Shown piece by piece: positions 1-64,000 of a DNA stretch of 64,000 bases. The notes below the pieces were generated by a model. That model saw only the letters and a list, made by a program, of their open reading frames with translations, ran no database searches and was not told where the DNA came from. The stretch's first letter is position 1, and each line of letters opens with the position of its first letter. Both the position numbers and the translations under genes were made by a program. This DNA is from Neisseriaceae bacterium (GTDB lineage: Bacteria; Pseudomonadota; Gammaproteobacteria; Burkholderiales; Chromobacteriaceae): NCBI GenBank assembly GCA_027489245.1, contig JAIYAC010000010.1, forward strand, positions 124,001 to 188,000, given 5' to 3'.

Positions 1-1
1 C

Positions 2-1714
2 TGGACCGGCAACCGCGTGACCTGCCGCGACTGGTTCCAGCTCAGCCTGAAAGAAGGCCTCACCGTGTTCCGCGACCAGGAATTCAGCGCCGACCTGCAC
101 AGCCGCCCGGTGAAACGCATCGAAGACGTGAAAAAACTGCGCCAGCTGCAGTTCCCGGAAGACGCCGGCCCGACCGCGCACGCCATCCGCCCCGACAGCT
201 ACATCGAGATGAACAATTTCTACACCATGACGGTGTACGAAAAGGGCTCCGAAGTGGTACGCATGTACCACACCCTGCTGGGTGAAGAAGGCTTCCAGAA
301 GGGCATGAAGCTGTACTTCCAGCGCCACGATGGCCAGGCCGTCACCTGCGACGACTTCCGCGCCGCCATGGCCGACGCCAACGGTGCCGACTTCACCCAG
401 TTTGCCCTGTGGTACAGCCAGGCCGGTACCCCGCAGCTGCACGTGCGCGGCGAATACGATGCCGTGGCGAAAAGCTACACCCTGCACGTGAAGCAAAGCT
501 GCCCCGATACCCCGGGTCAAAGTGGCAAACAGCCGTACCACATCCCGCTGGCCGTGGGCCTGCTGGGCCGCGACGGTCAGGACCTGCCGCTGCAGCTGGC
601 CGGCGAGCTTGCGCCTGGTGCCGGTACCCGCGTGCTGGATGTACGCGCCGCTGCGCAAAGCTTTACCTTTGTGAATGTGCCCGAGCTGCCGGTGCCGTCG
701 CTGCTGCGTGGTTTCTCTGCGCCGGTACGCCTGCAGTTCGACTGGCGTGACGACGAGCTGTCGTTCCTGATGGCCAACGACAGCGACGCCTTTGCCCGCT
801 GGGAAGCTGGCCAGGCTTACGCCGAGCGCCTGCTCAAAGCCCTGTTGGCCGACCAGGCCGCCGGCCGTGCGCTGCAGCTGCCGTCTGGCTTTGTGGACGC
901 GCTGCGTGCAGTGCTGAAGGACCACGCCGCCGACCCGGCCTTCAAGGCACTGATGCTGAGCCTGCCCTCCGAAGCCGACATCCTGGAAATGGTCGATGCG
1001 GCCAACCCTGCGCACATCCACACCGTGCGCGAGTTTGTGCTCAATGGCCTGGCGCAGGCGCTGCGCGGCGAATGGCACGAAGCCTACGACCTGAACCAGA
1101 CCCAGCGCTACCAGCCTGCTGACGGCGGCCGCCGCAGCCTGAAAAACCTGGCGCTGGCCATGCTGACCCGCCTGCACGATGCCTGGCCGCTGGAAGCTGC
1201 CGAGAAACAGTGCCTGGACGCAGATAACATGACCGACCAGATGGGCGCCATGCTGGCCCTGCGCGACCGCGATGTGGCTGAGCGTGAAAACTGCTACCTG
1301 TCGTTTGCCAGCCGCTGGCAGGGCGATGCACTGGTGATGGACAAGTTCTTCAGCCTGGTCGCCAGCAGCCAGCTGCCCGGTGTGCTGGAGCACGTGAAAG
1401 CCGCCATGAGCCACCCGGCGTTTACCCTGAAAAACCCGAACAAGGCGCGGGCGCTGCTGGGCAGCTTTGGCCGCAATATGCAGCATTTCCACGCGGCGGA
1501 CGGCTCCGGTTACGCTTTCCTGGCTGACCAGGTACTGGCACTGGACGCCATCAACCCGCAGGTGGCCAGCCGCATCGTGTCGCTGTTCAACCGTCGCCAG
1601 AAGCTGGAGCCACAACGTCAGGCGCTGATGACCCGCGAGCTGCAGCGCATTCTGGCCAAAGACGGCCTATCCAAGGATGTTTACGAAATCGTATCTAAGA
1701 ACCTGTCGGCATAA
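2..1714 (+). CDS. pepN: Aminopeptidase N, C-terminal part (partial)
   Basis: This is the C-terminal 570 or so residues of an M1-family zinc aminopeptidase; the open frame runs in from before the window, so the HExxH zinc site is missing here. The visible part starts within the catalytic domain (WTGNRVTCRDWFQLSLKEGL) and carries the conserved stretch around MNNFYTMTVYEKGSEVVRMYHTLLG that includes the transition-state Tyr region. It continues through the beta-sandwich and the helical C-terminal domain ending NLSA. The enzyme is cytoplasmic and removes N-terminal residues from peptides. Length and C-terminus fit full-length PepN of about 870 residues. The frame carries one copy of the repeated word GCGGCCAAC at 998-1006. 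Identification is confident; only the truncation by the window edge limits it. Confidence 0.95.
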   Translation, partial: WTGNRVTCRDWFQLSLKEGLTVFRDQEFSADLHSRPVKRIEDVKKLRQLQFPEDAGPTAHAIRPDSYIEMNNFYTMTVYEKGSEVVRMYHTLLGEEGFQKGMKLYFQRHDGQAVTCDDFRAAMADANGADFTQFALWYSQAGTPQLHVRGEYDAVAKSYTLHVKQSCPDTPGQSGKQPYHIPLAVGLLGRDGQDLPLQLAGELAPGAGTRVLDVRAAAQSFTFVNVPELPVPSLLRGFSAPVRLQFDWRDDELSFLMANDSDAFARWEAGQAYAERLLKALLADQAAGRALQLPSGFVDALRAVLKDHAADPAFKALMLSLPSEADILEMVDAANPAHIHTVREFVLNGLAQALRGEWHEAYDLNQTQRYQPADGGRRSLKNLALAMLTRLHDAWPLEAAEKQCLDADNMTDQMGAMLALRDRDVAERENCYLSFASRWQGDALVMDKFFSLVASSQLPGVLEHVKAAMSHPAFTLKNPNKARALLGSFGRNMQHFHAADGSGYAFLADQVLALDAINPQVASRIVSLFNRRQKLEPQRQALMTRELQRILAKDGLSKDVYEIVSKNLSA

Positions 1715-1717
1715 GCG

Positions 1718-1930
1718 GGTATACTGCTGTTTTGCCCCAAGCCGGTGCGCGCGCCGGTTTGGGGCTGCTGACACCGTGCACGTCTAAGTAGTTTCGGGCC
1801 CGGCACAGCCGTGCCGCACCCTGGACGTTGCTGAGTCTGCAGCCTTGCTGTTTACCCAGCAAACCCGGTTTGCGTTGCCAGCCGGGTTTGTTATCCCTCT
1901 CAAGCCGGTGCGTGCACCGGCTTATTTTGT
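1718..1930 (+). other. Intergenic region with four stacked hairpins
   Basis: Between pepN and the EamA transporter gene lie four inverted repeats: 1735-1745 with 1754-1764 (11 bp with one G-U pair), 1801-1806 with 1811-1816, 1861-1868 with 1882-1889, and 1902-1911 with 1914-1923 (10 bp, perfect, followed by TATTTT). The first and last share the core AAGCCGGTGC. A further ACGTC/GACGT pairing near 1780 and 1825 may enclose the second hairpin. The last one could be a terminator. The series could also be a structured leader or a small RNA; no known riboswitch class was recognised. Confidence 0.5.
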
Positions 1931-1942
1931 GGCCATCGCTCT

Positions 1943-2824
1943 ATGCCTGTTTCTGCCTCCCCGCTTGCCAGTGTGTTGATGTTGTTGGGCTTGTGGTTTG
2001 CCTGGGGGACCAACTGGGTAGTCACCAAGCTGGGCCTGTCCTACGCCACCGCTTTTCAGCTGGGCCTGCTGCGCACCCTGTTTGCCATCGCCACTCTGGG
2101 CCTGGTGATGCGGCTCTCCGGTCGCGGTTTTCAGCCTACCCCCATGCGGCCAACCTTCTGGCTGGGCCTGACGCAAACCGCCGGTTTTGTGGTGTTTACC
2201 AACCTGGCGCTGGTGGCGGGCGGGGCGGGCAAGGTGTCGGTGCTGTGTTACACCATGCCGTTCTGGACGCTGCTGCTGGCGCGTATTTTCCTGCACGAAA
2301 AGCTGGCGCTCAGCCAGTGGCTGGGCGTGGCGCTGGCGTTTGCCGGCTTGCTGGCCATTCTGGAACCGTGGGATCTGGGCGGTACCTGGCAGTCTGACCT
2401 GCTGGCCATTACCGGTGGCCTGGTGTGGGCCAGCTCGGCCATTATCGCCAAGCGCCTGCGGGCGCAGCACCAGGTGGATACGCTGGCGCTGACGTTCTGG
2501 CAGATGGTATGGGGCACGGTGCCGCTGCTGGTTCTGCTGCCTTTTTTCCCCACCCGCGAGCTGGTGTGGGGTTGGCCGCTATTGGGTGTGTTGCTGTTTT
2601 CCGGCGTACTGGCTGGCGGCCTGGGCTGGCTGGTGTGGATGGTGTTGCTGTCGCGTCTGAGTGCCGGCATGGCCAGTATCAGCATTCTGGCCATCCCTGC
2701 CGTGGCGGTAGGCATGGCGTGGCTGCTGCTGGGCGAGCAGCCGTCGCTGGCGGAGGCCAGCGGCATGCTGATGATTGCGGCGGCCCTGATACTGATTTCG
2801 CTACGTGCGCTGCGCCGTGGCTAA
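1943..2824 (+). CDS. EamA/DMT-family transporter
   Basis: A 293-residue inner-membrane protein with about ten hydrophobic segments arranged as two EamA repeats. The first opens with LWFAWGTNWVVTKLGLSY, typical of the drug/metabolite transporter superfamily (YedA, RhtA, YdcZ relatives), and the second starts near residue 150 (LAITGGLVWASSAIIAKRL). Such proteins export amino acids, metabolites or drugs; the substrate cannot be read from the sequence. The gene stands alone. It follows a hairpin-rich intergenic region and is followed by a full 13-base repeat at 2823-2835 that overlaps its stop codon. Another full copy lies inside the gene at 2145-2157. Confidence 0.85.
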   Translation: MPVSASPLASVLMLLGLWFAWGTNWVVTKLGLSYATAFQLGLLRTLFAIATLGLVMRLSGRGFQPTPMRPTFWLGLTQTAGFVVFTNLALVAGGAGKVSVLCYTMPFWTLLLARIFLHEKLALSQWLGVALAFAGLLAILEPWDLGGTWQSDLLAITGGLVWASSAIIAKRLRAQHQVDTLALTFWQMVWGTVPLLVLLPFFPTRELVWGWPLLGVLLFSGVLAGGLGWLVWMVLLSRLSAGMASISILAIPAVAVGMAWLLLGEQPSLAEASGMLMIAAALILISLRALRRG

Positions 2825-2842
2825 GGTTGGCCGCAGCACGGC

Positions 2843-3328
2843 CTAATTCCCCATGGCTTGTGCCAGTGGCAGGCGCTGGCTGTGCTTGATCGGCTCCAGC
2901 GCCACGGTGGATTTCACGCTGCGTACCAGCGGCAGCGTCATCAGCTTGTTCATCACGAAACGCGATAGCGAGGGCAGGTCGGCCACCACGATACGCAGCC
3001 AGTAGTCGGCCTCGCCGGCTACCGCGTAGCACTCCAGGATTTCCGGCAGGTTGGCGATGGCGGCGGCAAACTCGCGTATCGACGCCTCGCCGTGGCGCTC
3101 CAGGCTGACACTGGCAAAGGCCGTGACCGACAGGTTCAGCAGGTCGGGGCGCAGGCTGATGTGGTAGCCCTGAATCACGCCGGCTTCTTCCAGCCGCTGG
3201 ATACGGCGGCCGATTTGCGATGCCGACAGTGCTACCTCTTGTGCCAGCTTCTGGTGGGTGGCGCGCGCGTCGCGCTGCAGGGCCTCCAGAATCTGGAAAT
3301 CAAAGCGATCAAACTCCAATTTGCGCAT
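2843..3328 (-). CDS. Lrp/AsnC-family transcriptional regulator
   Basis: A 161-residue regulator with an N-terminal winged helix (FDFQILEALQRDARATHQKLAQEV, recognition helix SASQIGRRIQRLEEAG) and a C-terminal RAM ligand-binding domain (residues about 65-150). The reading frame is open far upstream; I place the start at MRKLEFDRFD because this matches family N-termini and has GGAA nine bases upstream. ATGs at 3337 and 3343 are alternatives. It is divergent from phhA, so it probably senses phenylalanine or tyrosine and controls phhA, as AsnC-type regulators often do for adjacent amino-acid genes; that role is inference. Confidence 0.85.
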   Translation of the reverse strand: MRKLEFDRFDFQILEALQRDARATHQKLAQEVALSASQIGRRIQRLEEAGVIQGYHISLRPDLLNLSVTAFASVSLERHGEASIREFAAAIANLPEILECYAVAGEADYWLRIVVADLPSLSRFVMNKLMTLPLVRSVKSTVALEPIKHSQRLPLAQAMGN

Positions 3329-3460
3329 ATCGTGCATTTCCATCGATTTGGTGCGGCAAGTATGCGAAAAAAGTGCCGTACAGGCAAATGATGCGGCCAA
3401 CGCGCACGCGCCTGCTTCTACACTGGTGCTACTGGCACCTGCCGCACACACAAGAGAAAA

Positions 3461-4351
3461 ATGATGGAGATGAACACCTTTACCGTACCGGATATCACCG
3501 TGCGCAAGAACGCCGGCCTGAGCCACGGTGCCGACTTTACGCTGCCGCAGCCGCTGGACCGCTACAGCGAGGAAGACCACCGTACCTGGGCGACGCTGTA
3601 CCAGCGCCAGTGCGCCCTGCTGCCCGGCCGCGTGTGTGACGAATTCCTGCAAGGCCTTGAGCTGCTTACCATCGACGCCGACCGCGTGCCGGACTTCAAC
3701 CGCCTCAACGAAAAACTGGCCGCTGCGACCGGCTGGCAGCTGGTGGCGGTGCCGGGCCTGATTCCCGATGATGTGTTCTTCGAGCACCTGGCCAACCGCC
3801 GCTTTCCGGTGACCTGGTGGCTGCGCGAACCACATCAGCTGGACTACCTGCAAGAGCCGGACGTGTTCCACGATCTGTTCGGCCACGTGCCGCTCTTGGC
3901 CAACCCGGTGTTTGCCGATTACCTGCAGGCCTACGGCCGGGGTGGCATGAAGGCCAAGGGCTTGGGCTACCTGCCGCTGCTGGCGCGCCTGTACTGGTAC
4001 ACGGTGGAGTTTGGCCTGATCAACACGCCGCAAGGCATGCGCATTTACGGTGCCGGCATCGTGTCCAGCAAGTCCGAGTCGGTATACAGCCTGGACAGCG
4101 CCAGCCCCAATCGCGTGGGCTTCGACCTGCAGCGCATCATGCGTACTCGTTACCGCATCGATACCTTCCAGAAAACCTATTTTGTCATCGACAGCTTCCA
4201 GCAGCTGTTCGACGCCACCGCGCCGGATTTCACGCCGATCTACCCGCAGGTCGAGGCGGCAGCGCTGCTGGGTGCCGGCGATATCGATACCGCAGACAAG
4301 GTATACACGGTGGGTAACCGTGAAGGCTGGCTGGACACCGAAGACGTCTAG
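3461..4351 (+). CDS. phhA: Phenylalanine 4-monooxygenase
   Basis: A 296-residue pterin-dependent aromatic amino acid hydroxylase that converts phenylalanine to tyrosine with tetrahydrobiopterin and O2. The non-haem iron ligands are visible as the HDLFGH motif (His137 and His142 from the first Met) and Glu183 in YWYTVEFGL. It is a single-domain bacterial enzyme without the N-terminal ACT domain of the animal enzymes. From memory it is very close to the crystallised Chromobacterium violaceum enzyme, for example in LPQPLDRYS, the block around PVTWWLREPHQLDYLQEPDVF and the ending WxDTEDV. That likeness is my main taxonomic clue. Three in-frame ATGs lie close together (3461, 3464, 3470). The gene is divergent from an AsnC-type regulator and ends at a strong hairpin at 4375-4407. 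Confidence 0.96.
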   Translation: MMEMNTFTVPDITVRKNAGLSHGADFTLPQPLDRYSEEDHRTWATLYQRQCALLPGRVCDEFLQGLELLTIDADRVPDFNRLNEKLAAATGWQLVAVPGLIPDDVFFEHLANRRFPVTWWLREPHQLDYLQEPDVFHDLFGHVPLLANPVFADYLQAYGRGGMKAKGLGYLPLLARLYWYTVEFGLINTPQGMRIYGAGIVSSKSESVYSLDSASPNRVGFDLQRIMRTRYRIDTFQKTYFVIDSFQQLFDATAPDFTPIYPQVEAAALLGAGDIDTADKVYTVGNREGWLDTEDV

Positions 4352-4374
4352 GCTGCTACGTAGCCGTACAAAGC

Positions 4375-4407
4375 AAAACCCCCTGTTGCCTGGCAGCAGG
4401 GGGTTTT
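4375..4407. terminator. Bidirectional intrinsic terminator
   Basis: A 15-bp stem (AAAACCCCCTGTTGC paired with GCAGCAGGGGGTTTT, one G-U) lies between the convergent phhA and hybrid-kinase genes. A and T runs flank it on both sides, so it can terminate both. Confidence 0.85.
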
Positions 4408-4425
4408 GTCTGGTACGGCAGACGC

Positions 4426-6711
4426 TCAGGCGCTGGGGCGATCGGCTGGTGCACCGGCTTGCTGTAGCCAGTACAGCATCTGGTGGCGAGCACTGATGAA
4501 GTCCAGCTGTTGCAGCGCATCGCCCAGGCGCTGGTTGGCCGCAGCATCATGTGCGGCCAGCTGGCTGGCTATCTCGTTGTAGACGCGTTTGGCGCGTATA
4601 TTGCGCTCGCGCAGCAGCTGGTCCAGTGTTTGCAGCGCCGCCAGCGGCAGGGTGCCTGCGGCGCAGGGGTTGGCCGCAGGGGTCGTCTGGTCGCCGGGTA
4701 GCAGGGCCAGGCTGGCATTGGTTTCGTCCATGGCGCGTAGCAGCGCCGGCATCAGGATGCTGGCGCCCTCGTTATCACCGTTGGCCAGGGCAACCTCTAC
4801 CGAGGCGGCGGCCTTTTGCAGCTGGGCAATGTGCAGCGTAGCCGCGACCCCCTTCAGGGAATGCGCCAGACGCATGGCTTCTTGCGGCTGCTGTGCGTCT
4901 AGTGCTGCCTGGATCTGCTGCGCTGCCTGCGTGTAGTCCTGCCGCATGCGTAGTAACAGCTTGTACAGCAGACTGGTTTTGCCGCCTAGCTGTTGCTGCG
5001 CCGCCTGCAAGTCGAAGCCTGGCAGCTCGGGCAAGGGGGGCGGGCTTTCCATCATGGGCATGGTTTGGCCTTTTGCGGTGGCTTTGGGCTGTACCCAGCG
5101 CAGCAGGGTAGCCACCAGCGCTTCCGGGTTGATGGGCTTGCTCAAGTGGTCATTCATGCCGGCATCCAGCGAGCGCTGCCGTTCGCTTTCCATGGCGTGC
5201 GCAGTCATGGCAATAATGGGCAGCTGGCTGGCACTGTACTGCTGGCGGATATGCCGCGTGGCCAGCAGGCCGTCTATCTGCGGCATCTGGATGTCCATCA
5301 GAATGGCATCAAAGCGTTTGTTCGGGTGCAAGGCGGCAGCAATAGCCTGTTTGCCATCGTTAACCGTTTCTACCCGGGCGCCGAGCGAGCGTAGCAGGTG
5401 GCACTCGAATTCCTGCAATAGCTCGTTATCTTCTGCCAGTAATAGGTATAGCCCAGCCAGCGCCTGGTCGTGGGCCAGGCTGGGGCTTTGTTGCGGTTGG
5501 TCAGGGCTGGCGGGGGGCTCGCCTGGCTGCAGGCGGATGTTGAAACGGAATGTCGATCCCTCGCCCGGCACGCTGGTCACGTGGATGTCGCCGTGCATCA
5601 GCTGTACCAGCTGGCGGCAGATCACCAGGCCCAGGCCCGAGCCGCCAAAGCGCCGTGTGGTCGAGGTATCGGCCTGGCTGAATGACTGGAACAGTTTGTC
5701 TACCTGCTTTGGCGTCATGCCTATGCCGGTGTCGCTGACTGCGCAGTGCAGTGTGTAGTCCGGCCCCGGGCCTGGCTCGCCATGGATGGCAATGCGTACC
5801 TGGCCGTGCTCGGTGAATTTCAGGGCGTTATTGCTGAGGTTCAGCAGTACCTGGCCGAGCCGTAGCGGGTCGCCGCGCAGCCAGGGCGGAATCGTGTTGC
5901 TGACGTCCAGCGTGAGCATCAGGTTTTTCTGCGCCGCCTGCATCCGGATAATGTCTTGCAGGTTGCGTATAACGTCTGCCAGCGAAAAACTGACGTTTTC
6001 CAGTACCAGCTTGCCGGCTTCTATCTTGGAAAAGTCCAGGATATCGTTGATGACACCCAGTAGGGTTTTGGCAGCGGCATCCACCTTTTGCAGATTTTCA
6101 CGCTGTTCGGGCTGGAGCTTGCTGTCTAGCGTCAGGTGGGTATAGCCCAGTACGGCGGTAAGCGGTGTGCGGATTTCGTGGCTCATATTGGCCAGAAAAT
6201 CGCTTTTGGCGCGCGTGGCGGCTTCGGATGCTTCTTTGGCAATGTGCAGCGCGTCGGTTTTTTCGTTCAGCTGCAGCATCACATCACGAAAAGCATCCAG
6301 CGACTGCGCCATGCTGCCCAGCTCGTCGGGGTGCTGGTCCTCTAGCGCCTGTCCGGGCTCGCCCTGCTGCATTTGCTGCATGGCGCGCGCCAGCTGGCGC
6401 AGCCGGCTGCCCAGGATACGTTCCACATAGTAGTACGCCACCACCACGATCAGCAGCAGGCTCAGCAGCACCAGCAGCCACAGTATGGCGCTGCCTTGCG
6501 CCAGCAGTGGTTGCAGTGCGGCCAACTGGCGGGCGTCGGGCTGGCTGGCCAAGAGCTGTGCCACGTGCTGGTAGCCCCACATGGCCACGCCAGCCGTCAG
6601 CAGTACAGGCAGTAGCAGGGCCAGAATGGCGAGCTGAAGCTGCCTGGTAATGCTGTGTGCGGGCGGGCTGTGGTTGGGGCGTGGGGCGGGCAAGACAGCT
6701 CCTGTATGCAA
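4426..6711 (-). CDS. Hybrid sensor histidine kinase (TM-HAMP-HisKA-HATPase-REC-Hpt)
   Basis: A 761-residue inner-membrane kinase. Two membrane segments (about 26-47 and 74-96) flank a very short periplasmic loop of about 25 residues. A HAMP linker (about 97-150) and a HisKA domain with His178 in FLANMSHEIRTPL follow. The HATPase_c domain shows NNALKF near 294-299 and the G boxes DTGIGM and GGSGLGL. A receiver follows with Asp473 (LMDIQMP), then a C-terminal Hpt domain with His617 (AHSLKG). All four phosphotransfer sites are intact, so it can run a complete internal phosphorelay; the output partner is not visible nearby. The tiny periplasmic loop argues against a large extracytoplasmic ligand domain. 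Repeat-word copies lie at 4534, 4669 and 6518. Confidence 0.92.
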   Translation of the reverse strand: MHTGAVLPAPRPNHSPPAHSITRQLQLAILALLLPVLLTAGVAMWGYQHVAQLLASQPDARQLAALQPLLAQGSAILWLLVLLSLLLIVVVAYYYVERILGSRLRQLARAMQQMQQGEPGQALEDQHPDELGSMAQSLDAFRDVMLQLNEKTDALHIAKEASEAATRAKSDFLANMSHEIRTPLTAVLGYTHLTLDSKLQPEQRENLQKVDAAAKTLLGVINDILDFSKIEAGKLVLENVSFSLADVIRNLQDIIRMQAAQKNLMLTLDVSNTIPPWLRGDPLRLGQVLLNLSNNALKFTEHGQVRIAIHGEPGPGPDYTLHCAVSDTGIGMTPKQVDKLFQSFSQADTSTTRRFGGSGLGLVICRQLVQLMHGDIHVTSVPGEGSTFRFNIRLQPGEPPASPDQPQQSPSLAHDQALAGLYLLLAEDNELLQEFECHLLRSLGARVETVNDGKQAIAAALHPNKRFDAILMDIQMPQIDGLLATRHIRQQYSASQLPIIAMTAHAMESERQRSLDAGMNDHLSKPINPEALVATLLRWVQPKATAKGQTMPMMESPPPLPELPGFDLQAAQQQLGGKTSLLYKLLLRMRQDYTQAAQQIQAALDAQQPQEAMRLAHSLKGVAATLHIAQLQKAAASVEVALANGDNEGASILMPALLRAMDETNASLALLPGDQTTPAANPCAAGTLPLAALQTLDQLLRERNIRAKRVYNEIASQLAAHDAAANQRLGDALQQLDFISARHQMLYWLQQAGAPADRPSA

Positions 6712-6795
6712 ATGGTGTGCGCTATGTAGCCGTAACGCTATAGCTTATCGACATAACTGGCAAGGTGCCCTTGATCTGGCGCAGGCTTGCTGTGC

Positions 6796-8136
6796 TTACC
6801 ATGGCACTGTGCTGATCGCCGCCAGCCTGCGCACGATATCAGTAAATAGCGGTCGCTGTGCCCGCTCGGCTGACAGGCACTCAGCCTGTAGCGTAGCCAG
6901 TAGCGCCAGGGTTGGCCGCGTGGCCATGTCGGCTTGGCAATGCGCCAGCAGCTCCTGCAGCAGGTAGCCAAAAGCCCGCACGTCGATCTGCTGTAGTGCG
7001 CGGGCGTTCGCCTGGCCGGGGTGGTAGAACGAGGCGGCGCCAAAATCGCTTAGCAGCGTTTCGCCGTCGGCCCGGTACAGTACGTTATGGCCGTACAGGT
7101 CGCCATGCAGCATCCCCCGCTCGTGCAGGTGCTGCATCACCCCCGCCACCGTGCTGGCGATACGCAACACCACCGGTAAGGCAAAGCGGCGCTCGGGCGG
7201 GTAGACGTCGCGCGTGCAGCTGTTCAGGCTAGGGGGCTGGGCCAGGTTGTCAAAACCGTCTGGCATCTGTGCCATCACCAGGCCCTGGCGGGCTTGCGGG
7301 TGGCCGCTGAGCTGCCCCAGTAGCGCGATCAGCCCCGTGTGCTGCCCGGCGTGCAGCGCCGCGGCCATTTCGCATTGCGGCAGGCCGTCGCTGGTGATGC
7401 CGCCTTTGAACAGCTTGAGCGCCACGCGGCCGGCTGTGGCCATGCCGTGCTCGTCCAGCAGGCTGGCCTGGTAAATGTGGCCGGAGGCCCCTTCGCCCAG
7501 CAGCGGGCCCACTTGCACGCTCGCCCACGGGATAGCGGGCAGGCTGGCACCGTGTGCGGCTTGCTGCTCCTGCGCCTGGCAAAACGGGTTACCCGCGTAA
7601 GCCAGCCATGCCAGCTGGGGCAGGGTGGTCAGCCAGGCGGGCAAGGCCGTGAGCTGGTTGGCCGCAATGCGCAGCAGCGCCAGCTGCCGGCACTGCGCCA
7701 GGCTGGTGGGCAGGCTACGCAGACGGTTACCCGCCAGCATCAGCTTTTCCAGCCGGGTGCACTGGCCCAGCGCGTCGGGCAGCGTTTCGATAAGGTTATC
7801 GGTCAGCACCAGCCAGCGTAGCTGTGGTGGCAGCGCCGCCGCGGGCACGTGGCGGATGCGGCAGGCTTTGAAGCCGATCATGGTCAGCGATGGGCAGCGC
7901 CCCAGCACGGCGGGCAGCGTGGTAAACGGGTTATCCGAGCAAAAGATCACCCGCAGCTTGTGCAGCCGTGGCAAATCGTCTGGCAGGGTGCTGAGCTGGT
8001 TACCGGATAAATCCAGAATCTCCAGGCTATCGGCCAGGCTGTAGATCTCGGGCGGAAAGGTGTCCAGCCCGGCGTGCAGGCTCAGGCGGGTAATGCCGGC
8101 CAGCGCGCCGCTGCGTAGCTGTTCGAGTGTATGCAT
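6796..8136 (-). CDS. Leucine-rich-repeat protein kinase
   Basis: A 446-residue fusion. Residues about 15-185 hold at least six leucine-rich repeats of the bacterial type (LEILDLSGNQLSTLPDDL, LEKLMLAGNRLRSLPTSL). Residues about 205-446 are a Hanks-type protein kinase: a glycine loop GEGASGHIYQ at 214-223, ATP-binding Lys241 in VALKLF, a catalytic loop HGDLYGHNVL with Asp346 and Asn351, and DFG at 364-366. The kinase residues appear intact, although the usual HRD is HGD. No signal peptide or membrane segment is seen, so it should be cytoplasmic. The target is unknown; LRRs usually mediate protein binding. Similar LRR-kinase proteins occur in pseudomonads and betaproteobacteria. It stands downstream of guaA on the same strand, separated by terminator-like hairpins. 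Confidence 0.85.
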   Translation of the reverse strand: MHTLEQLRSGALAGITRLSLHAGLDTFPPEIYSLADSLEILDLSGNQLSTLPDDLPRLHKLRVIFCSDNPFTTLPAVLGRCPSLTMIGFKACRIRHVPAAALPPQLRWLVLTDNLIETLPDALGQCTRLEKLMLAGNRLRSLPTSLAQCRQLALLRIAANQLTALPAWLTTLPQLAWLAYAGNPFCQAQEQQAAHGASLPAIPWASVQVGPLLGEGASGHIYQASLLDEHGMATAGRVALKLFKGGITSDGLPQCEMAAALHAGQHTGLIALLGQLSGHPQARQGLVMAQMPDGFDNLAQPPSLNSCTRDVYPPERRFALPVVLRIASTVAGVMQHLHERGMLHGDLYGHNVLYRADGETLLSDFGAASFYHPGQANARALQQIDVRAFGYLLQELLAHCQADMATRPTLALLATLQAECLSAERAQRPLFTDIVRRLAAISTVPW

Positions 8137-8154
8137 GGGTCGTGTGTGTCAGGG

Positions 8155-8182
8155 CAAGACAAAGCCCGCCATCGGGCGGGCT
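8155..8182 (-). terminator. Probable terminator downstream of guaA
   Basis: An 8-bp G+C stem (AGCCCGCC with GGCGGGCT, 8163-8182) is followed on the minus strand by TTTGTCTT. It comes after the inverted repeat-word pair at 8203-8226, so two stems in series follow guaA. Confidence 0.65.
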
Positions 8183-8202
8183 GGGTGAGTTAGCCAGGGG
8201 CC

Positions 8203-8227
8203 GCGGCCAACGTTAAGGTTGGCCGCA
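8203..8227. repeat. Inverted pair of the GTTGGCCGC word
   Basis: GCGGCCAAC (8203-8211) and GTTGGCCGC (8218-8226) form a perfect 9-bp stem with a six-base loop. The right half is a full 13-mer (8215-8227). It lies just after the guaA stop on the minus strand. Confidence 0.9.
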
Positions 8228-8232
8228 AGGGC

Positions 8233-9810
8233 TTATTCCCACTCGATGGTTGCCGGCGGTTTACCCGATACATCGTAAACCACGCGGTTCAGGCCGCGTA
8301 CTTCGTTGATGATGCGGTTGGACACGCGGCCCAGCAGGCTGTAGGGCAGCTCGGCCCAGTGTGCGGTCATGAAGTCGCTGGTGACCACGGCACGCAGCGC
8401 GCACACGTAGTCGTAGGTGCGGCCGTCGCCCATCACGCCTACCGATTTGACCGGCAGGAACACGGCAAACGCTTGGCTGGTCAGCTCGTACCAGTTTTTG
8501 CCGGTTTTTTCGTCGATGGTGTTACGCAGCTCTTCGATGAAGATGGCGTCGGCACGGCGCAGCAGGTCGGCGTACTCCATTTTCACTTCACCCAGAATGC
8601 GCACGCCCAGGCCCGGGCCCGGGAAGGGGTGGCGGTACACCATGTCGTGCGGCAGGCCCAGGGCGACGCCCAGCTGGCGTACTTCGTCCTTGAACAGGTC
8701 GCGCAGCGGCTCCAGCAGCTTCAGGTTCATGTCGTCCGGCAGGCCGCCCACGTTGTGGTGGCTCTTGATGGCGTGGGCTTTGCCGGTTTTGGCGCCAGCG
8801 GATTCGATTACGTCCGGGTAGATGGTGCCTTGGGCCAGCCATTTGGCGTTGGTGAGCTTGCCGGATTCACGCTGGAAGACCTCGACGAATTCACCGCCGA
8901 TGATTTTGCGTTTTTTCTCCGGGTCGGCTTCGCCAGCCAGCTTGCTCATGAACTGTTCGGTGGCATCGACGTGGATGACTTTCACGCCCAGGTTCTGCGC
9001 GAACATTTCCATCACCATTTTGCCTTCGTTCAGGCGCAGCAGGCCGTGGTCTACAAAGACGCAGGTGAGCTGGTCGCCGATGGCGCGGTGGATCAGGGCA
9101 GCGGCTACGGACGAGTCTACGCCGCCGGACAGGCCGAGGATGACTTCTTCGTCGCCTACCTGGTCGCGGATTTTCTGTACCGCTTCTTCGATGTAGTTCG
9201 GCATGGTCCAGCTAGGCTTGGCGCCAGCGACATGCAGTACGAAGCGGTGCAGCATTTCGGTGCCGCGTTTGGTGTGGGTGACTTCCGGGTGGAACTGTAC
9301 GGCGTAGAAACCGCGTGCTTCGTCGGCCATGGCGGCGATCGGGCAGGACGGGGTTTCGGCAATCACGTTAAAGCCGGCTGGCAGCGCGGTGACTTTGTCG
9401 CCGTGGCTCATCCAGACGTCCAGGAAGCCGTTGCCAGCGTCGTCTACGTGGTCTTGCAGGCCTTCCAGCAGCTTGGAGTGGTGGCGAGCCTGGATCTGGG
9501 CGTAGCCGAATTCACGCTTGTCGCCAGCTTCTACTTTGCCGCCCAGGGTCTGGGCCATGAACTGCATGCCGTAGCAGATGCCCAGTACCGGTACGCCCAG
9601 CTCGAACACGGCCGGGTCGGCCTGGTAGTCGGACTCGTACACCGAGTTGGGGCCACCGGACAGAATGATGGCTTTCGGGGCGAAGGCACGGATCTCGTCT
9701 ATGGGCATGTCGAACGGGTGCAGCTCGCAGTAAACATGCGCTTCACGTACACGGCGCGCGATCAGCTGGGTGACCTGGGAGCCGAAATCGAGGATGAGGA
9801 TTTTGTCCAT
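8233..9810 (-). CDS. guaA: GMP synthase (glutamine-hydrolysing)
   Basis: A 525-residue bifunctional enzyme that aminates XMP to GMP in purine synthesis. The N-terminal class I glutamine amidotransferase domain (about 1-195) has the nucleophile Cys79 in GICYGMQ and the His174/Glu176 pair in HPE. The ATP pyrophosphatase domain has the P-loop GLSGGVDSS at 226-234, and the C-terminal dimerisation domain ends PPATIEWE, the usual end of GuaA. Length is normal. guaB is not beside it. Its 3' end is marked by paired hairpins. Confidence 0.98.
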
Positions 9811-9869
9811 GACTGTCCTTGAAGGTAAAAAACTGGCAGGTAGCCAGTAATGCTTGGAATACGTTTACT

Positions 9870-10211
9870 TTAGTCGTTACCGGCTACGCGGCGCTGGCGT
9901 CTTTCCGGGATGCGTTCGCTGCGGGCGATGAGCATTAGCAAGCCCAGCAGGATCATGCCCAGTGACAGCATGTGGCTCAGGCGCAGTTTGTCTTCGTCAA
10001 ACAGGTAAACCGCTACGCCGGCGTACATCAGCATGGGGGCGGTAACGACGGTGGATTTGGTCAGGCCATCTACCACCAGCAGCACGATGCCGCTGGCGGC
10101 CAGCAGCAGGGCCAGCAGGGTGGTGGTGTCGGGCAGCAGGGCACTGCTTTTCAGGAACCACAGCAGGCCCAGTACGATGAGGATAAGCGGCTGGAAGGCG
10201 CTGGATTTCAT
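9870..10211 (-). CDS. Small membrane protein of unknown function
   Basis: A 113-residue protein with four predicted membrane segments (about 8-23, 29-47, 57-71 and 79-97) and a basic tail, IARSERIPERRQRRVAGND. I choose the start MKSSAFQPL at 10211 because AAAGG stands seven bases upstream and the start sits just beyond the smpB stop (10214), which suggests translational coupling. Longer forms of the frame would overlap smpB. I do not recognise a named family. Co-transcription with smpB is likely. Confidence 0.65.
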   Translation of the reverse strand: MKSSAFQPLILIVLGLLWFLKSSALLPDTTTLLALLLAASGIVLLVVDGLTKSTVVTAPMLMYAGVAVYLFDEDKLRLSHMLSLGMILLGLLMLIARSERIPERRQRRVAGND

Positions 10212-10213
10212 GG

Positions 10214-10660
10214 TTAGCCTTTGTTGCGGATCAGGCGCTGTTTTTCGCGCTGCCATTCGCGTTCTTTTTCGGTTTCGCGCTTGTCGTGCTGTTTCTTGCC
10301 TTTGGCCAGGCCGATGTCGGCCTTGATATTGCCTTTGCTGAAGTGCAGGTTCAGCGCCACCATGGTGTAGCCGGCGCGTTCTACCTTCCCGATCAGGCGG
10401 CTGATCTGCTCTTGCTTCAGCAGCAGTTTACGGTCGCGCACCGGGTCAGGCTTGATATGGGTAGAGGCGGATTGCAGCGGGGTGATGTGGCAGCCAAACA
10501 GGTAGAAAGCGCCATTACGGTAAATGACGTAGCTTTCTTTCAGCTGTACGCGCCCGGCGCGAATCGCTTTGACCTCCCAGCCTTCCAGTACCAGACCGGC
10601 TTCGAGTTGTTCCTCGATAAAGTAGTCGTGGAAGGCCTTGCGGTTGTCGATAATGCTCAT
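10214..10660 (-). CDS. smpB: SsrA-binding protein
   Basis: A 148-residue RNA-binding protein that delivers tmRNA to stalled ribosomes (trans-translation). The start [17 protein letters not shown] and the core [20 protein letters not shown] are typical of SmpB, as is the basic tail [17 protein letters not shown], which becomes helical in the ribosome. An upstream extension of the frame is dismissed because MSII matches family starts. No tmRNA gene (ssrA) is seen in the window. Followed directly by a small membrane-protein gene. Confidence 0.97.
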
Positions 10661-10812
10661 GGCTGCCAGATAAAGAGGTTTGCAGGGAATCGCGCATTCT
10701 AGCAGATTCGGTGCTTTCGCCAAAGTGCCGAAAATTCAGGGGCTTGTCCTGGCGGCTTGCCCGCAGGGGTGGGCATTGTGTAACCTTCCACCTTTCTTTT
10801 GCCGGTTGAACC

Positions 10813-11250
10813 ATGCAAGTCGTCGAAAAAAACGTGCTGGTGGCGCACACGCCAGAGCAGATGTTCCGTCTGGTAGACGAAGTCAGCCAGTACCCGCGCT
10901 TTTTGCCGTGGTGTGCCAGGGGCGAGGAGCACTCGCGTGAAGGCGATACGCTGGTGGCCAGCCTGCATATCGATTACCTGCGGGTAAAGCAGCATTTCAC
11001 CACGCGCAATGTGAACCAGCCGCCGTCTACCATCCTGATGCAGCTGGTGGATGGGCCGTTCAAGTTTCTGGAAGGGCGCTGGCACTTTCACCCTTTGGGT
11101 GAGGTGGGCTGCAAGGTGGAGTTTCGCCTGAGCTACGAGTTTTCCAGCAAATTGCTCGAAACCATTATCGGCCCGGTATTCGGCCATATCTCCGGCACGC
11201 TGGTGGATGCGTTCATCAAGGAAGCCGACCGGGTGTACGGCGATGACTGA
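10813..11250 (+). CDS. ratA: RatA-like START-domain protein (coenzyme Q-binding COQ10 family)
   Basis: A 145-residue SRPBCC/START fold protein beginning MQVVEKNVLVAHTPEQMFRLVDEV. The family includes E. coli RatA, reported to interfere with 50S-30S joining, and eukaryotic COQ10, which binds ubiquinone. Which function applies here cannot be told. It is divergent from smpB and overlaps rnfH by eight bases (ATGACTGA). The smpB, ratA and rnfH order is widely conserved in proteobacteria. Confidence 0.9.
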   Translation: MQVVEKNVLVAHTPEQMFRLVDEVSQYPRFLPWCARGEEHSREGDTLVASLHIDYLRVKQHFTTRNVNQPPSTILMQLVDGPFKFLEGRWHFHPLGEVGCKVEFRLSYEFSSKLLETIIGPVFGHISGTLVDAFIKEADRVYGDD

Positions 11251-11548
11251 GCGCATTGCAGTCGAGGTGGCCTACGCGCTGCCCGCGCGGCAAAAGATCG
11301 TGCGCCTGACGCTGGCGACTGGTAGCACGGCGCTGCAGGCGGTGCAGGCATCGGGCCTGGCTGCCGAGTTTGCCGATATCGATATGGCCAACCTCAAGCT
11401 GGGTATTTTCAGCAAGGCGATCAAGCCGGATACCGTGCTGCGCGAGGGGGATCGGGTGGAAATCTACCGCCCACTGCAGGCCGATCCGAAAGCCGTACGC
11501 CGCCAGCGTGCCGAAGCGGGCCTGGCCATGAAAAAAGGTGGTGATTAG
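11243..11548 (+). CDS. rnfH: RnfH family ubiquitin-like protein
   Basis: A 101-residue protein of the RnfH/UPF0125 family (beta-grasp fold) starting MTERIAVEVAYALPARQ and containing GIFSKAIKPDTVLREGDRVEIYRPL, the family signature. Its ATG overlaps the ratA stop, so the two are translationally coupled. It was proposed as the antitoxin-like partner of RatA in some work, but its role is unsettled. A full 13-base repeat follows at 11574-11586, then a strong hairpin at 11593-11620. Confidence 0.9.
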   Translation: MTERIAVEVAYALPARQKIVRLTLATGSTALQAVQASGLAAEFADIDMANLKLGIFSKAIKPDTVLREGDRVEIYRPLQADPKAVRRQRAEAGLAMKKGGD

Positions 11549-11592
11549 CCCGGTAGCAGAGAGAGGCGGGCCAAAGGTTGGCCGCAGGTAAA

Positions 11593-11620
11593 GCAAAACG
11601 GCGCCGCGGCGCCGTTTTGC
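11593..11620. terminator. Bidirectional intrinsic terminator
   Basis: A perfect 13-bp stem (GCAAAACGGCGCC paired with GGCGCCGTTTTGC, two-base centre) lies between the convergent rnfH and GGDEF genes. Confidence 0.85.
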
Positions 11621-11640
11621 GTGGGTAGGACAGGGCGGGT

Positions 11641-13440
11641 TTAGTTTTCCGCCGACAGCGTGCGGTTTTTGCCCGCCAGCTTGGCCTGGTACATGGCGCG
11701 GTCGGCGCGCTCGATCACATCGCAATCCTGCTCGCCGCGGTGCCACAGCGCTACGCCCGCGCTAAAGGTCACTACCAGCTTGTCCTGGTTGGCCAGGAAG
11801 AAGTTCTTGGTCAGTTCGCGTTGCAGGCGTTGTACCAGCTCTACGGCTTCGTTTACCGGGGTGTCCGGCAGGATCACGACGAATTCTTCGCCGCCAAAGC
11901 GCCCCACAATATCCGAGGTGCGCAGACAGTGGTGCATCATGTCGACCAGATATTTCAGTACATCGTCACCGGTCAGGTGGCCGTAGCGGTCGTTTAGCTG
12001 CTTGAAGTTGTCCACGTCGATCAGCGCTACCGACAGGGGTTGGCCGCTGCGTTCGGCACGGTGGATTTCGCGGTCGAAGTGCTCTTCCAGGCCACGGCGG
12101 TTGAACGCGCCGGTGAGCTGGTCTTCTTTCACCTTGGCGCTGGCGGCCTCCAGCGCTTTTTCCAGCTCGCCGATACGGCTTTGTGCCGACTGCACATCCT
12201 GCTTGGCGGCCAGCAATTCGCTATGCGACTGCTTCAGGTTGTCTTGCATGCTGGCGGTATCGGACAGCAGGTCTTGCAGGATGCCGGTGAGCTCGCTGGC
12301 GTTTTGCGAGTGCTTGATGCGGTCGCTATGGCTGCTGATACGCTGGTGGAAATCACCGGTGTGGTCGGTCATCAGCGACAGCTTGTCCAGGAAGGTATCC
12401 AGCAGGGCGCGCAGCGAGCTGGTGGCTTCGTCCAGCGAGTGGCGCAGGTTGCCCTGTTTGTGGATGACTTCTTTCAGGCTGGATTCCAGCTGGTAAATGT
12501 GCTGGATGGAAATATTGGGCTGCGACAGGATTTGCTGCAGGCTGGCAATCTGGCCGACCAGGTAGCTGTCGGAGCGGTTCAGCTCGGCCACGTTCTGCAG
12601 CATCAGCTGCATCAGGCCGGACAAGCCGGATACCAGGCGTTTGTCGTCCTGCGAGATCAGCTCCAGGCGGATCAGGAAGGCGCGCAAACGCGGGAAGAAG
12701 CTGCCGATTTCATCATCGGCAGCAATATGCTGCAGGGCCTGCTGTACTTCATCGAACAGCGGCATCATTTCCGGATAGTGCACCAGGCGTGGTTCGATGC
12801 CGAATTTCAGGGCGTATTGCAGTACTTCCATCCAGGCACGCCACTGGCTGCTGCTCACGACAACGCTGTCCCCACTCGCAGGCATGGTGGGCGTGGCGGG
12901 GGTGTCGGTTTCGCTATCGAGGCCGGCTACTTCAATGCCGGGGCTGTTGTTGCTGCCGGGCTGTAGCCAGGTTTTGGCGAGATTGACCAGCTTTTCATTG
13001 AGCTCGTCTGGTGCGTTGCCAAAGGTGGCAATTACCCGTTCCAGCGCCGACTGTTTATAGCGCTGGCCCATTTCCGGGGTGCGGGTTTCCCAAGCGCGGA
13101 TCAGGTCCAGTACCAGCTGACCCCAGCTCTGGGTCACTTCACGGCTGCGCTGGTGCAGCGTGGATAAATCCATGACCAGTTGCGGGATCAGCTCCCACTT
13201 TTCGTCTTCAATGGCTTTGCGCAGTTTGGTGAGGGCGATCTTGTAGCTGGAATCGCCGGATGGCAGGTTCTCAAAGGCACGCAGTATCAGCTCGGCCAGC
13301 TTGTTTTTGCGGGTTTCCTGCGGTACCTGGGCGATTTCGCAGTAGACGCGCTCGAAGTTGTCCGGGGTGGGCAACAGCTTGCGCATGGTGAGCTGTTTGA
13401 GGGTTTCCCGTGCGGTATCGATGGGATTGTGTGTCGTCAT
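11641..13440 (-). CDS. Diguanylate cyclase with C-terminal GGDEF domain
   Basis: A 599-residue cytoplasmic protein. The first 420 or so residues are helical with no recognised sensor domain; a coiled-coil stretch (about 375-435) leads into a C-terminal GGDEF domain. The active site is GGEEF at 516-520, which should make cyclic di-GMP from two GTP. RTSD at 507-510, five residues upstream, matches the RxxD inhibitory I-site, so product inhibition is expected. Start MTTHNPIDTARET (13440) is preferred over an upstream extension because AGGG lies just before it. The N-terminal region (PTPDNFERVYCEIAQVPQETR) resembles that of other neisserial and burkholderial diguanylate cyclases. It is transcribed in the same direction as eno and ftsB. 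Confidence 0.88.
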   Translation of the reverse strand: MTTHNPIDTARETLKQLTMRKLLPTPDNFERVYCEIAQVPQETRKNKLAELILRAFENLPSGDSSYKIALTKLRKAIEDEKWELIPQLVMDLSTLHQRSREVTQSWGQLVLDLIRAWETRTPEMGQRYKQSALERVIATFGNAPDELNEKLVNLAKTWLQPGSNNSPGIEVAGLDSETDTPATPTMPASGDSVVVSSSQWRAWMEVLQYALKFGIEPRLVHYPEMMPLFDEVQQALQHIAADDEIGSFFPRLRAFLIRLELISQDDKRLVSGLSGLMQLMLQNVAELNRSDSYLVGQIASLQQILSQPNISIQHIYQLESSLKEVIHKQGNLRHSLDEATSSLRALLDTFLDKLSLMTDHTGDFHQRISSHSDRIKHSQNASELTGILQDLLSDTASMQDNLKQSHSELLAAKQDVQSAQSRIGELEKALEAASAKVKEDQLTGAFNRRGLEEHFDREIHRAERSGQPLSVALIDVDNFKQLNDRYGHLTGDDVLKYLVDMMHHCLRTSDIVGRFGGEEFVVILPDTPVNEAVELVQRLQRELTKNFFLANQDKLVVTFSAGVALWHRGEQDCDVIERADRAMYQAKLAGKNRTLSAEN

Positions 13441-13515
13441 AGACCAGACCCTGTAGCCTTTATAGCCTGCCATTTATATCGTTATCGGTAGTGGCCTGAG
13501 GCGCTTCAATATACG

Positions 13516-13812
13516 CTATTGCTGCGCGGGAGGAGCGTTGGCCGTATCAAGAAGCTGAAAAAATACCTCACCTTTGCGGATCATGCCAAGCTCATTGCGT
13601 GCACGCTCCTCAATTGCGGCTGTTCCTTGCTTTAGATCACGAACTTCTGCATCCAGAGCAGCGTTGCGGCGTACCAGTACCAGGTTGGCCGCACGCTGTT
13701 CTTCTACCTGTTTATCAAGCTGCCAGACCCTGAGCCAGCTGCCCTTGCCCAGCCATAACGGCCACTGCAAGGCAGAGAGCAAGATGATCAGCATCAGGGT
13801 CAGGCGGCGCAT
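13516..13812 (-). CDS. ftsB: Cell division protein FtsB
   Basis: A 98-residue bitopic inner-membrane protein with one N-terminal membrane segment ([17 protein letters not shown]) and a periplasmic coiled coil ([21 protein letters not shown]). It ends with the [16 protein letters not shown] motif typical of FtsB, which bridges FtsL and FtsQ in the divisome. It begins two bases after the eno stop, so it is coupled to eno, as in many proteobacteria. A repeat-word copy lies within it at 13684. Confidence 0.95.
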
Positions 13813-13814
13813 GA

Positions 13815-16038
<2,224 letters not shown>

Positions 16039-16056
16039 GGTGTGTCCTTTCAAGGC

Positions 16057-16104
16057 AAGGTTGGCCGCAAGTCCTGCAGGGGTCTGCATGAGCTGCGGCC
16101 AACC
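16057..16104. repeat. Inverted pair of the GTTGGCCGC word between pyrG and kdsA
   Basis: GGTTGGCCGCA (16059-16069) and TGCGGCCAACC (16094-16104) are perfect complements (11 bp) around a 24-base loop that itself contains CCTGCAGG. The left copy is a full 13-mer from 16057. Confidence 0.85.
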
Positions 16105-16134
16105 GTTAACAGGCGGAATAAGGCAAAACGCTTA

Positions 16135-18186
<2,052 letters not shown>

Positions 18187-18216
18187 TTGTATCCGGGCCT
18201 CTTAATATGGTATAAG
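18187..18216 (+). promoter_or_regulatory. Candidate promoter for rpmB-rpmG
   Basis: TTGTAT (18187-18192) and TATAAG (18211-18216) are 18 bases apart, placing the start of transcription about 30 bases before the rpmB ATG. A good but not perfect sigma-70 match. Confidence 0.5.
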
Positions 18217-18250
18217 TCTTTCTTTTACCGGCTTTTGGGAGTGATTAACC

Positions 18251-18484
18251 ATGGCGCGTGTTTGCAAAGTCACCGGCAAGCGTCCGATGACCGGGAACAA
18301 TGTGTCCCACGCCAATAACAAAACTAAGCGTCGTTTTCTGCCGAACCTGCAGTATCGCAAGTTCTGGGTAGAGAGCGAAAACCGTTGGGTACGTCTGCGT
18401 ATCTCCAACGCTGCTCTGCGTACTATTGACAAGGTAGGCATTGATGCAGTTCTGGCCGACCTGCGTGCTCGCGGCGAACTGTAA
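18251..18484 (+). CDS. rpmB: 50S ribosomal protein L28
   Basis: A 77-residue basic protein beginning [34 protein letters not shown], the L28 signature, with GGGAG upstream. It is part of the large ribosomal subunit. It is followed 29 bases later by rpmG, the usual proteobacterial pair. Confidence 0.97.
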
Positions 18485-18513
18485 TTAACTCGACCGAAGC
18501 TTAAGGATTAGCC

Positions 18514-18669
18514 ATGCGCGACAAGATCAAACTGGAATCGACTGCAGGTACTGGTCATTTCTACACCACCACCAAGAACAAGCGCACCATGCCGGAAAAA
18601 ATGGAGATCAAAAAGTTTGATCCCGTTGCCCGCAAGCATGTTCTGTACAAAGAAACCAAACTGAAATAA
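18514..18669 (+). CDS. rpmG: 50S ribosomal protein L33 (zinc-free form)
   Basis: A 51-residue protein, [20 protein letters not shown] onward, ending [13 protein letters not shown] lies seven bases before the ATG. It has no cysteine at all, so it is the C-minus form of L33 that lacks the zinc ribbon, like the E. coli protein. It is co-transcribed with rpmB and followed by a hairpin terminator at 18718. Confidence 0.95.
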
Positions 18670-18717
18670 TTTGGCTTCTTTACGGTGGTGCTCCTTCGGG
18701 AGCGCACCTGTTGATAA

Positions 18718-18750
18718 CAAACCCCCGGCCTAGGCTGGGGGTTTGTTTTT
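18718..18750 (+). terminator. Intrinsic terminator of rpmB-rpmG
   Basis: A 13-bp stem (CAAACCCCCGGCC with GGCTGGGGGTTTG, one G-U) is followed by TTTTT. A smaller hairpin (GTGCTCC...GGAGCGCAC) precedes it near 18687-18706. Confidence 0.88.
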
Positions 18751-18851
18751 GCGCGTCTGTCTGGCGTGTTTCTTACCCTGATCGGGTGCTGCCGCGCCTG
18801 CCGCTGACCTGCTGTCATTTATACTGTACGGCTGGATAAAAGGGGAATGTC

Positions 18852-19094
18852 ATGCGTTTGGTTCAGATGGCGGTCTTGTTGGCCGCAAGCGGGATGCTGT
18901 GTGCTTGTGCCGTGGTGTCGGTGGCTGGGGCAGCTGTGTCTGTCGCGTCGACTGCCGTGTCGGTAGGGGCTACGGTTGTGGGCACTGCGGTGGATGTGAC
19001 TGCTGCAGGTGTGAAGGCTGCGGCCAATGCCGCCAGTAGCGAGCCGACCCTGCCGGCTTGCCCGGCTGGCGCGGTATGCACGCCAGCCCCCTGA
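18852..19094 (+). CDS. Small predicted lipoprotein
   Basis: An 80-residue protein with a lipoprotein signal: a hydrophobic stretch then the lipobox LCAC, so the mature protein would start at Cys19. The rest is a low-complexity run rich in Ala, Val, Thr and Ser with a repeating pattern (VSVAGAAVSVASTAVSVGATVVGTAVDVTAAGVKAAAN cut into short valine-alanine units). It ends CPAGAVCTPAP with two Cys. It resembles small neisserial and Moraxella lipoproteins of unknown role (I recall an NCBI family NF038104), but that match is from memory. It stands alone and is convergent with the M16 peptidase gene. Confidence 0.7.
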   Translation: MRLVQMAVLLAASGMLCACAVVSVAGAAVSVASTAVSVGATVVGTAVDVTAAGVKAAANAASSEPTLPACPAGAVCTPAP

Positions 19095-19100
19095 GGCCGG

Positions 19101-21878
19101 CTACTCGAAACTGCCGGCAAACACCTGAACCAGCTTGGCGGGTGACAGGTGCTGGCGAATGGCAGCATTCACCTGCGCCAGCGTTTGTGTGTCTACCTGG
19201 TCCAGCAGGCGCTGGTAGGCGGTGAAGTCCAGTTTCTGGCGTGGCAGCCTGCTGAGCATGGTCAGCTGCCAGCTTTCTTCGCTCCAGTCTTTGGCTGCTT
19301 CCTGGCGCAGCCCGATCTTGGCACGCTGCAATTCCTCTGCGGAGATACCACTTTCCCAGAAACGCTGCATTTCTTCTGCGATGGCACTGGCTAGTTTGCT
19401 GCGTTGCTGAGGCGGAAAGCTGGCTTGCAGGTACAGGGCGCTGTTGCGATCGTCGGTCCAGTCCGGTGCCAGTGTGCTACTGGCGCTGTAGGAAAGCCCT
19501 TCCAGGTTGCGCAGCCGTTGCCATAACCGCGCATTGCCGTCTTCGCCCAGAATGTAACTGGCGATGGCTATGGCCGGCATATCCTCATCCTGTACGTTCA
19601 GTTGCAGGTTGATGCCTGCACGGTAGTCGGCATTGGCTTTACCGGGGATGTTCAGTATCCGGGTACTGGCCACACTGGCTTGATGCGGTGTGCTGATCCG
19701 ACTGTAGGGCTGCTGGCTGCGTGGTCGGCCGATCAGTTGCAGCACCGGCGTCAGCGAGTCGGGATCGACATCGCCGGTAATGCTGAGGCTGGCATCGGAA
19801 AACGCCAGCATCTTGCGGTTGATGCTGACCAGGTCGTCTACTGACATATCGCGTACGGCTTGCAGCTTTTCGGCGTGGCTTGGCGTGTGGCGGATATCGC
19901 CAGCAGGGTACGGGTTTAGCAGGGTGTCCAGTGCACTGTCTGCTTGATCACCGGTATTGCTTTCTTCCCCTTGCAGGTCGGCTATCCAGCTATCCTGCAC
20001 GTATTTGAAGCGGTACGACGGTAAGTCCTGGAAGTTCAGCATGCGATGCACGATGTCCAGCGTGTCTGCCAGTGTGTCGCGGCGGGCGCTGATATCAAAC
20101 TGCAAGGCGGCACCCTCGCGGGATTTTGTATGGATGGTGGCTTTCAGCTTGTTCAGGCGGGTGCTGATTTCGCTGCTGCGCATGCCTTCCGCGCCGCCAC
20201 GTAGCATGTCCGCCAGTAACTCGGCCTGCATGGTGCGCCCCTTCAGGCTTTCAACCGAACCGAATGGCACGATCAGGCGTGCACGCACTGCGCCGAGACG
20301 GGTGCTGCGTGGCAGCCAGTGCACGCGCATGCCGTTTTCCAGTGTGCGGTTCTGTACTCGTGACGAAAGGTTGGCCGCATTGGCCTCAAAAGCTTCCCCG
20401 CTGACACGCAGGGGGCGATTGTCGAGCTGGTCGAGGTTAGGCTTGCTGTCCTGTTCCGGTATCGCGATAGCAGTGTCGTCTTTTACCGGCTGGTAGTAAC
20501 CGAGGGTGCGGTTATTCTCGTTCAGGTAGGTCTTGGCCACGCGGCGCAGGTCGTCTGCAGTGACCTTTTCCAGCTGGTCACGGAAGCCAAAGTACAAGCG
20601 CCAGTCGCCCAGTGCCTGGAAGTCGGCCAGTGTCTGGCCGAATGTACTGATGCGGATTTCGTTCCGTTCCATCTCGTTCAGCAGGCTTTGCTTGGCCAGG
20701 CGGATGTCCTCTTCCTTCAGGCGAGCTGCTGCTTGCTGTTCCAGCTGTTCCAGCAGCACGTTGCGTGCTTTTTCCACGTTGTGCTTCTGCGAGAGTTCGA
20801 CAAAGAACAGCAGGTAGTCCGGCTCGCGGTTTTCTCCGCGCCATTGGCCCACATATTCGGCCAGTTCACGGTCAAGCAGGTTGTCGCCCAGCAGGCTGTC
20901 AGGGCCGCGAGTCAGCATGTTTGCCAGCACTGCCAACGGTGCCGTGTCCGGGTGGCTGGCCGCCGGAATGTGATACAGCACCGCCAGCAGCGGGTTGCCA
21001 CCTTTGCGGCGCAGGGTGACTTCGCGTGGCCCTTCCTGGGCGGGCTCTCTCGTATGCGTATCGGCAAGTTGCCGGGCCGGGCGTGGAATGGGGCCGAAGC
21101 TGCGCTGGATAGCCTGCAGCACCGCGGCTTCATCGAAGCGGCCTGCCACGATCAGGGTAGCATTGTCGGGCTGGTAGTAGCGATCGTAAAACTGTCGCAT
21201 GGCGGGCGGGGCAATCTGTTCCACATCACTGCGGGCGCCTATGGTGCTGCGGCCATAGCCGTGCCAGTCGTAGGCCACGGCCAGCATCTTTTGCTGCAGC
21301 ATGCGTGCCGGCTTGTTTTCGCCGCGTTCCATTTCATTGCGCACTACCTTCATTTCGGTGGCCAAGGCTTCGCCGGTGATGCTGGCGTTGCGCATGCGGT
21401 CGGCTTCCATCTGCAGCACCCAGTTCAGGGTGTCTGCATTGGAGGCAAAGGTCTGGAAGTACTGGGTCACGTCCTGGTTGGTAGTGGCATTGCCACTGAT
21501 GCCGCGATGTGTCATTTCCAGCTCGCGCTTTTCGGCGGGCAGGGTGGTGGTACCGCGGAACAACATGTGTTCCAGGATATGTGCCAGCCCGCTCTCGCCA
21601 TAGTTTTCATGGCGGCTGCCGACGTGGTAGCTGAGATTGACCAGGGTCTTTTCGGCACTGGCATCGTTCAGCAGCAGGATGCGCAAGCCGTTATCGAGAC
21701 GAAACTCGCGTACCCCCTCACTTTCCCGGAGCAAGGCTGGGGCGTTAGCTGCCGTGGCGACAACCGGCGGTGTGGCTGGCGCGGCCAGAGCATGATGGCT
21801 GCTGGCCATCAGGGTCAGCAGCATGGCGATATGGATGGGGGCGCGGAGCATGGCTATTGATGAAGTGGTAAAGCGCAT
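19101..21878 (-). CDS. M16-family zinc metallopeptidase, exported
   Basis: A 925-residue two-module insulinase-type peptidase. The signal peptide MLRAPIHIAMLLTLMASSHHALA precedes a first M16 domain with the inverted zinc motif HILEH at about 100-104, and a Glu further on (about 180, in the TEMKVVRNEMERGE stretch) as third ligand. The second half (about 480-925) is a degenerate M16 module without HxxEH, as usual for single-chain pitrilysin-like proteins. It is probably periplasmic and degrades peptides. I place the start at MRFTTSSIAM (GGAT nearby); MLRAP at 21851 is an alternative. It follows mutL by 40 bases on the same strand, so an operon is likely. Confidence 0.9.
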   Translation of the reverse strand: MRFTTSSIAMLRAPIHIAMLLTLMASSHHALAAPATPPVVATAANAPALLRESEGVREFRLDNGLRILLLNDASAEKTLVNLSYHVGSRHENYGESGLAHILEHMLFRGTTTLPAEKRELEMTHRGISGNATTNQDVTQYFQTFASNADTLNWVLQMEADRMRNASITGEALATEMKVVRNEMERGENKPARMLQQKMLAVAYDWHGYGRSTIGARSDVEQIAPPAMRQFYDRYYQPDNATLIVAGRFDEAAVLQAIQRSFGPIPRPARQLADTHTREPAQEGPREVTLRRKGGNPLLAVLYHIPAASHPDTAPLAVLANMLTRGPDSLLGDNLLDRELAEYVGQWRGENREPDYLLFFVELSQKHNVEKARNVLLEQLEQQAAARLKEEDIRLAKQSLLNEMERNEIRISTFGQTLADFQALGDWRLYFGFRDQLEKVTADDLRRVAKTYLNENNRTLGYYQPVKDDTAIAIPEQDSKPNLDQLDNRPLRVSGEAFEANAANLSSRVQNRTLENGMRVHWLPRSTRLGAVRARLIVPFGSVESLKGRTMQAELLADMLRGGAEGMRSSEISTRLNKLKATIHTKSREGAALQFDISARRDTLADTLDIVHRMLNFQDLPSYRFKYVQDSWIADLQGEESNTGDQADSALDTLLNPYPAGDIRHTPSHAEKLQAVRDMSVDDLVSINRKMLAFSDASLSITGDVDPDSLTPVLQLIGRPRSQQPYSRISTPHQASVASTRILNIPGKANADYRAGINLQLNVQDEDMPAIAIASYILGEDGNARLWQRLRNLEGLSYSASSTLAPDWTDDRNSALYLQASFPPQQRSKLASAIAEEMQRFWESGISAEELQRAKIGLRQEAAKDWSEESWQLTMLSRLPRQKLDFTAYQRLLDQVDTQTLAQVNAAIRQHLSPAKLVQVFAGSFE

Positions 21879-21918
21879 CAGTATCCATGCGTACTTTAAA
21901 AATGACAATGACGATCTT

Positions 21919-23808
21919 TTATTGCCCGCGCATGAACAGCGCATCCAGGTCGCGCATGCCCAGGCGGCTCCAGGTGGGGCGGCCGTGGTTGCACTGGCCG
22001 GAGCGCTCGGTGGCTTCCATGTCGCGCAGCAGGGCGTTCATTTCTGGCAGCGTCAGCTGGCGGTTGGCGCGGACTGCACCGTGGCAGGCCATGGTAGCCA
22101 GCAGTTCGTTGCGGCGCTCGGTCAGTACCTGGGTGAGGCCGTGTTCGCGCACGTCTTTCAGTACGGCGCGCGCCAGCTCTACCGCGTTACCTTCTTTCAG
22201 CCAGACCGGCATGCCGCGCACGGCGATCTGGGTGGGCGAGAGTACCGCCAGCTCTACGCCCAGGCGCTTCATGTCTTCGGCGTGTTCTTCTACCGTGGCC
22301 ACCTCGAAACGGTCGGCGGCAAACGATACCGGTAGTAGCAGCGGCTGCATGGGGATGGCGTCGGCCTCCAGCGCGGTTTTCAGGCGTTCGTACACGATGC
22401 GCTCGTGCGCGGCGTGCATGTCCACTACGATCAGCCCGTCCTCGCATTGGCTCAGGATGTACACGCCGTGCAGCTGTGCCAGGGCAAAACCCAGTGGCGG
22501 GATGCCGTCGCTGGCGGTTGGCAGTGCCAGGGGCGGGTTGGCCGCATTAACGGCAGGCATGACAGCGGCGGCTGGCTGCCGCTCTTCGTCGCGCAGGCCG
22601 GCAAACTGCTTGTCGTATACGCCAATGGCTTCGCGCGCCACGTGCAGCGGGATGCTTTGCTGCTCGTAGCGGTAGGTTTGCGGTAGCGGCGTGCGGCCAA
22701 CGTTGGCCGCAGGGCGCGGCGGTAGCAGGCTGGCTTGCTGGCCTATCGGTGCGAGGCCAGTGGCGGCGGCGGGCTCGCCCGCAGGCTGATCGTGCAGCTG
22801 TACCGCCGGGCTGGCGCCAGCGGTGGTGCTGGCCAGGGCGCGGTGCACGCTGTGGAACAGGAACTGGTGGATGGCCTGGCTTTCGCGAAAGCGCACCTCG
22901 ATCTTGGTGGGGTGCACGTTCACGTCTACCCCGGCCGGGTCCAGCGTGAAAAACAGCGCATAGGCGGGGTGGCGCTCGTGGTGCAGCACGTCGCGGTAAG
23001 CTTGGCGCAGCGCGTGCTGGGCGGTTTTGTCGCGCACGAAGCGACCGTTGACAAAGAAATACTGCGCGTCACGGCTGGCTTTGGAATAGGTAGGGCTGGC
23101 CACAAAACCGGTCAGGCCCAGGCCGGCGGCCTGGGTATCCAGCGGCAGTGCCGCCTCTACAAAATCCTTGCCCAGCAGCGCGCCGACGCGCTCGGCCACG
23201 TTTTGCTGCGGCAGGCGCCACACCACCTTGCCGTTATGGCGCAGGGTAAACTCCACCTGCGGGTGTGCCAGGGCGATGCGTTCGAAGGTGGCGGCGCAGT
23301 GGGCGTACTCGGTGTTGTCACTTTTCAGGAATTTGCGCCGTGCCGGGGTGTTGAAGTACAGGTCCACCACCTCCACGCTGGTGCCGGCCGGGTGCGCGGC
23401 GGGCTCTACCGGGTGCAGGGTGCCGTCGATGGCAATAATCTGATGCGCGTGTTCGGCGTCGTGCGGGCGGCTGGTGAGCGTCAGGCGCGATACCGAGGCT
23501 ACGCTGGCCAGCCCCTCGCCACGAAAACCCAGCGTGGAGACGCTTTCCAGGTCGTCCAGGCTGCTGATTTTGCTGGTGGCGTGCCGGTCCAGTGCCAGCG
23601 GCAGGTCTTCGGCAGCCATGCCGCTACCGTTGTCGGTAACGCGAATCAGCTTGATGCCACCTTGTGCCAGGTCCACGGTGATTTTGCTGGCACCAGCGTC
23701 TAGGCTGTTTTCCAGCATTTCTTTCAGTGCCGATGCCGGGCGCTCGACCACCTCGCCGGCGGCGATCTGGTTAACCAGGTGGTCGGGCAGTTTCTGGATA
23801 CGTTTCAT
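21919..23808 (-). CDS. mutL: DNA mismatch repair protein MutL
   Basis: A 629-residue mismatch-repair factor. The N-terminal GHKL ATPase region has IAAGEVVERPASALKEMLENS, DNGSGM, ATSKI and TLGFRGEGLASVASV. The linker (about 330-430) is variable and Ala/Pro-rich, and the C-terminal dimerisation domain has LGFALAQLHGVYILSQ and ends near ACHGAVRANRQL and CNHGRPTWSRL. No endonuclease DQHAxxER motif was noticed in its usual form; the related VVDMHAAHERIVYE is present. Start MKRIQKLPDHLVNQIAAGE fits the family. The linker codes an immediate head-to-head pair of the repeat word (22693-22710). Confidence 0.96.
   Translation of the reverse strand: MKRIQKLPDHLVNQIAAGEVVERPASALKEMLENSLDAGASKITVDLAQGGIKLIRVTDNGSGMAAEDLPLALDRHATSKISSLDDLESVSTLGFRGEGLASVASVSRLTLTSRPHDAEHAHQIIAIDGTLHPVEPAAHPAGTSVEVVDLYFNTPARRKFLKSDNTEYAHCAATFERIALAHPQVEFTLRHNGKVVWRLPQQNVAERVGALLGKDFVEAALPLDTQAAGLGLTGFVASPTYSKASRDAQYFFVNGRFVRDKTAQHALRQAYRDVLHHERHPAYALFFTLDPAGVDVNVHPTKIEVRFRESQAIHQFLFHSVHRALASTTAGASPAVQLHDQPAGEPAAATGLAPIGQQASLLPPRPAANVGRTPLPQTYRYEQQSIPLHVAREAIGVYDKQFAGLRDEERQPAAAVMPAVNAANPPLALPTASDGIPPLGFALAQLHGVYILSQCEDGLIVVDMHAAHERIVYERLKTALEADAIPMQPLLLPVSFAADRFEVATVEEHAEDMKRLGVELAVLSPTQIAVRGMPVWLKEGNAVELARAVLKDVREHGLTQVLTERRNELLATMACHGAVRANRQLTLPEMNALLRDMEATERSGQCNHGRPTWSRLGMRDLDALFMRGQ
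22693..22710. repeat. Perfect 18-base palindrome of the GTTGGCCGC word inside mutL
   Basis: GCGGCCAAC (22693-22701) abuts GTTGGCCGC (22702-22710) with no spacer, in the region coding the variable linker of MutL. Confidence 0.85.
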
Positions 23809-24028
23809 GCGCTGGCGCTCTAGGTTGGCAACGGGAAAAATCAACAACATTCTTTGCCACGCAAGGCACGGAAAATCTTTTATGGCGGCGAAAACCATGA
23901 AATAGCAGGAAGCGCGTCATGGCTAAGCAACTGCTGGCGCCAGTGCACGGGTCACTGCGCCCATGGTTGTTTTCGTGTTGTCCGTGTGTGTCCGTGGCGA
24001 AATATATCGCGGTAGGCGTGGCTGTAAA

Positions 24029-24673
24029 TCAGGCTTTACCGGCCGCCCGTCGGTGGCGCATGACCTCGATGATGCCGGGCAGCATGGAGACGATGATGAT
24101 GCCGAAGATCAGGTATTCCAGGTTTTTGCGCACAAAGGGCAGGTTGCCAAAGAAGAAGCCGGCATAGGTAAAACCGATTACCCACAGTAGCGCGCCGATC
24201 ACGTTGTAGCTCAGGAACTGGCGGTATTCCATGCGGCCGATACCGGCCACAAACGGGGCAAAGGTGCGCACGATGGGGACAAAGCGGGCAAAAATAATGG
24301 TCTTGCCGCCGTGCTTTTCGTAAAAGGCGTGCGTTTTGTCCAGGTAGGATGGCTTGAGCAGGCGCGGAAAGCGGGCAAACAGTTTCATGCCGGCGTGGCG
24401 GCCGATGGCGTAATTGACGCCATCCCCCAGAATGGCGGCCACGATCAGCAGGGCCACCAGCAGGTGGACGTTCATCTGGCCCATGGCAGCCAGGGCGCCG
24501 GCCACGAACAGCAGCGAGTCACCAGGCAGGAAAGGTGTTACCACCAGGCCGGTTTCGCAGAATACGATCAGGAACAGGATGAAATACACCCATGGCCCAT
24601 AGTTGGCCACCAGGGTGGCCAGATGGGTGTCGATGTGCAGGATGAAGTCGATCAGGAAAGAAATCAGTTCCAT
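24029..24673 (-). CDS. DedA family membrane protein
   Basis: A 214-residue inner-membrane protein of the DedA/SNARE-associated family. It contains [24 protein letters not shown], the conserved G(x)HAG-like stretch [11 protein letters not shown], and [21 protein letters not shown] with the essential Arg residues. Members are thought to flip phospholipids or undecaprenyl phosphate and support envelope homeostasis. It lies downstream of secF on the same strand, beyond a 13-bp repeat-word hairpin that likely ends secF transcription. Confidence 0.92.
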
Positions 24674-24741
24674 GGTCTTGTTTCGCAGTGGCTGGCAGGG
24701 CAGGGCTGTTGTGGCAACCCGGCGTTGTCAGACACCGTAAT

Positions 24742-24770
24742 AAGGTTGGCCGCATGATGCGGCCAACCTT
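24742..24770. repeat. Perfect inverted pair of the full 13-mer
   Basis: AAGGTTGGCCGCA (24742-24754) and its exact complement (24758-24770) form a 13-bp stem with a three-base loop between secF and dedA. It is the cleanest instance in the window and defines the 13-mer. It probably also acts as a terminator for secDF. Confidence 0.9.
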
Positions 24771-24793
24771 TTACGACGGTATGAAGCAGGGTT

Positions 24794-25729
24794 TTACACC
24801 ACCGCTTCTTCTTTCGGTTTCACCACTTTCACCATGTGCTCGCGCGTGGTGCCCAGCGCCAGCGCCAGCGGGCTGGCGACCAGTACCGACGAGTAAATGC
24901 CGAACACGATGCCGATGGTCAGCGCCATGGCAAAGCCGTGCAGTGCCGGGCCGCCGAACAGCAGCATGGACAGCACCATGGTTTCGGTAGAGCCGTGGGT
25001 GATGAAGGTACGGCTCATGGTGGCGGTAATGGCGTTGTCGATGACTTCTGCCGTGGTCTTGCCACGCATGGCCGGGCGGCGGAAGTTTTCACGGATACGG
25101 TCGAATACCACCACCGATTCGTTCACCGAGTAACCCAGTACCGCCAGCACGCCGGCCAGCACGGTCAGGCTGAACTCCCACTGGAACAGCGCAAAGCAGC
25201 CCAGGATGATCACCACGTCGTGCATGTTGGCAATAATGGCCGACAGCGCCAGGCGCCATTCAAAGCGGATGGCCAGGTAGATCACGATGCCCACGCATAC
25301 CAGCAGGATGGCAGTGAGGCCGTGCGATACCAGCTCTTCACCTACGCTGGGGCCGACAAACTCTACCTTGCGCAGCTGCACGCTGGCATCGCCGGCTTTC
25401 AGCAAGCCCATCACCTGCTCGGACAGCTTGGCCGAGCTGACGCCGGCCTTGCTAGGCAGGCGGATCAGCACGTCACGGCTGGTGCCCAGGCTTTGTACCT
25501 GCACTTCGCCTACCTTCAGCGCTTCCACGCGATGGCGGATATCCCCAAGGTTGGCCGCTTGCTGGTACTGCACTTCCATGACGGTACCGCCGGTGAATTC
25601 CACCGACAGGTTCAGGCCCTTGGCAAACAGGAACACCACGGCCAGGATAAAAGTCACCAGCGAAATAGTGGTAGTGAGCTTGCCGTAGCTCATGAACGGG
25701 ATATCCCGTTTGATGCGGAAAAACTCCAT
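24794..25729 (-). CDS. secF: Protein translocase subunit SecF
   Basis: A 311-residue inner-membrane protein with six membrane segments. It contains EFTGGTVMEVQY near the first periplasmic loop, the conserved GYSVNESVVVFDRIRENFR and FGIYSSVLVASPLAL. Together with SecD it uses the proton gradient to pull proteins from SecYEG. It begins 11 bases after the secD stop, with AAGGA and GAGAG before the ATG. A repeat-word copy at 25550-25558 codes AAN in the periplasmic loop. Confidence 0.97.
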   Translation of the reverse strand: MEFFRIKRDIPFMSYGKLTTTISLVTFILAVVFLFAKGLNLSVEFTGGTVMEVQYQQAANLGDIRHRVEALKVGEVQVQSLGTSRDVLIRLPSKAGVSSAKLSEQVMGLLKAGDASVQLRKVEFVGPSVGEELVSHGLTAILLVCVGIVIYLAIRFEWRLALSAIIANMHDVVIILGCFALFQWEFSLTVLAGVLAVLGYSVNESVVVFDRIRENFRRPAMRGKTTAEVIDNAITATMSRTFITHGSTETMVLSMLLFGGPALHGFAMALTIGIVFGIYSSVLVASPLALALGTTREHMVKVVKPKEEAVV

Positions 25730-25740
25730 CTCTCAGATCC

Positions 25741-27588
25741 TTATTTGTTGTCCGGCTTCCATACCTGGCCAATCGACACGGAGGTCAGACGGCGGCGGCG
25801 GCCGTACCACAGGTTAACCACGGCACGCGATACCAGTACCGCAGAGAACATGGAGGTCATGATGCCCAGGCAGTGCACCACGGCAAAGCCGCGTACCGGG
25901 CCGGAGCCGAAGATCAGCAGCGCCAGGCCGGCGATCAGCGTGGTCACGTTCGAGTCCAGAATGGTGGCCCAGGCATGGCCGTAACCGGCCTGTATGGCCG
26001 ACTGCGGCGGTACGCCATTACGCAGCTCTTCGCGGATACGCTCGTTGATCAGCACGTTGGCGTCGATGGCCATACCCAGTGTCAGCGCAATCGCGGCGAT
26101 ACCCGGCAGGGTCAGCGTGGCCTGCAGCATGGACAGCAGCGCCACCAGCATGAACAGGTTGGCAGCCAGCGAAATCACCGAAATCACACCGAATACACCG
26201 TAGTACATCGCCATGAACACGGCGATGGCGGCAAAGCCCCACAGGGTGGAATGGAAGCCTTTTTCGATGTTTTCCTTACCCAGGCTTGGGCCGATGGTGC
26301 GTTCTTCGATGATGTTCATCGGTGCCGCCAGCGAGCCGGCGCGCAGCAGCAGGGCTACATCGTTGGCTTCGGCCGGGTTCATGCTGCCGGAGATCTGTAC
26401 GCGGCCACCGCCGATTTCACTGCGGATCACCGGGGCAGTTACCACTTCGCTGCGGTTTTTCTCGACCAGCACCATGGCCATGCGTTTGCCGATGTTTTCG
26501 GCCGTCAGCGTGCGGAAGATCTCGGCGCCGGTGCTGTCCAGGCCGATATCCACCGAGGCACCACCGTTCTGGTCAAAGCCTGGCTGGGCGGAGTTGATGT
26601 TGTCGCCGGTAAGCTCGACATCTTTTTTCAGCAGGATCTTGCTGGTGCCGCGCGAGGTGGCTTCGTCCAGCAGCTCGTAACCGGCTGGTGTGTTGCCAGC
26701 CAGGGCTTCGGCGACCTTGCCCTGGTCGTCTTCTACCATGCGTACCTGCAGCGTAGCGGTACGGCCCAGGATGTCCTTGGCCTTGGCCGTGTCCTGTACG
26801 CCTGGTAGCTGCACCACGATGCGGCTCGGGCCGGCTTGCTGGATTACCGGTTCGGCCACGCCCAGCTCGTTCACGCGGTTGTGCAGGGTGGTGATGTTCT
26901 GCTTCACGGCATCGCTCTGGATGCGGGTGATTTCTTCCGGCTTCAGGCGGAGTGTCAGGCGGAAGTTGGCCTCATCGCTATTGAAGCTGACCGCCGGCAG
27001 GGTGCGCGCCAGCTTGTCGGCAGCGGCCTTCAGCGTATCGGCGTCACGTAGCTGCACTTCCAGCGTGGTATCGCCCTGGCGCTTGATGGCGCCGTAGCGG
27101 ATCTTGGCAGCCTTCAGCTCGCGGCGTACATCGCCGGCGTAGCGTTCCATGGTTTTTTCCACGGCGGCTTTCATGTCCACTTCCAGCAGGAAGTGCACGC
27201 CACCACGCAAGTCCAGGCCCAGGAACATCGGGTTGGCGTGCAGGCGGGTCAGCCATTCGGGCGAGGCGGGCAGCAGGTTCAGGGCAATGATGTAGGTATC
27301 ACCCAGCGCTTGCTGGATGGCATCGCGTGCCTTGATTTGGGTGTCCGGGTCCTTGAAGCGCACTTTCAGGCTGGTGCCGTCCAGGAAGATGCCTTGCGGG
27401 GCAATGCCTTGCTGCTTCAGGGTGGTTTCGATGCGGGCCATCAGCGCGGTGTCTACCGGGGTGGACTGGCGCGTGCTGGAAATCTGGACCGCTGGCGTTT
27501 CGCCAAAGAAATTGGGCAGGGTGTAGATCGTGGCGGTGATCAGCACCAGCGCAATCAGTAGGTATTTCCAGATCGGGAAGCGGTTCAT
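25741..27588 (-). CDS. secD: Protein translocase subunit SecD
   Basis: A 615-residue inner-membrane RND-type protein. It has an N-terminal membrane segment (YLLIALVLITATIYTLPNFFG), a large periplasmic region with LGLDLRGGVHFLLEVDM, and a five-segment C-terminal bundle with LTLGMAIDANVLINERIREELRNG cut by the proton path Asp. Start MNRFPIWKYLL at 27588 is preferred over the longer frame. It forms the tgt-yajC-secD-secF series; a G+C-rich hairpin at 27608-27625 lies between yajC and secD. Confidence 0.97.
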   Translation of the reverse strand: MNRFPIWKYLLIALVLITATIYTLPNFFGETPAVQISSTRQSTPVDTALMARIETTLKQQGIAPQGIFLDGTSLKVRFKDPDTQIKARDAIQQALGDTYIIALNLLPASPEWLTRLHANPMFLGLDLRGGVHFLLEVDMKAAVEKTMERYAGDVRRELKAAKIRYGAIKRQGDTTLEVQLRDADTLKAAADKLARTLPAVSFNSDEANFRLTLRLKPEEITRIQSDAVKQNITTLHNRVNELGVAEPVIQQAGPSRIVVQLPGVQDTAKAKDILGRTATLQVRMVEDDQGKVAEALAGNTPAGYELLDEATSRGTSKILLKKDVELTGDNINSAQPGFDQNGGASVDIGLDSTGAEIFRTLTAENIGKRMAMVLVEKNRSEVVTAPVIRSEIGGGRVQISGSMNPAEANDVALLLRAGSLAAPMNIIEERTIGPSLGKENIEKGFHSTLWGFAAIAVFMAMYYGVFGVISVISLAANLFMLVALLSMLQATLTLPGIAAIALTLGMAIDANVLINERIREELRNGVPPQSAIQAGYGHAWATILDSNVTTLIAGLALLIFGSGPVRGFAVVHCLGIMTSMFSAVLVSRAVVNLWYGRRRRLTSVSIGQVWKPDNK

Positions 27589-27603
27589 GGAAGGCTTGAC
27601 AGG

Positions 27604-27625
27604 AAAAGGGCCGCCAGGGCGGCCC
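27604..27625 (-). terminator. Hairpin between yajC and secD (possible attenuator)
   Basis: GGGCCGCC (27608-27615) pairs with GGCGGCCC (27618-27625); on the minus strand TTTTCC follows. Inside an operon this would lower secDF expression relative to yajC, not stop it. Confidence 0.5.
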
Positions 27626-27631
27626 GGGGGG

Positions 27632-27949
27632 TTACAGGGACTTGATCGTGCCTTTTTCCAGCTTGGCACCGACGGCACCGCGCTGTACGTTGATTTCCAC
27701 GCCGTTGGCGATTTCCACGGTCAGGTACTGGTCACCGCATTTGGTCACGCGGCCGATAATGCCACCCTGGGTCACGACTTCGTCGCCTTTCACGATCTCG
27801 GACAGCATCTTCTGGTGTTCTTTCATTTTCTTTTGCTGCGGGCGAACCAGCAGGAACCAGAACAGAATGAAGATCACGATCATCGGCAGGAACTGCATGA
27901 TGTCAAACGCTGCGCTGCCGGTGTTGGCGAAAGCCTGGGGGATAAACAT
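27632..27949 (-). CDS. yajC: Preprotein translocase accessory subunit YajC
   Basis: A 105-residue single-pass membrane protein (DIMQFLPMIVIFILFWFLLV cut at the charged RPQQKKMKEHQKML motif typical of YajC), followed by a small beta domain, KGDEVVTQGGIIGRVTK. It associates with SecDF. AGGGAG lies before the ATG. Confidence 0.96.
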   Translation of the reverse strand: MFIPQAFANTGSAAFDIMQFLPMIVIFILFWFLLVRPQQKKMKEHQKMLSEIVKGDEVVTQGGIIGRVTKCGDQYLTVEIANGVEINVQRGAVGAKLEKGTIKSL

Positions 27950-28042
27950 TCGGGTCTCCCTATTTATCGAGTTGCGAGTGGGTTGATGATTGTGGCAAGT
28001 GGGGCATTGTAGCCACGGCCGGGCTACTTTCCAACCGTGCTA

Positions 28043-28079
28043 AAGGTTGGCCGCAAACAGCGTATGACTGCGGCCAACC
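28043..28079. repeat. Inverted pair of the GTTGGCCGC word between tgt and yajC
   Basis: GGTTGGCCGCA (28045-28055) and TGCGGCCAACC (28069-28079) are perfect 11-bp complements with a 13-base loop. The left copy is a full 13-mer (28043-28055). Confidence 0.88.
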
Positions 28080-28095
28080 CGGTCAGTTCGCCAGC

Positions 28096-29286
<1,191 letters not shown>

Positions 29287-29290
29287 TTAC

Positions 29291-29319
29291 TTGCCAGCGC
29301 GGGCTTTAGCCGCTAATAT
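29291..29319 (+). promoter_or_regulatory. Promoter of tRNA-Val (and perhaps thrS)
   Basis: TTGCCA (29291-29296) and TAATAT (29314-29319) stand 17 bases apart, 17 bases before the mature tRNA. There is little room for a separate promoter between the tRNA (ends 29412) and the thrS leader peptide (29437), so this may drive both. Confidence 0.65.
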
Positions 29320-29335
29320 CTTTATTCCTGACAAC

Positions 29336-29412
29336 AGGCACGTAGCTCAGTTGGTTAGAGCACCACCTTGACATGGTGGGGGTCGTTGGTTCGAATCCGA
29401 TCGTGCCTACCA
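29336..29412 (+). tRNA. tRNA-Val (anticodon GAC)
   Basis: A complete 77-base cloverleaf. The acceptor AGGCACG pairs with CGTGCCT, the anticodon stem CCACC/GGTGG encloses TTGACAT, the T loop is TTCGAAT, and discriminator A and CCA are encoded. It stands 24 bases before the thrS leader peptide. Confidence 0.95.
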
Positions 29413-29436
29413 GAATATTTGTAATGGAGTAATGTC

Positions 29437-29475
29437 ATGTTCAAACGAACTACCACCACCCGTACCTCGAGATAA
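29437..29475 (+). CDS. Threonine-rich leader peptide of thrS
   Basis: A 12-codon frame, MFKRTTTTRTSR, with GGAG eight bases upstream (29426-29429). Five of its 12 codons are Thr, four of them in a row (29449-29460), then Arg and Thr. It is followed by two competing RNA structures and a terminator before thrS, so it looks like a ribosome-stalling leader that senses charged tRNA-Thr. It is too short for routine gene calling. The overlapping ATG at 29432 in another frame has a poorer spacing. Confidence 0.8.
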   Translation: MFKRTTTTRTSR

Positions 29476-29562
29476 TTCCGAGCCAGTACGGGGGCCTTTT
29501 ACACAGTAAAGGGATACTCCATGCAAACGAAAAAGTGCGGCTCGAGCCGCACTTTTTTTTTG
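29459..29562 (+). promoter_or_regulatory. Transcription attenuator upstream of thrS
   Basis: Segment 1 (CCCGTAC, 29459-29465, overlapping the Thr codons) pairs with segment 2 (GTACGGG, 29486-29492), with an inner CTCG/CGAG stem, as a pause hairpin. The terminator is a perfect 26-base palindrome (29531-29556, core GTGCGGCTCGAGCCGCAC) followed by nine T. CGAGCC (29479-29484) can pair with GGCTCG (29539-29544), which would break the terminator. The pairings are seen; regulation by threonyl-tRNA is inferred from the classic attenuator layout. Confidence 0.8.
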
Positions 29563-29601
29563 GTTTTCGTCTGTCCACCTTCTGATTAAGCTGGAGTTGC
29601 T

Positions 29602-31503
29602 ATGCCTGACATTCGCCTGCCCGACGGTTCCATCCGTTCCTTCGACCAGCCGGTAACGGTGTACGAAGTGGCTGCGTCCATCGGTACCGGTCTTGCGCGT
29701 GCGGCGCTGGCTGGTCGCGTGGACGGCCAACTGGTTGATACCTCCTACCGTATTGCGGCCAACGCTGACCTGGCCATCATCACCGAGAAAGACGCGGACG
29801 GCCTGTCCATCATCCGTCACTCTACCGCCCACTTGCTGGCTTATGCGGTGAAAGAGCTGTTCCCGGAGGCCCAGGTCACGATCGGCCCGGAAATCGAAAA
29901 CGGCTTCTACTACGATTTTGCCTACAAGCGCCCGTTTACCCCGGAAGACCTGGTGGCCATCGAGAAGAAGATGCAGGAGCTGGCCAAGAAAGACATCCCG
30001 GTAGAGCGCTACGAGCTGTCGCGTGATGAGGCGGTAGCCTACTTCAAGGGTATCGGCGAGGCCTACAAGGCCGAGATCATTGCGTCCATTCCGGCTGACC
30101 AAGTGCTGAGCCTGTACCGCGAAGGCGAGTTCACCGACCTGTGTCGCGGCCCGCACGTACCGTCCACTGGCAAGCTGAAAGTATTCAAGCTGATGAAGGT
30201 AGCCGGCGCCTACTGGCGCGGCGACAGCAATAACGAAATGCTGCAGCGTATCTACGGCACGGCCTGGACCAAGAAAGAAGACCTGGAACAGTACCTGCAC
30301 ATGCTGGAAGAGGCGGAAAAACGCGACCACCGCAAGCTGGGCAAGCAGCTGGACCTGTTCCACCTGCAGGACGAAGCGCCGGGCATGGTGTTCTGGCACC
30401 CCAAAGGTTGGGCGCTGTGGCAGAGCATCGAGCAGTACATGCGTAAAACGTTGGCCGCAGCCGGCTATCAGGAAATCCGCACCCCGATGGTGATGGACCG
30501 CGTGATGTGGGAAAAATCCGGCCACTGGGAAAACTACCGCGAAGGCATGTTCACCACCGAGTCGGAAAAGCGCGACTACGCCGTGAAGCCGATGAACTGC
30601 CCTGGCCACGTGCAGGTGTTCAACAGCGGCCTGCGCTCTTACCGCGACCTGCCGATGCGTCTGGCCGAGTTTGGTGCCTGCCACCGCAACGAGCCGTCCG
30701 GTGCACTGCACGGCATCATGCGTGTGCGTGGCTTTGTGCAGGATGATGCGCACATCTTCTGTACCGAAGACCAGATCATCAGCGAAGCCAAGGCGTTCAA
30801 CGAACTGACCATGTCGGTGTACCAGCGATTCGGTTTTGACAAGGTGTCGGTGAAGCTGTCGCTGCGCCCGGAAAAATACGCTGGCGACCTGGAAACCTGG
30901 AACCGCGCCGAAGAAGGCCTGCGCGAAGCACTGCGCGCCTGCGGTATCGAGTGGGAAGAGCTGCCGGGCGAGGGCGCGTTCTATGGCCCGAAAATCGAAT
31001 ACCACATCAAGGACGCGCTGGGTCGCTCCTGGCAGTGTGGTACCCTGCAGCTCGATTATGTGTTGCCAGAGCGCCTGGATGCCGAATACGTGTCCGACGA
31101 CAACAGCCGCAAACGCCCGGTGATGTTGCACCGTGCGGTACTGGGCTCGCTCGAGCGCTTTATTGGCATCCTGATCGAAAACCACGCTGGCGCCTTCCCG
31201 CTGTGGCTGGCGCCGGTGCAGATGGTGGTGATGAATATCACCGGTTCGCAGGCCGAATACGCCACGAATGTTGCCGCGACATTGCGTAAACATGGCTACC
31301 GTGTTGATCTTGACTTGAGAAACGAAAAGATCGGCTATAAAATCCGCGAGCACAGCCTGCAAAAGCTTCCGTATCAGATCGTTATCGGCGATAAAGAAAT
31401 GGAAGGCGGGTTGGTTGCCGTGCGCGCCCGGGGCGAAGACCTGGGCCAGATGCCACTCGACGCGTTCATTCAGCAGCTTGATGCTGCCATGGCGCAGGTA
31501 TAA
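29602..31503 (+). CDS. thrS: Threonine-tRNA ligase
   Basis: A 633-residue class II synthetase. The order is TGS domain ([13 protein letters not shown], 1-62), the editing/SAD domain with the zinc-like HxxxH ([11 protein letters not shown]), the catalytic core with motif 2 ([22 protein letters not shown]) and motif 3 ([12 protein letters not shown]), and the anticodon-binding domain. It charges tRNA-Thr. GGAG stands before the ATG. It is the first gene of thrS-infC-rpmI-rplT-pheST-ihfA-merR and is preceded by a Thr leader and terminator. Confidence 0.98.
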
Positions 31504-31540
31504 CGCACGGATACGATGAATTTCTTTAGGAGTAATTGCT

Positions 31541-32059
31541 ATAGCTCAGGAACGTGAACCACGGATCAACGGTGAAATTACCGGCCGTGAAATCCGCTTG
31601 GTAGGTGAAGAAGGCGAACAACTCGGTATCGTGACCGTGCGTGAAGCACTGGCGATGGCCGAAGAGCGCGAAGTTGATCTGGTCGAGATTTCCCCGACAG
31701 CCCAGCCGCCTGTGTGCAAACTGATGGACTACGGTAAGTTCAAATACCAGCAGTCCAAGAAGAAGCACGAAGCCAAGCTGAAGCAGAAACAGATCCAGGT
31801 TAAGGAAATCAAGTTCCGCCCTGGTACGGACGATGGCGACTACAACGTCAAGCTGCGTAGCCTGATCCGCTTCCTGACTGAAGGCGACAAGGCCAAGATC
31901 ACGCTGCGTTTCCGCGGTCGTGAAATGGCTCACCAGGATATCGGCCTGGCACTGCTCAAGCGTGTCGAGGCGGATCTGGCAGAAGTCGGGACTGTTGAAC
32001 AGTTCCCGAAACTGGAAGGTCGCCAGATGGTAATGATGATTGCCCCGAAAAAGAAATAA
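31541..32059 (+). CDS. infC: Translation initiation factor IF-3 (AUA start)
   Basis: The 172-residue IF-3 frame has no ATG, GTG or TTG near the expected N-terminus ([21 protein letters not shown]). AGGAG (31528-31532) is eight bases before an ATA codon at 31541; an in-frame ATT at 31535 is only two bases from it and so is unlikely. An AUA start is therefore inferred. Rare start codons are usual for infC (AUU in E. coli) because IF-3 rejects them and so represses its own synthesis. The protein shows both IF-3 domains, with the linker [19 protein letters not shown], and ends [11 protein letters not shown]. Confidence 0.92.
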
Positions 32060-32078
32060 TCGGTTATAATCATCGACT

Positions 32079-32113
32079 TCAACACGGCAGGTTCGCCTGC
32101 CGTGTTGATTTTG
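32079..32113 (+). terminator. Terminator/attenuator between infC and rpmI
   Basis: A perfect 12-bp stem (TCAACACGGCAG with CTGCCGTGTTGA) with a six-base loop is followed by TTTTGT. It sits inside the operon, so it probably tunes expression of rpmI-rplT. A TATAAT at 32064-32069 just upstream lacks a well-spaced -35. Confidence 0.75.
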
Positions 32114-32211
32114 TAAGCCGGAAACGGCTTGCACCAAAAGCGTGACGCAGTGGTTTCAAGTGCCGGTGGCCACCCTGTGTCTAATCTAATGAAATTCAGC
32201 AGGAGATTTCC

Positions 32212-32409
32212 ATGCCGAAGATGAAAACCAAATCGAGCGCGAAAAAGCGTCTCAAAGTGCTGGGCAATGGTGGCGTTAAACGCTCCATGGCTTTCAAACG
32301 TCACATCCTGACCAAGAAAACCACCAAGAGCAAACGTCAACTGCGTGGTACCACCATGGTTCACGCTACCAACATGGCTTCTGTACGCGCCATGATGCCT
32401 TACGCTTAA
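32212..32409 (+). CDS. rpmI: 50S ribosomal protein L35
   Basis: A 65-residue highly basic protein, [20 protein letters not shown] onward, the L35 signature. AGGAG precedes the ATG. It is followed 13 bases later by rplT. Confidence 0.97.
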
Positions 32410-32422
32410 GGAGACCTGAAGA

Positions 32423-32779
32423 ATGCCACGCGTAAAACGCGGTGTAACCGCACGTGCTCGTCACAAGAAAATCCTCGCCCTGGCGAAAGGCTATCGCGGC
32501 CGTCGCAAGAACGTCTATCGCATCGCCAAACAGGCGGTGATGAAAGCCGGTCAATATGCATACCGTGACCGTCGTCAGAAAAAGCGTCAGTTCCGTCAAC
32601 TGTGGATTGCCCGTATCAACGCAGCTGCTCGTGAAAACGGCCTGCCATACAGCAAATTCATGAACGGCCTGAAGAAAGCGCTGATCGAAATCGACCGTAA
32701 GGTTCTGGCCGATCTGGCCGTGTTCGATAAGCCGGCATTTGCGCTGATCGTTGAAAAAGCGAAAGCCGCCCTCGCTTAA
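32423..32779 (+). CDS. rplT: 50S ribosomal protein L20
   Basis: A 118-residue basic protein, [20 protein letters not shown] onward, with the conserved [23 protein letters not shown] and [16 protein letters not shown]20 is an early 23S rRNA assembly protein and autoregulates its operon in many bacteria. AAGGAG is present upstream. A strong terminator follows at 32792. Confidence 0.97.
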
Positions 32780-32791
32780 TCGCAGGACACT

Positions 32792-32822
32792 AAAAAGGGA
32801 GGCTGATGCCTCCCTTTTTTTT
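32792..32822 (+). terminator. Terminator between rplT and pheS
   Basis: AAAAAGGGAGGC and GCCTCCCTTTTT form a 12-bp stem with a four-base loop followed by a run of eight T. pheS may thus have its own promoter or depend on read-through. Confidence 0.88.
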
Positions 32823-32839
32823 CGGTTTACTCCCCATGA

Positions 32840-33886
<1,047 letters not shown>

Positions 33887-33904
33887 TCGCGACGGAGAGA
33901 CCTC

Positions 33905-36265
33905 ATGCAATTTTCCGAACAATGGCTGCGCAGCCGCGTCAACCCGTCGCTGAGCACCGATGAGCTGTCCTACCTGCTGACCATGGCAGGCCTGGAAGTA
34001 GAAGACGTTACCGCTGCCGCCCCGGCCTTTACCGGCGTGGTGGTGGGTGAAGTCAAAGAATGTGAAAAGCACGAAAACGCCGACCGCCTGCGCGTGACCA
34101 AGGTCGACGTGGGCACCGGCGAGCTGGTGCAGATCGTGTGCGGCGCGCCGAACGTGGCCGTCGGCGTGAAAGTGCCGTGCGCCTTGCCAGGCGCCATCTT
34201 GCCGGGCGATTTCAAGATCAAGCCCACCAAGATGCGTGGCGTGGAGTCTGGCGGCATGCTGTGCTCCGGCAAAGAGTTGGGCGTACCGGACGAAGTAGAC
34301 GGCCTGATGCTGCTGCCGGCTGACGCGCCGGTAGGTCAGAACATTCGCGATTATCTGGGCCTGGACGATAGCCTGTTTACGCTGAAAATTACGCCGAACC
34401 GTGCCGATTGCCTGTCTATCCGCGGTATTGCGCGTGAAGTGGCCGCGCTGACCGGTAGCCCGCTGGCCGCTTGGGACATCGCCGCCGTTGCGCCGCAAAC
34501 CGACAGCAAACTGGCCGTCGCCATTGCCGACAACGCACCGTGTGGCCGTTACGTTGGCCGCGTGGTGAAAAACGTGAACGCCGCAGCGCCGACACCAGAC
34601 TGGATGAAGCGCCGTCTGGAGCGTTCCGGCCTGCGTTCCATTTCCGCCATCGTCGATATCACCAACTACATCCTGCTAGAGCAGGGCCAGCCGATGCACG
34701 CCTTCGATCTGGGCAAGATCAACGGTGGCATCACCGTGCGCATGGCCGCTGCCGGCGAAAAGCTGGTGTGCCTGAATGAAAAAGAAGTGGCGCTGACACC
34801 GGACCTGATGGTGATTGCCGACGACCAGCAGCCGCTGGCCATCGCCGGCATCATGGGCGGCCTGGACAGTGGCGTGACCACCGCCAGCCGCGACATCTTC
34901 CTGGAAAGCGCCTTCTTCCAGCCCGAAGCCATCGCCGGCAAGGCGCGTGCCTTGGGCTTTGGTTCCGACTCCAGCTACCGCTACGAGCGCGGTGTGGATT
35001 TTGCCCTGCAGACCGAAGCCATCGAGCGCGCGACCGCGCTGGTGCTGGAGATCTGCGGTGGCGAAGCCGGCCCGTTGACCGAAACCGTGGGCCAGCTGCC
35101 GCAGCGTAGCAGCGTAACGGTACGCACCGCCCGCGTTGCCCGTGTACTGGGCGTGGCGCTGGCGGCAGAGCAGATTGCCGCCATCTTCACCCGCCTGGGG
35201 CTGGCTTTCGAGCAGAACGATGCAGGTTTTGTGGTGTCCGCACCGAGCTTCCGTTTCGATATCGAGATCGAAGAAGACCTGATCGAAGAAATCGCCCGCG
35301 TGTACGGCTACGACAATATCCCGTCCGACGCACCGGTGGCCGCGCAAACCATGCTGCCGCAGCCGGAAGGCCTGCGCGTGCGCAGCGAAGTACGCCGCTT
35401 GCTGGCTGGCCGCGACTTCCAGGAAATCGTTAGCTACGCGTTTGTAGAAGAAAAATGGGAGCGCGACTTTGCCGGTAACGCCAACCCGGTACGCCTGATC
35501 AACCCGATCGCCAGCCAGATGAGCGTGATGCGCTCCAGCCTGATTGGCGGCCTGGTGGATACCCTGGCGGCCAACCTTAACCGCAAACACAGCCGTGTGC
35601 GCGTGTTCGAGATTGCCCGCGTGTTCCACAAGCAAGCCGACGGCAGTGTACAGCAGCCCGAAGTGGTGGCCGGTCTGGCACACGGCGGCCGTGTGGATGA
35701 GCAATGGGGTAGCAAGGCAGAGCGTGTCGATTTTTATGACATCAAGGCCGATGTAGAAGCCCTGCTGTACCCGCGTGTGGCGGAGTACCGCAAGGCCGCG
35801 CATCCGGCATTCCACCCTGGCCGTTGCGCCGAGGTGCTGCTGGGTGGCGCTGTGGTCGGCGTGCTGGGCGAGCTGCATCCGCAGTGGGTACAGGCTTATG
35901 GCCTGACCAATGCACCGGTGCTGTTCGAGCTGGCAGTCGAGGCGGTAGAGCAGGTTGGCCGCGTACAACTGGCCGCGGTCAGCAAGTTCCAGCCGGTACG
36001 CCGTGACCTGGCGCTGGTGGTGGCCGAGGACGTGAACGCCGCCACCATCCAGCTGGCCATGAAAGGCGCTGCCAGCGCTTTTGTGCGCGAGCTGGCGCTG
36101 TTTGACGTGTACCGCGGCAAGGGCGTGGACGAGGGCAAGAAGAGCCTGGCGTTCCGCATCGTGCTGCAAGCCGCCGATCGCACCTTGGTCGATGACGAAG
36201 TCGAGCAGGCCGTGGCCGCCATGTTGGCCGCTGCCGAGGCTGCCGGTGCCGTACTGCGCGCCTGA
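33905..36265 (+). CDS. pheT: Phenylalanine-tRNA ligase beta subunit
   Basis: A 786-residue subunit with an N-terminal tRNA-binding EMAP-like domain (about 40-150, VVVGEVKECEKHENADRLRV), a B3/B4 editing domain (about 210-390), the B5 domain, a catalytically inert synthetase core, and a C-terminal ferredoxin-fold anticodon-binding domain (about 690-786, SKFQPVRRDLALVV). It pairs with PheS. Several repeat-word copies fall within it (34553, 35567, 35954, 36223), an unusually high density. Confidence 0.98.
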   Translation: MQFSEQWLRSRVNPSLSTDELSYLLTMAGLEVEDVTAAAPAFTGVVVGEVKECEKHENADRLRVTKVDVGTGELVQIVCGAPNVAVGVKVPCALPGAILPGDFKIKPTKMRGVESGGMLCSGKELGVPDEVDGLMLLPADAPVGQNIRDYLGLDDSLFTLKITPNRADCLSIRGIAREVAALTGSPLAAWDIAAVAPQTDSKLAVAIADNAPCGRYVGRVVKNVNAAAPTPDWMKRRLERSGLRSISAIVDITNYILLEQGQPMHAFDLGKINGGITVRMAAAGEKLVCLNEKEVALTPDLMVIADDQQPLAIAGIMGGLDSGVTTASRDIFLESAFFQPEAIAGKARALGFGSDSSYRYERGVDFALQTEAIERATALVLEICGGEAGPLTETVGQLPQRSSVTVRTARVARVLGVALAAEQIAAIFTRLGLAFEQNDAGFVVSAPSFRFDIEIEEDLIEEIARVYGYDNIPSDAPVAAQTMLPQPEGLRVRSEVRRLLAGRDFQEIVSYAFVEEKWERDFAGNANPVRLINPIASQMSVMRSSLIGGLVDTLAANLNRKHSRVRVFEIARVFHKQADGSVQQPEVVAGLAHGGRVDEQWGSKAERVDFYDIKADVEALLYPRVAEYRKAAHPAFHPGRCAEVLLGGAVVGVLGELHPQWVQAYGLTNAPVLFELAVEAVEQVGRVQLAAVSKFQPVRRDLALVVAEDVNAATIQLAMKGAASAFVRELALFDVYRGKGVDEGKKSLAFRIVLQAADRTLVDDEVEQAVAAMLAAAEAAGAVLRA

Positions 36266-36278
36266 TTTATCTCTGTTG

Positions 36279-36305
36279 GCCACCCGCAGGGCGGGTGGCG
36301 TTTTA
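36279..36305 (+). terminator. Hairpin between pheT and ihfA
   Basis: GCCACCCGC (36279-36287) and GCGGGTGGC (36291-36299) form a 9-bp stem followed by GTTTTA. Probably a partial terminator inside the operon. Confidence 0.65.
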
Positions 36306-36330
36306 TCTGATGTTGTAGTGAGGAATTGTC

Positions 36331-36633
36331 ATGACTTTGACCAAAGCCGAGTTGGCCGATCTGCTGTTTGACAAGGTGGGCCTGAACAAGCGCGAAGCCA
36401 AGGACATGGTGGAGTCTTTTTTTGAAGAGATCCGCGCCACCCTGGAAACCGGTACCAGCGTGAAGCTGTCCGGTTTCGGTAATTTCCAGCTGCGCGACAA
36501 GCCGCAGCGCCCCGGCCGTAACCCCAAAACCGGGGAAGAGATTCCCATCACCGCCCGACGCGTGGTAACTTTCCATGCAAGTCAGAAACTCAAGGGAATG
36601 GTTGAACAACATCATGCCGACAAACAAGGCTGA
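36331..36633 (+). CDS. ihfA: Integration host factor alpha subunit
   Basis: A 100-residue DNA-bending protein starting [31 protein letters not shown] and carrying the HU/IHF beta-arm [22 protein letters not shown]. It acts with IhfB in nucleoid structure and promoter architecture. It is downstream of pheT as in most proteobacteria, and its end overlaps the next regulator gene by 20 bases. Confidence 0.97.
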
Positions 36634-36967
36634 GCTGCCGGCGATTCCGGCCAAACGCTATTTCACCATCGGTGAGGTCAGCGAGCTGACAGGTGTAAAA
36701 CAGCACGTGTTGCGTTACTGGGAGCAGGAGTTTTCCGAGCTGCGTAATGTAAAGCGCCGTGGCAACCGCCGCTATTACCAGCACGGTGAAGTACTGCTGG
36801 TGCGCAAAATACGCGACCTGCTGTACGACGATGGTTTTACCCTGCAGGGTGCCCGCCAGCGCTTGCAAGGTGGTAGTGCCGAGCAGGCACCGCTGACTGC
36901 CCAGCAAGTGCGAACCGAGCTGCAGTCGATTGTCGATTGGCTGGATATTTCGCTTGGCAAAGAGTGA
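36614..36967 (+). CDS. MerR-family transcriptional regulator downstream of ihfA
   Basis: A 117-residue protein with an N-terminal MerR winged helix ([26 protein letters not shown], recognition and wing [20 protein letters not shown]) and a short C-terminal helix. This ihfA-linked MerR family has been conserved in proteobacteria without a clear effector; no metal-binding cysteines are present. The start [10 protein letters not shown] overlaps the end of ihfA, so it is coupled to it. The tRNA-Pro promoter lies within its last codons. Confidence 0.88.
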
Positions 36968-36982
36968 AAATGACTCTATAAT
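36954..36982 (+). promoter_or_regulatory. Promoter of tRNA-Pro (GGG)
   Basis: TTGGCA (36954-36959), 17-base spacer, TATAAT (36977-36982). It is a near-consensus sigma-70 promoter overlapping the end of the merR-type gene, 15 bases before the tRNA. Confidence 0.85.
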
Positions 36983-36997
36983 TTTTACCTCTTTAGT

Positions 36998-37074
36998 CGG
37001 GGCGTAGCGCAGCCTGGTAGCGCACCTGCATGGGGTGCAGGGGGTCGGAAGTTCGAATCTTCTCGCCCCGACCA
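36998..37074 (+). tRNA. tRNA-Pro (anticodon GGG)
   Basis: A 77-base cloverleaf. The acceptor CGGGGCG pairs with CGCCCCG, the anticodon stem CCTGC/GCAGG encloses ATGGGGT, the T loop is TTCGAAT, and ACCA is encoded. Confidence 0.95.
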
Positions 37075-37089
37075 AAGAACCAATTCAGC

Positions 37090-37126
37090 AAAAAAGCCAT
37101 CCGCAGCGCGGGTGGCTTTTTTGTTT
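37090..37126. terminator. Bidirectional terminator after tRNA-Pro
   Basis: AAAAAAGCCATCCGC pairs with GCGGGTGGCTTTTTT (15 bp, one G-U). It serves the tRNA on the plus strand and the convergent LysR gene on the minus strand. Confidence 0.88.
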
Positions 37127-37127
37127 T

Positions 37128-38030
37128 CTAGCTCGCTGTCAGGCCTTGCTGGTAGGCCGCGATTTCGGCATGCAGCCAGTGGCGGAAGTCGGCCTGCTTC
37201 TGGCTAAGCTGCGGGTGCTGTGGCCAGACCAGCCAGAGTGCCGACGGGTGCGGCACACAGAGCGGGCTAAGCTGGCACAGCCGCCCATCGGCCAGGTGGC
37301 GTGCCACCAGGCTGCGGCGCATCAGCGCGAGGCCTTCCCCTTGTAATACAGCGGCCAACAGCAGGTTGCTGTCATTGATCCACAGCGCACCCGGCGCGGG
37401 CTCGGCCACGTGCGCCTGCTGGCACCAGCCATGCCAAGATTCCACGGTATGCACGATGGGGCTGGCGACGATTTCTTCGGCGCTGGCGGGGAGCTGGCCG
37501 TGGCGGAAATGCGGTGCAGCCACCACCACGAGCTGATCCTGTAGCAGCTGTTCTTGTTGTAAGCCCTGCCAGCCACCGCGCCCCATGCGTATGCCCATGT
37601 CGATCTGGCCGTAGGCCAGCGGCTGGATATCGAGGCTGGCGTGCAGGGTGAGGCTGTATTGCGGGTAGCGTTGCCGAAAGCCGGGCAGGCGCGGCAGTAG
37701 CCATTGCTGCGCGAAAGAGGGGAGTACCGCCAGTACCAGTTCTTGTTGTGGTGTTTGCTGCTGTAGCTGGCGGGTGGCATCGGCCAGCTCGGCTAGCGTA
37801 ACCCGTACCTTCAGGGCATAGGTACGCCCGGCCTCGCTGAGCTGTAGCTTGCGGCCAACCTTGCTGAACAGCGGCGTGGCCAGCTGGCTTTCCAGCATTT
37901 TCAGCTGCTGGCTGACGGCAGAGTGCGTAATGCATAGCTCGGTGGCGGCACGGCTGACACTGCCCAGGCGTGCCACGGCCTCGAAGCTGCGCAGTGCGGA
38001 AAGCGGTGGGAGGGTATTCATGTAAGCCAT
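37128..38030 (-). CDS. LysR-family transcriptional regulator (GcvA-like)
   Basis: A 300-residue regulator with an N-terminal helix-turn-helix ([38 protein letters not shown], in the GcvA/AmpR style [12 protein letters not shown]) and a C-terminal periplasmic-binding-like effector domain (about 95-295). MNTLPPL at 38021 is an alternative start. It is divergent from the yfcF glutathione transferase gene and may control it; the 111-base gap would hold the operator. The effector is unknown. Confidence 0.9.
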
Positions 38031-38084
38031 ACTAACGGAATTGGCCAGAAATGATCGATTTTCACCGCTACTGGCGTCATTTAG

Positions 38085-38770
<686 letters not shown>

Positions 38771-38771
<1 letters not shown>

Positions 38772-39381
38772 TGGCATGGGGGGGCGCGGGCCGCACTGGG
38801 TGGGGTCTTGCTGCTGGGGGCGATGAGCCCTGGTCCCAGTTTCTGGCTGGTGGTACAGCTGGCGCTGGGGCAGTCACGCAGGGTGGCGGTGGGGGCGGCC
38901 TTGGGTATGGGCATGGGGGCCGTCGGCTTTGCCATGTTGGCCGCATCGGGCTGGCAAAGCCTGATCGCGCCGGGGTGGCTGCAAGCTGTGCGTTTGGCAG
39001 GCAGCGCATTTTGTGCTGGCTGGGCTACCGCATGTGGCGGGGGGCTGGCGTAGCAGGGCCTGCTAGTGCTCGCACTGCGGGCGTGTTGACCTTGTAGCAG
39101 GCGTACTGGTGGGGTGCCTGGCGCAGCTATCCAACCCCAAGATGCTGCTGGTGTACGCTGCCGTCTTTGCCGCGCTCTTGCCCGCGGCGCTGCCGCTGTC
39201 TGCGTATTGGCCGGTCGTGCTGGTGGTTTGGCTGGTGGAAGCTGGCTGGTATGCCCTGGCCGCGTGCGCGTTTTCTTCTGCCCGCGTGCGGCATCGGTAT
39301 CTGCGCCAGCAGGCTATCATCGACCGCTTGGCCGCGTTGACCCTGCTGTGCCTGGGGTTGTGGCTGGCGTTTACCGCCTAA
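38771..39381 (+). pseudogene. LysE/RhtB-family exporter, disrupted by frameshifts
   Basis: Pieces of one LysE-type amino acid exporter lie in order in three frames. They are LLLGAMSPGPSFWLVVQLAL with GAALGMGMGAVGFAML (38802-39010), then CWLGYRMWRGAG (about 39012-39050), then VLVGCLAQLSNPKMLLVYAA with the last membrane segments (about 39088-39381). Joining them needs at least two frame changes, and a third near the G7 run at 38778-38784 to reach the ATG at 38771. A TAG also interrupts the middle frame. Several independent lesions argue for true decay over one sequencing error, although one is in a homopolymer. Natural function would be export of amino acids such as homoserine or threonine. Confidence 0.8.
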
Positions 39382-39458
39382 GCGGCGTGCGTGTTCTGGC
39401 TGGTGCGCCCTGGCTGCTTTCTGCTATGTTGCCGACGGCAGCTTTTTTGCGTTCAGCT

Positions 39459-39704
39459 TCAGGCGCCGTCCAGATAGTCGTAGCCTGGCCAGTCCAGTTG
39501 GTAGGCGGTGCGGTTTTTGGCCACCAGAATGCGTTTGAGCATGCCGGTATTTTGCAGGTATTGCAGCTGCTCGCGGATGTGTGCAATGCGCCCGGGGGAG
39601 GCTTGCCCCAGTGTGCTGACGATGCGGTTTTCTTCTAGGCTGCCGGGTGCCCGGCTGCGCAGCATGCTGAGGATGCTGTAGATCAGTGACTCATCTCGTT
39701 GCAT
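39459..39704 (-). CDS. Small predicted winged-helix protein, unknown function
   Basis: An 81-residue protein, MQRDESLIYSILSMLRSRAPG onward, with alternating helices and a short hydrophobic C-terminus ending LDWPGYDYLDGA. The pattern (helix, SLEENRIVSTL, helix AHIREQLQYLQNTGMLKRI, beta wing AKNRTAYQLDWPGYDYL) looks like a winged helix of the kind seen in phage-like or small regulatory proteins; no family was recognised. The upstream 80 bases are unusually A+T-rich and shared with the divergent DUF1289 gene. No clear ribosome-binding site is seen. Confidence 0.6.
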   Translation of the reverse strand: MQRDESLIYSILSMLRSRAPGSLEENRIVSTLGQASPGRIAHIREQLQYLQNTGMLKRILVAKNRTAYQLDWPGYDYLDGA

Positions 39705-39785
39705 GGGTGGGTATGTGTATTATTAGTTACATTTATTTATCAATCATATGGCGTTATTCGTCAAGAAACATGAATTTATTATTAC

Positions 39786-40187
39786 ATGTCATCGTTAAAC
39801 CAGCAGCCTGATACGCCTTGCGTTGGCATTTGTTCTACCGCCATCGGCGACGATGTCTGCCGTGGCTGTGCACGTACCTTTGGCGAGATCAGTTTTTGGG
39901 GCGAGCTGAGCCAGGCGGAGAAAGACCACTGTTGGGCTTGCCTGTCGGTGCGTAAGGTATGGTTGGCCGTGGTGCGCCCGCTGCACGGCCACCTGGAGAT
40001 TGTGCCGCAGGCAGGTAGCGAGTCCGCCAGGTTTACCCTGCGCGATGGCGGCGTGCTGCTACTGGGCCAGCCTTATCTGGATGGCGGGCGGCGCTTGCTG
40101 CCGTTGCGCTATGGCGAGTGTGAGCTGGCGCTGGAGGTGTCACTGGAGAGTTGGCCGCAGCAGCTATTAACTTGGCTGGCGCGGTAA
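39786..40187 (+). CDS. DUF1289-domain protein
   Basis: A 133-residue protein. The N-terminal half carries the DUF1289 cysteine pattern CVGICSTAIGDDVCRGCARTFGEISFW (C12, C16, C25, C28 in approximate count), which probably binds a metal or Fe-S cluster, followed by a tryptophan-rich helix. The C-terminal half (about 60-133) is a beta-rich extension of unknown role. Many DUF1289 proteins are only about 60 residues, so this one is long. The start lies in an A+T-rich stretch and was not confirmed by a ribosome-binding site. Confidence 0.75.
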   Translation: MSSLNQQPDTPCVGICSTAIGDDVCRGCARTFGEISFWGELSQAEKDHCWACLSVRKVWLAVVRPLHGHLEIVPQAGSESARFTLRDGGVLLLGQPYLDGGRRLLPLRYGECELALEVSLESWPQQLLTWLAR

Positions 40188-40267
40188 CAAGCCTTATGTG
40201 ACAGATTTGTATTGAGGCATTGGTTTATCGAATGCTATGTTCATGGTAATCAATCATGGAGCACAGC

Positions 40268-40864
40268 ATGGCACAAGACAGCAGCAAGGCCGATTTCTGG
40301 GAAACGCGTTATCAGAATGATGTTACCCCGTGGGACAGCGCCGGCCTGCCTGCAGGCTTTGTCGAGCACGCCGGTGCCTTGCTGGCTAGGGGCCATGTAC
40401 ACCGGGTGTTGATTCCCGGCTGTGGCAGTGCCTACGAGCTGCAGCAGCTGGTCGTGCAGGGCTGTGATGCGCTGGCATTTGATTTTAGCCCTGCTGCCGT
40501 CGCACGTGCCCGCACGGCGTGTCCAGATCTAACATCCCGCATTATCGAAGCCGATTTCTTCGGCGAGGCTATCGCCGGCGCCTGGGACTGGGTGTACGAG
40601 CGGGCATTTCTCTGCGCCTTGCCACCGGCACTGGCCGACCGCTACGCACAGCGCATGGCTGCGCTGATCCCTGCTGGTGGTGTGCTGGCGGGCTACTTCT
40701 TCTTGCGCGATCAAGCCAAAGGCCCGCCTTTTGGCACCTCTTTGTCCAATTTGCAGCAGTCGCTGGGGCCTTACTTTGTGCTGAAAAAGCAGGTGCCGAT
40801 CTCGGGTTCCTTGGCAGTATTTCACCCGGATGAGCATTGGCTGGAATGGGTGAGGTTGCCATAG
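40268..40864 (+). CDS. TPMT-family SAM-dependent methyltransferase
   Basis: A 198-residue class I methyltransferase of the thiopurine methyltransferase family. It starts ADFWETRYQNDVTPWDSAGLP, has the SAM-binding motif VLIPGCGSAYELQQL, motif II-like ADFF, and WVYERAFLCALPPALADRYAQRM, all family marks. Members methylate thiols, tellurite, selenite or halides; the substrate is open here. Start MAQDSS at 40268 is chosen because GGAG lies seven bases upstream; 40256 is an alternative. Confidence 0.85.
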   Translation: MAQDSSKADFWETRYQNDVTPWDSAGLPAGFVEHAGALLARGHVHRVLIPGCGSAYELQQLVVQGCDALAFDFSPAAVARARTACPDLTSRIIEADFFGEAIAGAWDWVYERAFLCALPPALADRYAQRMAALIPAGGVLAGYFFLRDQAKGPPFGTSLSNLQQSLGPYFVLKKQVPISGSLAVFHPDEHWLEWVRLP

Positions 40865-40982
40865 TCTTGACTACTATCAACAGCTCTTGAATAGTCAGTA
40901 CAATAATTTATAGATAGTATGTATAGATTAGTGGTGTCGCAAGCTATAAAGCCTGAATAAAAACGCAAGAGGAGAGCATGTG

Positions 40983-42779
40983 ATGGAGTGGTTCTGGAAG
41001 ACATATTTCCTGATCGAGAAAACCTTCTGGAATTCTCTTACCAAAAAGCTTTGCAGCTTCTTCTTCATCAGCTTGTTCCAGCTGGTGCTCATTGCGTATG
41101 TCTATAATTCCCTTGAGGAAATCCGCAGCCTGGTGACGTCGCAGCAGCTAGGGCCGGATAGCCTGCTGCAGATCCACGCATTGCTCGATCGTACCATTTA
41201 CTGGTCGGTGGCCATCTGGGCGGTGTCGCTGGTGTTTATTGCCTTCATGGTGTGGTACCTGCGTTATCTGATCGTGCGCCCGCTGAAGATGATCATTTCG
41301 ATTTTTCGCGAAATCGGGGCTGGCGAGGGCGATTTGTCGCGTGAGATTCCTACCATCACTTACGATGAAATCCGCGATTTGTCGCTGTCTTACAACGATT
41401 TTCTGCAGAAAATGCGTGAAATCATCAGTAATGTCCGCACCATGACCATGCGCATTGCCATGGATTCCGCGCGCACCCGCAAGCACATCAGCCTATCGGT
41501 TACCCATGCTAGCCAGCAGGCAGCCTTGGCGGGGCAGGTAAGCGACGCCAGTGACCGCTCTACCCAGGGCGTTATCCAGGTGTCGGCGGATACGCAGCAG
41601 ATTTCCGCCACCACACTGCATAACCTGGACGTGGCCAAGGCCTCTTACGCCGAGCTGCAGGATGCCGCGCAAAAGATTGGCGGCGTCAGCCAGCGCGTCA
41701 ATACCTTTAATGGCACGGTGGACGAGCTCAATAGCCGCTCTGCCAGCATCAAGACCATTGCCGACCTGATCAAGGACGTGTCCGAGCAAACCAATCTGCT
41801 GGCCTTGAACGCGGCTATCGAGGCGGCCCGCGCCGGCGAGGCTGGCCGCGGCTTTGCCGTGGTGGCCGACGAGGTACGCAAGCTGGCCGAGCGGGTAAAG
41901 GTGGCGACCGACGAAATCAGCGGCAATATCGACGGCATGCTAAGCCTGGTGCAAAACACTAAAGATGAAACCGCCGTGATTACGCGTGATACCGCGCAGG
42001 CGCGCGAGGTGGTCGACCGCTCTTCCCACCATTTTGGCCGCATGATGGGCGATTTCGAAAACACGGCCAGCCGCATGGGGCAGATCGCGACCACCATGGG
42101 CGAGTTTGCCAGCTCGAACCAGCAGATTGCGGCCAACGTTAGCGAAATCAGTACCTTGAGCCACTCGGTGTCTAGCAGCCTTAAGCAGTCCGAGCAAGAT
42201 TCGGTCACCCTGTCGCGTGCGGCGGAGGAAGTGCAGGAGCTGGTAGCCCGTTTTGTACTGGGCGAGGGCATTCTGGATGACACCATCAGCCAGGCACGTC
42301 AGGCCTGTAGCGAGCTGGTTCAGCTGCTACAGCAGGCGCAGCAGGATGGCTGTGACATTTTTGACCAGCGCTACCAGCCTATCGCAGGGACCAACCCGGC
42401 CAAATACCACACCCAGTACGACACCAGGCTGGAGCTGCCATTGCAGAAGGTGTACGACCGTGTGGTGCAGAATGTGACCGGCGGACGCTTCTGTCTGCTG
42501 GTGGATAACAATGGCTACGCGCCCACGCACAACAGTTTTTATTCCAAGCCGCAAACGGGCGACCCGCAGCTAGACCTGGTGGGTAGCCGCGATAAGCGCA
42601 TTTTCAACGACCCTACCGGCTTGAAGTCGGCGCGCAGCAAGCAAGCCTTCCTGCTGCAGACCTATATGCGTGACACCGGTGAGATCTTGTCCGAGATTGC
42701 CTTGCCTGTGATGATCAATGACCGCCACTGGGGGGCAATCCGTGTTGGTTTTGACCCGGGTTCTTTGTTCCAGAAATAG
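40983..42779 (+). CDS. Methyl-accepting chemotaxis protein with C-terminal sensor-like domain
   Basis: A 598-residue chemoreceptor with AGGAG eight bases before the ATG. Two membrane segments (about 27-47 and 79-100) enclose a small periplasmic loop of some 30 residues. A HAMP domain (about 100-155) and the cytoplasmic coiled coil with the signalling tip [20 protein letters not shown] (about 262-282) follow. After the coiled coil comes a domain of about 160 residues (FDQRYQPIAGTNPAKYHTQYD to the end) that looks like a Cache/PAS-type sensor (LVDNNGYAPTHNSFYSKPQTG, IALPVMINDRHWGAIRVGF). With a tiny periplasmic loop, ligand sensing may be cytoplasmic through this tail. It is followed by a repeat-word terminator. 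Confidence 0.88.
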   Translation: MEWFWKTYFLIEKTFWNSLTKKLCSFFFISLFQLVLIAYVYNSLEEIRSLVTSQQLGPDSLLQIHALLDRTIYWSVAIWAVSLVFIAFMVWYLRYLIVRPLKMIISIFREIGAGEGDLSREIPTITYDEIRDLSLSYNDFLQKMREIISNVRTMTMRIAMDSARTRKHISLSVTHASQQAALAGQVSDASDRSTQGVIQVSADTQQISATTLHNLDVAKASYAELQDAAQKIGGVSQRVNTFNGTVDELNSRSASIKTIADLIKDVSEQTNLLALNAAIEAARAGEAGRGFAVVADEVRKLAERVKVATDEISGNIDGMLSLVQNTKDETAVITRDTAQAREVVDRSSHHFGRMMGDFENTASRMGQIATTMGEFASSNQQIAANVSEISTLSHSVSSSLKQSEQDSVTLSRAAEEVQELVARFVLGEGILDDTISQARQACSELVQLLQQAQQDGCDIFDQRYQPIAGTNPAKYHTQYDTRLELPLQKVYDRVVQNVTGGRFCLLVDNNGYAPTHNSFYSKPQTGDPQLDLVGSRDKRIFNDPTGLKSARSKQAFLLQTYMRDTGEILSEIALPVMINDRHWGAIRVGFDPGSLFQK

Positions 42780-42843
42780 CTGAAAATAGTGTGGCACCAG
42801 GCACGGCGAATGTTGCCGCTGGTGCAGTAGTTGCCTGTTTTAC

Positions 42844-42876
42844 TGCGGCCAACCTTATCGGGTTGGCCGTTTTTTT
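42844..42876 (+). terminator. Terminator made from an inverted pair of the repeat word
   Basis: CGGCCAACC (42846-42854) and GGTTGGCCG (42861-42869) form a 9-bp stem with a six-base loop, followed by seven T. The left side is a full 13-mer (42844-42856). It is an intrinsic terminator for the chemoreceptor gene built from the repeat, as known for uptake sequences. Confidence 0.88.
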
Positions 42877-42911
42877 GCCAATGGTTTTATTGCGATGGCA
42901 AATCCTGTACA

Positions 42912-42928
42912 CACTGCATATTGCAGTG
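42912..42928. promoter_or_regulatory. Perfect palindrome upstream of the binding-protein gene
   Basis: CACTGCA (42912-42918), TAT, TGCAGTG (42922-42928) lies about 130 bases before the binding-protein start. It could be an operator; no regulator is suggested by the context. Confidence 0.35.
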
Positions 42929-43058
42929 CACAGTATTGAAGTGTGTGATGCATACGATAGAGCAGGATTATTTGCTCGGAACCGCACCTGGCAGGCTCGC
43001 CTGTGTTGAGCTTCTTGGCCCCGGCACCCCCGTGCCTGAAAAGCAGAAGAGGGCAAGT

Positions 43059-43811
43059 ATGTTGTTTCATAAACTGATGATCGTGGCTTTACTCTTGCCC
43101 ACCGCTAGCCATGCGGCCGTGGTGAAAGTGTGTGCCGAGGCTTGGCCGCCATTCTTGTATCGTGATGATGCTGGCCATGCGGTCGGTATGGCTGCCAGCT
43201 GGATCGCACAAGCGGCCAGCAAGCAGCATTTGCGCGTGCAATACCAATTTTTGTCATTGCAAGCCTGCCGCAGGCTGGCGGCCTCTGGTGGGGCGGACGC
43301 GCTGGCTTTTACGCCGAATAAAGAGCAGCTGGAAGGCTGGTTGCTCACGAAAAGACCCATGGTGTTCTGGGTCTTGAGCGCCTTTGTGCCCTACCACTCG
43401 CCGCATAAGGCATTCACCGGGCTATCTCAGTTTTCGGGTTTGCGCGTGGGGTGGGGGCAGCACTATCGCTACCCGGACCGGTTGGTGTTGCAGCGAGACT
43501 GGGCCCGGGTGCCGGCTTATGACGCGGATGGGCTGTTTACCTTGCTGATACGCAATAAAATCGATGTGGTGTTTGACGATGAGCGGTACGTGGCGTCCAG
43601 TTTGCCGCTGCAAAGCCGTAGGCAGATGCGTGTGCTACGCCCGGTAGCCGCCAGTATGCATCAGCCACTGGCCGTGCGCCCCGGCCTGGCCGACTTTGCG
43701 CATGCGCTGGATGAAGAGGCGCTACGCTGGCAGCATAGCGGCCAGCTAGACCACTTTTACCGTAACCAGTACGGGTCGTCGCTGGCGGCCATTCAGGCAG
43801 TGGGCGATTAA
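43059..43811 (+). CDS. Periplasmic amino-acid-type substrate-binding protein
   Basis: A 250-residue exported protein. The signal peptide MLFHKLMIVALLLPTASHA is followed by VVKVCAEAWPPFLYRDDAGHAVG, the start of the family 3 solute-binding fold, and by FSGLRVGWGQHYRYPD and LLIRNKIDVVFDDERYVASS later on. No permease or ATPase genes are next to it, so it is an orphan; it could feed a sensor such as the chemoreceptor upstream. Its stop overlaps that of the convergent flavoprotein gene by two bases. Confidence 0.8.
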   Translation: MLFHKLMIVALLLPTASHAAVVKVCAEAWPPFLYRDDAGHAVGMAASWIAQAASKQHLRVQYQFLSLQACRRLAASGGADALAFTPNKEQLEGWLLTKRPMVFWVLSAFVPYHSPHKAFTGLSQFSGLRVGWGQHYRYPDRLVLQRDWARVPAYDADGLFTLLIRNKIDVVFDDERYVASSLPLQSRRQMRVLRPVAASMHQPLAVRPGLADFAHALDEEALRWQHSGQLDHFYRNQYGSSLAAIQAVGD

Positions 43812-45064
43812 GGTCTGGTGCTCTCCAGCCAGTGCAATGCGCCTTGTGCTGCGGCGCGACCGCTGGCAAAACAGGCGGTGAGCAAGTAGCCCCCGGTGGG
43901 CGCTTCCCAGTCCAGCATTTCTCCCGCGCAGAATACCCCGGGCAGGGCTTTGAGCATGCCGTGTTCGTCCATAGCCTCGAAGCGTACGCCGCCTGCCGTG
44001 CTGATGGCTTCGTCGATGGGGCGTGTTGCGTACAGCGTGAGCGGCAGGGCTTTGATCGCTTGCGCCAGGCTGGCCATATCGTTAAAGCTGTCTTTATCCA
44101 GCAGCTCGCGCAGCAGGCCGGCTTTCACGCCATCCAGGCCGCATTGTTTGCGCAGGTGGTTCGCGAGCGAGGCGGCGCCACGGCCGCGCTGCAGCTCGGC
44201 CAGCAAGCGCTCGGCGCTGCGGTCCGGTAGCAGGTCCAGCGTGATGGTGGCTTGGCCATCGCGGGTAATGGCATCGCGGATCGCGGCGCTGTAGGCGTAG
44301 ATCAGGTTGCCTTCCACCCCGGTAGCGGTGACGACAAACTCGCCACGGCGCTCGCCGGGTTGGCCGCAGGCATCTGCAAAACGCAAGGTCACCCCTTTCA
44401 GGGCCTGGCCGGCAAACTTGCTGGCAAAGTGTTCGCTCCACGGGCGTTCGAACCCGCAGTTCGACGGTGCCAGTGGCAGGGTGTCGACCCCTTTTTCGCT
44501 GAGCAAGGGTAACCAGCGGCCATCCGAACCCAGCTTGGCCCAGCTACCGCCGCCCAGCGCCAGGATGACCGCGTCGGCCACGACGTACACCTCGCCATCG
44601 GGGGTGGTAAAGCGCAGGCTGCCGTCGTGGTGCCAGCCGCACCAGCGGTGGCGCACGTGTAGCTGCATGCCTGCCTCACGCAGGCGTGCCAGCCAGGCGC
44701 GTAGCAGCGGCGCGGCTTTCATTTCACGCGGGAATACCTTACCCGAGCTGCCGACAAAGGTGTCGATACCCAGGCCGTGTACCCAGCGGCGCAGCGCATC
44801 GGCATTGAAGGCGTCCAGCATGGGGGCCAGCTGCGCCTCGCGCGGGCCGTAACGGCGGTAAAAGTCGGCTTGCGGCTCGCTGTGGGTGATATTCATGCCG
44901 CCTACGCCAGCCAGCAGGAATTTGCGCCCCGGTGAGGGCATGGCATCAAACACATCTACCGGCACGCCTGCCGCCAGCAGCGTCTCGGCAGCCATCAGGC
45001 CGGCCGGGCCGCCACCAATCACTGCTACGCGGTGCTGCCGGGGGTGGGAAACGGGTGAGGTCAT
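43808..45064 (-). CDS. HI0933/YhiN-family FAD-dependent oxidoreductase
   Basis: A 418-residue flavoprotein with an N-terminal dinucleotide-binding motif VAVIGGGPAGLMAAETLLAAG, then GRKFLLAGVGGMNITHSE, GSSGKVFPREMKAAPLLRAW and VILALGGGSWAKLGSDG, all typical of the HI0933 family (TIGR03862 subgroup). It ends with a second FAD contact, GVFCAGEMLDWEAPTGGYLLTACFASG split across the Gly turn. The reaction is unknown. MDRPMTSP at 45076 is an alternative start. Confidence 0.88.
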   Translation of the reverse strand: MTSPVSHPRQHRVAVIGGGPAGLMAAETLLAAGVPVDVFDAMPSPGRKFLLAGVGGMNITHSEPQADFYRRYGPREAQLAPMLDAFNADALRRWVHGLGIDTFVGSSGKVFPREMKAAPLLRAWLARLREAGMQLHVRHRWCGWHHDGSLRFTTPDGEVYVVADAVILALGGGSWAKLGSDGRWLPLLSEKGVDTLPLAPSNCGFERPWSEHFASKFAGQALKGVTLRFADACGQPGERRGEFVVTATGVEGNLIYAYSAAIRDAITRDGQATITLDLLPDRSAERLLAELQRGRGAASLANHLRKQCGLDGVKAGLLRELLDKDSFNDMASLAQAIKALPLTLYATRPIDEAISTAGGVRFEAMDEHGMLKALPGVFCAGEMLDWEAPTGGYLLTACFASGRAAAQGALHWLESTRP

Positions 45065-45248
45065 GGGGCGATCCATATAGTGTTGGGCTGGGCGCGCGAT
45101 TGTTACCGAAAGCGGCGTAAAAACCAACTGTTGGCCGCACTTTGATGCGCACGGTATTTGCCGCGTGCCAAGTGCTTGATTAAAATGGGCCCTGTATTAT
45201 TTTATTGTTTGTTTTGTTCTTTCATCTATTGGGCTGTACCTGCATCTT

Positions 45249-45722
45249 ATGAGTTTTACCCGTGAAAACCGTGTTGAATCCCGCCTTTCCCCTACCTTGC
45301 CCCGCCGTGCCACGGCAATTATCGAGCTACCCGATGGTGTATTGATGACGGCGTCTGCTGGCGGGCGTTTCAGCTTGCCCGGCGGCGTATCGCAGCGTGG
45401 CGAGCTGCGCTCGCAGGCGCTACTGCGCCAGGTGCGCGACCAGACTGGCTTGCGCATCAACTCCATGTTGTATCTGTACGATCACATTACCCAGCACAAT
45501 GCGCACAAGGTTTACCTGTGCATTGCCCAGGGCCAGCCGCGCATGCAAGAGGGTGGGGCGCGCATGACGCTGATTACCTCGCCAGACAGTGAGATGGACG
45601 TGCATGTGGAATCCCGCGCCATTTTGCGCCGTTACGCCAAGCTTCGTGGCGAGGAGGGCGCTAAAAGCGAGGCGGTGCGTGCCTTCCTGCAGCTGGCGCG
45701 TTATATCGCCAAAATGGACTAA
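45249..45722 (+). CDS. Nudix-fold protein with degenerate catalytic box
   Basis: A 157-residue protein with a Nudix fold: RATAIIELPDGVLMTASAGG, FSLPGGVSQRGE and then the box. Against the consensus GxxxxxExxxxxxxREUxEExGU it reads G-VSQRG-E-LRSQALL-RQVRDQTGL, so the REUxEE core is RQVRDQ and the metal-binding acidic residues are largely replaced. It is probably not a standard Nudix hydrolase and may bind a nucleotide as a sensor. It is immediately followed by a thioredoxin-like gene (two-base gap). Confidence 0.75.
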   Translation: MSFTRENRVESRLSPTLPRRATAIIELPDGVLMTASAGGRFSLPGGVSQRGELRSQALLRQVRDQTGLRINSMLYLYDHITQHNAHKVYLCIAQGQPRMQEGGARMTLITSPDSEMDVHVESRAILRRYAKLRGEEGAKSEAVRAFLQLARYIAKMD

Positions 45723-45724
45723 GC

Positions 45725-46063
45725 ATGGCCTGGCAAGCACTGGACGAGTTCGATTTTGATGCGAGCTTGGCCGCAGCGCAGGGGGTGAACCTGGTGATGT
45801 TCGGCCAACCGCACTGCGGTGCCTGCCGTGGCTGGCAAGCGCAGCTGCCGCTGTGGCTGGCAGATCAGGCCGTGCAGCTGTGGTACGCCGACGTGGCCCG
45901 CGCGCAGGCGTTGGCACACCGCTTCGAGCTGTTTCAGCTGCCTGCCTTTGCGCTGTATCGTGATGGCCGCTTTCACGCCATGTGGCAGAGTGCCTTCAGT
46001 GCGCAGGCAGTGCGGCAAGCCCTGGCCGAAGCATTGGCCGCCAGCCCGCAAGAAGAGCCCTGA
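45725..46063 (+). CDS. Thioredoxin-fold protein
   Basis: A 112-residue protein with a redox motif CGAC at 31-34 in FGQPHCGACRGWQAQL, a Pro in the expected cis position (QLPAFALYRDG), and a C-terminal helix. There is no signal peptide, so it is cytoplasmic. The motif CGAC differs from the CGPC of thioredoxin. It is coupled to the degenerate Nudix gene and ends at a very strong terminator. Confidence 0.85.
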   Translation: MAWQALDEFDFDASLAAAQGVNLVMFGQPHCGACRGWQAQLPLWLADQAVQLWYADVARAQALAHRFELFQLPAFALYRDGRFHAMWQSAFSAQAVRQALAEALAASPQEEP

Positions 46064-46073
46064 GCCGGTAGGG

Positions 46074-46111
46074 CAAAACAAAACGCTGCCCTTGGGCAGC
46101 GTTTTGTTTTG
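46074..46111. terminator. Bidirectional terminator, 18-bp perfect stem
   Basis: CAAAACAAAACGCTGCCC pairs exactly with its complement across two T, between the convergent thioredoxin-like and membrane-protein genes. Confidence 0.9.
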
Positions 46112-46128
46112 TGGGCGCATGTGCGGAC

Positions 46129-46710
46129 TCAAGGGGCGTTATCGTCTGCCTTGAGTGTGGCGGACTGCATCAGCTCGGGCGGGAACACTTCCACCCCCAT
46201 GCTGGCGGCCACCGTGACCATATTCACCATCAGGATGATGGCAATCGGCGAAAACAGCAGCGTGCCGCCCAGCACGCGCAGCACGCTGGCGCCGGTCGTC
46301 AGTGACTGTGCCTTCACCACGATATACAGCGCTACCGCGCCCAGCACCAGCGACAGCCCCTGTGCTACGTCGTCTGGCAGCCAGCTTACCAGCGGGTCCA
46401 GCAGCTTGATCAGGCTGCCCGCTGCAATCAGCCCTATCAAGGGGAACGCCACCTGGCAGCCAGCCCGCCGCAGCCACCAGCGCATGAAGGTGGCGTACAG
46501 CGAGGTTTCCATCAGCGTATACAGCGTAAAGAACAGCGTCAGTGCCAGCGGGTCGCCGCTGGCGCCATCGGCGTGGGCGGCAGCCGCCGACATGATGCCT
46601 AGCGCGGCAAACACCCCCATGAGGTGTCCCAGCGGGTACTGGTATTGTTCCAGGCGGCCAACGCGCAGGCGCAGCAGGTCGATGGCGTCGTGGATCAGGG
46701 GCAGGTTCAT
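46129..46710 (-). CDS. Yip1-like membrane protein of unknown function
   Basis: A 193-residue membrane protein with about five hydrophobic segments (GHLMGVFAALGIMSAAAA, ALTLFFTLYTLMETSLYATF, VAFPLIGLIAAGSLIKLL, LSLVLGAVALYIVVKA, LGGTLLFSPIAIILMVNMVTV). It looks like small Yip1-type proteins but no firm family was recognised. It starts three bases after the purU stop, so it is co-transcribed with purU. Confidence 0.6.
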   Translation of the reverse strand: MNLPLIHDAIDLLRLRVGRLEQYQYPLGHLMGVFAALGIMSAAAAHADGASGDPLALTLFFTLYTLMETSLYATFMRWWLRRAGCQVAFPLIGLIAAGSLIKLLDPLVSWLPDDVAQGLSLVLGAVALYIVVKAQSLTTGASVLRVLGGTLLFSPIAIILMVNMVTVAASMGVEVFPPELMQSATLKADDNAP

Positions 46711-46713
46711 GGC

Positions 46714-47574
46714 TTAGTCAAAAATAACGGTCTTGTTGTTGTAGGCCAGGATGCGGTTTTCCAGGTGCCAGCGTACGGCGCGTGACAGCACTACGCGCTC
46801 CAGGTCGCGGCCTTTCTGGATCAGGTCGTCCACGTCGTCGCGGTGCGAGATGCGGGTGACTTCCTGCTCGATGATCGGGCCGTCGTCCAGGATTTCGGTG
46901 ACGTAGTGGCTGGTGGCGCCAATCAGCTTCACGCCACGGGCAAAGGCACGGTGGTAAGGCTTGGCACCATCAAATGCCGGCAGGAAGCTGTGGTGGATAT
47001 TGATGACGCGGTGCGGGTAGCGTTCGACAAACTTTTGCGACAGCACCTGCATATAGCGCGCCAGCACGATCAGGTCCACTTCGGCTTCTTCCAGCAGTGC
47101 CCACTGGCGTGCTTCGGCTTCGGCCTTGTTGTCTTTGGTGACGGCAATCACGTGGTAGGGGATGCCGTGGAATTCGGCCAGGCGGCGGCAATCTTCGTGG
47201 TTGGAGATAATCACCGGGATATCACAGTCCAGCTCGCCGATGCTGTAGCGGTGCAGCAGGTCGACCAGGCAGTGTTCGTACTTGGACACGAAGATCGCCA
47301 TGCGTGGCTTACGTACCGATAGCGATACCTGCCATTGCATATTGTGCTTTTCGGCGATGGGGGCAAAGGCAGCGGCAAAGCTGTCCATCGGCAGGCTGAA
47401 GCCGTTCAGGTCCCACTGCACGCGCATCAGGAACAGGTTTTCTACCGGGTCCTGGTGTTGGTCGGCGTGCAGGATGTTGGCGTTATAGGTCAGCAGGAAA
47501 TTGGCAATGGCTGCGACCAGGCCGTGGCTGTCCGGGCAGCTGATCAGCAGGGTGGCAGAATGGCGGTTACTCAT
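46714..47574 (-). CDS. purU: Formyltetrahydrofolate deformylase
   Basis: A 286-residue enzyme that hydrolyses 10-formyl-THF to formate and THF. It has an N-terminal ACT domain (SATLLISCPDSHGLVAAIANFL, about 6-85) and a C-terminal formyltransferase-like domain with NHEDCRRLAEFHGIPYHVI, VINIHHSFLPAFDGAKPYHRA (catalytic Asn/His/Asp region) and GATSHYVTEILDDGPIIEQ. It lies downstream of folD on the same strand; both enzymes balance one-carbon folate pools. Confidence 0.96.
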   Translation of the reverse strand: MSNRHSATLLISCPDSHGLVAAIANFLLTYNANILHADQHQDPVENLFLMRVQWDLNGFSLPMDSFAAAFAPIAEKHNMQWQVSLSVRKPRMAIFVSKYEHCLVDLLHRYSIGELDCDIPVIISNHEDCRRLAEFHGIPYHVIAVTKDNKAEAEARQWALLEEAEVDLIVLARYMQVLSQKFVERYPHRVINIHHSFLPAFDGAKPYHRAFARGVKLIGATSHYVTEILDDGPIIEQEVTRISHRDDVDDLIQKGRDLERVVLSRAVRWHLENRILAYNNKTVIFD

Positions 47575-47615
47575 GGTTTGACTCTTTGTCTGTAGGTTTT
47601 GTCTTGAAGGCAGAT

Positions 47616-47652
47616 AAAAAACGCCGCCGGCTGCAGCGGCAGACGGCGGCGT
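47616..47652 (-). terminator. Terminator of folD
   Basis: ACGCCGCC (47621-47628) pairs with GGCGGCGT (47645-47652); TTTTTT follows on the minus strand. It lies between folD and purU, so purU may have its own promoter. Confidence 0.75.
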
Positions 47653-47670
47653 GCGGTTACGGTGTCTGCG

Positions 47671-48522
47671 TCAGGCGTTGAGATTGGCCGAATCCAGCGT
47701 GTTCTGCAACAGGGTGGCAATGGTCATCGGGCCAACACCACCGGGTACCGGGGTGATGTAGCTGGCCACTTCACGTGCGGCGTCGAACTCTACGTCGCCA
47801 CAAATCTTGCCGCTGTCCAGGCGGTTGATGCCCACATCAATTACCACCGCACCCGGCTTCAGCCATGCGGCTTTCACGAAGTTGGGGATACCTACGGCCG
47901 CCACCACGATGTCGGCGCGGCCAACTTCACCCGCCAGGTCGGCGGTGGCGCTGTGGCACACGGTTACGGTGGCGCGGGCCAGCAGCATTTCCAGTGCCTG
48001 CGGGCGGCCAACGATGTTGGAGGCGCCCACAATCACCACATTCTTGCCTTTCGGGTCGATGTTGTACTCTTCCAGCAGCGTCATCACGCCGCGCGGGGTG
48101 CACGGGCGCAGCTGCGGCATCTTGATCGCCAGGCGGCCCATATTGTAGGGGTGGAAGCCGTCTACATCTTTCTTGGGGTTAATGCGCTCGATCACCAGCT
48201 GCGGGTCGATCTGCTTGGGCAGCGGCAGCTGTACCAGAATGCCGTCTACGCTGTCGTCGGCGTTCAGCTGGTCGATGATGGCCAGCAGTTCTTCCTGGCT
48301 GGTGCTACCTGGCAGCTCGTAAGACAGGGAGCGCACGCCCGCCTTTTCGCAGGAGCGCTTCTTGTTGTTCACGTAAATGCCGGAAGCCGGGTCGTCGCCG
48401 ACCAGAATCACTGCCAGGGCCGGGGCGCGTTTGCCGGCAGCCAGGCGGGCGTCTACGCCCACGCGTACGCGGTTGATCAGGGTTTCGGCAACGGCCTTGC
48501 CGTCGATGAGTTGTGCCGCCAT
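47671..48522 (-). CDS. folD: Methylenetetrahydrofolate dehydrogenase/cyclohydrolase
   Basis: A 283-residue bifunctional enzyme interconverting methylene-, methenyl- and formyl-THF with NADP. Contains the active-site [13 protein letters not shown] (Lys in the YxxxK pair), [40 protein letters not shown], the nucleotide-binding [15 protein letters not shown] and the ending [19 protein letters not shown]. The start [13 protein letters not shown] at 48522 has GGTGGA seven or so bases upstream; the longer frame runs through tRNA genes and is dismissed. Confidence 0.97.
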
Positions 48523-48710
48523 GCTGCTATCCACCATTAAGGTTAGAAGTGAACGAAAGCCGGATTTTCTCATTTTTTGGGGTATCTGCTCAATCGCTTC
48601 AAGGGCTTGTGGTGCATTCTTTTTTGCATTGCAGCAGCCAGAGCTGTCGTGTTTTGCCGGCACCTGCGTGCGGCAGGGCGCGGGTGTATGCAATTTTTTA
48701 GCATTGGGTG

Positions 48711-48739
48711 TTGACAGCAATAAAACAGCCCTGTATATT
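48711..48739 (+). promoter_or_regulatory. Promoter of the four-tRNA cluster
   Basis: TTGACA (48711-48716), 17-base spacer, TATATT (48734-48739). A near-consensus sigma-70 promoter 14 bases before tRNA-Pro, with a G+C-rich stretch after the -10. Confidence 0.88.
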
Positions 48740-48753
48740 TCGCCTCCTGTCGT

Positions 48754-48830
48754 CGGGGCGTAGCGCAGTCTGGTAGCGCATCTGCTTTGGGAGCAGAGGG
48801 TCGTGAGTTCGAATCCCACCGCCCCGACCA
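48754..48830 (+). tRNA. tRNA-Pro (anticodon TGG)
   Basis: A 77-base cloverleaf. The acceptor CGGGGCG/CGCCCCG and anticodon stem TCTGC/GCAGA enclose TTTGGGA; ACCA is encoded. First of four tandem tRNAs. Confidence 0.95.
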
Positions 48831-48847
48831 CAGCCACACCCGATAGA

Positions 48848-48924
48848 GCGCCCGTAGCTCAACCGGATAGAGCACCGGCCTTCTAAGCCGGGGGTTACGG
48901 GTTCGATTCCTGTCGGGCGCGCCA
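48848..48924 (+). tRNA. tRNA-Arg (anticodon TCT)
   Basis: A 77-base cloverleaf. The acceptor GCGCCCG/CGGGCGC and anticodon stem CCGGC/GCCGG enclose CTTCTAA; GCCA is encoded at the end. Confidence 0.95.
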
Positions 48925-48958
48925 GTGGCGATGTGGTAGTAAGAAATGCAGTATCTGT

Positions 48959-49035
48959 GGTGGATGTAGCTCAGTTGGTAGAGTCCAGGATTGTGATTCC
49001 TGTTGTCGTGGGTTCGAGCCCCATCATCCACCCCA
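48959..49035 (+). tRNA. tRNA-His (anticodon GTG), copy 1
   Basis: A cloverleaf with the extra G at -1 (48959) facing C73. The acceptor GTGGATG pairs with CATCCAC and the anticodon stem CAGGA/TCCTG encloses TTGTGAT; CCA is encoded. Identical to the copy at 49079. Confidence 0.95.
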
Positions 49036-49078
49036 AAATTCGGTTTGCCGCACTTGTGCGTCAGACACACCGCTCAGC

Positions 49079-49155
49079 GGTGGATGTAGCTCAGTTGGTA
49101 GAGTCCAGGATTGTGATTCCTGTTGTCGTGGGTTCGAGCCCCATCATCCACCCCA
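49079..49155 (+). tRNA. tRNA-His (anticodon GTG), copy 2
   Basis: An exact repeat of the first tRNA-His (48959-49035), including the -1 G and encoded CCA, separated from it by 43 bases. Confidence 0.95.
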
Positions 49156-49159
49156 GAAT

Positions 49160-49190
49160 AAACCCGGCCCCTGTGGCCGGGTTTTTCTTT
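49160..49190 (+). terminator. Terminator of the tRNA cluster
   Basis: AAACCCGGCC (49160-49169) and GGCCGGGTTT (49175-49184) form a 10-bp stem followed by a T-rich run. Confidence 0.88.
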
Positions 49191-49292
49191 GTCCGCCGTT
49201 TTGTCTAGCTGGCTTTTACAGTGCATCAACGCCTTGTTTGTGCCGTTTTGCTATGCACTTCTGCTAATTCGATGTCCCTTTTCTGTATTCTC

Positions 49293-49339
49293 TTGTCGCA
49301 CGCGTATTTCGCCGTATAATCGAATACATTTGCATGTAT
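49293..49339 (+). promoter_or_regulatory. Promoter and palindromic operator of the FadR-type gene
   Basis: TTGTCG (49293-49298) and TATAAT (49315-49320) are 16 bases apart. Directly downstream, ATACAT-TTGC-ATGTAT (49324-49339) is a perfect palindrome over the expected start of transcription. Its shape fits GntR/FadR-type operators, so self-repression is likely. Confidence 0.65.
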
Positions 49340-49359
49340 CCGATAGCCAGAGCGTGACC

Positions 49360-50031
49360 ATGACCACTATGCAGCCCATCAAGCGACAAACCCTCACCAG
49401 CGCCGTGACCGAATCCTTGCGCCAGCGCATTCTTTCGGGCGAGTTTGCCGACGGACAGCAATTGCGTCAGGAGGCACTATCGAATGAATATGGTGTCAGC
49501 CGCGTGCCCGTGCGCGAGGCGCTGCGCCAGCTCGAGGCCGAGGGCCTGATCCAGATCATCGACCACAAGGGCGCGCTGGTGTCCAAACTGTCGCTGGATG
49601 ACGTGCTGGAGCTGCTGGAAATCCGCGCCATGCTGGAAAGCGAAGTGCTGCGCGCCGCCATTCCCTGTCAGGTGGCTGCCGACCACGATGCAGCCGAAGC
49701 CACACTGAACGAATTCGAGCAGGCGCTGGCGACCAACGATATCCGCCACTGGGGCGAGCTGAACTCGCGCTTTCACCTGGCACTGTACCGTGCGGCCAAG
49801 CGGCCTAATACCATGGCGCTGATCGAGCAGCTACACAACAAGACCGACCGCTACACCCGCATGCAGATTCTGTTTACCCGCACCATGGAGCGCGCTCACG
49901 AAGAGCACAGCAAGCTGCTGGATCTGTGCCGCAAGGGCGCGGCAGATGAGGCCGCCGAGTTTCTGCGCTTTCATATCCTGTCGGCCGGCCATGCGCTGGA
50001 GTCCTACCTGCTCACGCAGGAGCGCCGCTGA
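49360..50031 (+). CDS. GntR-family regulator, FadR (FCD) subfamily
   Basis: A 223-residue regulator. The N-terminal GntR winged helix (about 15-75) contains GQQLRQEALSNEYGVSRVPVREALRQLEAEGLI. The C-terminal FCD helical domain (about 85-215) has the metal or ligand His/Asp set around NSRFHLALYRAA and FHILSAG. The effector is probably a carboxylate but is unknown. MTTMQPIKRQ is the start nearest the palindromic operator; the longer frame upstream is dismissed. No neighbouring metabolic operon indicates its target. A repeat-word copy (50035) and a strong terminator follow. Confidence 0.9.
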   Translation: MTTMQPIKRQTLTSAVTESLRQRILSGEFADGQQLRQEALSNEYGVSRVPVREALRQLEAEGLIQIIDHKGALVSKLSLDDVLELLEIRAMLESEVLRAAIPCQVAADHDAAEATLNEFEQALATNDIRHWGELNSRFHLALYRAAKRPNTMALIEQLHNKTDRYTRMQILFTRTMERAHEEHSKLLDLCRKGAADEAAEFLRFHILSAGHALESYLLTQERR

Positions 50032-50045
50032 GTTGCGGCCAACCT

Positions 50046-50087
50046 GGCAATAAAAAAGCACCGCACTGGCGGTGCTTTTTTATTGCC
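50046..50087. terminator. Bidirectional terminator, 19-bp perfect stem
   Basis: The left arm GGCAATAAAAAAGCACCGC (50046-50064) pairs exactly with 50069-50087 around the loop ACTG. It separates the convergent FadR-type and binding-protein genes. Confidence 0.9.
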
Positions 50088-50093
50088 CATCCC

Positions 50094-51257
50094 TCAGGGC
50101 TGGCGCTGGCGGTCTTGCGGATAGGCGTACATCACGTGTTGTTGGCGCACTTCGCCAATCACCGGCACGTCCAGCTCGATGGCCTCGTGGTCTGTACTGG
50201 AAAAGGGCTTGCGATAGGTTGTAATCAGGCCGGCCACCGGCTGCTTCAGGTTTTCCAGCGCCCGGTGAATGGCCGGGCCATCGGTACTGCCGGCCTGCCG
50301 GATGGCGGCGGCCAGCAGCAGCATGCTGTCGTAGCCCTGTGCGGCAGAAGGCGGCGACGGTATGCGCAGGCCACCGTTGGCGTGCAGGTAGCGGTTGATG
50401 AACGCCAGACGCAGCGGGGTGTTGCCGTCCTGGATAAAGGTTTGCACCATGCGTGCGCCCATGGCATTCGGGCCCGCATTATCGATGAAGTTGGACATCG
50501 ATAGCGTCCAGCTGCCAATGATGGGAACACGCCATTCCATCTGCGCCAGGGTGTTGGCAATCTGCGCCAGCTCGGGCCCGATGGTATAGGTCAGGATGCA
50601 CTGTGCACCTGCTGCGCGGGCTTTTTCCAGGTAGACGCTCATGTCCAGCTCGCCATTGTTGAACTGGCTGACACTGACCGGATGCATGCCTTTTTGCGCC
50701 AGCGACTTCAGCAAGTCCTGCTGCCCCAGGCGGCCGTAGTTGCTGTTATCGCTCAGCACCGCCACACGGGTAAAACCACGGCGCAGCGCCTCGCGCACGA
50801 TCAGCGGTGCCTGCAGGCTGTCGGACGCCGCCACGCGGAATACGTAGTTGGCCGCATGGCGGGGCGGGGTGAACTGCTGGGTGATGATATGGGCGGTGGC
50901 CACTGCGGTGATGGCCGGGATGCGCGCCTGCTGGTAGCGTATTTGCGAGGCCAGCGCCACGCCGCTATTGGCAAAGCCCACACTGGCCACCACGCGTTGT
51001 TTGTCGATCAGCTCGCTGGCTATGCGCTGGCCCAGCTCCGGGCGGCCACGGTCGTCGCGCTCTATCAGCAGTATTGGCCGCCCCAGCAGGCCGCCGTGCT
51101 GGTTGATGTCCTCTGCTGCCAGGCGGATGCCATTGCGCATCGAGATGCCCATGGGGGACGAGCCGCCGCTGAACGGGCCGGACAGGCCAATGCGGATAGG
51201 CTCGGCTGCGTGGGCAGTGGCCAGCGTCAACAGGCAAAGGCTTAACAGACGGCGCAC
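50094..51257 (-). CDS. Periplasmic branched-chain-amino-acid-type binding protein
   Basis: A 387-residue exported protein. The signal peptide MRRLLSLCLLTLATAHA is followed by EPIRIGLSGPFSGGSSPMGISMRNGIRLAAEDINQ, the LivJ/LivK type I periplasmic fold, with VASVGFANSGVALA and GYDSMLLLAAAIRQAG. No liv permease genes are adjacent. It is divergent from a PAS-histidine kinase and FixJ-type regulator, so it may serve as the extracytoplasmic ligand sensor for that kinase; this is inference from position. Confidence 0.85.
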   Translation of the reverse strand: MRRLLSLCLLTLATAHAAEPIRIGLSGPFSGGSSPMGISMRNGIRLAAEDINQHGGLLGRPILLIERDDRGRPELGQRIASELIDKQRVVASVGFANSGVALASQIRYQQARIPAITAVATAHIITQQFTPPRHAANYVFRVAASDSLQAPLIVREALRRGFTRVAVLSDNSNYGRLGQQDLLKSLAQKGMHPVSVSQFNNGELDMSVYLEKARAAGAQCILTYTIGPELAQIANTLAQMEWRVPIIGSWTLSMSNFIDNAGPNAMGARMVQTFIQDGNTPLRLAFINRYLHANGGLRIPSPPSAAQGYDSMLLLAAAIRQAGSTDGPAIHRALENLKQPVAGLITTYRKPFSSTDHEAIELDVPVIGEVRQQHVMYAYPQDRQRQP

Positions 51258-51337
51258 GGGCTGCTCCTGATGGCATTATCGCTAGGGGGCGCTTATTATC
51301 GCATTCCATCGACCCCTGCGGCCAACCCGTCTTGCCC

Positions 51338-53977
51338 ATGCGCACTTCCCGCTTTTATACCTCGCTGCGGCGCAGCCCGGTTTACCGGCTGATGCCCAAC
51401 AGTACGATCGTGCTGTTTTTCCTGACCATGGCGGTAATGTTGTGGACGCTGGACGCGCGTGAGAGCGAGCAGCAGCGTACCGATCTGGCCAAAGACACGC
51501 TGTGGGCCGAGCAGACCATGCGCTTGCGCCTGGACGGGCACCAGGCCGAGCTGGCACAGATCGCGCGGGATATTGGCCGCGAAGAGCTGGACGAAGCCAG
51601 CTTTCTGGTACAAGCCTCGCAGTTTCTGGGCAATACCCCCGAGATGGCGGCGGTGGCGCTGGCCGATGCCAGCTATATCGTGCGCTGGGTGGCGCCGTAT
51701 GAAGAGTCTGGCCTGTCTGCCGGTGCCGGTATCTCCGGCCAGCGTGTGGCGGCCTACCTGGCGGCGCGCAACGACGGCCACCCGCGTTTTAGCGAGCCTT
51801 ACCAGAGCGAGGGCGGCGACTGGCGCTTTGACCTGATGGTGCCGGTATACCGCGACACGCAGTTTCGCGGCATGGTGATTGGCATTTATCAGGCGGGGGC
51901 GTTTGTACGGCGCGTGCCGCCGTCCTGGTTTGCCGAAAAATACCATCTGGCGCTGCAATCCGGCCGCCTGACACTGGCGCGTAATGCGCAGAGCCAGCCG
52001 CCATTGGGGGTGACACAAAGCATACGTCTGGGCGGCACATCGCTGGCGCTGGTGGCGCGCCCGGTGCGGGGTGACGTTAACAAAAACCGCCTGATCCAGC
52101 TTGGGCTGATTACCGGTTTGTCCGTGCTGACCCTGTTGTCACTGTTCAGCCTGTCACGGCATATCCGCCGCCGTATCGAGGCAGAGCGCGAGCGCGACAG
52201 GGTGTACAAGCTGTCCCGCGAGTGGCTGGGGGTGATGCGTGAAGATACCACCCTGCTGCATATTAACCCGGCGTTTGTGCAGGGCCTGGGCTACAGCGCC
52301 GAGCAGCTGCAGGGCACCTCTTTTCTGAATTACGTTGACCCGCAGCAGCGTGAGCCCACCCGCCAGCTGATCCGCCAGCTGCTGGAAGCCGGTAGCGTAG
52401 ACCGCTATGTAGAAACACGCATGCTGAATCGCGATGGCCGCGTGTTGTCGCTGGCCTGGGCCATGAGCCCGCTGCTGGATGCGGGTGTGCTGTACCTGTC
52501 TGGCCGCGATATTACCGCCGAAAAACAGGCCGAGCAGGCGCTGCGCCACGAGTATATGTTCCGCAAGGCCATGGAAGACTCGCTGGTCGTCGGCATCCGC
52601 GCTATCGACCTGGATGGCCAGATCAGCTATGTGAACCCGGCATTCTGCCGTATTACCGGTTTTAGCGAAGACGAGCTGATCGGCCTGCGCCCACCGTACC
52701 CGTACTGGTCGCCCGATGTGGCACCATTGAACTACGATGCGCTGCGCCAGACGCTGTCCGGCGACAACAGCCAGCAGCTGTTCGAGTCGGTGATGCAGCG
52801 CAAGAATGGTGAAAAATTCTACGGCCAGATGCTGATTTCGCCGCTGATCGACGCCGATGGCGTGCATACCGGCTGGATGGCAGCGCTCACCGACATGACG
52901 GACAAGCGCGAGGCGCAGCAGCAGCTGGAGGCGGCCAACGAGCGCTTTATTGCGGTGATCGAGGGCCTGGATGCGGCGGTAGCCGTGGTCCGGCCCGACA
53001 CCCAGCAACTGCTGTTCTGCAATAAGCGCTACCGCCAATGGTTGGCCGCAGCCAGCGAAGAGCACGAGTACGAATACTGCGACCTGCGCCTGCGCCAGAT
53101 GCTGCAGCATGCCAATACCGACCAGGAGCTATGGCTGGACGACCCGGGGCGCTGGTTCCTGCTGCGCAGCCGCTTGGTGCGCTGGGTGGACGGCCATAAT
53201 GTGCAGATGCTGATCCTGACCGATATCACCGAGCAGCACGCAGCCGAGCAGCGCTACGAGGAGCAGATGCAGAAGCTGCAGGCCACGTCGCGCCTGATTA
53301 CCATGGGTGAAATGGCCTCCACGCTGGCGCACGAGCTGAACCAGCCGCTGTCTGCCATCGCCAACTACCAGGCCGGCTGCGTGGAGCGGCTGCGCCAGGG
53401 CAAGGCCACGCCAGCCTCGCTGATTCCGGTGATGGAAAAAATCACTGCCCAGGCCGAGCGCGCCGGCAAGATCGTGCGCCGCGTGCGCGAGTTCGTGAAG
53501 CAGAGCGAGCCGGTACGCAAAGAGGCCGAGGTGGGGGACATTATCGACGCAGCATTGGCGATTGCCGAAATCGAGGCGCGGCGGCTGGGCAGCACCATCA
53601 ATGTGCACCTTGCGGCCAACCTGCCGCCGGTACACGTGGACCCTATCCTGATCGAACAGGTGCTGCTGAACCTGGTAAAGAACGGCATGGAAGCCATGCA
53701 ACAGCTGCCTGCCGACGAGCGCGAGCTGGAAATCAGCGTGCAGCGCCAGCACAGCAAGCGTATCGAGGTGGCTATTGTGGACCGCGGCCACGGCGTGCCG
53801 GACGCGCTGAAGTCGCAGCTGTTCGACGCTTTCTTTACCACCAAGCGCGACGGCATGGGCATGGGCCTGAATATCTGCCGTTCGATCGTGGAGTTTCATC
53901 AGGGTCAACTCTCAGTGGAAGATCACCCGTTGGGTGGTACTATTTTCCGTTTCACATTGCCGGTGTTTGAGCCATGA
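51338..53977 (+). CDS. PAS-containing sensor histidine kinase
   Basis: An 879-residue membrane kinase. The first membrane segment (about 24-42) and second (about 253-275) enclose a periplasmic region of about 200 residues with a Cache/CHASE4-like look (FDLMVPVYRDTQFRGMVIGIYQAGAFV). Two or three PAS domains follow in the cytoplasm (about 300-400, 410-530, 540-640; EDTTLLHINPAFVQGLGYSAEQL, DGQISYVNPAFCRITGFSEDEL). The HisKA domain has His665 in STLAHELNQPLSAI, the FixL/DctB type, and a HATPase_c domain ends the protein (NLVKNGMEAM, GMGMGLNI). The ATG at 51338 has a weak ribosome-binding site. Its stop overlaps the start of the response-regulator gene. Confidence 0.9.
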   Translation: MRTSRFYTSLRRSPVYRLMPNSTIVLFFLTMAVMLWTLDARESEQQRTDLAKDTLWAEQTMRLRLDGHQAELAQIARDIGREELDEASFLVQASQFLGNTPEMAAVALADASYIVRWVAPYEESGLSAGAGISGQRVAAYLAARNDGHPRFSEPYQSEGGDWRFDLMVPVYRDTQFRGMVIGIYQAGAFVRRVPPSWFAEKYHLALQSGRLTLARNAQSQPPLGVTQSIRLGGTSLALVARPVRGDVNKNRLIQLGLITGLSVLTLLSLFSLSRHIRRRIEAERERDRVYKLSREWLGVMREDTTLLHINPAFVQGLGYSAEQLQGTSFLNYVDPQQREPTRQLIRQLLEAGSVDRYVETRMLNRDGRVLSLAWAMSPLLDAGVLYLSGRDITAEKQAEQALRHEYMFRKAMEDSLVVGIRAIDLDGQISYVNPAFCRITGFSEDELIGLRPPYPYWSPDVAPLNYDALRQTLSGDNSQQLFESVMQRKNGEKFYGQMLISPLIDADGVHTGWMAALTDMTDKREAQQQLEAANERFIAVIEGLDAAVAVVRPDTQQLLFCNKRYRQWLAAASEEHEYEYCDLRLRQMLQHANTDQELWLDDPGRWFLLRSRLVRWVDGHNVQMLILTDITEQHAAEQRYEEQMQKLQATSRLITMGEMASTLAHELNQPLSAIANYQAGCVERLRQGKATPASLIPVMEKITAQAERAGKIVRRVREFVKQSEPVRKEAEVGDIIDAALAIAEIEARRLGSTINVHLAANLPPVHVDPILIEQVLLNLVKNGMEAMQQLPADERELEISVQRQHSKRIEVAIVDRGHGVPDALKSQLFDAFFTTKRDGMGMGLNICRSIVEFHQGQLSVEDHPLGGTIFRFTLPVFEP

Positions 53978-54603
53978 CCGTAGCCAAGAACATACGCATC
54001 CATATCGTGGACGACGACGAGGCTTTTCGCGATTCCTTGCTGTGGCTACTGGAAAGCCACGATTACAGCATTCAGTGCCACGATAGCGCCGAAGGCTTTC
54101 TGCACAGCTATCGCCCGGCGCAGGGCACGGGCTGCCTGATTCTGGATATCCGCATGCCGGGCATGAGCGGGCTGGAGCTCTACGACGAGCTGCAGGCGCG
54201 CGGCAATACCTGGCCGGTGATCTTCATTACCGGCCACGGCGATGTGCCGATGGCGGTGCAGGCAGTCAAGCGTGGGGCACACGACTTCCTGGAAAAACCG
54301 TTCAATCAGGAAGCCTTGCTGGCGGCGGTAGACAGTGCGTTGGCCAGTGCGGCCAACCAGGCGCAAAGCGCGCAGGAAGCTGGCCAGTGCGAGGCACGCC
54401 TGGCCACGCTGACCACGCGCGAGCGCGAGGTGCTGGAGCGGGTGATCGAGGGCAAGATGAACAAGATCATTGCCGACGACCTGGGCATCAGCATCAAAAC
54501 GGTTGAGGCACACCGCGGCAAGATGATGGACAAAATGGGGGTCCGTTCGATTGCCGACCTGGTACAGACCGTGGTGGCCTATCGGCAGCAAAAAAACCGC
54601 TAG
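53974..54603 (+). CDS. FixJ/NarL-type response regulator
   Basis: A 209-residue regulator with a receiver (about 7-125; phosphoacceptor Asp58 in LILDIRMPG, Lys in FLEKPF) and a C-terminal LuxR-type helix-turn-helix (LTTREREVLERVIEG, KIIADDLGISIKTVEAHRG). It is translationally coupled to the upstream kinase (ATGA overlap), forming a two-component pair of the FixL-FixJ kind. Targets are not visible; the divergent binding-protein gene may be one. A repeat-word copy overlaps the end at 54605. Confidence 0.93.
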   Translation: MTVAKNIRIHIVDDDEAFRDSLLWLLESHDYSIQCHDSAEGFLHSYRPAQGTGCLILDIRMPGMSGLELYDELQARGNTWPVIFITGHGDVPMAVQAVKRGAHDFLEKPFNQEALLAAVDSALASAANQAQSAQEAGQCEARLATLTTREREVLERVIEGKMNKIIADDLGISIKTVEAHRGKMMDKMGVRSIADLVQTVVAYRQQKNR

Positions 54604-54663
54604 CGTTGGCCGCAGGGGGCCATGGCCACCCGCAGGCTGTGCGCTCTGGGGCTAACCCGGCAC

Positions 54664-54700
54664 CAAACAAAACCCGCCGTGATTCGGCGGGTTTTGTTTG
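54664..54700. terminator. Bidirectional terminator, 16-bp perfect stem
   Basis: CAAACAAAACCCGCCG and its complement flank the loop TGATT, between the convergent response-regulator and yigZ genes. Confidence 0.9.
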
Positions 54701-54726
54701 GCCGTGGCGGTGTCAGGCGCCGCGGT

Positions 54727-55317
54727 TCAGGGGGCATCCAGCCAGGCCAGCTGGCCATGGCAGGCTTCGCTCAGGCTGTGGCGTAGTGTGTCGGCTGCCT
54801 GTGCGGGTAAGCTGAATTGCAGGGTAACGTTGGCCGCATGCGCTACCGCTAGCAGCGTGGCGTCGTGCTTTTGCAGCAAGCGGCGTGCCGTGCCTTCCAG
54901 CGCGTAGGGCAGGCTGCAGCCTAGTGTCAGCATGGCAATCTGTTCTTCGCGCTCGCAGTGTGACAGTGCCTGGGCCACCGCGTCGGTATAGGCCCGTACC
55001 AGCCCGCCAGCCCCCAGTTTTACCCCGCCGTAGTAGCGCACCACGGTGGCCAGCACGCCTTCCAGCTGCTGGTGTCGCAGCACATCCAGCATGGGGCGGC
55101 CTGCGGTGCCGGAGGGCTCGCCGTCATCGTTGGCCGCAGAGTGCCCGCCCGCCAGTAGCGCCCAGCACACGTGTGCCGCGCCCGGGTGGGCTGCTTTTAG
55201 CTCGGCCACTCGCTGCAGGGCGGCGGCGCGGCTGGGTACGGCCTCGACGCAGGCAATAAAGCGGCTTTTCTTGATGTCCAGCTCGGCGTGGCCAGGCTGT
55301 GGCAGGGTAAACGGCAT
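54727..55317 (-). CDS. yigZ: YigZ/IMPACT family protein
   Basis: A 196-residue UPF0029 protein. The N-terminal domain has KKSRFIACVEAVPS, AAHVCWALLAGGHSAANDDGEPSGTAGRPML and VVRYYGGVKLGAGGLVRAYTDA, the family core. The C-terminal ferredoxin-like domain starts near residue 130. E. coli YigZ and eukaryotic IMPACT share the fold; the bacterial role is unclear. No partner gene is adjacent. Confidence 0.93.
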   Translation of the reverse strand: MPFTLPQPGHAELDIKKSRFIACVEAVPSRAAALQRVAELKAAHPGAAHVCWALLAGGHSAANDDGEPSGTAGRPMLDVLRHQQLEGVLATVVRYYGGVKLGAGGLVRAYTDAVAQALSHCEREEQIAMLTLGCSLPYALEGTARRLLQKHDATLLAVAHAANVTLQFSLPAQAADTLRHSLSEACHGQLAWLDAP

Positions 55318-55369
55318 GGTATGGGGTGAGGTGAGGGGCTACTGGGGCGGCATGATAACAAGCCGCGCC

Positions 55370-57046
55370 TTAGCGGAGTACGTATTCCACTTCCACCCGG
55401 CTACCGTTTTCCAGATAGCGCACGCTGCGGCATAGCCGGTTGACCAGGGTGATACCACGGCCATGCAGGGCGGTGTCGTCCGGCTCGCCCTGCAGGAAAC
55501 GCGTGGCATCAAACCCCTGGCCACTGTCGTGTATGCAGAGTTTCAGGATAGGGAAGTCTTCGCCGGTAACATGCGACATGGCCACTTGTATCCAGCCATG
55601 CTGCAGACCGAACAGCTTGCCCGCGCGCTGCATCAGGTAGCTGGTAAAGCCGGTGCTGGAGTGCTTTTCGCTGGAATCCAGCGCCAGGACGCCGTGGTCC
55701 AGCGCGTTGTTGAACAGCTCGGTGACGATGAGCAGCAGGTCGCTGAGCTGGGCTTCGGATAGCCCGATCTGGTTGAGCCAGCCCAGCAGGGTGGCCATGC
55801 CCAGCTCCTCGCGCAGCTCTTTGGGGCCAAAGTCCAGGCGCAGCTCCCAGTTGCTTAGCTGGGTAAACACGGTGCCCTGCGCAGCTGGGCTGGCCGGGCC
55901 GATGCTGGCCGTGCAGGGGGCCAGTACCAGCGAGATGTCATCAGCATTTTCATGGCCGCCCAGGTGGGCAATCACCCGTTCGCGCAGCGGGGCAATGGCT
56001 GGTTCGGTAGGTGGGCTGGCCAGCATACTGCACAGGGTGTCCAGTGACAGGGTGTCATCCTGGGTGCCTTTGGCTTCGGTCAGTCCGTCAGAGCAGATCA
56101 TCAGCCGGCCGGGCTCGGACCAGCGGTAGACATCCACGCTGGCGTCAAAGTCCAGGTTGCGCAGAATGCCCAGCGGCGGGTTGCTGGACTGGAACTGTTT
56201 TTCGATCTGGCCTTGCTCGTTGACGAAGGCGGCAAACGGGATGCCGCCATTCCACACGGTAACGGTTTTTTCCTGCGGGTTGATGGCGGCCAACGTGGCG
56301 GCGACAAAGCGGCCAACCGGCAGGTGCTGCTTCAGTTTTTTATTGATCTCGCGCGCGATGGCATTAATGCCGAAGCCTTTTTGCGTCATGGCATAAAACA
56401 CCGTGGCGGCGGGCAGGCAGGCAATCGCGGCCGACAGCCCGTGGCCGGTACTGTCAGCCAGCATGATATGCAGGGTATCGGTAGGTGAGCGTGCTGCGGT
56501 AATGATGTCGCCACTGAACTGTACGGCAGGCTGGATCCATTGTTCTATGCCGGTCTGGCTACGGTCGCCGTACAGGTTGTGCAGCACGTGCTCGGCCAGC
56601 TGCTGTTCCATTTCATTACTGAGATAGTAGGCTTCCAGGCGCTGGGCATCCTGGCTGATACGCTGCTGCATGTCGGCGATACGCGACATCACGCGGATCT
56701 TGGCGGTGAGCAGTTTGATGTCTACCGGCTTGGTCAGGTAGTCGTCGCCACCGGCATCCAGGCCGGCGAGCATGTCTTCCTGTTCGATTTTGCCGGTCAG
56801 GAAAATAATGGGAATCCAGCGCTTGTTAAAGCGCTCGCGAATGCGACGGGTGGCTTCCAGGCCGTCCATCTGCGGCATGATGACGTCCATCAGGATCAGG
56901 TCTGGCAGCATGGTTTCGCAGCAGGCCAGTGCCTGGGCGCCGTCTTCGGCGGTAACAACCTGGTGCCCCAAGGCCTGAATCAGGCGGCTTACTACCAAGC
57001 GGTTTACATTACTGTCATCTACTACCAGCACGTTCAGGGTTTGCAT
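55370..57046 (-). CDS. Response regulator-PP2C phosphatase-HATPase fusion (HsbR/RsbU-like)
   Basis: A 558-residue partner-switching protein in three parts. The first is a receiver domain (1-120, Asp54 in LILMDVIMPQ). The second is a SpoIIE-type PP2C serine phosphatase (about 165-395), with SGDIITAARS, LADSTGHGLSAAIAC and ENADDISLVLA supplying metal-binding Asp/Gly. The third is a C-terminal RsbW-like GHKL ATPase (about 420-558), with LLIVTELFNNALDHGVL and DSGQGF. It matches the layout of Pseudomonas HsbR, which controls the STAS protein HsbA and so FlgM and biofilm signalling. It starts 12 bases after the STAS gene on the same strand. Confidence 0.9.
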   Translation of the reverse strand: MQTLNVLVVDDSNVNRLVVSRLIQALGHQVVTAEDGAQALACCETMLPDLILMDVIMPQMDGLEATRRIRERFNKRWIPIIFLTGKIEQEDMLAGLDAGGDDYLTKPVDIKLLTAKIRVMSRIADMQQRISQDAQRLEAYYLSNEMEQQLAEHVLHNLYGDRSQTGIEQWIQPAVQFSGDIITAARSPTDTLHIMLADSTGHGLSAAIACLPAATVFYAMTQKGFGINAIAREINKKLKQHLPVGRFVAATLAAINPQEKTVTVWNGGIPFAAFVNEQGQIEKQFQSSNPPLGILRNLDFDASVDVYRWSEPGRLMICSDGLTEAKGTQDDTLSLDTLCSMLASPPTEPAIAPLRERVIAHLGGHENADDISLVLAPCTASIGPASPAAQGTVFTQLSNWELRLDFGPKELREELGMATLLGWLNQIGLSEAQLSDLLLIVTELFNNALDHGVLALDSSEKHSSTGFTSYLMQRAGKLFGLQHGWIQVAMSHVTGEDFPILKLCIHDSGQGFDATRFLQGEPDDTALHGRGITLVNRLCRSVRYLENGSRVEVEYVLR

Positions 57047-57058
57047 TGCGGCTGGCTT

Positions 57059-57367
57059 TCAGTCTATTTCAAAAAACTTGTCGAATTTGGCGATGGCGAA
57101 AATCTGGCGAACCACAGGTTTGGCATTGCTGATCAGCAGCCGTTGAATGCGGCGCTCTTCTACCTGGTCGCGCAGTACCAGCAGCATGCCCAGTGCCGAG
57201 CTGTCCAGGTGGTCTACTTCCATCAGGTTGATCTCTACCGACTTTACCCCCGGGTGCACCAGGACAGCCTTGCACGCATCGCGAAATGCGCCATGCTGGG
57301 AAAAGTTGAAATGGCCGTGCACCTGGATGGTGGCCTCTTGCTCCCTGATATGAAATGTGACGGACAT
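57059..57367 (-). CDS. STAS-domain anti-sigma factor antagonist (HsbA/RsbV-like)
   Basis: A 102-residue STAS protein, MSVTFHIREQEATIQVHGHF onward, with the phosphorylatable serine in DHLDSSALGMLLVL (Ser56/Ser57). AAAGG is seven bases before the start at 57367. It is the expected substrate of the adjacent kinase/phosphatase fusion: phosphorylated by the ATPase domain and dephosphorylated by PP2C. What it releases (anti-sigma factor or other) is not encoded nearby. Confidence 0.9.
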   Translation of the reverse strand: MSVTFHIREQEATIQVHGHFNFSQHGAFRDACKAVLVHPGVKSVEINLMEVDHLDSSALGMLLVLRDQVEERRIQRLLISNAKPVVRQIFAIAKFDKFFEID

Positions 57368-57428
57368 GGTGAGCCTTTGCTTGGTTGGTCGTGGCGGCTG
57401 GCAAGGGTGGAGGGTATGCGGTATGGTT

Positions 57429-57523
57429 ATTGTATGCATTAGCCCGGGTATTAACCAGCCTTATCGTTACAACGTGCTGCCTCTTGCGACGGGCTCGGCG
57501 AGGCATACAATGTTATCTATACA
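57429..57523. promoter_or_regulatory. Divergent promoter region with inverted GCATACAAT
   Basis: ATTGTATGC (57429-57437) and GCATACAAT (57503-57511) are inverted repeats, each placing a TACAAT -10-like box facing outward to the STAS and MCP genes; a third TACAAT is at 57518-57523. TTGCGA (57484-57489) is 16 bases before the plus-strand box. Candidate shared control of the two divergent units. Confidence 0.45.
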
Positions 57524-57604
57524 ATAAGCTGCGTTGCGCAGGGTGCATGGTCTAATACTAGAGAGGATCATCGCGCTGTGTGGCAAATAATTCGAGGGGA
57601 GACC

Positions 57605-58783
57605 ATGTCTCACAAAAAGCAGGCCGTTTTGCTGGGCCTTGCCCTATGCGCTGTATTGGCATGGCACATATCGGCAGCCTTGCTGGCACAGCAAGGATGG
57701 TTGGCCGCATGCCTGCATAGCGGGTTTACCTGCGTGCTGCTGCTATTGGTCAGCTGGTCTATGCGGGCGGGGCAGGCGCAGCAGCGTGAAGAACGGGCAG
57801 AGGTGCAGGGGGCGGCGTGGCGAGAGGTCGAACCCTTGTGGCAGCAGCTGCAGCAGGCATACGCCGAGCAGTGTCAGCAGCTGGAGGCGCAGCTGGACGA
57901 GGCTAACCACTTGTTACAAGATGCGATCGGCAGCCTGCTGGAGAGCTTTAGCAGCATTACCCGGCACGCCAAGGCACAGCAGCATATCGCCATCAGCATG
58001 ATCGGCGCCGAGGAAGGGGGGGATAACCAGCACACCGCCAGCTTCGAGCGTTTTGCCCATGACACCAATGCCACGCTGGAAATCTTTGTGGAAAATACCC
58101 TGCGTACCAGCCAGGTGAGTATCGTGCAGGTCAACCATATGACCGAGATCGACGAGAAAATCCGTAGTGTGCATGCCTTTCTGGCGGATATCGACGGCAT
58201 TTCCAAGCAGACCAATATGCTGGCACTGAACGCTGCGATTGAGGCGGCGCGTGCGGGGGAGGCAGGGCGCGGCTTTGCCGTGGTGGCCGACGAAGTCCGA
58301 GCGCTGTCGCTGCGTACGCATGACTTCAACGAGCAGATCAGCCAGACCATTTTGTCGGTGCAGAAAATGGTAGAAGAAGCGCACGCCAGTATTGCGGCGC
58401 TGGCCTCGCATGACATGAGCTATGTCCTGGAAGCCAAGATGCGCGTGCAGCACACCATGGGCCAGATCAACGAGCTGAGCCAGGGTATGGAAGAGGCGGT
58501 GGCCCAGCTGAACGGCATCGCCGGGCAGGTAGAACACAGTACCAATGTGGCGATTACCTCATTGCAGTTCCAGGACCGCCTGAGCCAGATGCTGGGCCGC
58601 GCCGGTCAGTGCGTGTCTACGCTGCAGGCTTTGCAGCAGCTGGCGCCCCAGCTGCTGGCCGCCTCGGGTCGTGGCGAGCAGTTGGCCGCATTGCGCGAGC
58701 AATACCGGCTGCAATTGCAGACGCTACGCCAGCCACCGCAGGCCGGCGCGCCCGCTAGCCATAATGATATCGAATTGTTTTAG
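57605..58783 (+). CDS. MCP-signalling-domain protein without HAMP
   Basis: A 392-residue protein with two membrane segments near the N-terminus (about 7-27 and 40-55) separated by only a dozen residues, then a coiled coil and an MCP signalling tip ([22 protein letters not shown], about 198-219). It lacks a HAMP domain and any clear ligand domain. The short C-terminal end, ASHNDIELF, has no CheR-binding pentapeptide. It may be a non-chemotactic receptor-like signalling protein. GGGGAGA stands before the ATG. An Hpt gene follows nine bases after its stop. Confidence 0.85.
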
Positions 58784-58792
58784 GACGTTTGT

Positions 58793-59143
58793 GTGAGTAC
58801 GCTGCCGGATCTGGACTACCACGCCGCCCTGGCCAATATGGCCGGCATGGTAGAGCTTTATCGCGAGGCCCTCGTGGCTTTTTTGCAAGAAGCCCCGCTG
58901 CTGATGCAGCAATATCGTGATTACTGGCTTGCCGGCGACTGGCCGGTCGCCCGGCGTGCCGCGCATTCGCTGAAGAGCTCGGCTGCCGTCATGGGGGCGC
59001 TGGCGTTATCGAGCGCAGCCAAGTCTCTGGAGCAGCTCGCGGCGGCAGAAGGCAGCGAGCTGGCGAGAGAGCAGGCTTGGCTCGCGTGCATGCAAGCCTG
59101 GCAGCGTTTCACCCAGGCCGTTGGCAGTTATTTGCCTGCCTGA
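58793..59143 (+). CDS. Stand-alone Hpt phosphotransfer protein (GTG start)
   Basis: A 116-residue four-helix Hpt protein with the phospho-accepting His58 in AAHSLKSSAAVMGA. It starts at GTG with AGGA upstream, nine bases after the MCP-like gene. It overlaps the convergent hybrid-kinase gene by 16 bases at the 3' end. The neighbouring hybrid kinase has receivers but no Hpt domain, so this protein is a natural partner to carry phosphate onward; that pairing is inference. Confidence 0.88.
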   Translation: MSTLPDLDYHAALANMAGMVELYREALVAFLQEAPLLMQQYRDYWLAGDWPVARRAAHSLKSSAAVMGALALSSAAKSLEQLAAAEGSELAREQAWLACMQAWQRFTQAVGSYLPA

Positions 59144-62100
59144 GCCGCCGCGATGTGCCGCAGCAGCATGTCGCGCAGGTCGGCAATTGCAAACGGTTTG
59201 CCGATATGGTCGTTCATGCCGGCGGCCAGGCAGTTAGCCCGGTCGTCATGCATGGCATTGGCCGTCATGGCAATAATCGGTAGCTGCGTTTCCCCCAGGG
59301 TTTGCCGGATTTCCCGTGTGGCGGTGAGCCCATCCATCACGGGCATTTGCAGGTCCATCAGTACGGCGTCGTAGCGCGGGTTCATGTTGGCTACGGCACT
59401 CACGGCCAGCTCGCCGTTTTCTGCAATATCAATCTGTGCCCCTTCTTTGCTGAGCAAGCCCTTGGCCACCAGCCGGTTGGTCACATTGTCTTCCACCAGC
59501 AGTAGCCTCAGCCCGCTTAGCGGGGCAGCCTGTGGCGTGGCAGTCTCTGCGGCAGGGGCTGTTTCCTGGTGCTTGGCCAGCTGGGTGAACTGCAGCTGGT
59601 CAACGGTTTCTTTCAGCATGCTCTGGGTCAGCGGCTTGACCAGAAAGCCGGCCAGCAGGCTGCGCTCGCGGTCGGACTTTGCGGCCAACATATCGCGCCC
59701 ATGGGCGGTGACCATCACCATTTGTACCTGGCTATCGTAGCGGCGCAGTTCGCGGCAGCTGGCCCAGCCGTCCAGGCCCGGCATTTGCCAGTCGATCAAG
59801 ACCAGCTGGTACGGTAACGGTTTGCCCCCCAGGCTGGCCAGCATGCTGACCAGCTGTTCGCCGCTTTCCAGGCAGCTGGCATGCCAGCCTAGCTGGGCTA
59901 CCATGGCGCCGGTGGCTTCGCGGGCTACGGGGTTATCGTCCACGATCAGTACCGACAGGGCTTGGCCTGCCGGGATGACGGGCTGTTCGTTCAGGGCGGG
60001 GGGCACGGCCAGCGTAAGTTCAAAGCTGAAGCAGCTGCCTTTAGCGGGTTGGCTTTCTACGCGGATGTCGCCACCCATCAGCTGTACCATGCGCTGGCTG
60101 ATGGCCAGCCCCAGCCCGGTGCCGCCAAAACGGCGTGTGGTCGAGGTTTCTGCCTGGCTAAAACTGTGGAATAGCTTGCCCAGCTGCTCGCTGCTGATGC
60201 CGATACCGGTGTCTTGTACGCTGAACAGCAGGGTGACATTTTCCCGCGTGCGGGCTTGCTGGGTAATGCGGACGAGGACTTCGCCGGCTTCGGTAAATTT
60301 GATGGCATTGCCGGCCAGGTTCAGCAGTACCTGTTGCAGCCGCATGGCATCGCCGGTCAGCCAGGGCGGGATTTTGGCATCCACATTGAAAATGAGCTCG
60401 AGCGGTTTGTTCAGGCTGGTGACCGACAGGATCACCGACAGGTTGTGCATGAGCTGGTCCAGGCGGAAGGGTTGCAGGTCCAGCGTCATTTTGCCGGCTT
60501 CTACCTTGGAAAAATCCAGAATGTCATTCAGCAGGCCCAGTAGCGAGCGTGCAGCGGCTTCGGTCTTGTCTACGTAGTCTTGCTGCTCTGCGGCCAACGG
60601 GGTGTGCTGCAAGAGCTGCAGCAGACCCAGTATGGCGTTCATCGGGGTGCGGATTTCGTGGCTCATATTGGCCAGAAAACGGCTTTTTGCCTGGCTGGCC
60701 TGCTCGGCCTGGTGCTTGGCTTCTTGCAGTGACGCCTCGTGTACCTTGCTGGCGGTGATGTCGCGGCGGATGGACACGTAGCGTTCTATGCCGCCCTGGG
60801 TGTTCAGGAAGGGGGCGATGATGCTGTCTACCCAGTACAGGCTGCCGTCTTTGCGGCGGTTGCATACATCGCCACGCCAAGGTTGGCCGCGTGCCAGCGT
60901 CTGCCACATGTGCTGCCAGAATGCCGGCTCGTGTACACCGGCATTCAGTAGCTTGTGGTCCTGGTTCAGCAACTCGGGCAAGGTATAGCCGCTGATATCG
61001 GTAAAGGCCTGGTTGGCGCTGATGATATGGCCGCGGGGGTCGGCAATGGACACAATGAAATGCTGCTGGATGATGTCGTGCACGGTTTGGGCTTCTAGCA
61101 GTGCACTATGCAGATCCCCCTGGATGGCTTCTTGCAGGGTGATATCACTTTCAATGGCCATGAAGCCTTCCAGGCGCTGGTGTTCATCCCACAAGGGCTG
61201 GATTTCCAGGGCGACCCAATAGTCGCGCCCCGATTTGGCCCGGTTCAGCAGCTTGCCTTGATAGGGTTGCTGTTGTGTCAGTGCCTGGCTGATGCGGGCG
61301 ATCACTGCCGGGTCACTATCTGTCGACTGCAGCAGCTTGCCGGGCTGTTGCCCCAGTACTTCCTCGAGTGTGTAGCCGGTTAGCCGGGTAAAGCCTTCGT
61401 TGACCCAGGTAATGCGCCGGTCGGTGTCGGTAATCACAATGGCGTTAGTGGTATGCCGGGCTACCTTGGCCAGCAGGGCCAGGTCTTTGGTCATGCTGGC
61501 AGCCAGCTGCTCGGCCCGCTGTTTGTTATGCAGTAGCAGCCAGCAGGAAAAGCCCGCCAGCACACTCATGATAAAGCCCATGATGGCGACGATGGCCTGT
61601 GTGCTGCGATTAATGCTGGCATCGAATAAGGCGGTACTGCTGCTGCGCAGGGTCAGGGTGCGGCCGCTGGCTTCCAGGCGCTGCATACGCACGAAGCTGC
61701 GTGTTGTTGGCTGGGCGGTAACCGTGCCGGCTGCGAGCGGGTAGCCGTGGCGATCGTCGTCGTAGACAATACTGCCGGGGCTGGGCAGGGGGCTATCGAA
61801 TAGCTCGAAGTCCAGGCTTTGCTCGGTTGCCAGGCTTACGCCGTGCATCAGCTCGCGTACCACCACCGGGGTGTACACCAGGCCCAACAGGGCTTGCTGG
61901 CGTTGTTGCAGGTTTGTTAGTGGCAGACCTGGGCGAAATACCGGTACCAGGATCAGATAGCCCGGCGTACGCAGGGTGTCCTGGCGCAGCGTGATGCTGC
62001 CGGTCATGGTGGCTTTGCCGCGCGCCAGGGCATGAATGATGGCGCTACGGCTAACGGCATCGGCGCCGACATCGTCGCCCCAGGTTTCCTGGTTGCCTGC

Positions 62101-62766
62101 CAGTGGTTCGATATACCGAATCACATATAGCGGGTCGGCACTACCGTGGCTTCTGACGCGAAAAGCGGGGGATTGGGCCCGTTGTTCCTGGGCTTGAAAC
62201 CGGGCAAGCCCGGCGCGGCTTACCGGCTGGATAAAGCCGAAACCGCGTACGCCTGGAAACTCTGCTTTCAGGTCACGTGAGCGGATGTAGGCACGAAAGC
62301 TGTCCGGGGCCAGCATGGCACCCTGCGTGGCAATAATGCCGCCAGCGGCACCGCGCAGCCCGTAGACCGGCAAGGTGAAGCGGCGCTGGATTTCCGCTAC
62401 CAGGCGCTCGTGTAGCTTGTCGTAGCGTGCCGCGGCCTCTTTCATGGTGCGTTTGTCCAGCTCGTGCACGCTGGCGGCAGTCAGCAGCAAGCCAAGCAGC
62501 GTGATGCCAATACTGATGGCCTGGATGTGTGGTGCACGCAGCGAGGTGGCGTTGGCGGGCTGCTGGCGCAGGCGAGCGGTAACACGCCATATCAGCAACG
62601 GGCTGGCGAGCAGGGCCAGCAGTACGGCATCGAGCAGGGCGGCAGGAACCTGGCCCAGCCCCGCCGGCAGGGCGGGTTGTAGCAGTATGCTTGCCAGCCT
62701 GGCGGTACTGAGGATCAGCAGCACTTCCATCAGCACCAGCAGATAGAAGGTGGTTTTCTTCTGCAT
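59128..62766 (-). CDS. CHASE-PAS hybrid histidine kinase with two receivers
   Basis: A 1212-residue inner-membrane kinase. Several N-terminal membrane segments (about 8-30, 43-63, 83-103) precede a periplasmic CHASE domain (about 125-335; FPGVRGFGFIQPVSRAG), and a further membrane segment lies near 393-413. Two PAS domains (about 425-545 and 555-680) follow, then HisKA (FLANMSHEIRTPMNAILG) and HATPase_c (DTGIGIS, GGTGLGLAIS). Two receiver domains follow (LVLIDWQMPGLDG; LMDLQMPVMDG with Asp near 1138). No Hpt domain is present, unlike the other hybrid kinase at 4.4 kb. CHASE domains bind small molecules such as cytokinin-like compounds in plants; the ligand here is unknown. Confidence 0.9.
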   Translation of the reverse strand: MQKKTTFYLLVLMEVLLILSTARLASILLQPALPAGLGQVPAALLDAVLLALLASPLLIWRVTARLRQQPANATSLRAPHIQAISIGITLLGLLLTAASVHELDKRTMKEAAARYDKLHERLVAEIQRRFTLPVYGLRGAAGGIIATQGAMLAPDSFRAYIRSRDLKAEFPGVRGFGFIQPVSRAGLARFQAQEQRAQSPAFRVRSHGSADPLYVIRYIEPLAGNQETWGDDVGADAVSRSAIIHALARGKATMTGSITLRQDTLRTPGYLILVPVFRPGLPLTNLQQRQQALLGLVYTPVVVRELMHGVSLATEQSLDFELFDSPLPSPGSIVYDDDRHGYPLAAGTVTAQPTTRSFVRMQRLEASGRTLTLRSSSTALFDASINRSTQAIVAIMGFIMSVLAGFSCWLLLHNKQRAEQLAASMTKDLALLAKVARHTTNAIVITDTDRRITWVNEGFTRLTGYTLEEVLGQQPGKLLQSTDSDPAVIARISQALTQQQPYQGKLLNRAKSGRDYWVALEIQPLWDEHQRLEGFMAIESDITLQEAIQGDLHSALLEAQTVHDIIQQHFIVSIADPRGHIISANQAFTDISGYTLPELLNQDHKLLNAGVHEPAFWQHMWQTLARGQPWRGDVCNRRKDGSLYWVDSIIAPFLNTQGGIERYVSIRRDITASKVHEASLQEAKHQAEQASQAKSRFLANMSHEIRTPMNAILGLLQLLQHTPLAAEQQDYVDKTEAAARSLLGLLNDILDFSKVEAGKMTLDLQPFRLDQLMHNLSVILSVTSLNKPLELIFNVDAKIPPWLTGDAMRLQQVLLNLAGNAIKFTEAGEVLVRITQQARTRENVTLLFSVQDTGIGISSEQLGKLFHSFSQAETSTTRRFGGTGLGLAISQRMVQLMGGDIRVESQPAKGSCFSFELTLAVPPALNEQPVIPAGQALSVLIVDDNPVAREATGAMVAQLGWHASCLESGEQLVSMLASLGGKPLPYQLVLIDWQMPGLDGWASCRELRRYDSQVQMVMVTAHGRDMLAAKSDRERSLLAGFLVKPLTQSMLKETVDQLQFTQLAKHQETAPAAETATPQAAPLSGLRLLLVEDNVTNRLVAKGLLSKEGAQIDIAENGELAVSAVANMNPRYDAVLMDLQMPVMDGLTATREIRQTLGETQLPIIAMTANAMHDDRANCLAAGMNDHIGKPFAIADLRDMLLRHIAAAQAGK

Positions 62767-62854
62767 GACAGCAGCCCCGCTAGCAGTATGGATATATCGA
62801 TATACTAGCGTATGCCAAGTCGGTCTTGCACGGTGCCGGCAGGATTTTGCGGGT

Positions 62855-63649
62855 TTAGCTGGCTAGCTGGCACTTTACCTGGTGCCAGTCTTGCCAGGCT
62901 TTGGCTTTTTCGCCGGGGCTGCGCAGCAGGTAGGCCGGGTGGAAGGTGACCAATAAAGGGCGGCCATGCGCATGGTGCAGCTGTTTGCGCAGTGTGCTGA
63001 TCGGGGCCTGGCTATTGAGCAGGGTGTGGGCGGCAAAGCGGCCTAGTGCCACAATCAGGTCGGGCTTTACGGTATCGATTTGCCACTGCAGATAGCTGGC
63101 GCAGCTGGCAATCTCGGCGGGTGCCGGGTTACGGTTGCCCGGTGGCCGGCATTTCACCACATTGCAGATATAGACATCTTGCTCGCTGTTGATACCGGCT
63201 GCGGCCAACATGTTTTCCAGCAGCTGGCCGGCTTTGCCGACAAAAGGCAGCCCTTGGCGGTCTTCTTGCTCGCCGGGGGCCTCACCAATAATCAACAGGC
63301 GTGCTGTGGGGTTGCCGCGGCCAACCACGACATTGTGCCGCGTCTTGGCCAGCTCGCAGCGCTGGCAGGCCGCCACCTGGGCATGCAGACTGTCCCAGTC
63401 CTGGATGGGCAGCGTATGCGGCTGCTTGGTCTGCGGGGCCACTTCGTTTACTTCAACCGGGGCCGGCGCGGCAACCGGGGCTGTGCTGGCCACTGCGGCC
63501 ACGCGCGGCGGCGTGGCTACCGTGATGGCAGCTGTTTCTGCTACGGCAGCAGCCTGGGGTTCGGGGCTGTTTGGTACACCGGGCTCTCCACGGGGCCGCC
63601 ATAGCGGGCTAAGGCCCATTTCCTGCAGGACAAAGGCACTGCGGTTCAT
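62855..63649 (-). CDS. Family 4 uracil-DNA glycosylase (Fe-S)
   Basis: A 264-residue DNA-repair enzyme. A low-complexity Ala/Pro/Val-rich N-terminal stretch (about 25-75) precedes the family 4 UDG domain. It has motif A GEAPGEQEDRQGLPFVG and motif B TFHPAYLLRSP. Four cysteines (95, 98, 167, 183) are placed to bind a 4Fe-4S cluster. It excises uracil from DNA. The order with rimI upstream, overlapping by four bases, is common in betaproteobacteria. The N-terminal extension resembles that of DNA polymerase-related UDGs and may be disordered. Confidence 0.92.
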   Translation of the reverse strand: MNRSAFVLQEMGLSPLWRPRGEPGVPNSPEPQAAAVAETAAITVATPPRVAAVASTAPVAAPAPVEVNEVAPQTKQPHTLPIQDWDSLHAQVAACQRCELAKTRHNVVVGRGNPTARLLIIGEAPGEQEDRQGLPFVGKAGQLLENMLAAAGINSEQDVYICNVVKCRPPGNRNPAPAEIASCASYLQWQIDTVKPDLIVALGRFAAHTLLNSQAPISTLRKQLHHAHGRPLLVTFHPAYLLRSPGEKAKAWQDWHQVKCQLAS

Positions 63650-64000
63650 AGGGTAGCTTTCATCAGAATGGCGTCTTCGCGGCTACCATCGGTATGGCGG
63701 TAGTAAGCCTTGCGCGTGCTGTACTGGATAAAACCGGCACGCTGATAAAGCTGCAGGGCAATCAGGTTGCTGGCGCGCACCTCCAGAAACATACAGCTGG
63801 CGCCGTGTTGCCTGGCCTGCTGCTGGACATGGCGCAATAGTCGGCCGCCCAAACCTTGCCCCTGGTGGCTGGCGTGGATGAAGAAGTTCTGCAGGTGGGC
63901 TTCGTCCAGCACTTGCATCAGCACCGCGGCACCCAGCAGCACATTATCTTGCTGCATCAGCCAGACGGTGTCGTGCTCGCTCTCCAGGGAGCCGGCATAC
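63646..64000 (-). CDS. rimI: Ribosomal protein S18-alanine N-acetyltransferase (partial)
   Basis: The C-terminal 117 or so residues of a GNAT acetyltransferase; the start lies beyond the window edge (the frame is open through YAGSLESEHDTVWLMQQ). It has the acetyl-CoA-binding motif Q/RxxGxG/A as HQGQGLGGRLL and the following EVRASNLIALQLYQRAGF, typical of RimI, which acetylates the N-terminal Ala of S18. The assignment leans on this motif and on the overlap with the udg gene; tsaB would be expected upstream. Confidence 0.85.
   Translation of the reverse strand, partial: YAGSLESEHDTVWLMQQDNVLLGAAVLMQVLDEAHLQNFFIHASHQGQGLGGRLLRHVQQQARQHGASCMFLEVRASNLIALQLYQRAGFIQYSTRKAYYRHTDGSREDAILMKATL

What the first reader, a model, noticed from the sequence alone, without database searches (positions are those of the whole stretch)
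998..63325. A dispersed 9-13 base word (AAGGTTGGCCGCA) at about one per kilobase: candidate DNA uptake sequence of a new dialect
I found 65 exact copies of GTTGGCCGC (either strand) in 64 kb. For a 9-mer in roughly 60% G+C DNA about one is expected by chance (my hand estimate). Some 48 extend to GTTGGCCGCA and 12 to the 13-mer AAGGTTGGCCGCA. Copies are evenly spread, balanced on both strands (about 34 against 31) and lie inside genes of all functions, in different reading frames (LAA, AAN, VGR and others). In the LAA frame they use the codon TTG, although CTG dominates for Leu around them. Between genes they cluster in inverted pairs that make terminator stems. All of this is how Neisseria and Pasteurellaceae uptake sequences behave. 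The Neisseriaceae dialects I know share the core GCCGTCTGAA or close variants; this word is different. Strand balance argues against Chi- or KOPS-like polarity signals.
Basis: partly seen in the sequence, partly recalled or inferred. Interest (0 to 1): 0.93.

Follow-up and report, generated by a model that had tools for sequence, protein, structure and literature searches.

The report
New DNA uptake word in Vogesella
The aquatic bacterium Vogesella carries about 2,300 copies of one short DNA word scattered over its genome, and several sister genera carry a slightly different spelling of it; the word is likely a tag that would let a predicted pilus receptor pick out the cell's own kind of DNA for uptake.

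Summary
Confirmed. GTTGGCCGC occurs 66 times in the window (1.75 expected in shuffles) and is its top 9-mer. The window is Vogesella (Chromobacteriaceae). The own genome holds 2,301 GTTGGCCGCA and 451 AAGGTTGGCCGCA (reversed control 0). All 13 genomes of the genus held carry 1,871-2,895 copies; the 48 other family genomes 8-58. Ten of those 48, in six genera (among them Gulbenkiania, Crenobacter, Pseudogulbenkiania), are instead rich in a sister word, GGTTGGCCGA; Chromobacterium and nine of ten Aquitalea-type genomes are rich in neither. At two of eight alignable sites Vogesella and Gulbenkiania carry their own spelling in the same place. The four gaps above 7 kb in 864 kb hold a BREX island, a Lamassu/TniQ defence stretch and a polysaccharide locus. 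A ComP-family minor pilin lies near aroBK-pilQPONM; the predicted fold of a 91% identical relative matches ComP structures first in the PDB. But it lacks the second disulfide (DD region) of Neisseria ComP, and the word lacks the CTG core of Neisseriaceae dialects. Best reading: a new lineage of DNA uptake sequences read by a DD-less ComP. Uptake and binding are untested; ComEC was not found in this 88%-complete assembly, but two sister Vogesella have it.

The parts
998..1006 (-). GTTGGCCGC, first copy
2145..2157 (-). 13-mer AAGGTTGGCCGCA
2571..2579 (+). GTTGGCCGC
2823..2835 (+). 13-mer AAGGTTGGCCGCA
3393..3401 (-). GTTGGCCGC
4534..4542 (+). GTTGGCCGC
4669..4677 (+). GTTGGCCGC
6518..6526 (-). 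GTTGGCCGC
6911..6919 (+). GTTGGCCGC
7657..7665 (+). GTTGGCCGC
8203..8227 (.). inverted pair (8203-8211 -, 13-mer 8215-8227 +), intergenic, 3' of guaA
11574..11586 (+). 13-mer AAGGTTGGCCGCA
12039..12047 (+). GTTGGCCGC
13684..13692 (+). GTTGGCCGC
15146..15158 (-). 13-mer AAGGTTGGCCGCA
16057..16103 (.). inverted pair (13-mer 16057-16069 +, 16095-16103 -) across the called start of the kdsA ORF, which may be called too long
18878..18886 (+). GTTGGCCGC
20367..20379 (+). 13-mer AAGGTTGGCCGCA
22537..22545 (+). GTTGGCCGC in mutL
22693..22710 (.). abutting inverted pair (22693-22701 -, 22702-22710 +) inside mutL
24742..24770 (.). inverted pair of two 13-mers (24742-24754 +, 24758-24770 -), intergenic, 3' of secF
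25550..25558 (+). GTTGGCCGC in secF; same word at the aligned site in Gulbenkiania
28043..28078 (.). inverted pair (13-mer 28043-28055 +, 28070-28078 -), intergenic, 3' of tgt; the 28070 copy is spelt GGTTGGCCGAAG at the aligned site in Gulbenkiania
29755..29763 (-). GTTGGCCGC
30450..30458 (+). GTTGGCCGC
33157..33165 (+). GTTGGCCGC in pheS
34553..34561 (+). GTTGGCCGC in pheT
35567..35575 (-). GTTGGCCGC in pheT; spelt GGTTGGCCGAAA at the aligned site in Gulbenkiania
35954..35962 (+). GTTGGCCGC in pheT
36223..36231 (+). GTTGGCCGC in pheT
37351..37359 (-). GTTGGCCGC
37850..37862 (-). 13-mer AAGGTTGGCCGCA
38595..38603 (-). GTTGGCCGC
38936..38944 (+). GTTGGCCGC
40150..40158 (+). GTTGGCCGC
42129..42137 (-). 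GTTGGCCGC
42844..42856 (-). 13-mer AAGGTTGGCCGCA
44359..44367 (+). GTTGGCCGC
45130..45138 (+). GTTGGCCGC
46654..46662 (-). GTTGGCCGC
47917..47925 (-). GTTGGCCGC
48004..48012 (-). GTTGGCCGC
50035..50043 (-). GTTGGCCGC
50847..50855 (+). GTTGGCCGC
51318..51326 (-). GTTGGCCGC
52931..52939 (-). GTTGGCCGC
53041..53049 (+). GTTGGCCGC
53612..53620 (-). GTTGGCCGC
54349..54357 (-). GTTGGCCGC
54605..54613 (+). GTTGGCCGC
54829..54837 (+). GTTGGCCGC
55129..55137 (+). GTTGGCCGC
56286..56317 (-). direct pair of GTTGGCCGC (56286-56294, 56309-56317)
57700..57708 (+). GTTGGCCGC
58681..58689 (+). GTTGGCCGC
59681..59689 (-). GTTGGCCGC
60590..60598 (-). GTTGGCCGC
60882..60890 (+). GTTGGCCGC
63201..63209 (-). GTTGGCCGC
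63317..63325 (-). GTTGGCCGC, last of the 66 copies

Best explanation
The word AAGGTTGGCCGCA is most likely the DNA uptake sequence of Vogesella, predicted to be bound by a ComP-family minor pilin of the type IV pilus so that the cell would preferentially take up DNA of its own kind during natural transformation. Shown here: its number, sharpness, spread and near-equal strands; its presence in all 13 genomes of the genus held; a sister spelling in ten genomes of six other genera; its thinning in low-GC DNA and defence islands; and a ComP-family pilin in all 13 genomes of the genus. Inferred: that this ComP binds the word; that pilus retraction then pulls word-bearing DNA through PilQ to ComEA and ComEC; and that repeated uptake and recombination keep the word common in core genes. 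Inferred second use: inverted pairs at gene ends act as hairpins, probably in transcription termination. Inferred history, from one gene tree: GGTTGGCCGAA is the older spelling, Vogesella changed to ...GCA, and Chromobacterium and most Aquitalea-type genomes lost the system.
For: Top word and high genome-wide counts. All-or-none spelling: for AGGTTGGCCGCA (206 copies) the 27 single changes in positions 3-11 give 0-4 copies each. Genus-specific: 13 of 13 genomes 1,871-2,895 copies, 48 of 48 other family genomes 8-58. Sister word enriched in 10 of 48 with its own 3' letters; in 386 genomes of the order outside the family GGTTGGCCGM never exceeds 110 copies. Same-site spelling switch at 2 of 8 alignable sites. 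Copies kept above background in Vogesella relatives: 16 of 20 in V. aquatica against 48% of other 9-mers, 12 of 19 in V. urethralis against 32%, 7 of 13 in V. indigofera against 31%. 2.5-kb bins under 50% GC hold 1 copy in 6 bins, bins at 62-66% GC 1.08 per kb; the four gaps over 7 kb hold a BREX island (integrase, BrxC, BrxHI, PglZ), a stretch with PD-T7-1/5-like, LmuA, LmuB and TniQ proteins, and a 47% GC polysaccharide locus. ComP-family pilin over the PF16732 cut-off, one small ORF away from aroB-aroK-pilQPONM; a profile of 27 family sequences finds the three ComP structures first (2nba 1.8e-20, 2m3k, 5hz7); the AlphaFold model of P0001, 91% identical to the own protein, pLDDT 92, has the same three as first PDB matches. 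ComEA in the own genome; ComEC in 2 of 2 other Vogesella tested. A K/R in the loop before WPxLP in 22 of 23 word-bearing genomes and 0 of 19 word-free ones examined.
Against: No uptake or binding experiment exists. No ComEC over the cut-off in the own assembly, which is 88% complete. ComP homologues also exist in genera without the word, so ComP presence alone does not predict it. The pilin has one cysteine pair, not two; of the three basic positions named for Neisseria (R78, K94, K108) only K94 is basic (Arg) in the own protein, by my count on the alignment. V. oryzae shows hardly any excess conservation (4 of 12 against 30%), and the counts are small and not independent. The link with GC is confounded: the word itself is GC-rich. 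A mild strand preference, 391:317, is unexplained. The K/R correlation is not corrected for relatedness, covers 19 of 38 word-free genomes, and G010 (word present, T there) breaks it. Net charge of the pilin differs little between the groups (p = 0.06).
Confidence: 0.9

Rival explanations
1. A recombination or segregation signal (Chi-, KOPS- or matS-like) spread over the chromosome and read by a DNA-tracking enzyme inside the cell.
For: Dispersed short word in core genes; slight excess on the G-rich strand, 391 against 317 of the 708 copies in stretches with clear skew.
Against: 379+/415- overall; 52 of 61 close pairs are inverted and 40 of these lie between genes; the sister genus spells it differently at two same sites and Chromobacterium and nine of ten Aquitalea-type genomes are rich in no version, which fits a receptor-driven dialect better than a core recombination enzyme (inference).
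Confidence: 0.04
2. A highly iterated word kept by a methylation or mismatch-repair bias, like the HIP1 octamer of cyanobacteria (recalled): the GGCC centre is a methylation target and neighbouring bases follow.
For: The word contains GGCC; HIP1 is recalled to be similarly dense in coding DNA.
Against: The word is not palindromic and needs nine fixed letters plus graded flanks; GGCC in other contexts is no better conserved than background (100 of 218, 46%, against 48% in V. aquatica); inverted pairs between genes; a ComP-family pilin is present.
Confidence: 0.03
3. A dispersed repeat or terminator element (REP/BIME-like) copied by a transposase-like enzyme.
For: 40 intergenic inverted pairs with strong hairpins (median fold z -4.9 against mononucleotide shuffles) that avoid divergent gene starts: 1 of 39 against 100 of 454 intergenic regions.
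Against: 565 of 794 copies lie inside genes, in many frames; little conserved sequence beyond about 13 bases; the largest word-free gaps, not the copies, coincide with islands.
Confidence: 0.02

Closest known systems
DNA uptake sequence (DUS) dialects of Neisseriaceae (Frye et al. 2013, PMC3630211; section 6 and passages seen)
   Same: 10-13 base word in about 2,000 copies per genome, dialects among relatives, inverted pairs between genes, a ComP-family minor pilin in the genome.
   Different: The eight Neisseriaceae dialects share CTG at +6 to +8 and A at +10; this word has no CTG on either strand. The paper found no obvious DUS in its Laribacter, Lutiella, Pseudogulbenkiania and Chromobacterium strains; here a related word is abundant in Vogesella, Gulbenkiania, Crenobacter and, less densely, a genome with the PheT of Pseudogulbenkiania subflava. 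The strains of that paper were not tested here.
ComP, the DUS receptor of Neisseria (PMC4906244 and PMC12061091, passages seen)
   Same: Type IV minor pilin; shared NAxFMExxY...[FY]K...WPxLP signature; profile and fold searches both rank ComP structures first.
   Different: Two cysteines instead of four: the pair C76-C125 that pins the DD region is absent, and the loop between the remaining pair is 8 residues; of R78/K94/K108 only the K94 position is basic (Arg) in the own protein.
Uptake signal sequences (USS) of Pasteurellaceae (PMC12616744, passages seen)
   Same: Would work alike: genome-wide short tag for self-DNA, two dialects, a minor pilin predicted as receptor.
   Different: Unrelated word (AAGTGCGGT / ACAAGCGGT) and a different pilin (PpdA/ComN).

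Membership tests
Neisseriaceae-type DUS | Most over-represented 9-13-mer of the genome, about 1 per kb | tested here: met
   Ranks first at k = 8-14 in 864 kb, about a quarter of the genome; 2,301 GTTGGCCGCA in 3.51 Mb
Neisseriaceae-type DUS | Both orientations about equally, in core genes of many functions | tested here: met
   379+/415-; window genes pepN, guaA, eno, kdsA, pyrG, mutL, secDF, tgt, pheST and others
Neisseriaceae-type DUS | Inverted pairs at gene ends (terminator-like) | tested here: met
   52 of 61 close pairs inverted, 40 intergenic, 1 of 39 between divergent genes; T-run only in 11 of 40
Neisseriaceae-type DUS | CTG core at +6 to +8 shared by all eight dialects | tested here: not met
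   AAGGTTGGCCGCA and its complement contain no CTG; PMC3630211 section 6
Neisseriaceae-type DUS | Scarce in recently acquired DNA | tested here: inconclusive
   All four gaps >7 kb are islands or low-GC loci and bins under 50% GC hold 1 copy in 15 kb, but islands were sought from the gaps, not independently, and the word is GC-rich
DNA uptake sequence (any lineage) | Word raises DNA uptake or transformation | not testable with these tools
   needs a competence assay
ComP family pilin | Pfam ComP_DUS (PF16732) above the curated cut-off | tested here: met
   32.4 against 27.3 bits; PF16732 also rings in PilE-like pilins, so it is not specific
ComP family pilin | Sequence profile and fold closest to solved ComP | tested here: met
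   Searches (profile of 27 family sequences; model of a 91% identical relative): three ComP structures are the first three in both
ComP family pilin | Four cysteines, two disulfides, DD region | tested here: not met
   Two cysteines past residue 28 in 40 of 42 family ComPs, three in 2; the C76 position is not Cys
ComP family pilin | Basic residues R78, K94, K108 | tested here: inconclusive
   1 of 3 basic in the own protein by my count on the alignment; the word read is different, so other contacts may serve
Natural competence machinery | PilMNOPQ, ComEA, ComEC | tested here: inconclusive
   PilMNOPQ and ComEA in the own genome; ComEC not over the cut-off in the 88% complete assembly but in 9 of 9 other genomes tested, two of them Vogesella

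The most novel reading that the evidence does not exclude
Chromobacteriaceae hold a second, independent lineage of DNA uptake sequences with its own core (GTTGGCCG) and at least three spellings, read by ComP pilins that have no DD region; word recognition by ComP therefore does not need the DD region, and the family has switched its word in place at the same genomic sites, changed it in Vogesella and lost it in Chromobacterium.
Probability: 0.65. Interest if true: 0.87.

Novelty: new variant of a known kind. Interest (0 to 1): 0.82.

Why it matters
The papers seen here name two families with genome-wide uptake tags of this kind, Neisseriaceae and Pasteurellaceae. A third, with several dialects among aquatic bacteria, would make open questions directly testable: which ComP residues read the word, whether the DD region is needed, how a genome with 2,000 copies can change its word (two same-site switches are visible), and what is lost with the word in Chromobacterium. 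It also invites a second look at genomes reported in 2013 without an obvious DUS: G048, whose PheT is identical to that of Pseudogulbenkiania subflava, holds 565 GGTTGGCCGA against 20 controls, although the one named P. subflava stretch of 22 kb showed only 3 GTTGGCCGA.

Tried and rejected
PF16732 as a marker for the receptor: rejected, it rings in all 61 family genomes because PilE-like minor pilins match. The first hit in the own genome (L011, PilE-like pilin next to PilX- and PilW-like ORFs) was therefore dropped in favour of the pilin near aroB. A weak word in Aquitalea-type genomes (AACTGGCCG, 13 copies against 2.4 in 60 kb) was not followed. A first PheT tree had six rows read on the wrong strand (G049, G055, G003, G031, G017, G042) and was replaced. 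G045 (genus g9) was left out of both trees because its PheT lies in pieces with stops. Of the 80 loci, 38 were counted; the other 42 were not. In G036 (genus g6) the sister word was only second among 10-mers, behind a G-run. Net charge as a marker of word-bearing ComP: weak. Literature: nine searches listed no paper, judged by title and abstract start, on an uptake word in Vogesella or other Chromobacteriaceae. The 17 papers with GTTGGCCGC and 'uptake' look unrelated by title and were not opened; one search listed 20 of 177. The one TCGGCCAAC hit in PMC3868556 is a cloning primer. The library holds open-licence PMC papers only. Papers seen: PMC3630211 (section 6 and passages); passages of PMC13020248, PMC12616744, PMC4906244, PMC12061091, PMC3868556, PMC10715097; all others listings only.
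Full report
What was checked. GTTGGCCGC is present 66 times in the window, 1.75 expected, 12 times as AAGGTTGGCCGCA, and is the first-ranked 9-mer. The own genome (G000, 3.51 Mb, 26 contigs, 88% complete) holds 451 13-mers, 213+/238-, and 0 reversed controls, and 2,301 GTTGGCCGCA against 6 controls. In an 864-kb sample the word ranks first at every length from 8 to 14. It is all-or-none: positions 3-11 of AGGTTGGCCGCA tolerate almost no change (0-4 copies for each of 27 single changes against 206), while the first, second and last letters are graded.

Whose genome. PheT of the window is 98% identical to Vogesella aquatica and 99% to an unnamed MAG. The nine Vogesella-type loci fetched (seven named Vogesella, the MAG L079 and isolate L13) all have GTTGGCCGC among their top two 9-mers with 12-21 copies per 15-22 kb; four Aquitalea and five Chromobacterium loci have 0-1. 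N. gonorrhoeae served as positive control: 29 GCCGTCTGAA in 22 kb.

Spread over the family. GTTGGCCGCA: 13 of 13 genomes of the genus 1,871-2,895; 48 of 48 genomes of nine other genera 8-58. Sampling those other genera showed sister words. GGTTGGCCGA is enriched in 10 of 61 family genomes (157-1,104 copies; g5 2 of 2, g6 2 of 2, g7 1 of 1, g9 1 of 1, g10 3 of 3, and G010, 1 of 10 in g2) and at background (6-41) in the other 51. Spellings: g5 GTTGGCCGAG, g7, g10 and G010 GGTTGGCCGAAG, g6 and g9 GTTGGCCGAA. By identical PheT, G038 is Gulbenkiania mobilis, G048 Pseudogulbenkiania subflava and G006 Aquitalea palustris; by identical ComP, G036 is Crenobacter sp. SG2303 and G035 C. luteus. In 386 genomes of the same order outside the family GGTTGGCCGM never exceeds 110 copies.

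Dialect history. In a PheT tree (39 rows; G045 left out) the Vogesella spelling is one clade (100/100), the sister spelling lies on three branches, and word-free Chromobacterium and Aquitalea group with word-bearing G010. This fits an older GGTTGGCCGAA, a change in Vogesella and losses; it is one gene and the deep fork is open. Of eight own copies alignable over 16 bases to Gulbenkiania, two carry the sister spelling at the same place and one the same word; the other five differ.

Behaviour in the genome. 565 of 794 copies are in genes (0.78 per kb) and 229 between or at gene edges (1.61 per kb), by a simple codon-based gene caller of my own. Spacing is near-exponential apart from an excess of close pairs (59 against 29 at <=40 bp), mostly inverted and between genes. 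Own copies are kept more often than other 9-mers in eight of nine Vogesella-type relatives, hardly so in V. oryzae; 1 of 12 is found in Gulbenkiania, 0 of 10 in Aquitalea palustris and 0 of 12 in Chromobacterium subtsugae. Density falls with GC: 0.07 per kb in 2.5-kb bins under 50% GC, 0.47-0.60 at 50-58%, 0.81-1.24 above, which the word's own GC content confounds. The four gaps above 7 kb are two neighbours forming an island after glnA (integrase, Toprim primase, BrxC, BrxHI, PglZ), a 50% GC stretch with PD-T7-1/5-like, LmuA, LmuB and TniQ proteins, and a 47% GC locus with an O-antigen ligase, a glycosyltransferase and a nucleotide-sugar dehydrogenase.

Receptor. Each of the 13 genomes of the genus has a pilin with the ComP signature, outside the PilE-like minor-pilin cluster. 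In the own genome it follows a GspH-like pilin and is separated by one unmatched ORF from aroB-aroK-pilQPONM; aroB and the upstream pilin recur in the five other Vogesella checked. A profile of 27 family sequences finds the three ComP structures first, and so does the AlphaFold model of P0001 (91% identical to the own protein). It has one cysteine pair instead of two. Homologues exist in word-free Aquitalea and Chromobacterium; in g4 the best hits of the three genomes looked at (of four) were other minor pilins. The residue after the conserved aromatic before WPxLP is K or R in 22 of 23 word-bearing genomes and in none of the 19 (of 38) word-free ones examined; relatedness was not corrected for.

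Verdict. By the word it is not a member of the Neisseriaceae dialect set (CTG core not met), and its ComP lacks the DD region; it would work like a DUS system but forms its own lineage. No paper describing it was listed. Uptake and binding remain untested.

Noticed in passing
L232:13171 to L233:15189 (G000:C6, about 113-135 kb): Integrase-primase island after glnA with BrxC, BrxHI and PglZ (BREX) and a Schlafen/AlbA protein, nearly free of the uptake word.
   Followed up: partly
L237:367-10369 (G000:C20, about 64-74 kb): Low-GC (50%) word-free defence stretch: PD-T7-1/PD-T7-5-like protein, LmuA and LmuB (Lamassu) and a TniQ-domain protein fused to a helix-turn-helix.
   Followed up: partly
G010 (genus g2), L175, L253-L256: Sole word-bearing genome in a genus whose nine other genomes lack it; its ComP has T instead of K/R and a third cysteine. 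Possible relic of the lost system.
   Followed up: partly
window 6796-8136 (-): 446-aa protein with leucine-rich repeats resembling XopAC-type effectors (far below their cut-off) followed by a protein-kinase-like part.
   Followed up: no
L059-L061 (Aquitalea-type genomes): Weak excess of AACTGGCCG (13 against 2.4 in 60 kb), perhaps a decayed or different word.
   Followed up: no
G045:C3:504583-506927 (L299-L301): pheT read in pieces with stop codons, in an 80% complete genome; sequencing error or pseudogene.
   Followed up: no
G000 sample, 864 kb: Slight preference of the word for the G-rich strand (391 against 317), unexplained.
   Followed up: no
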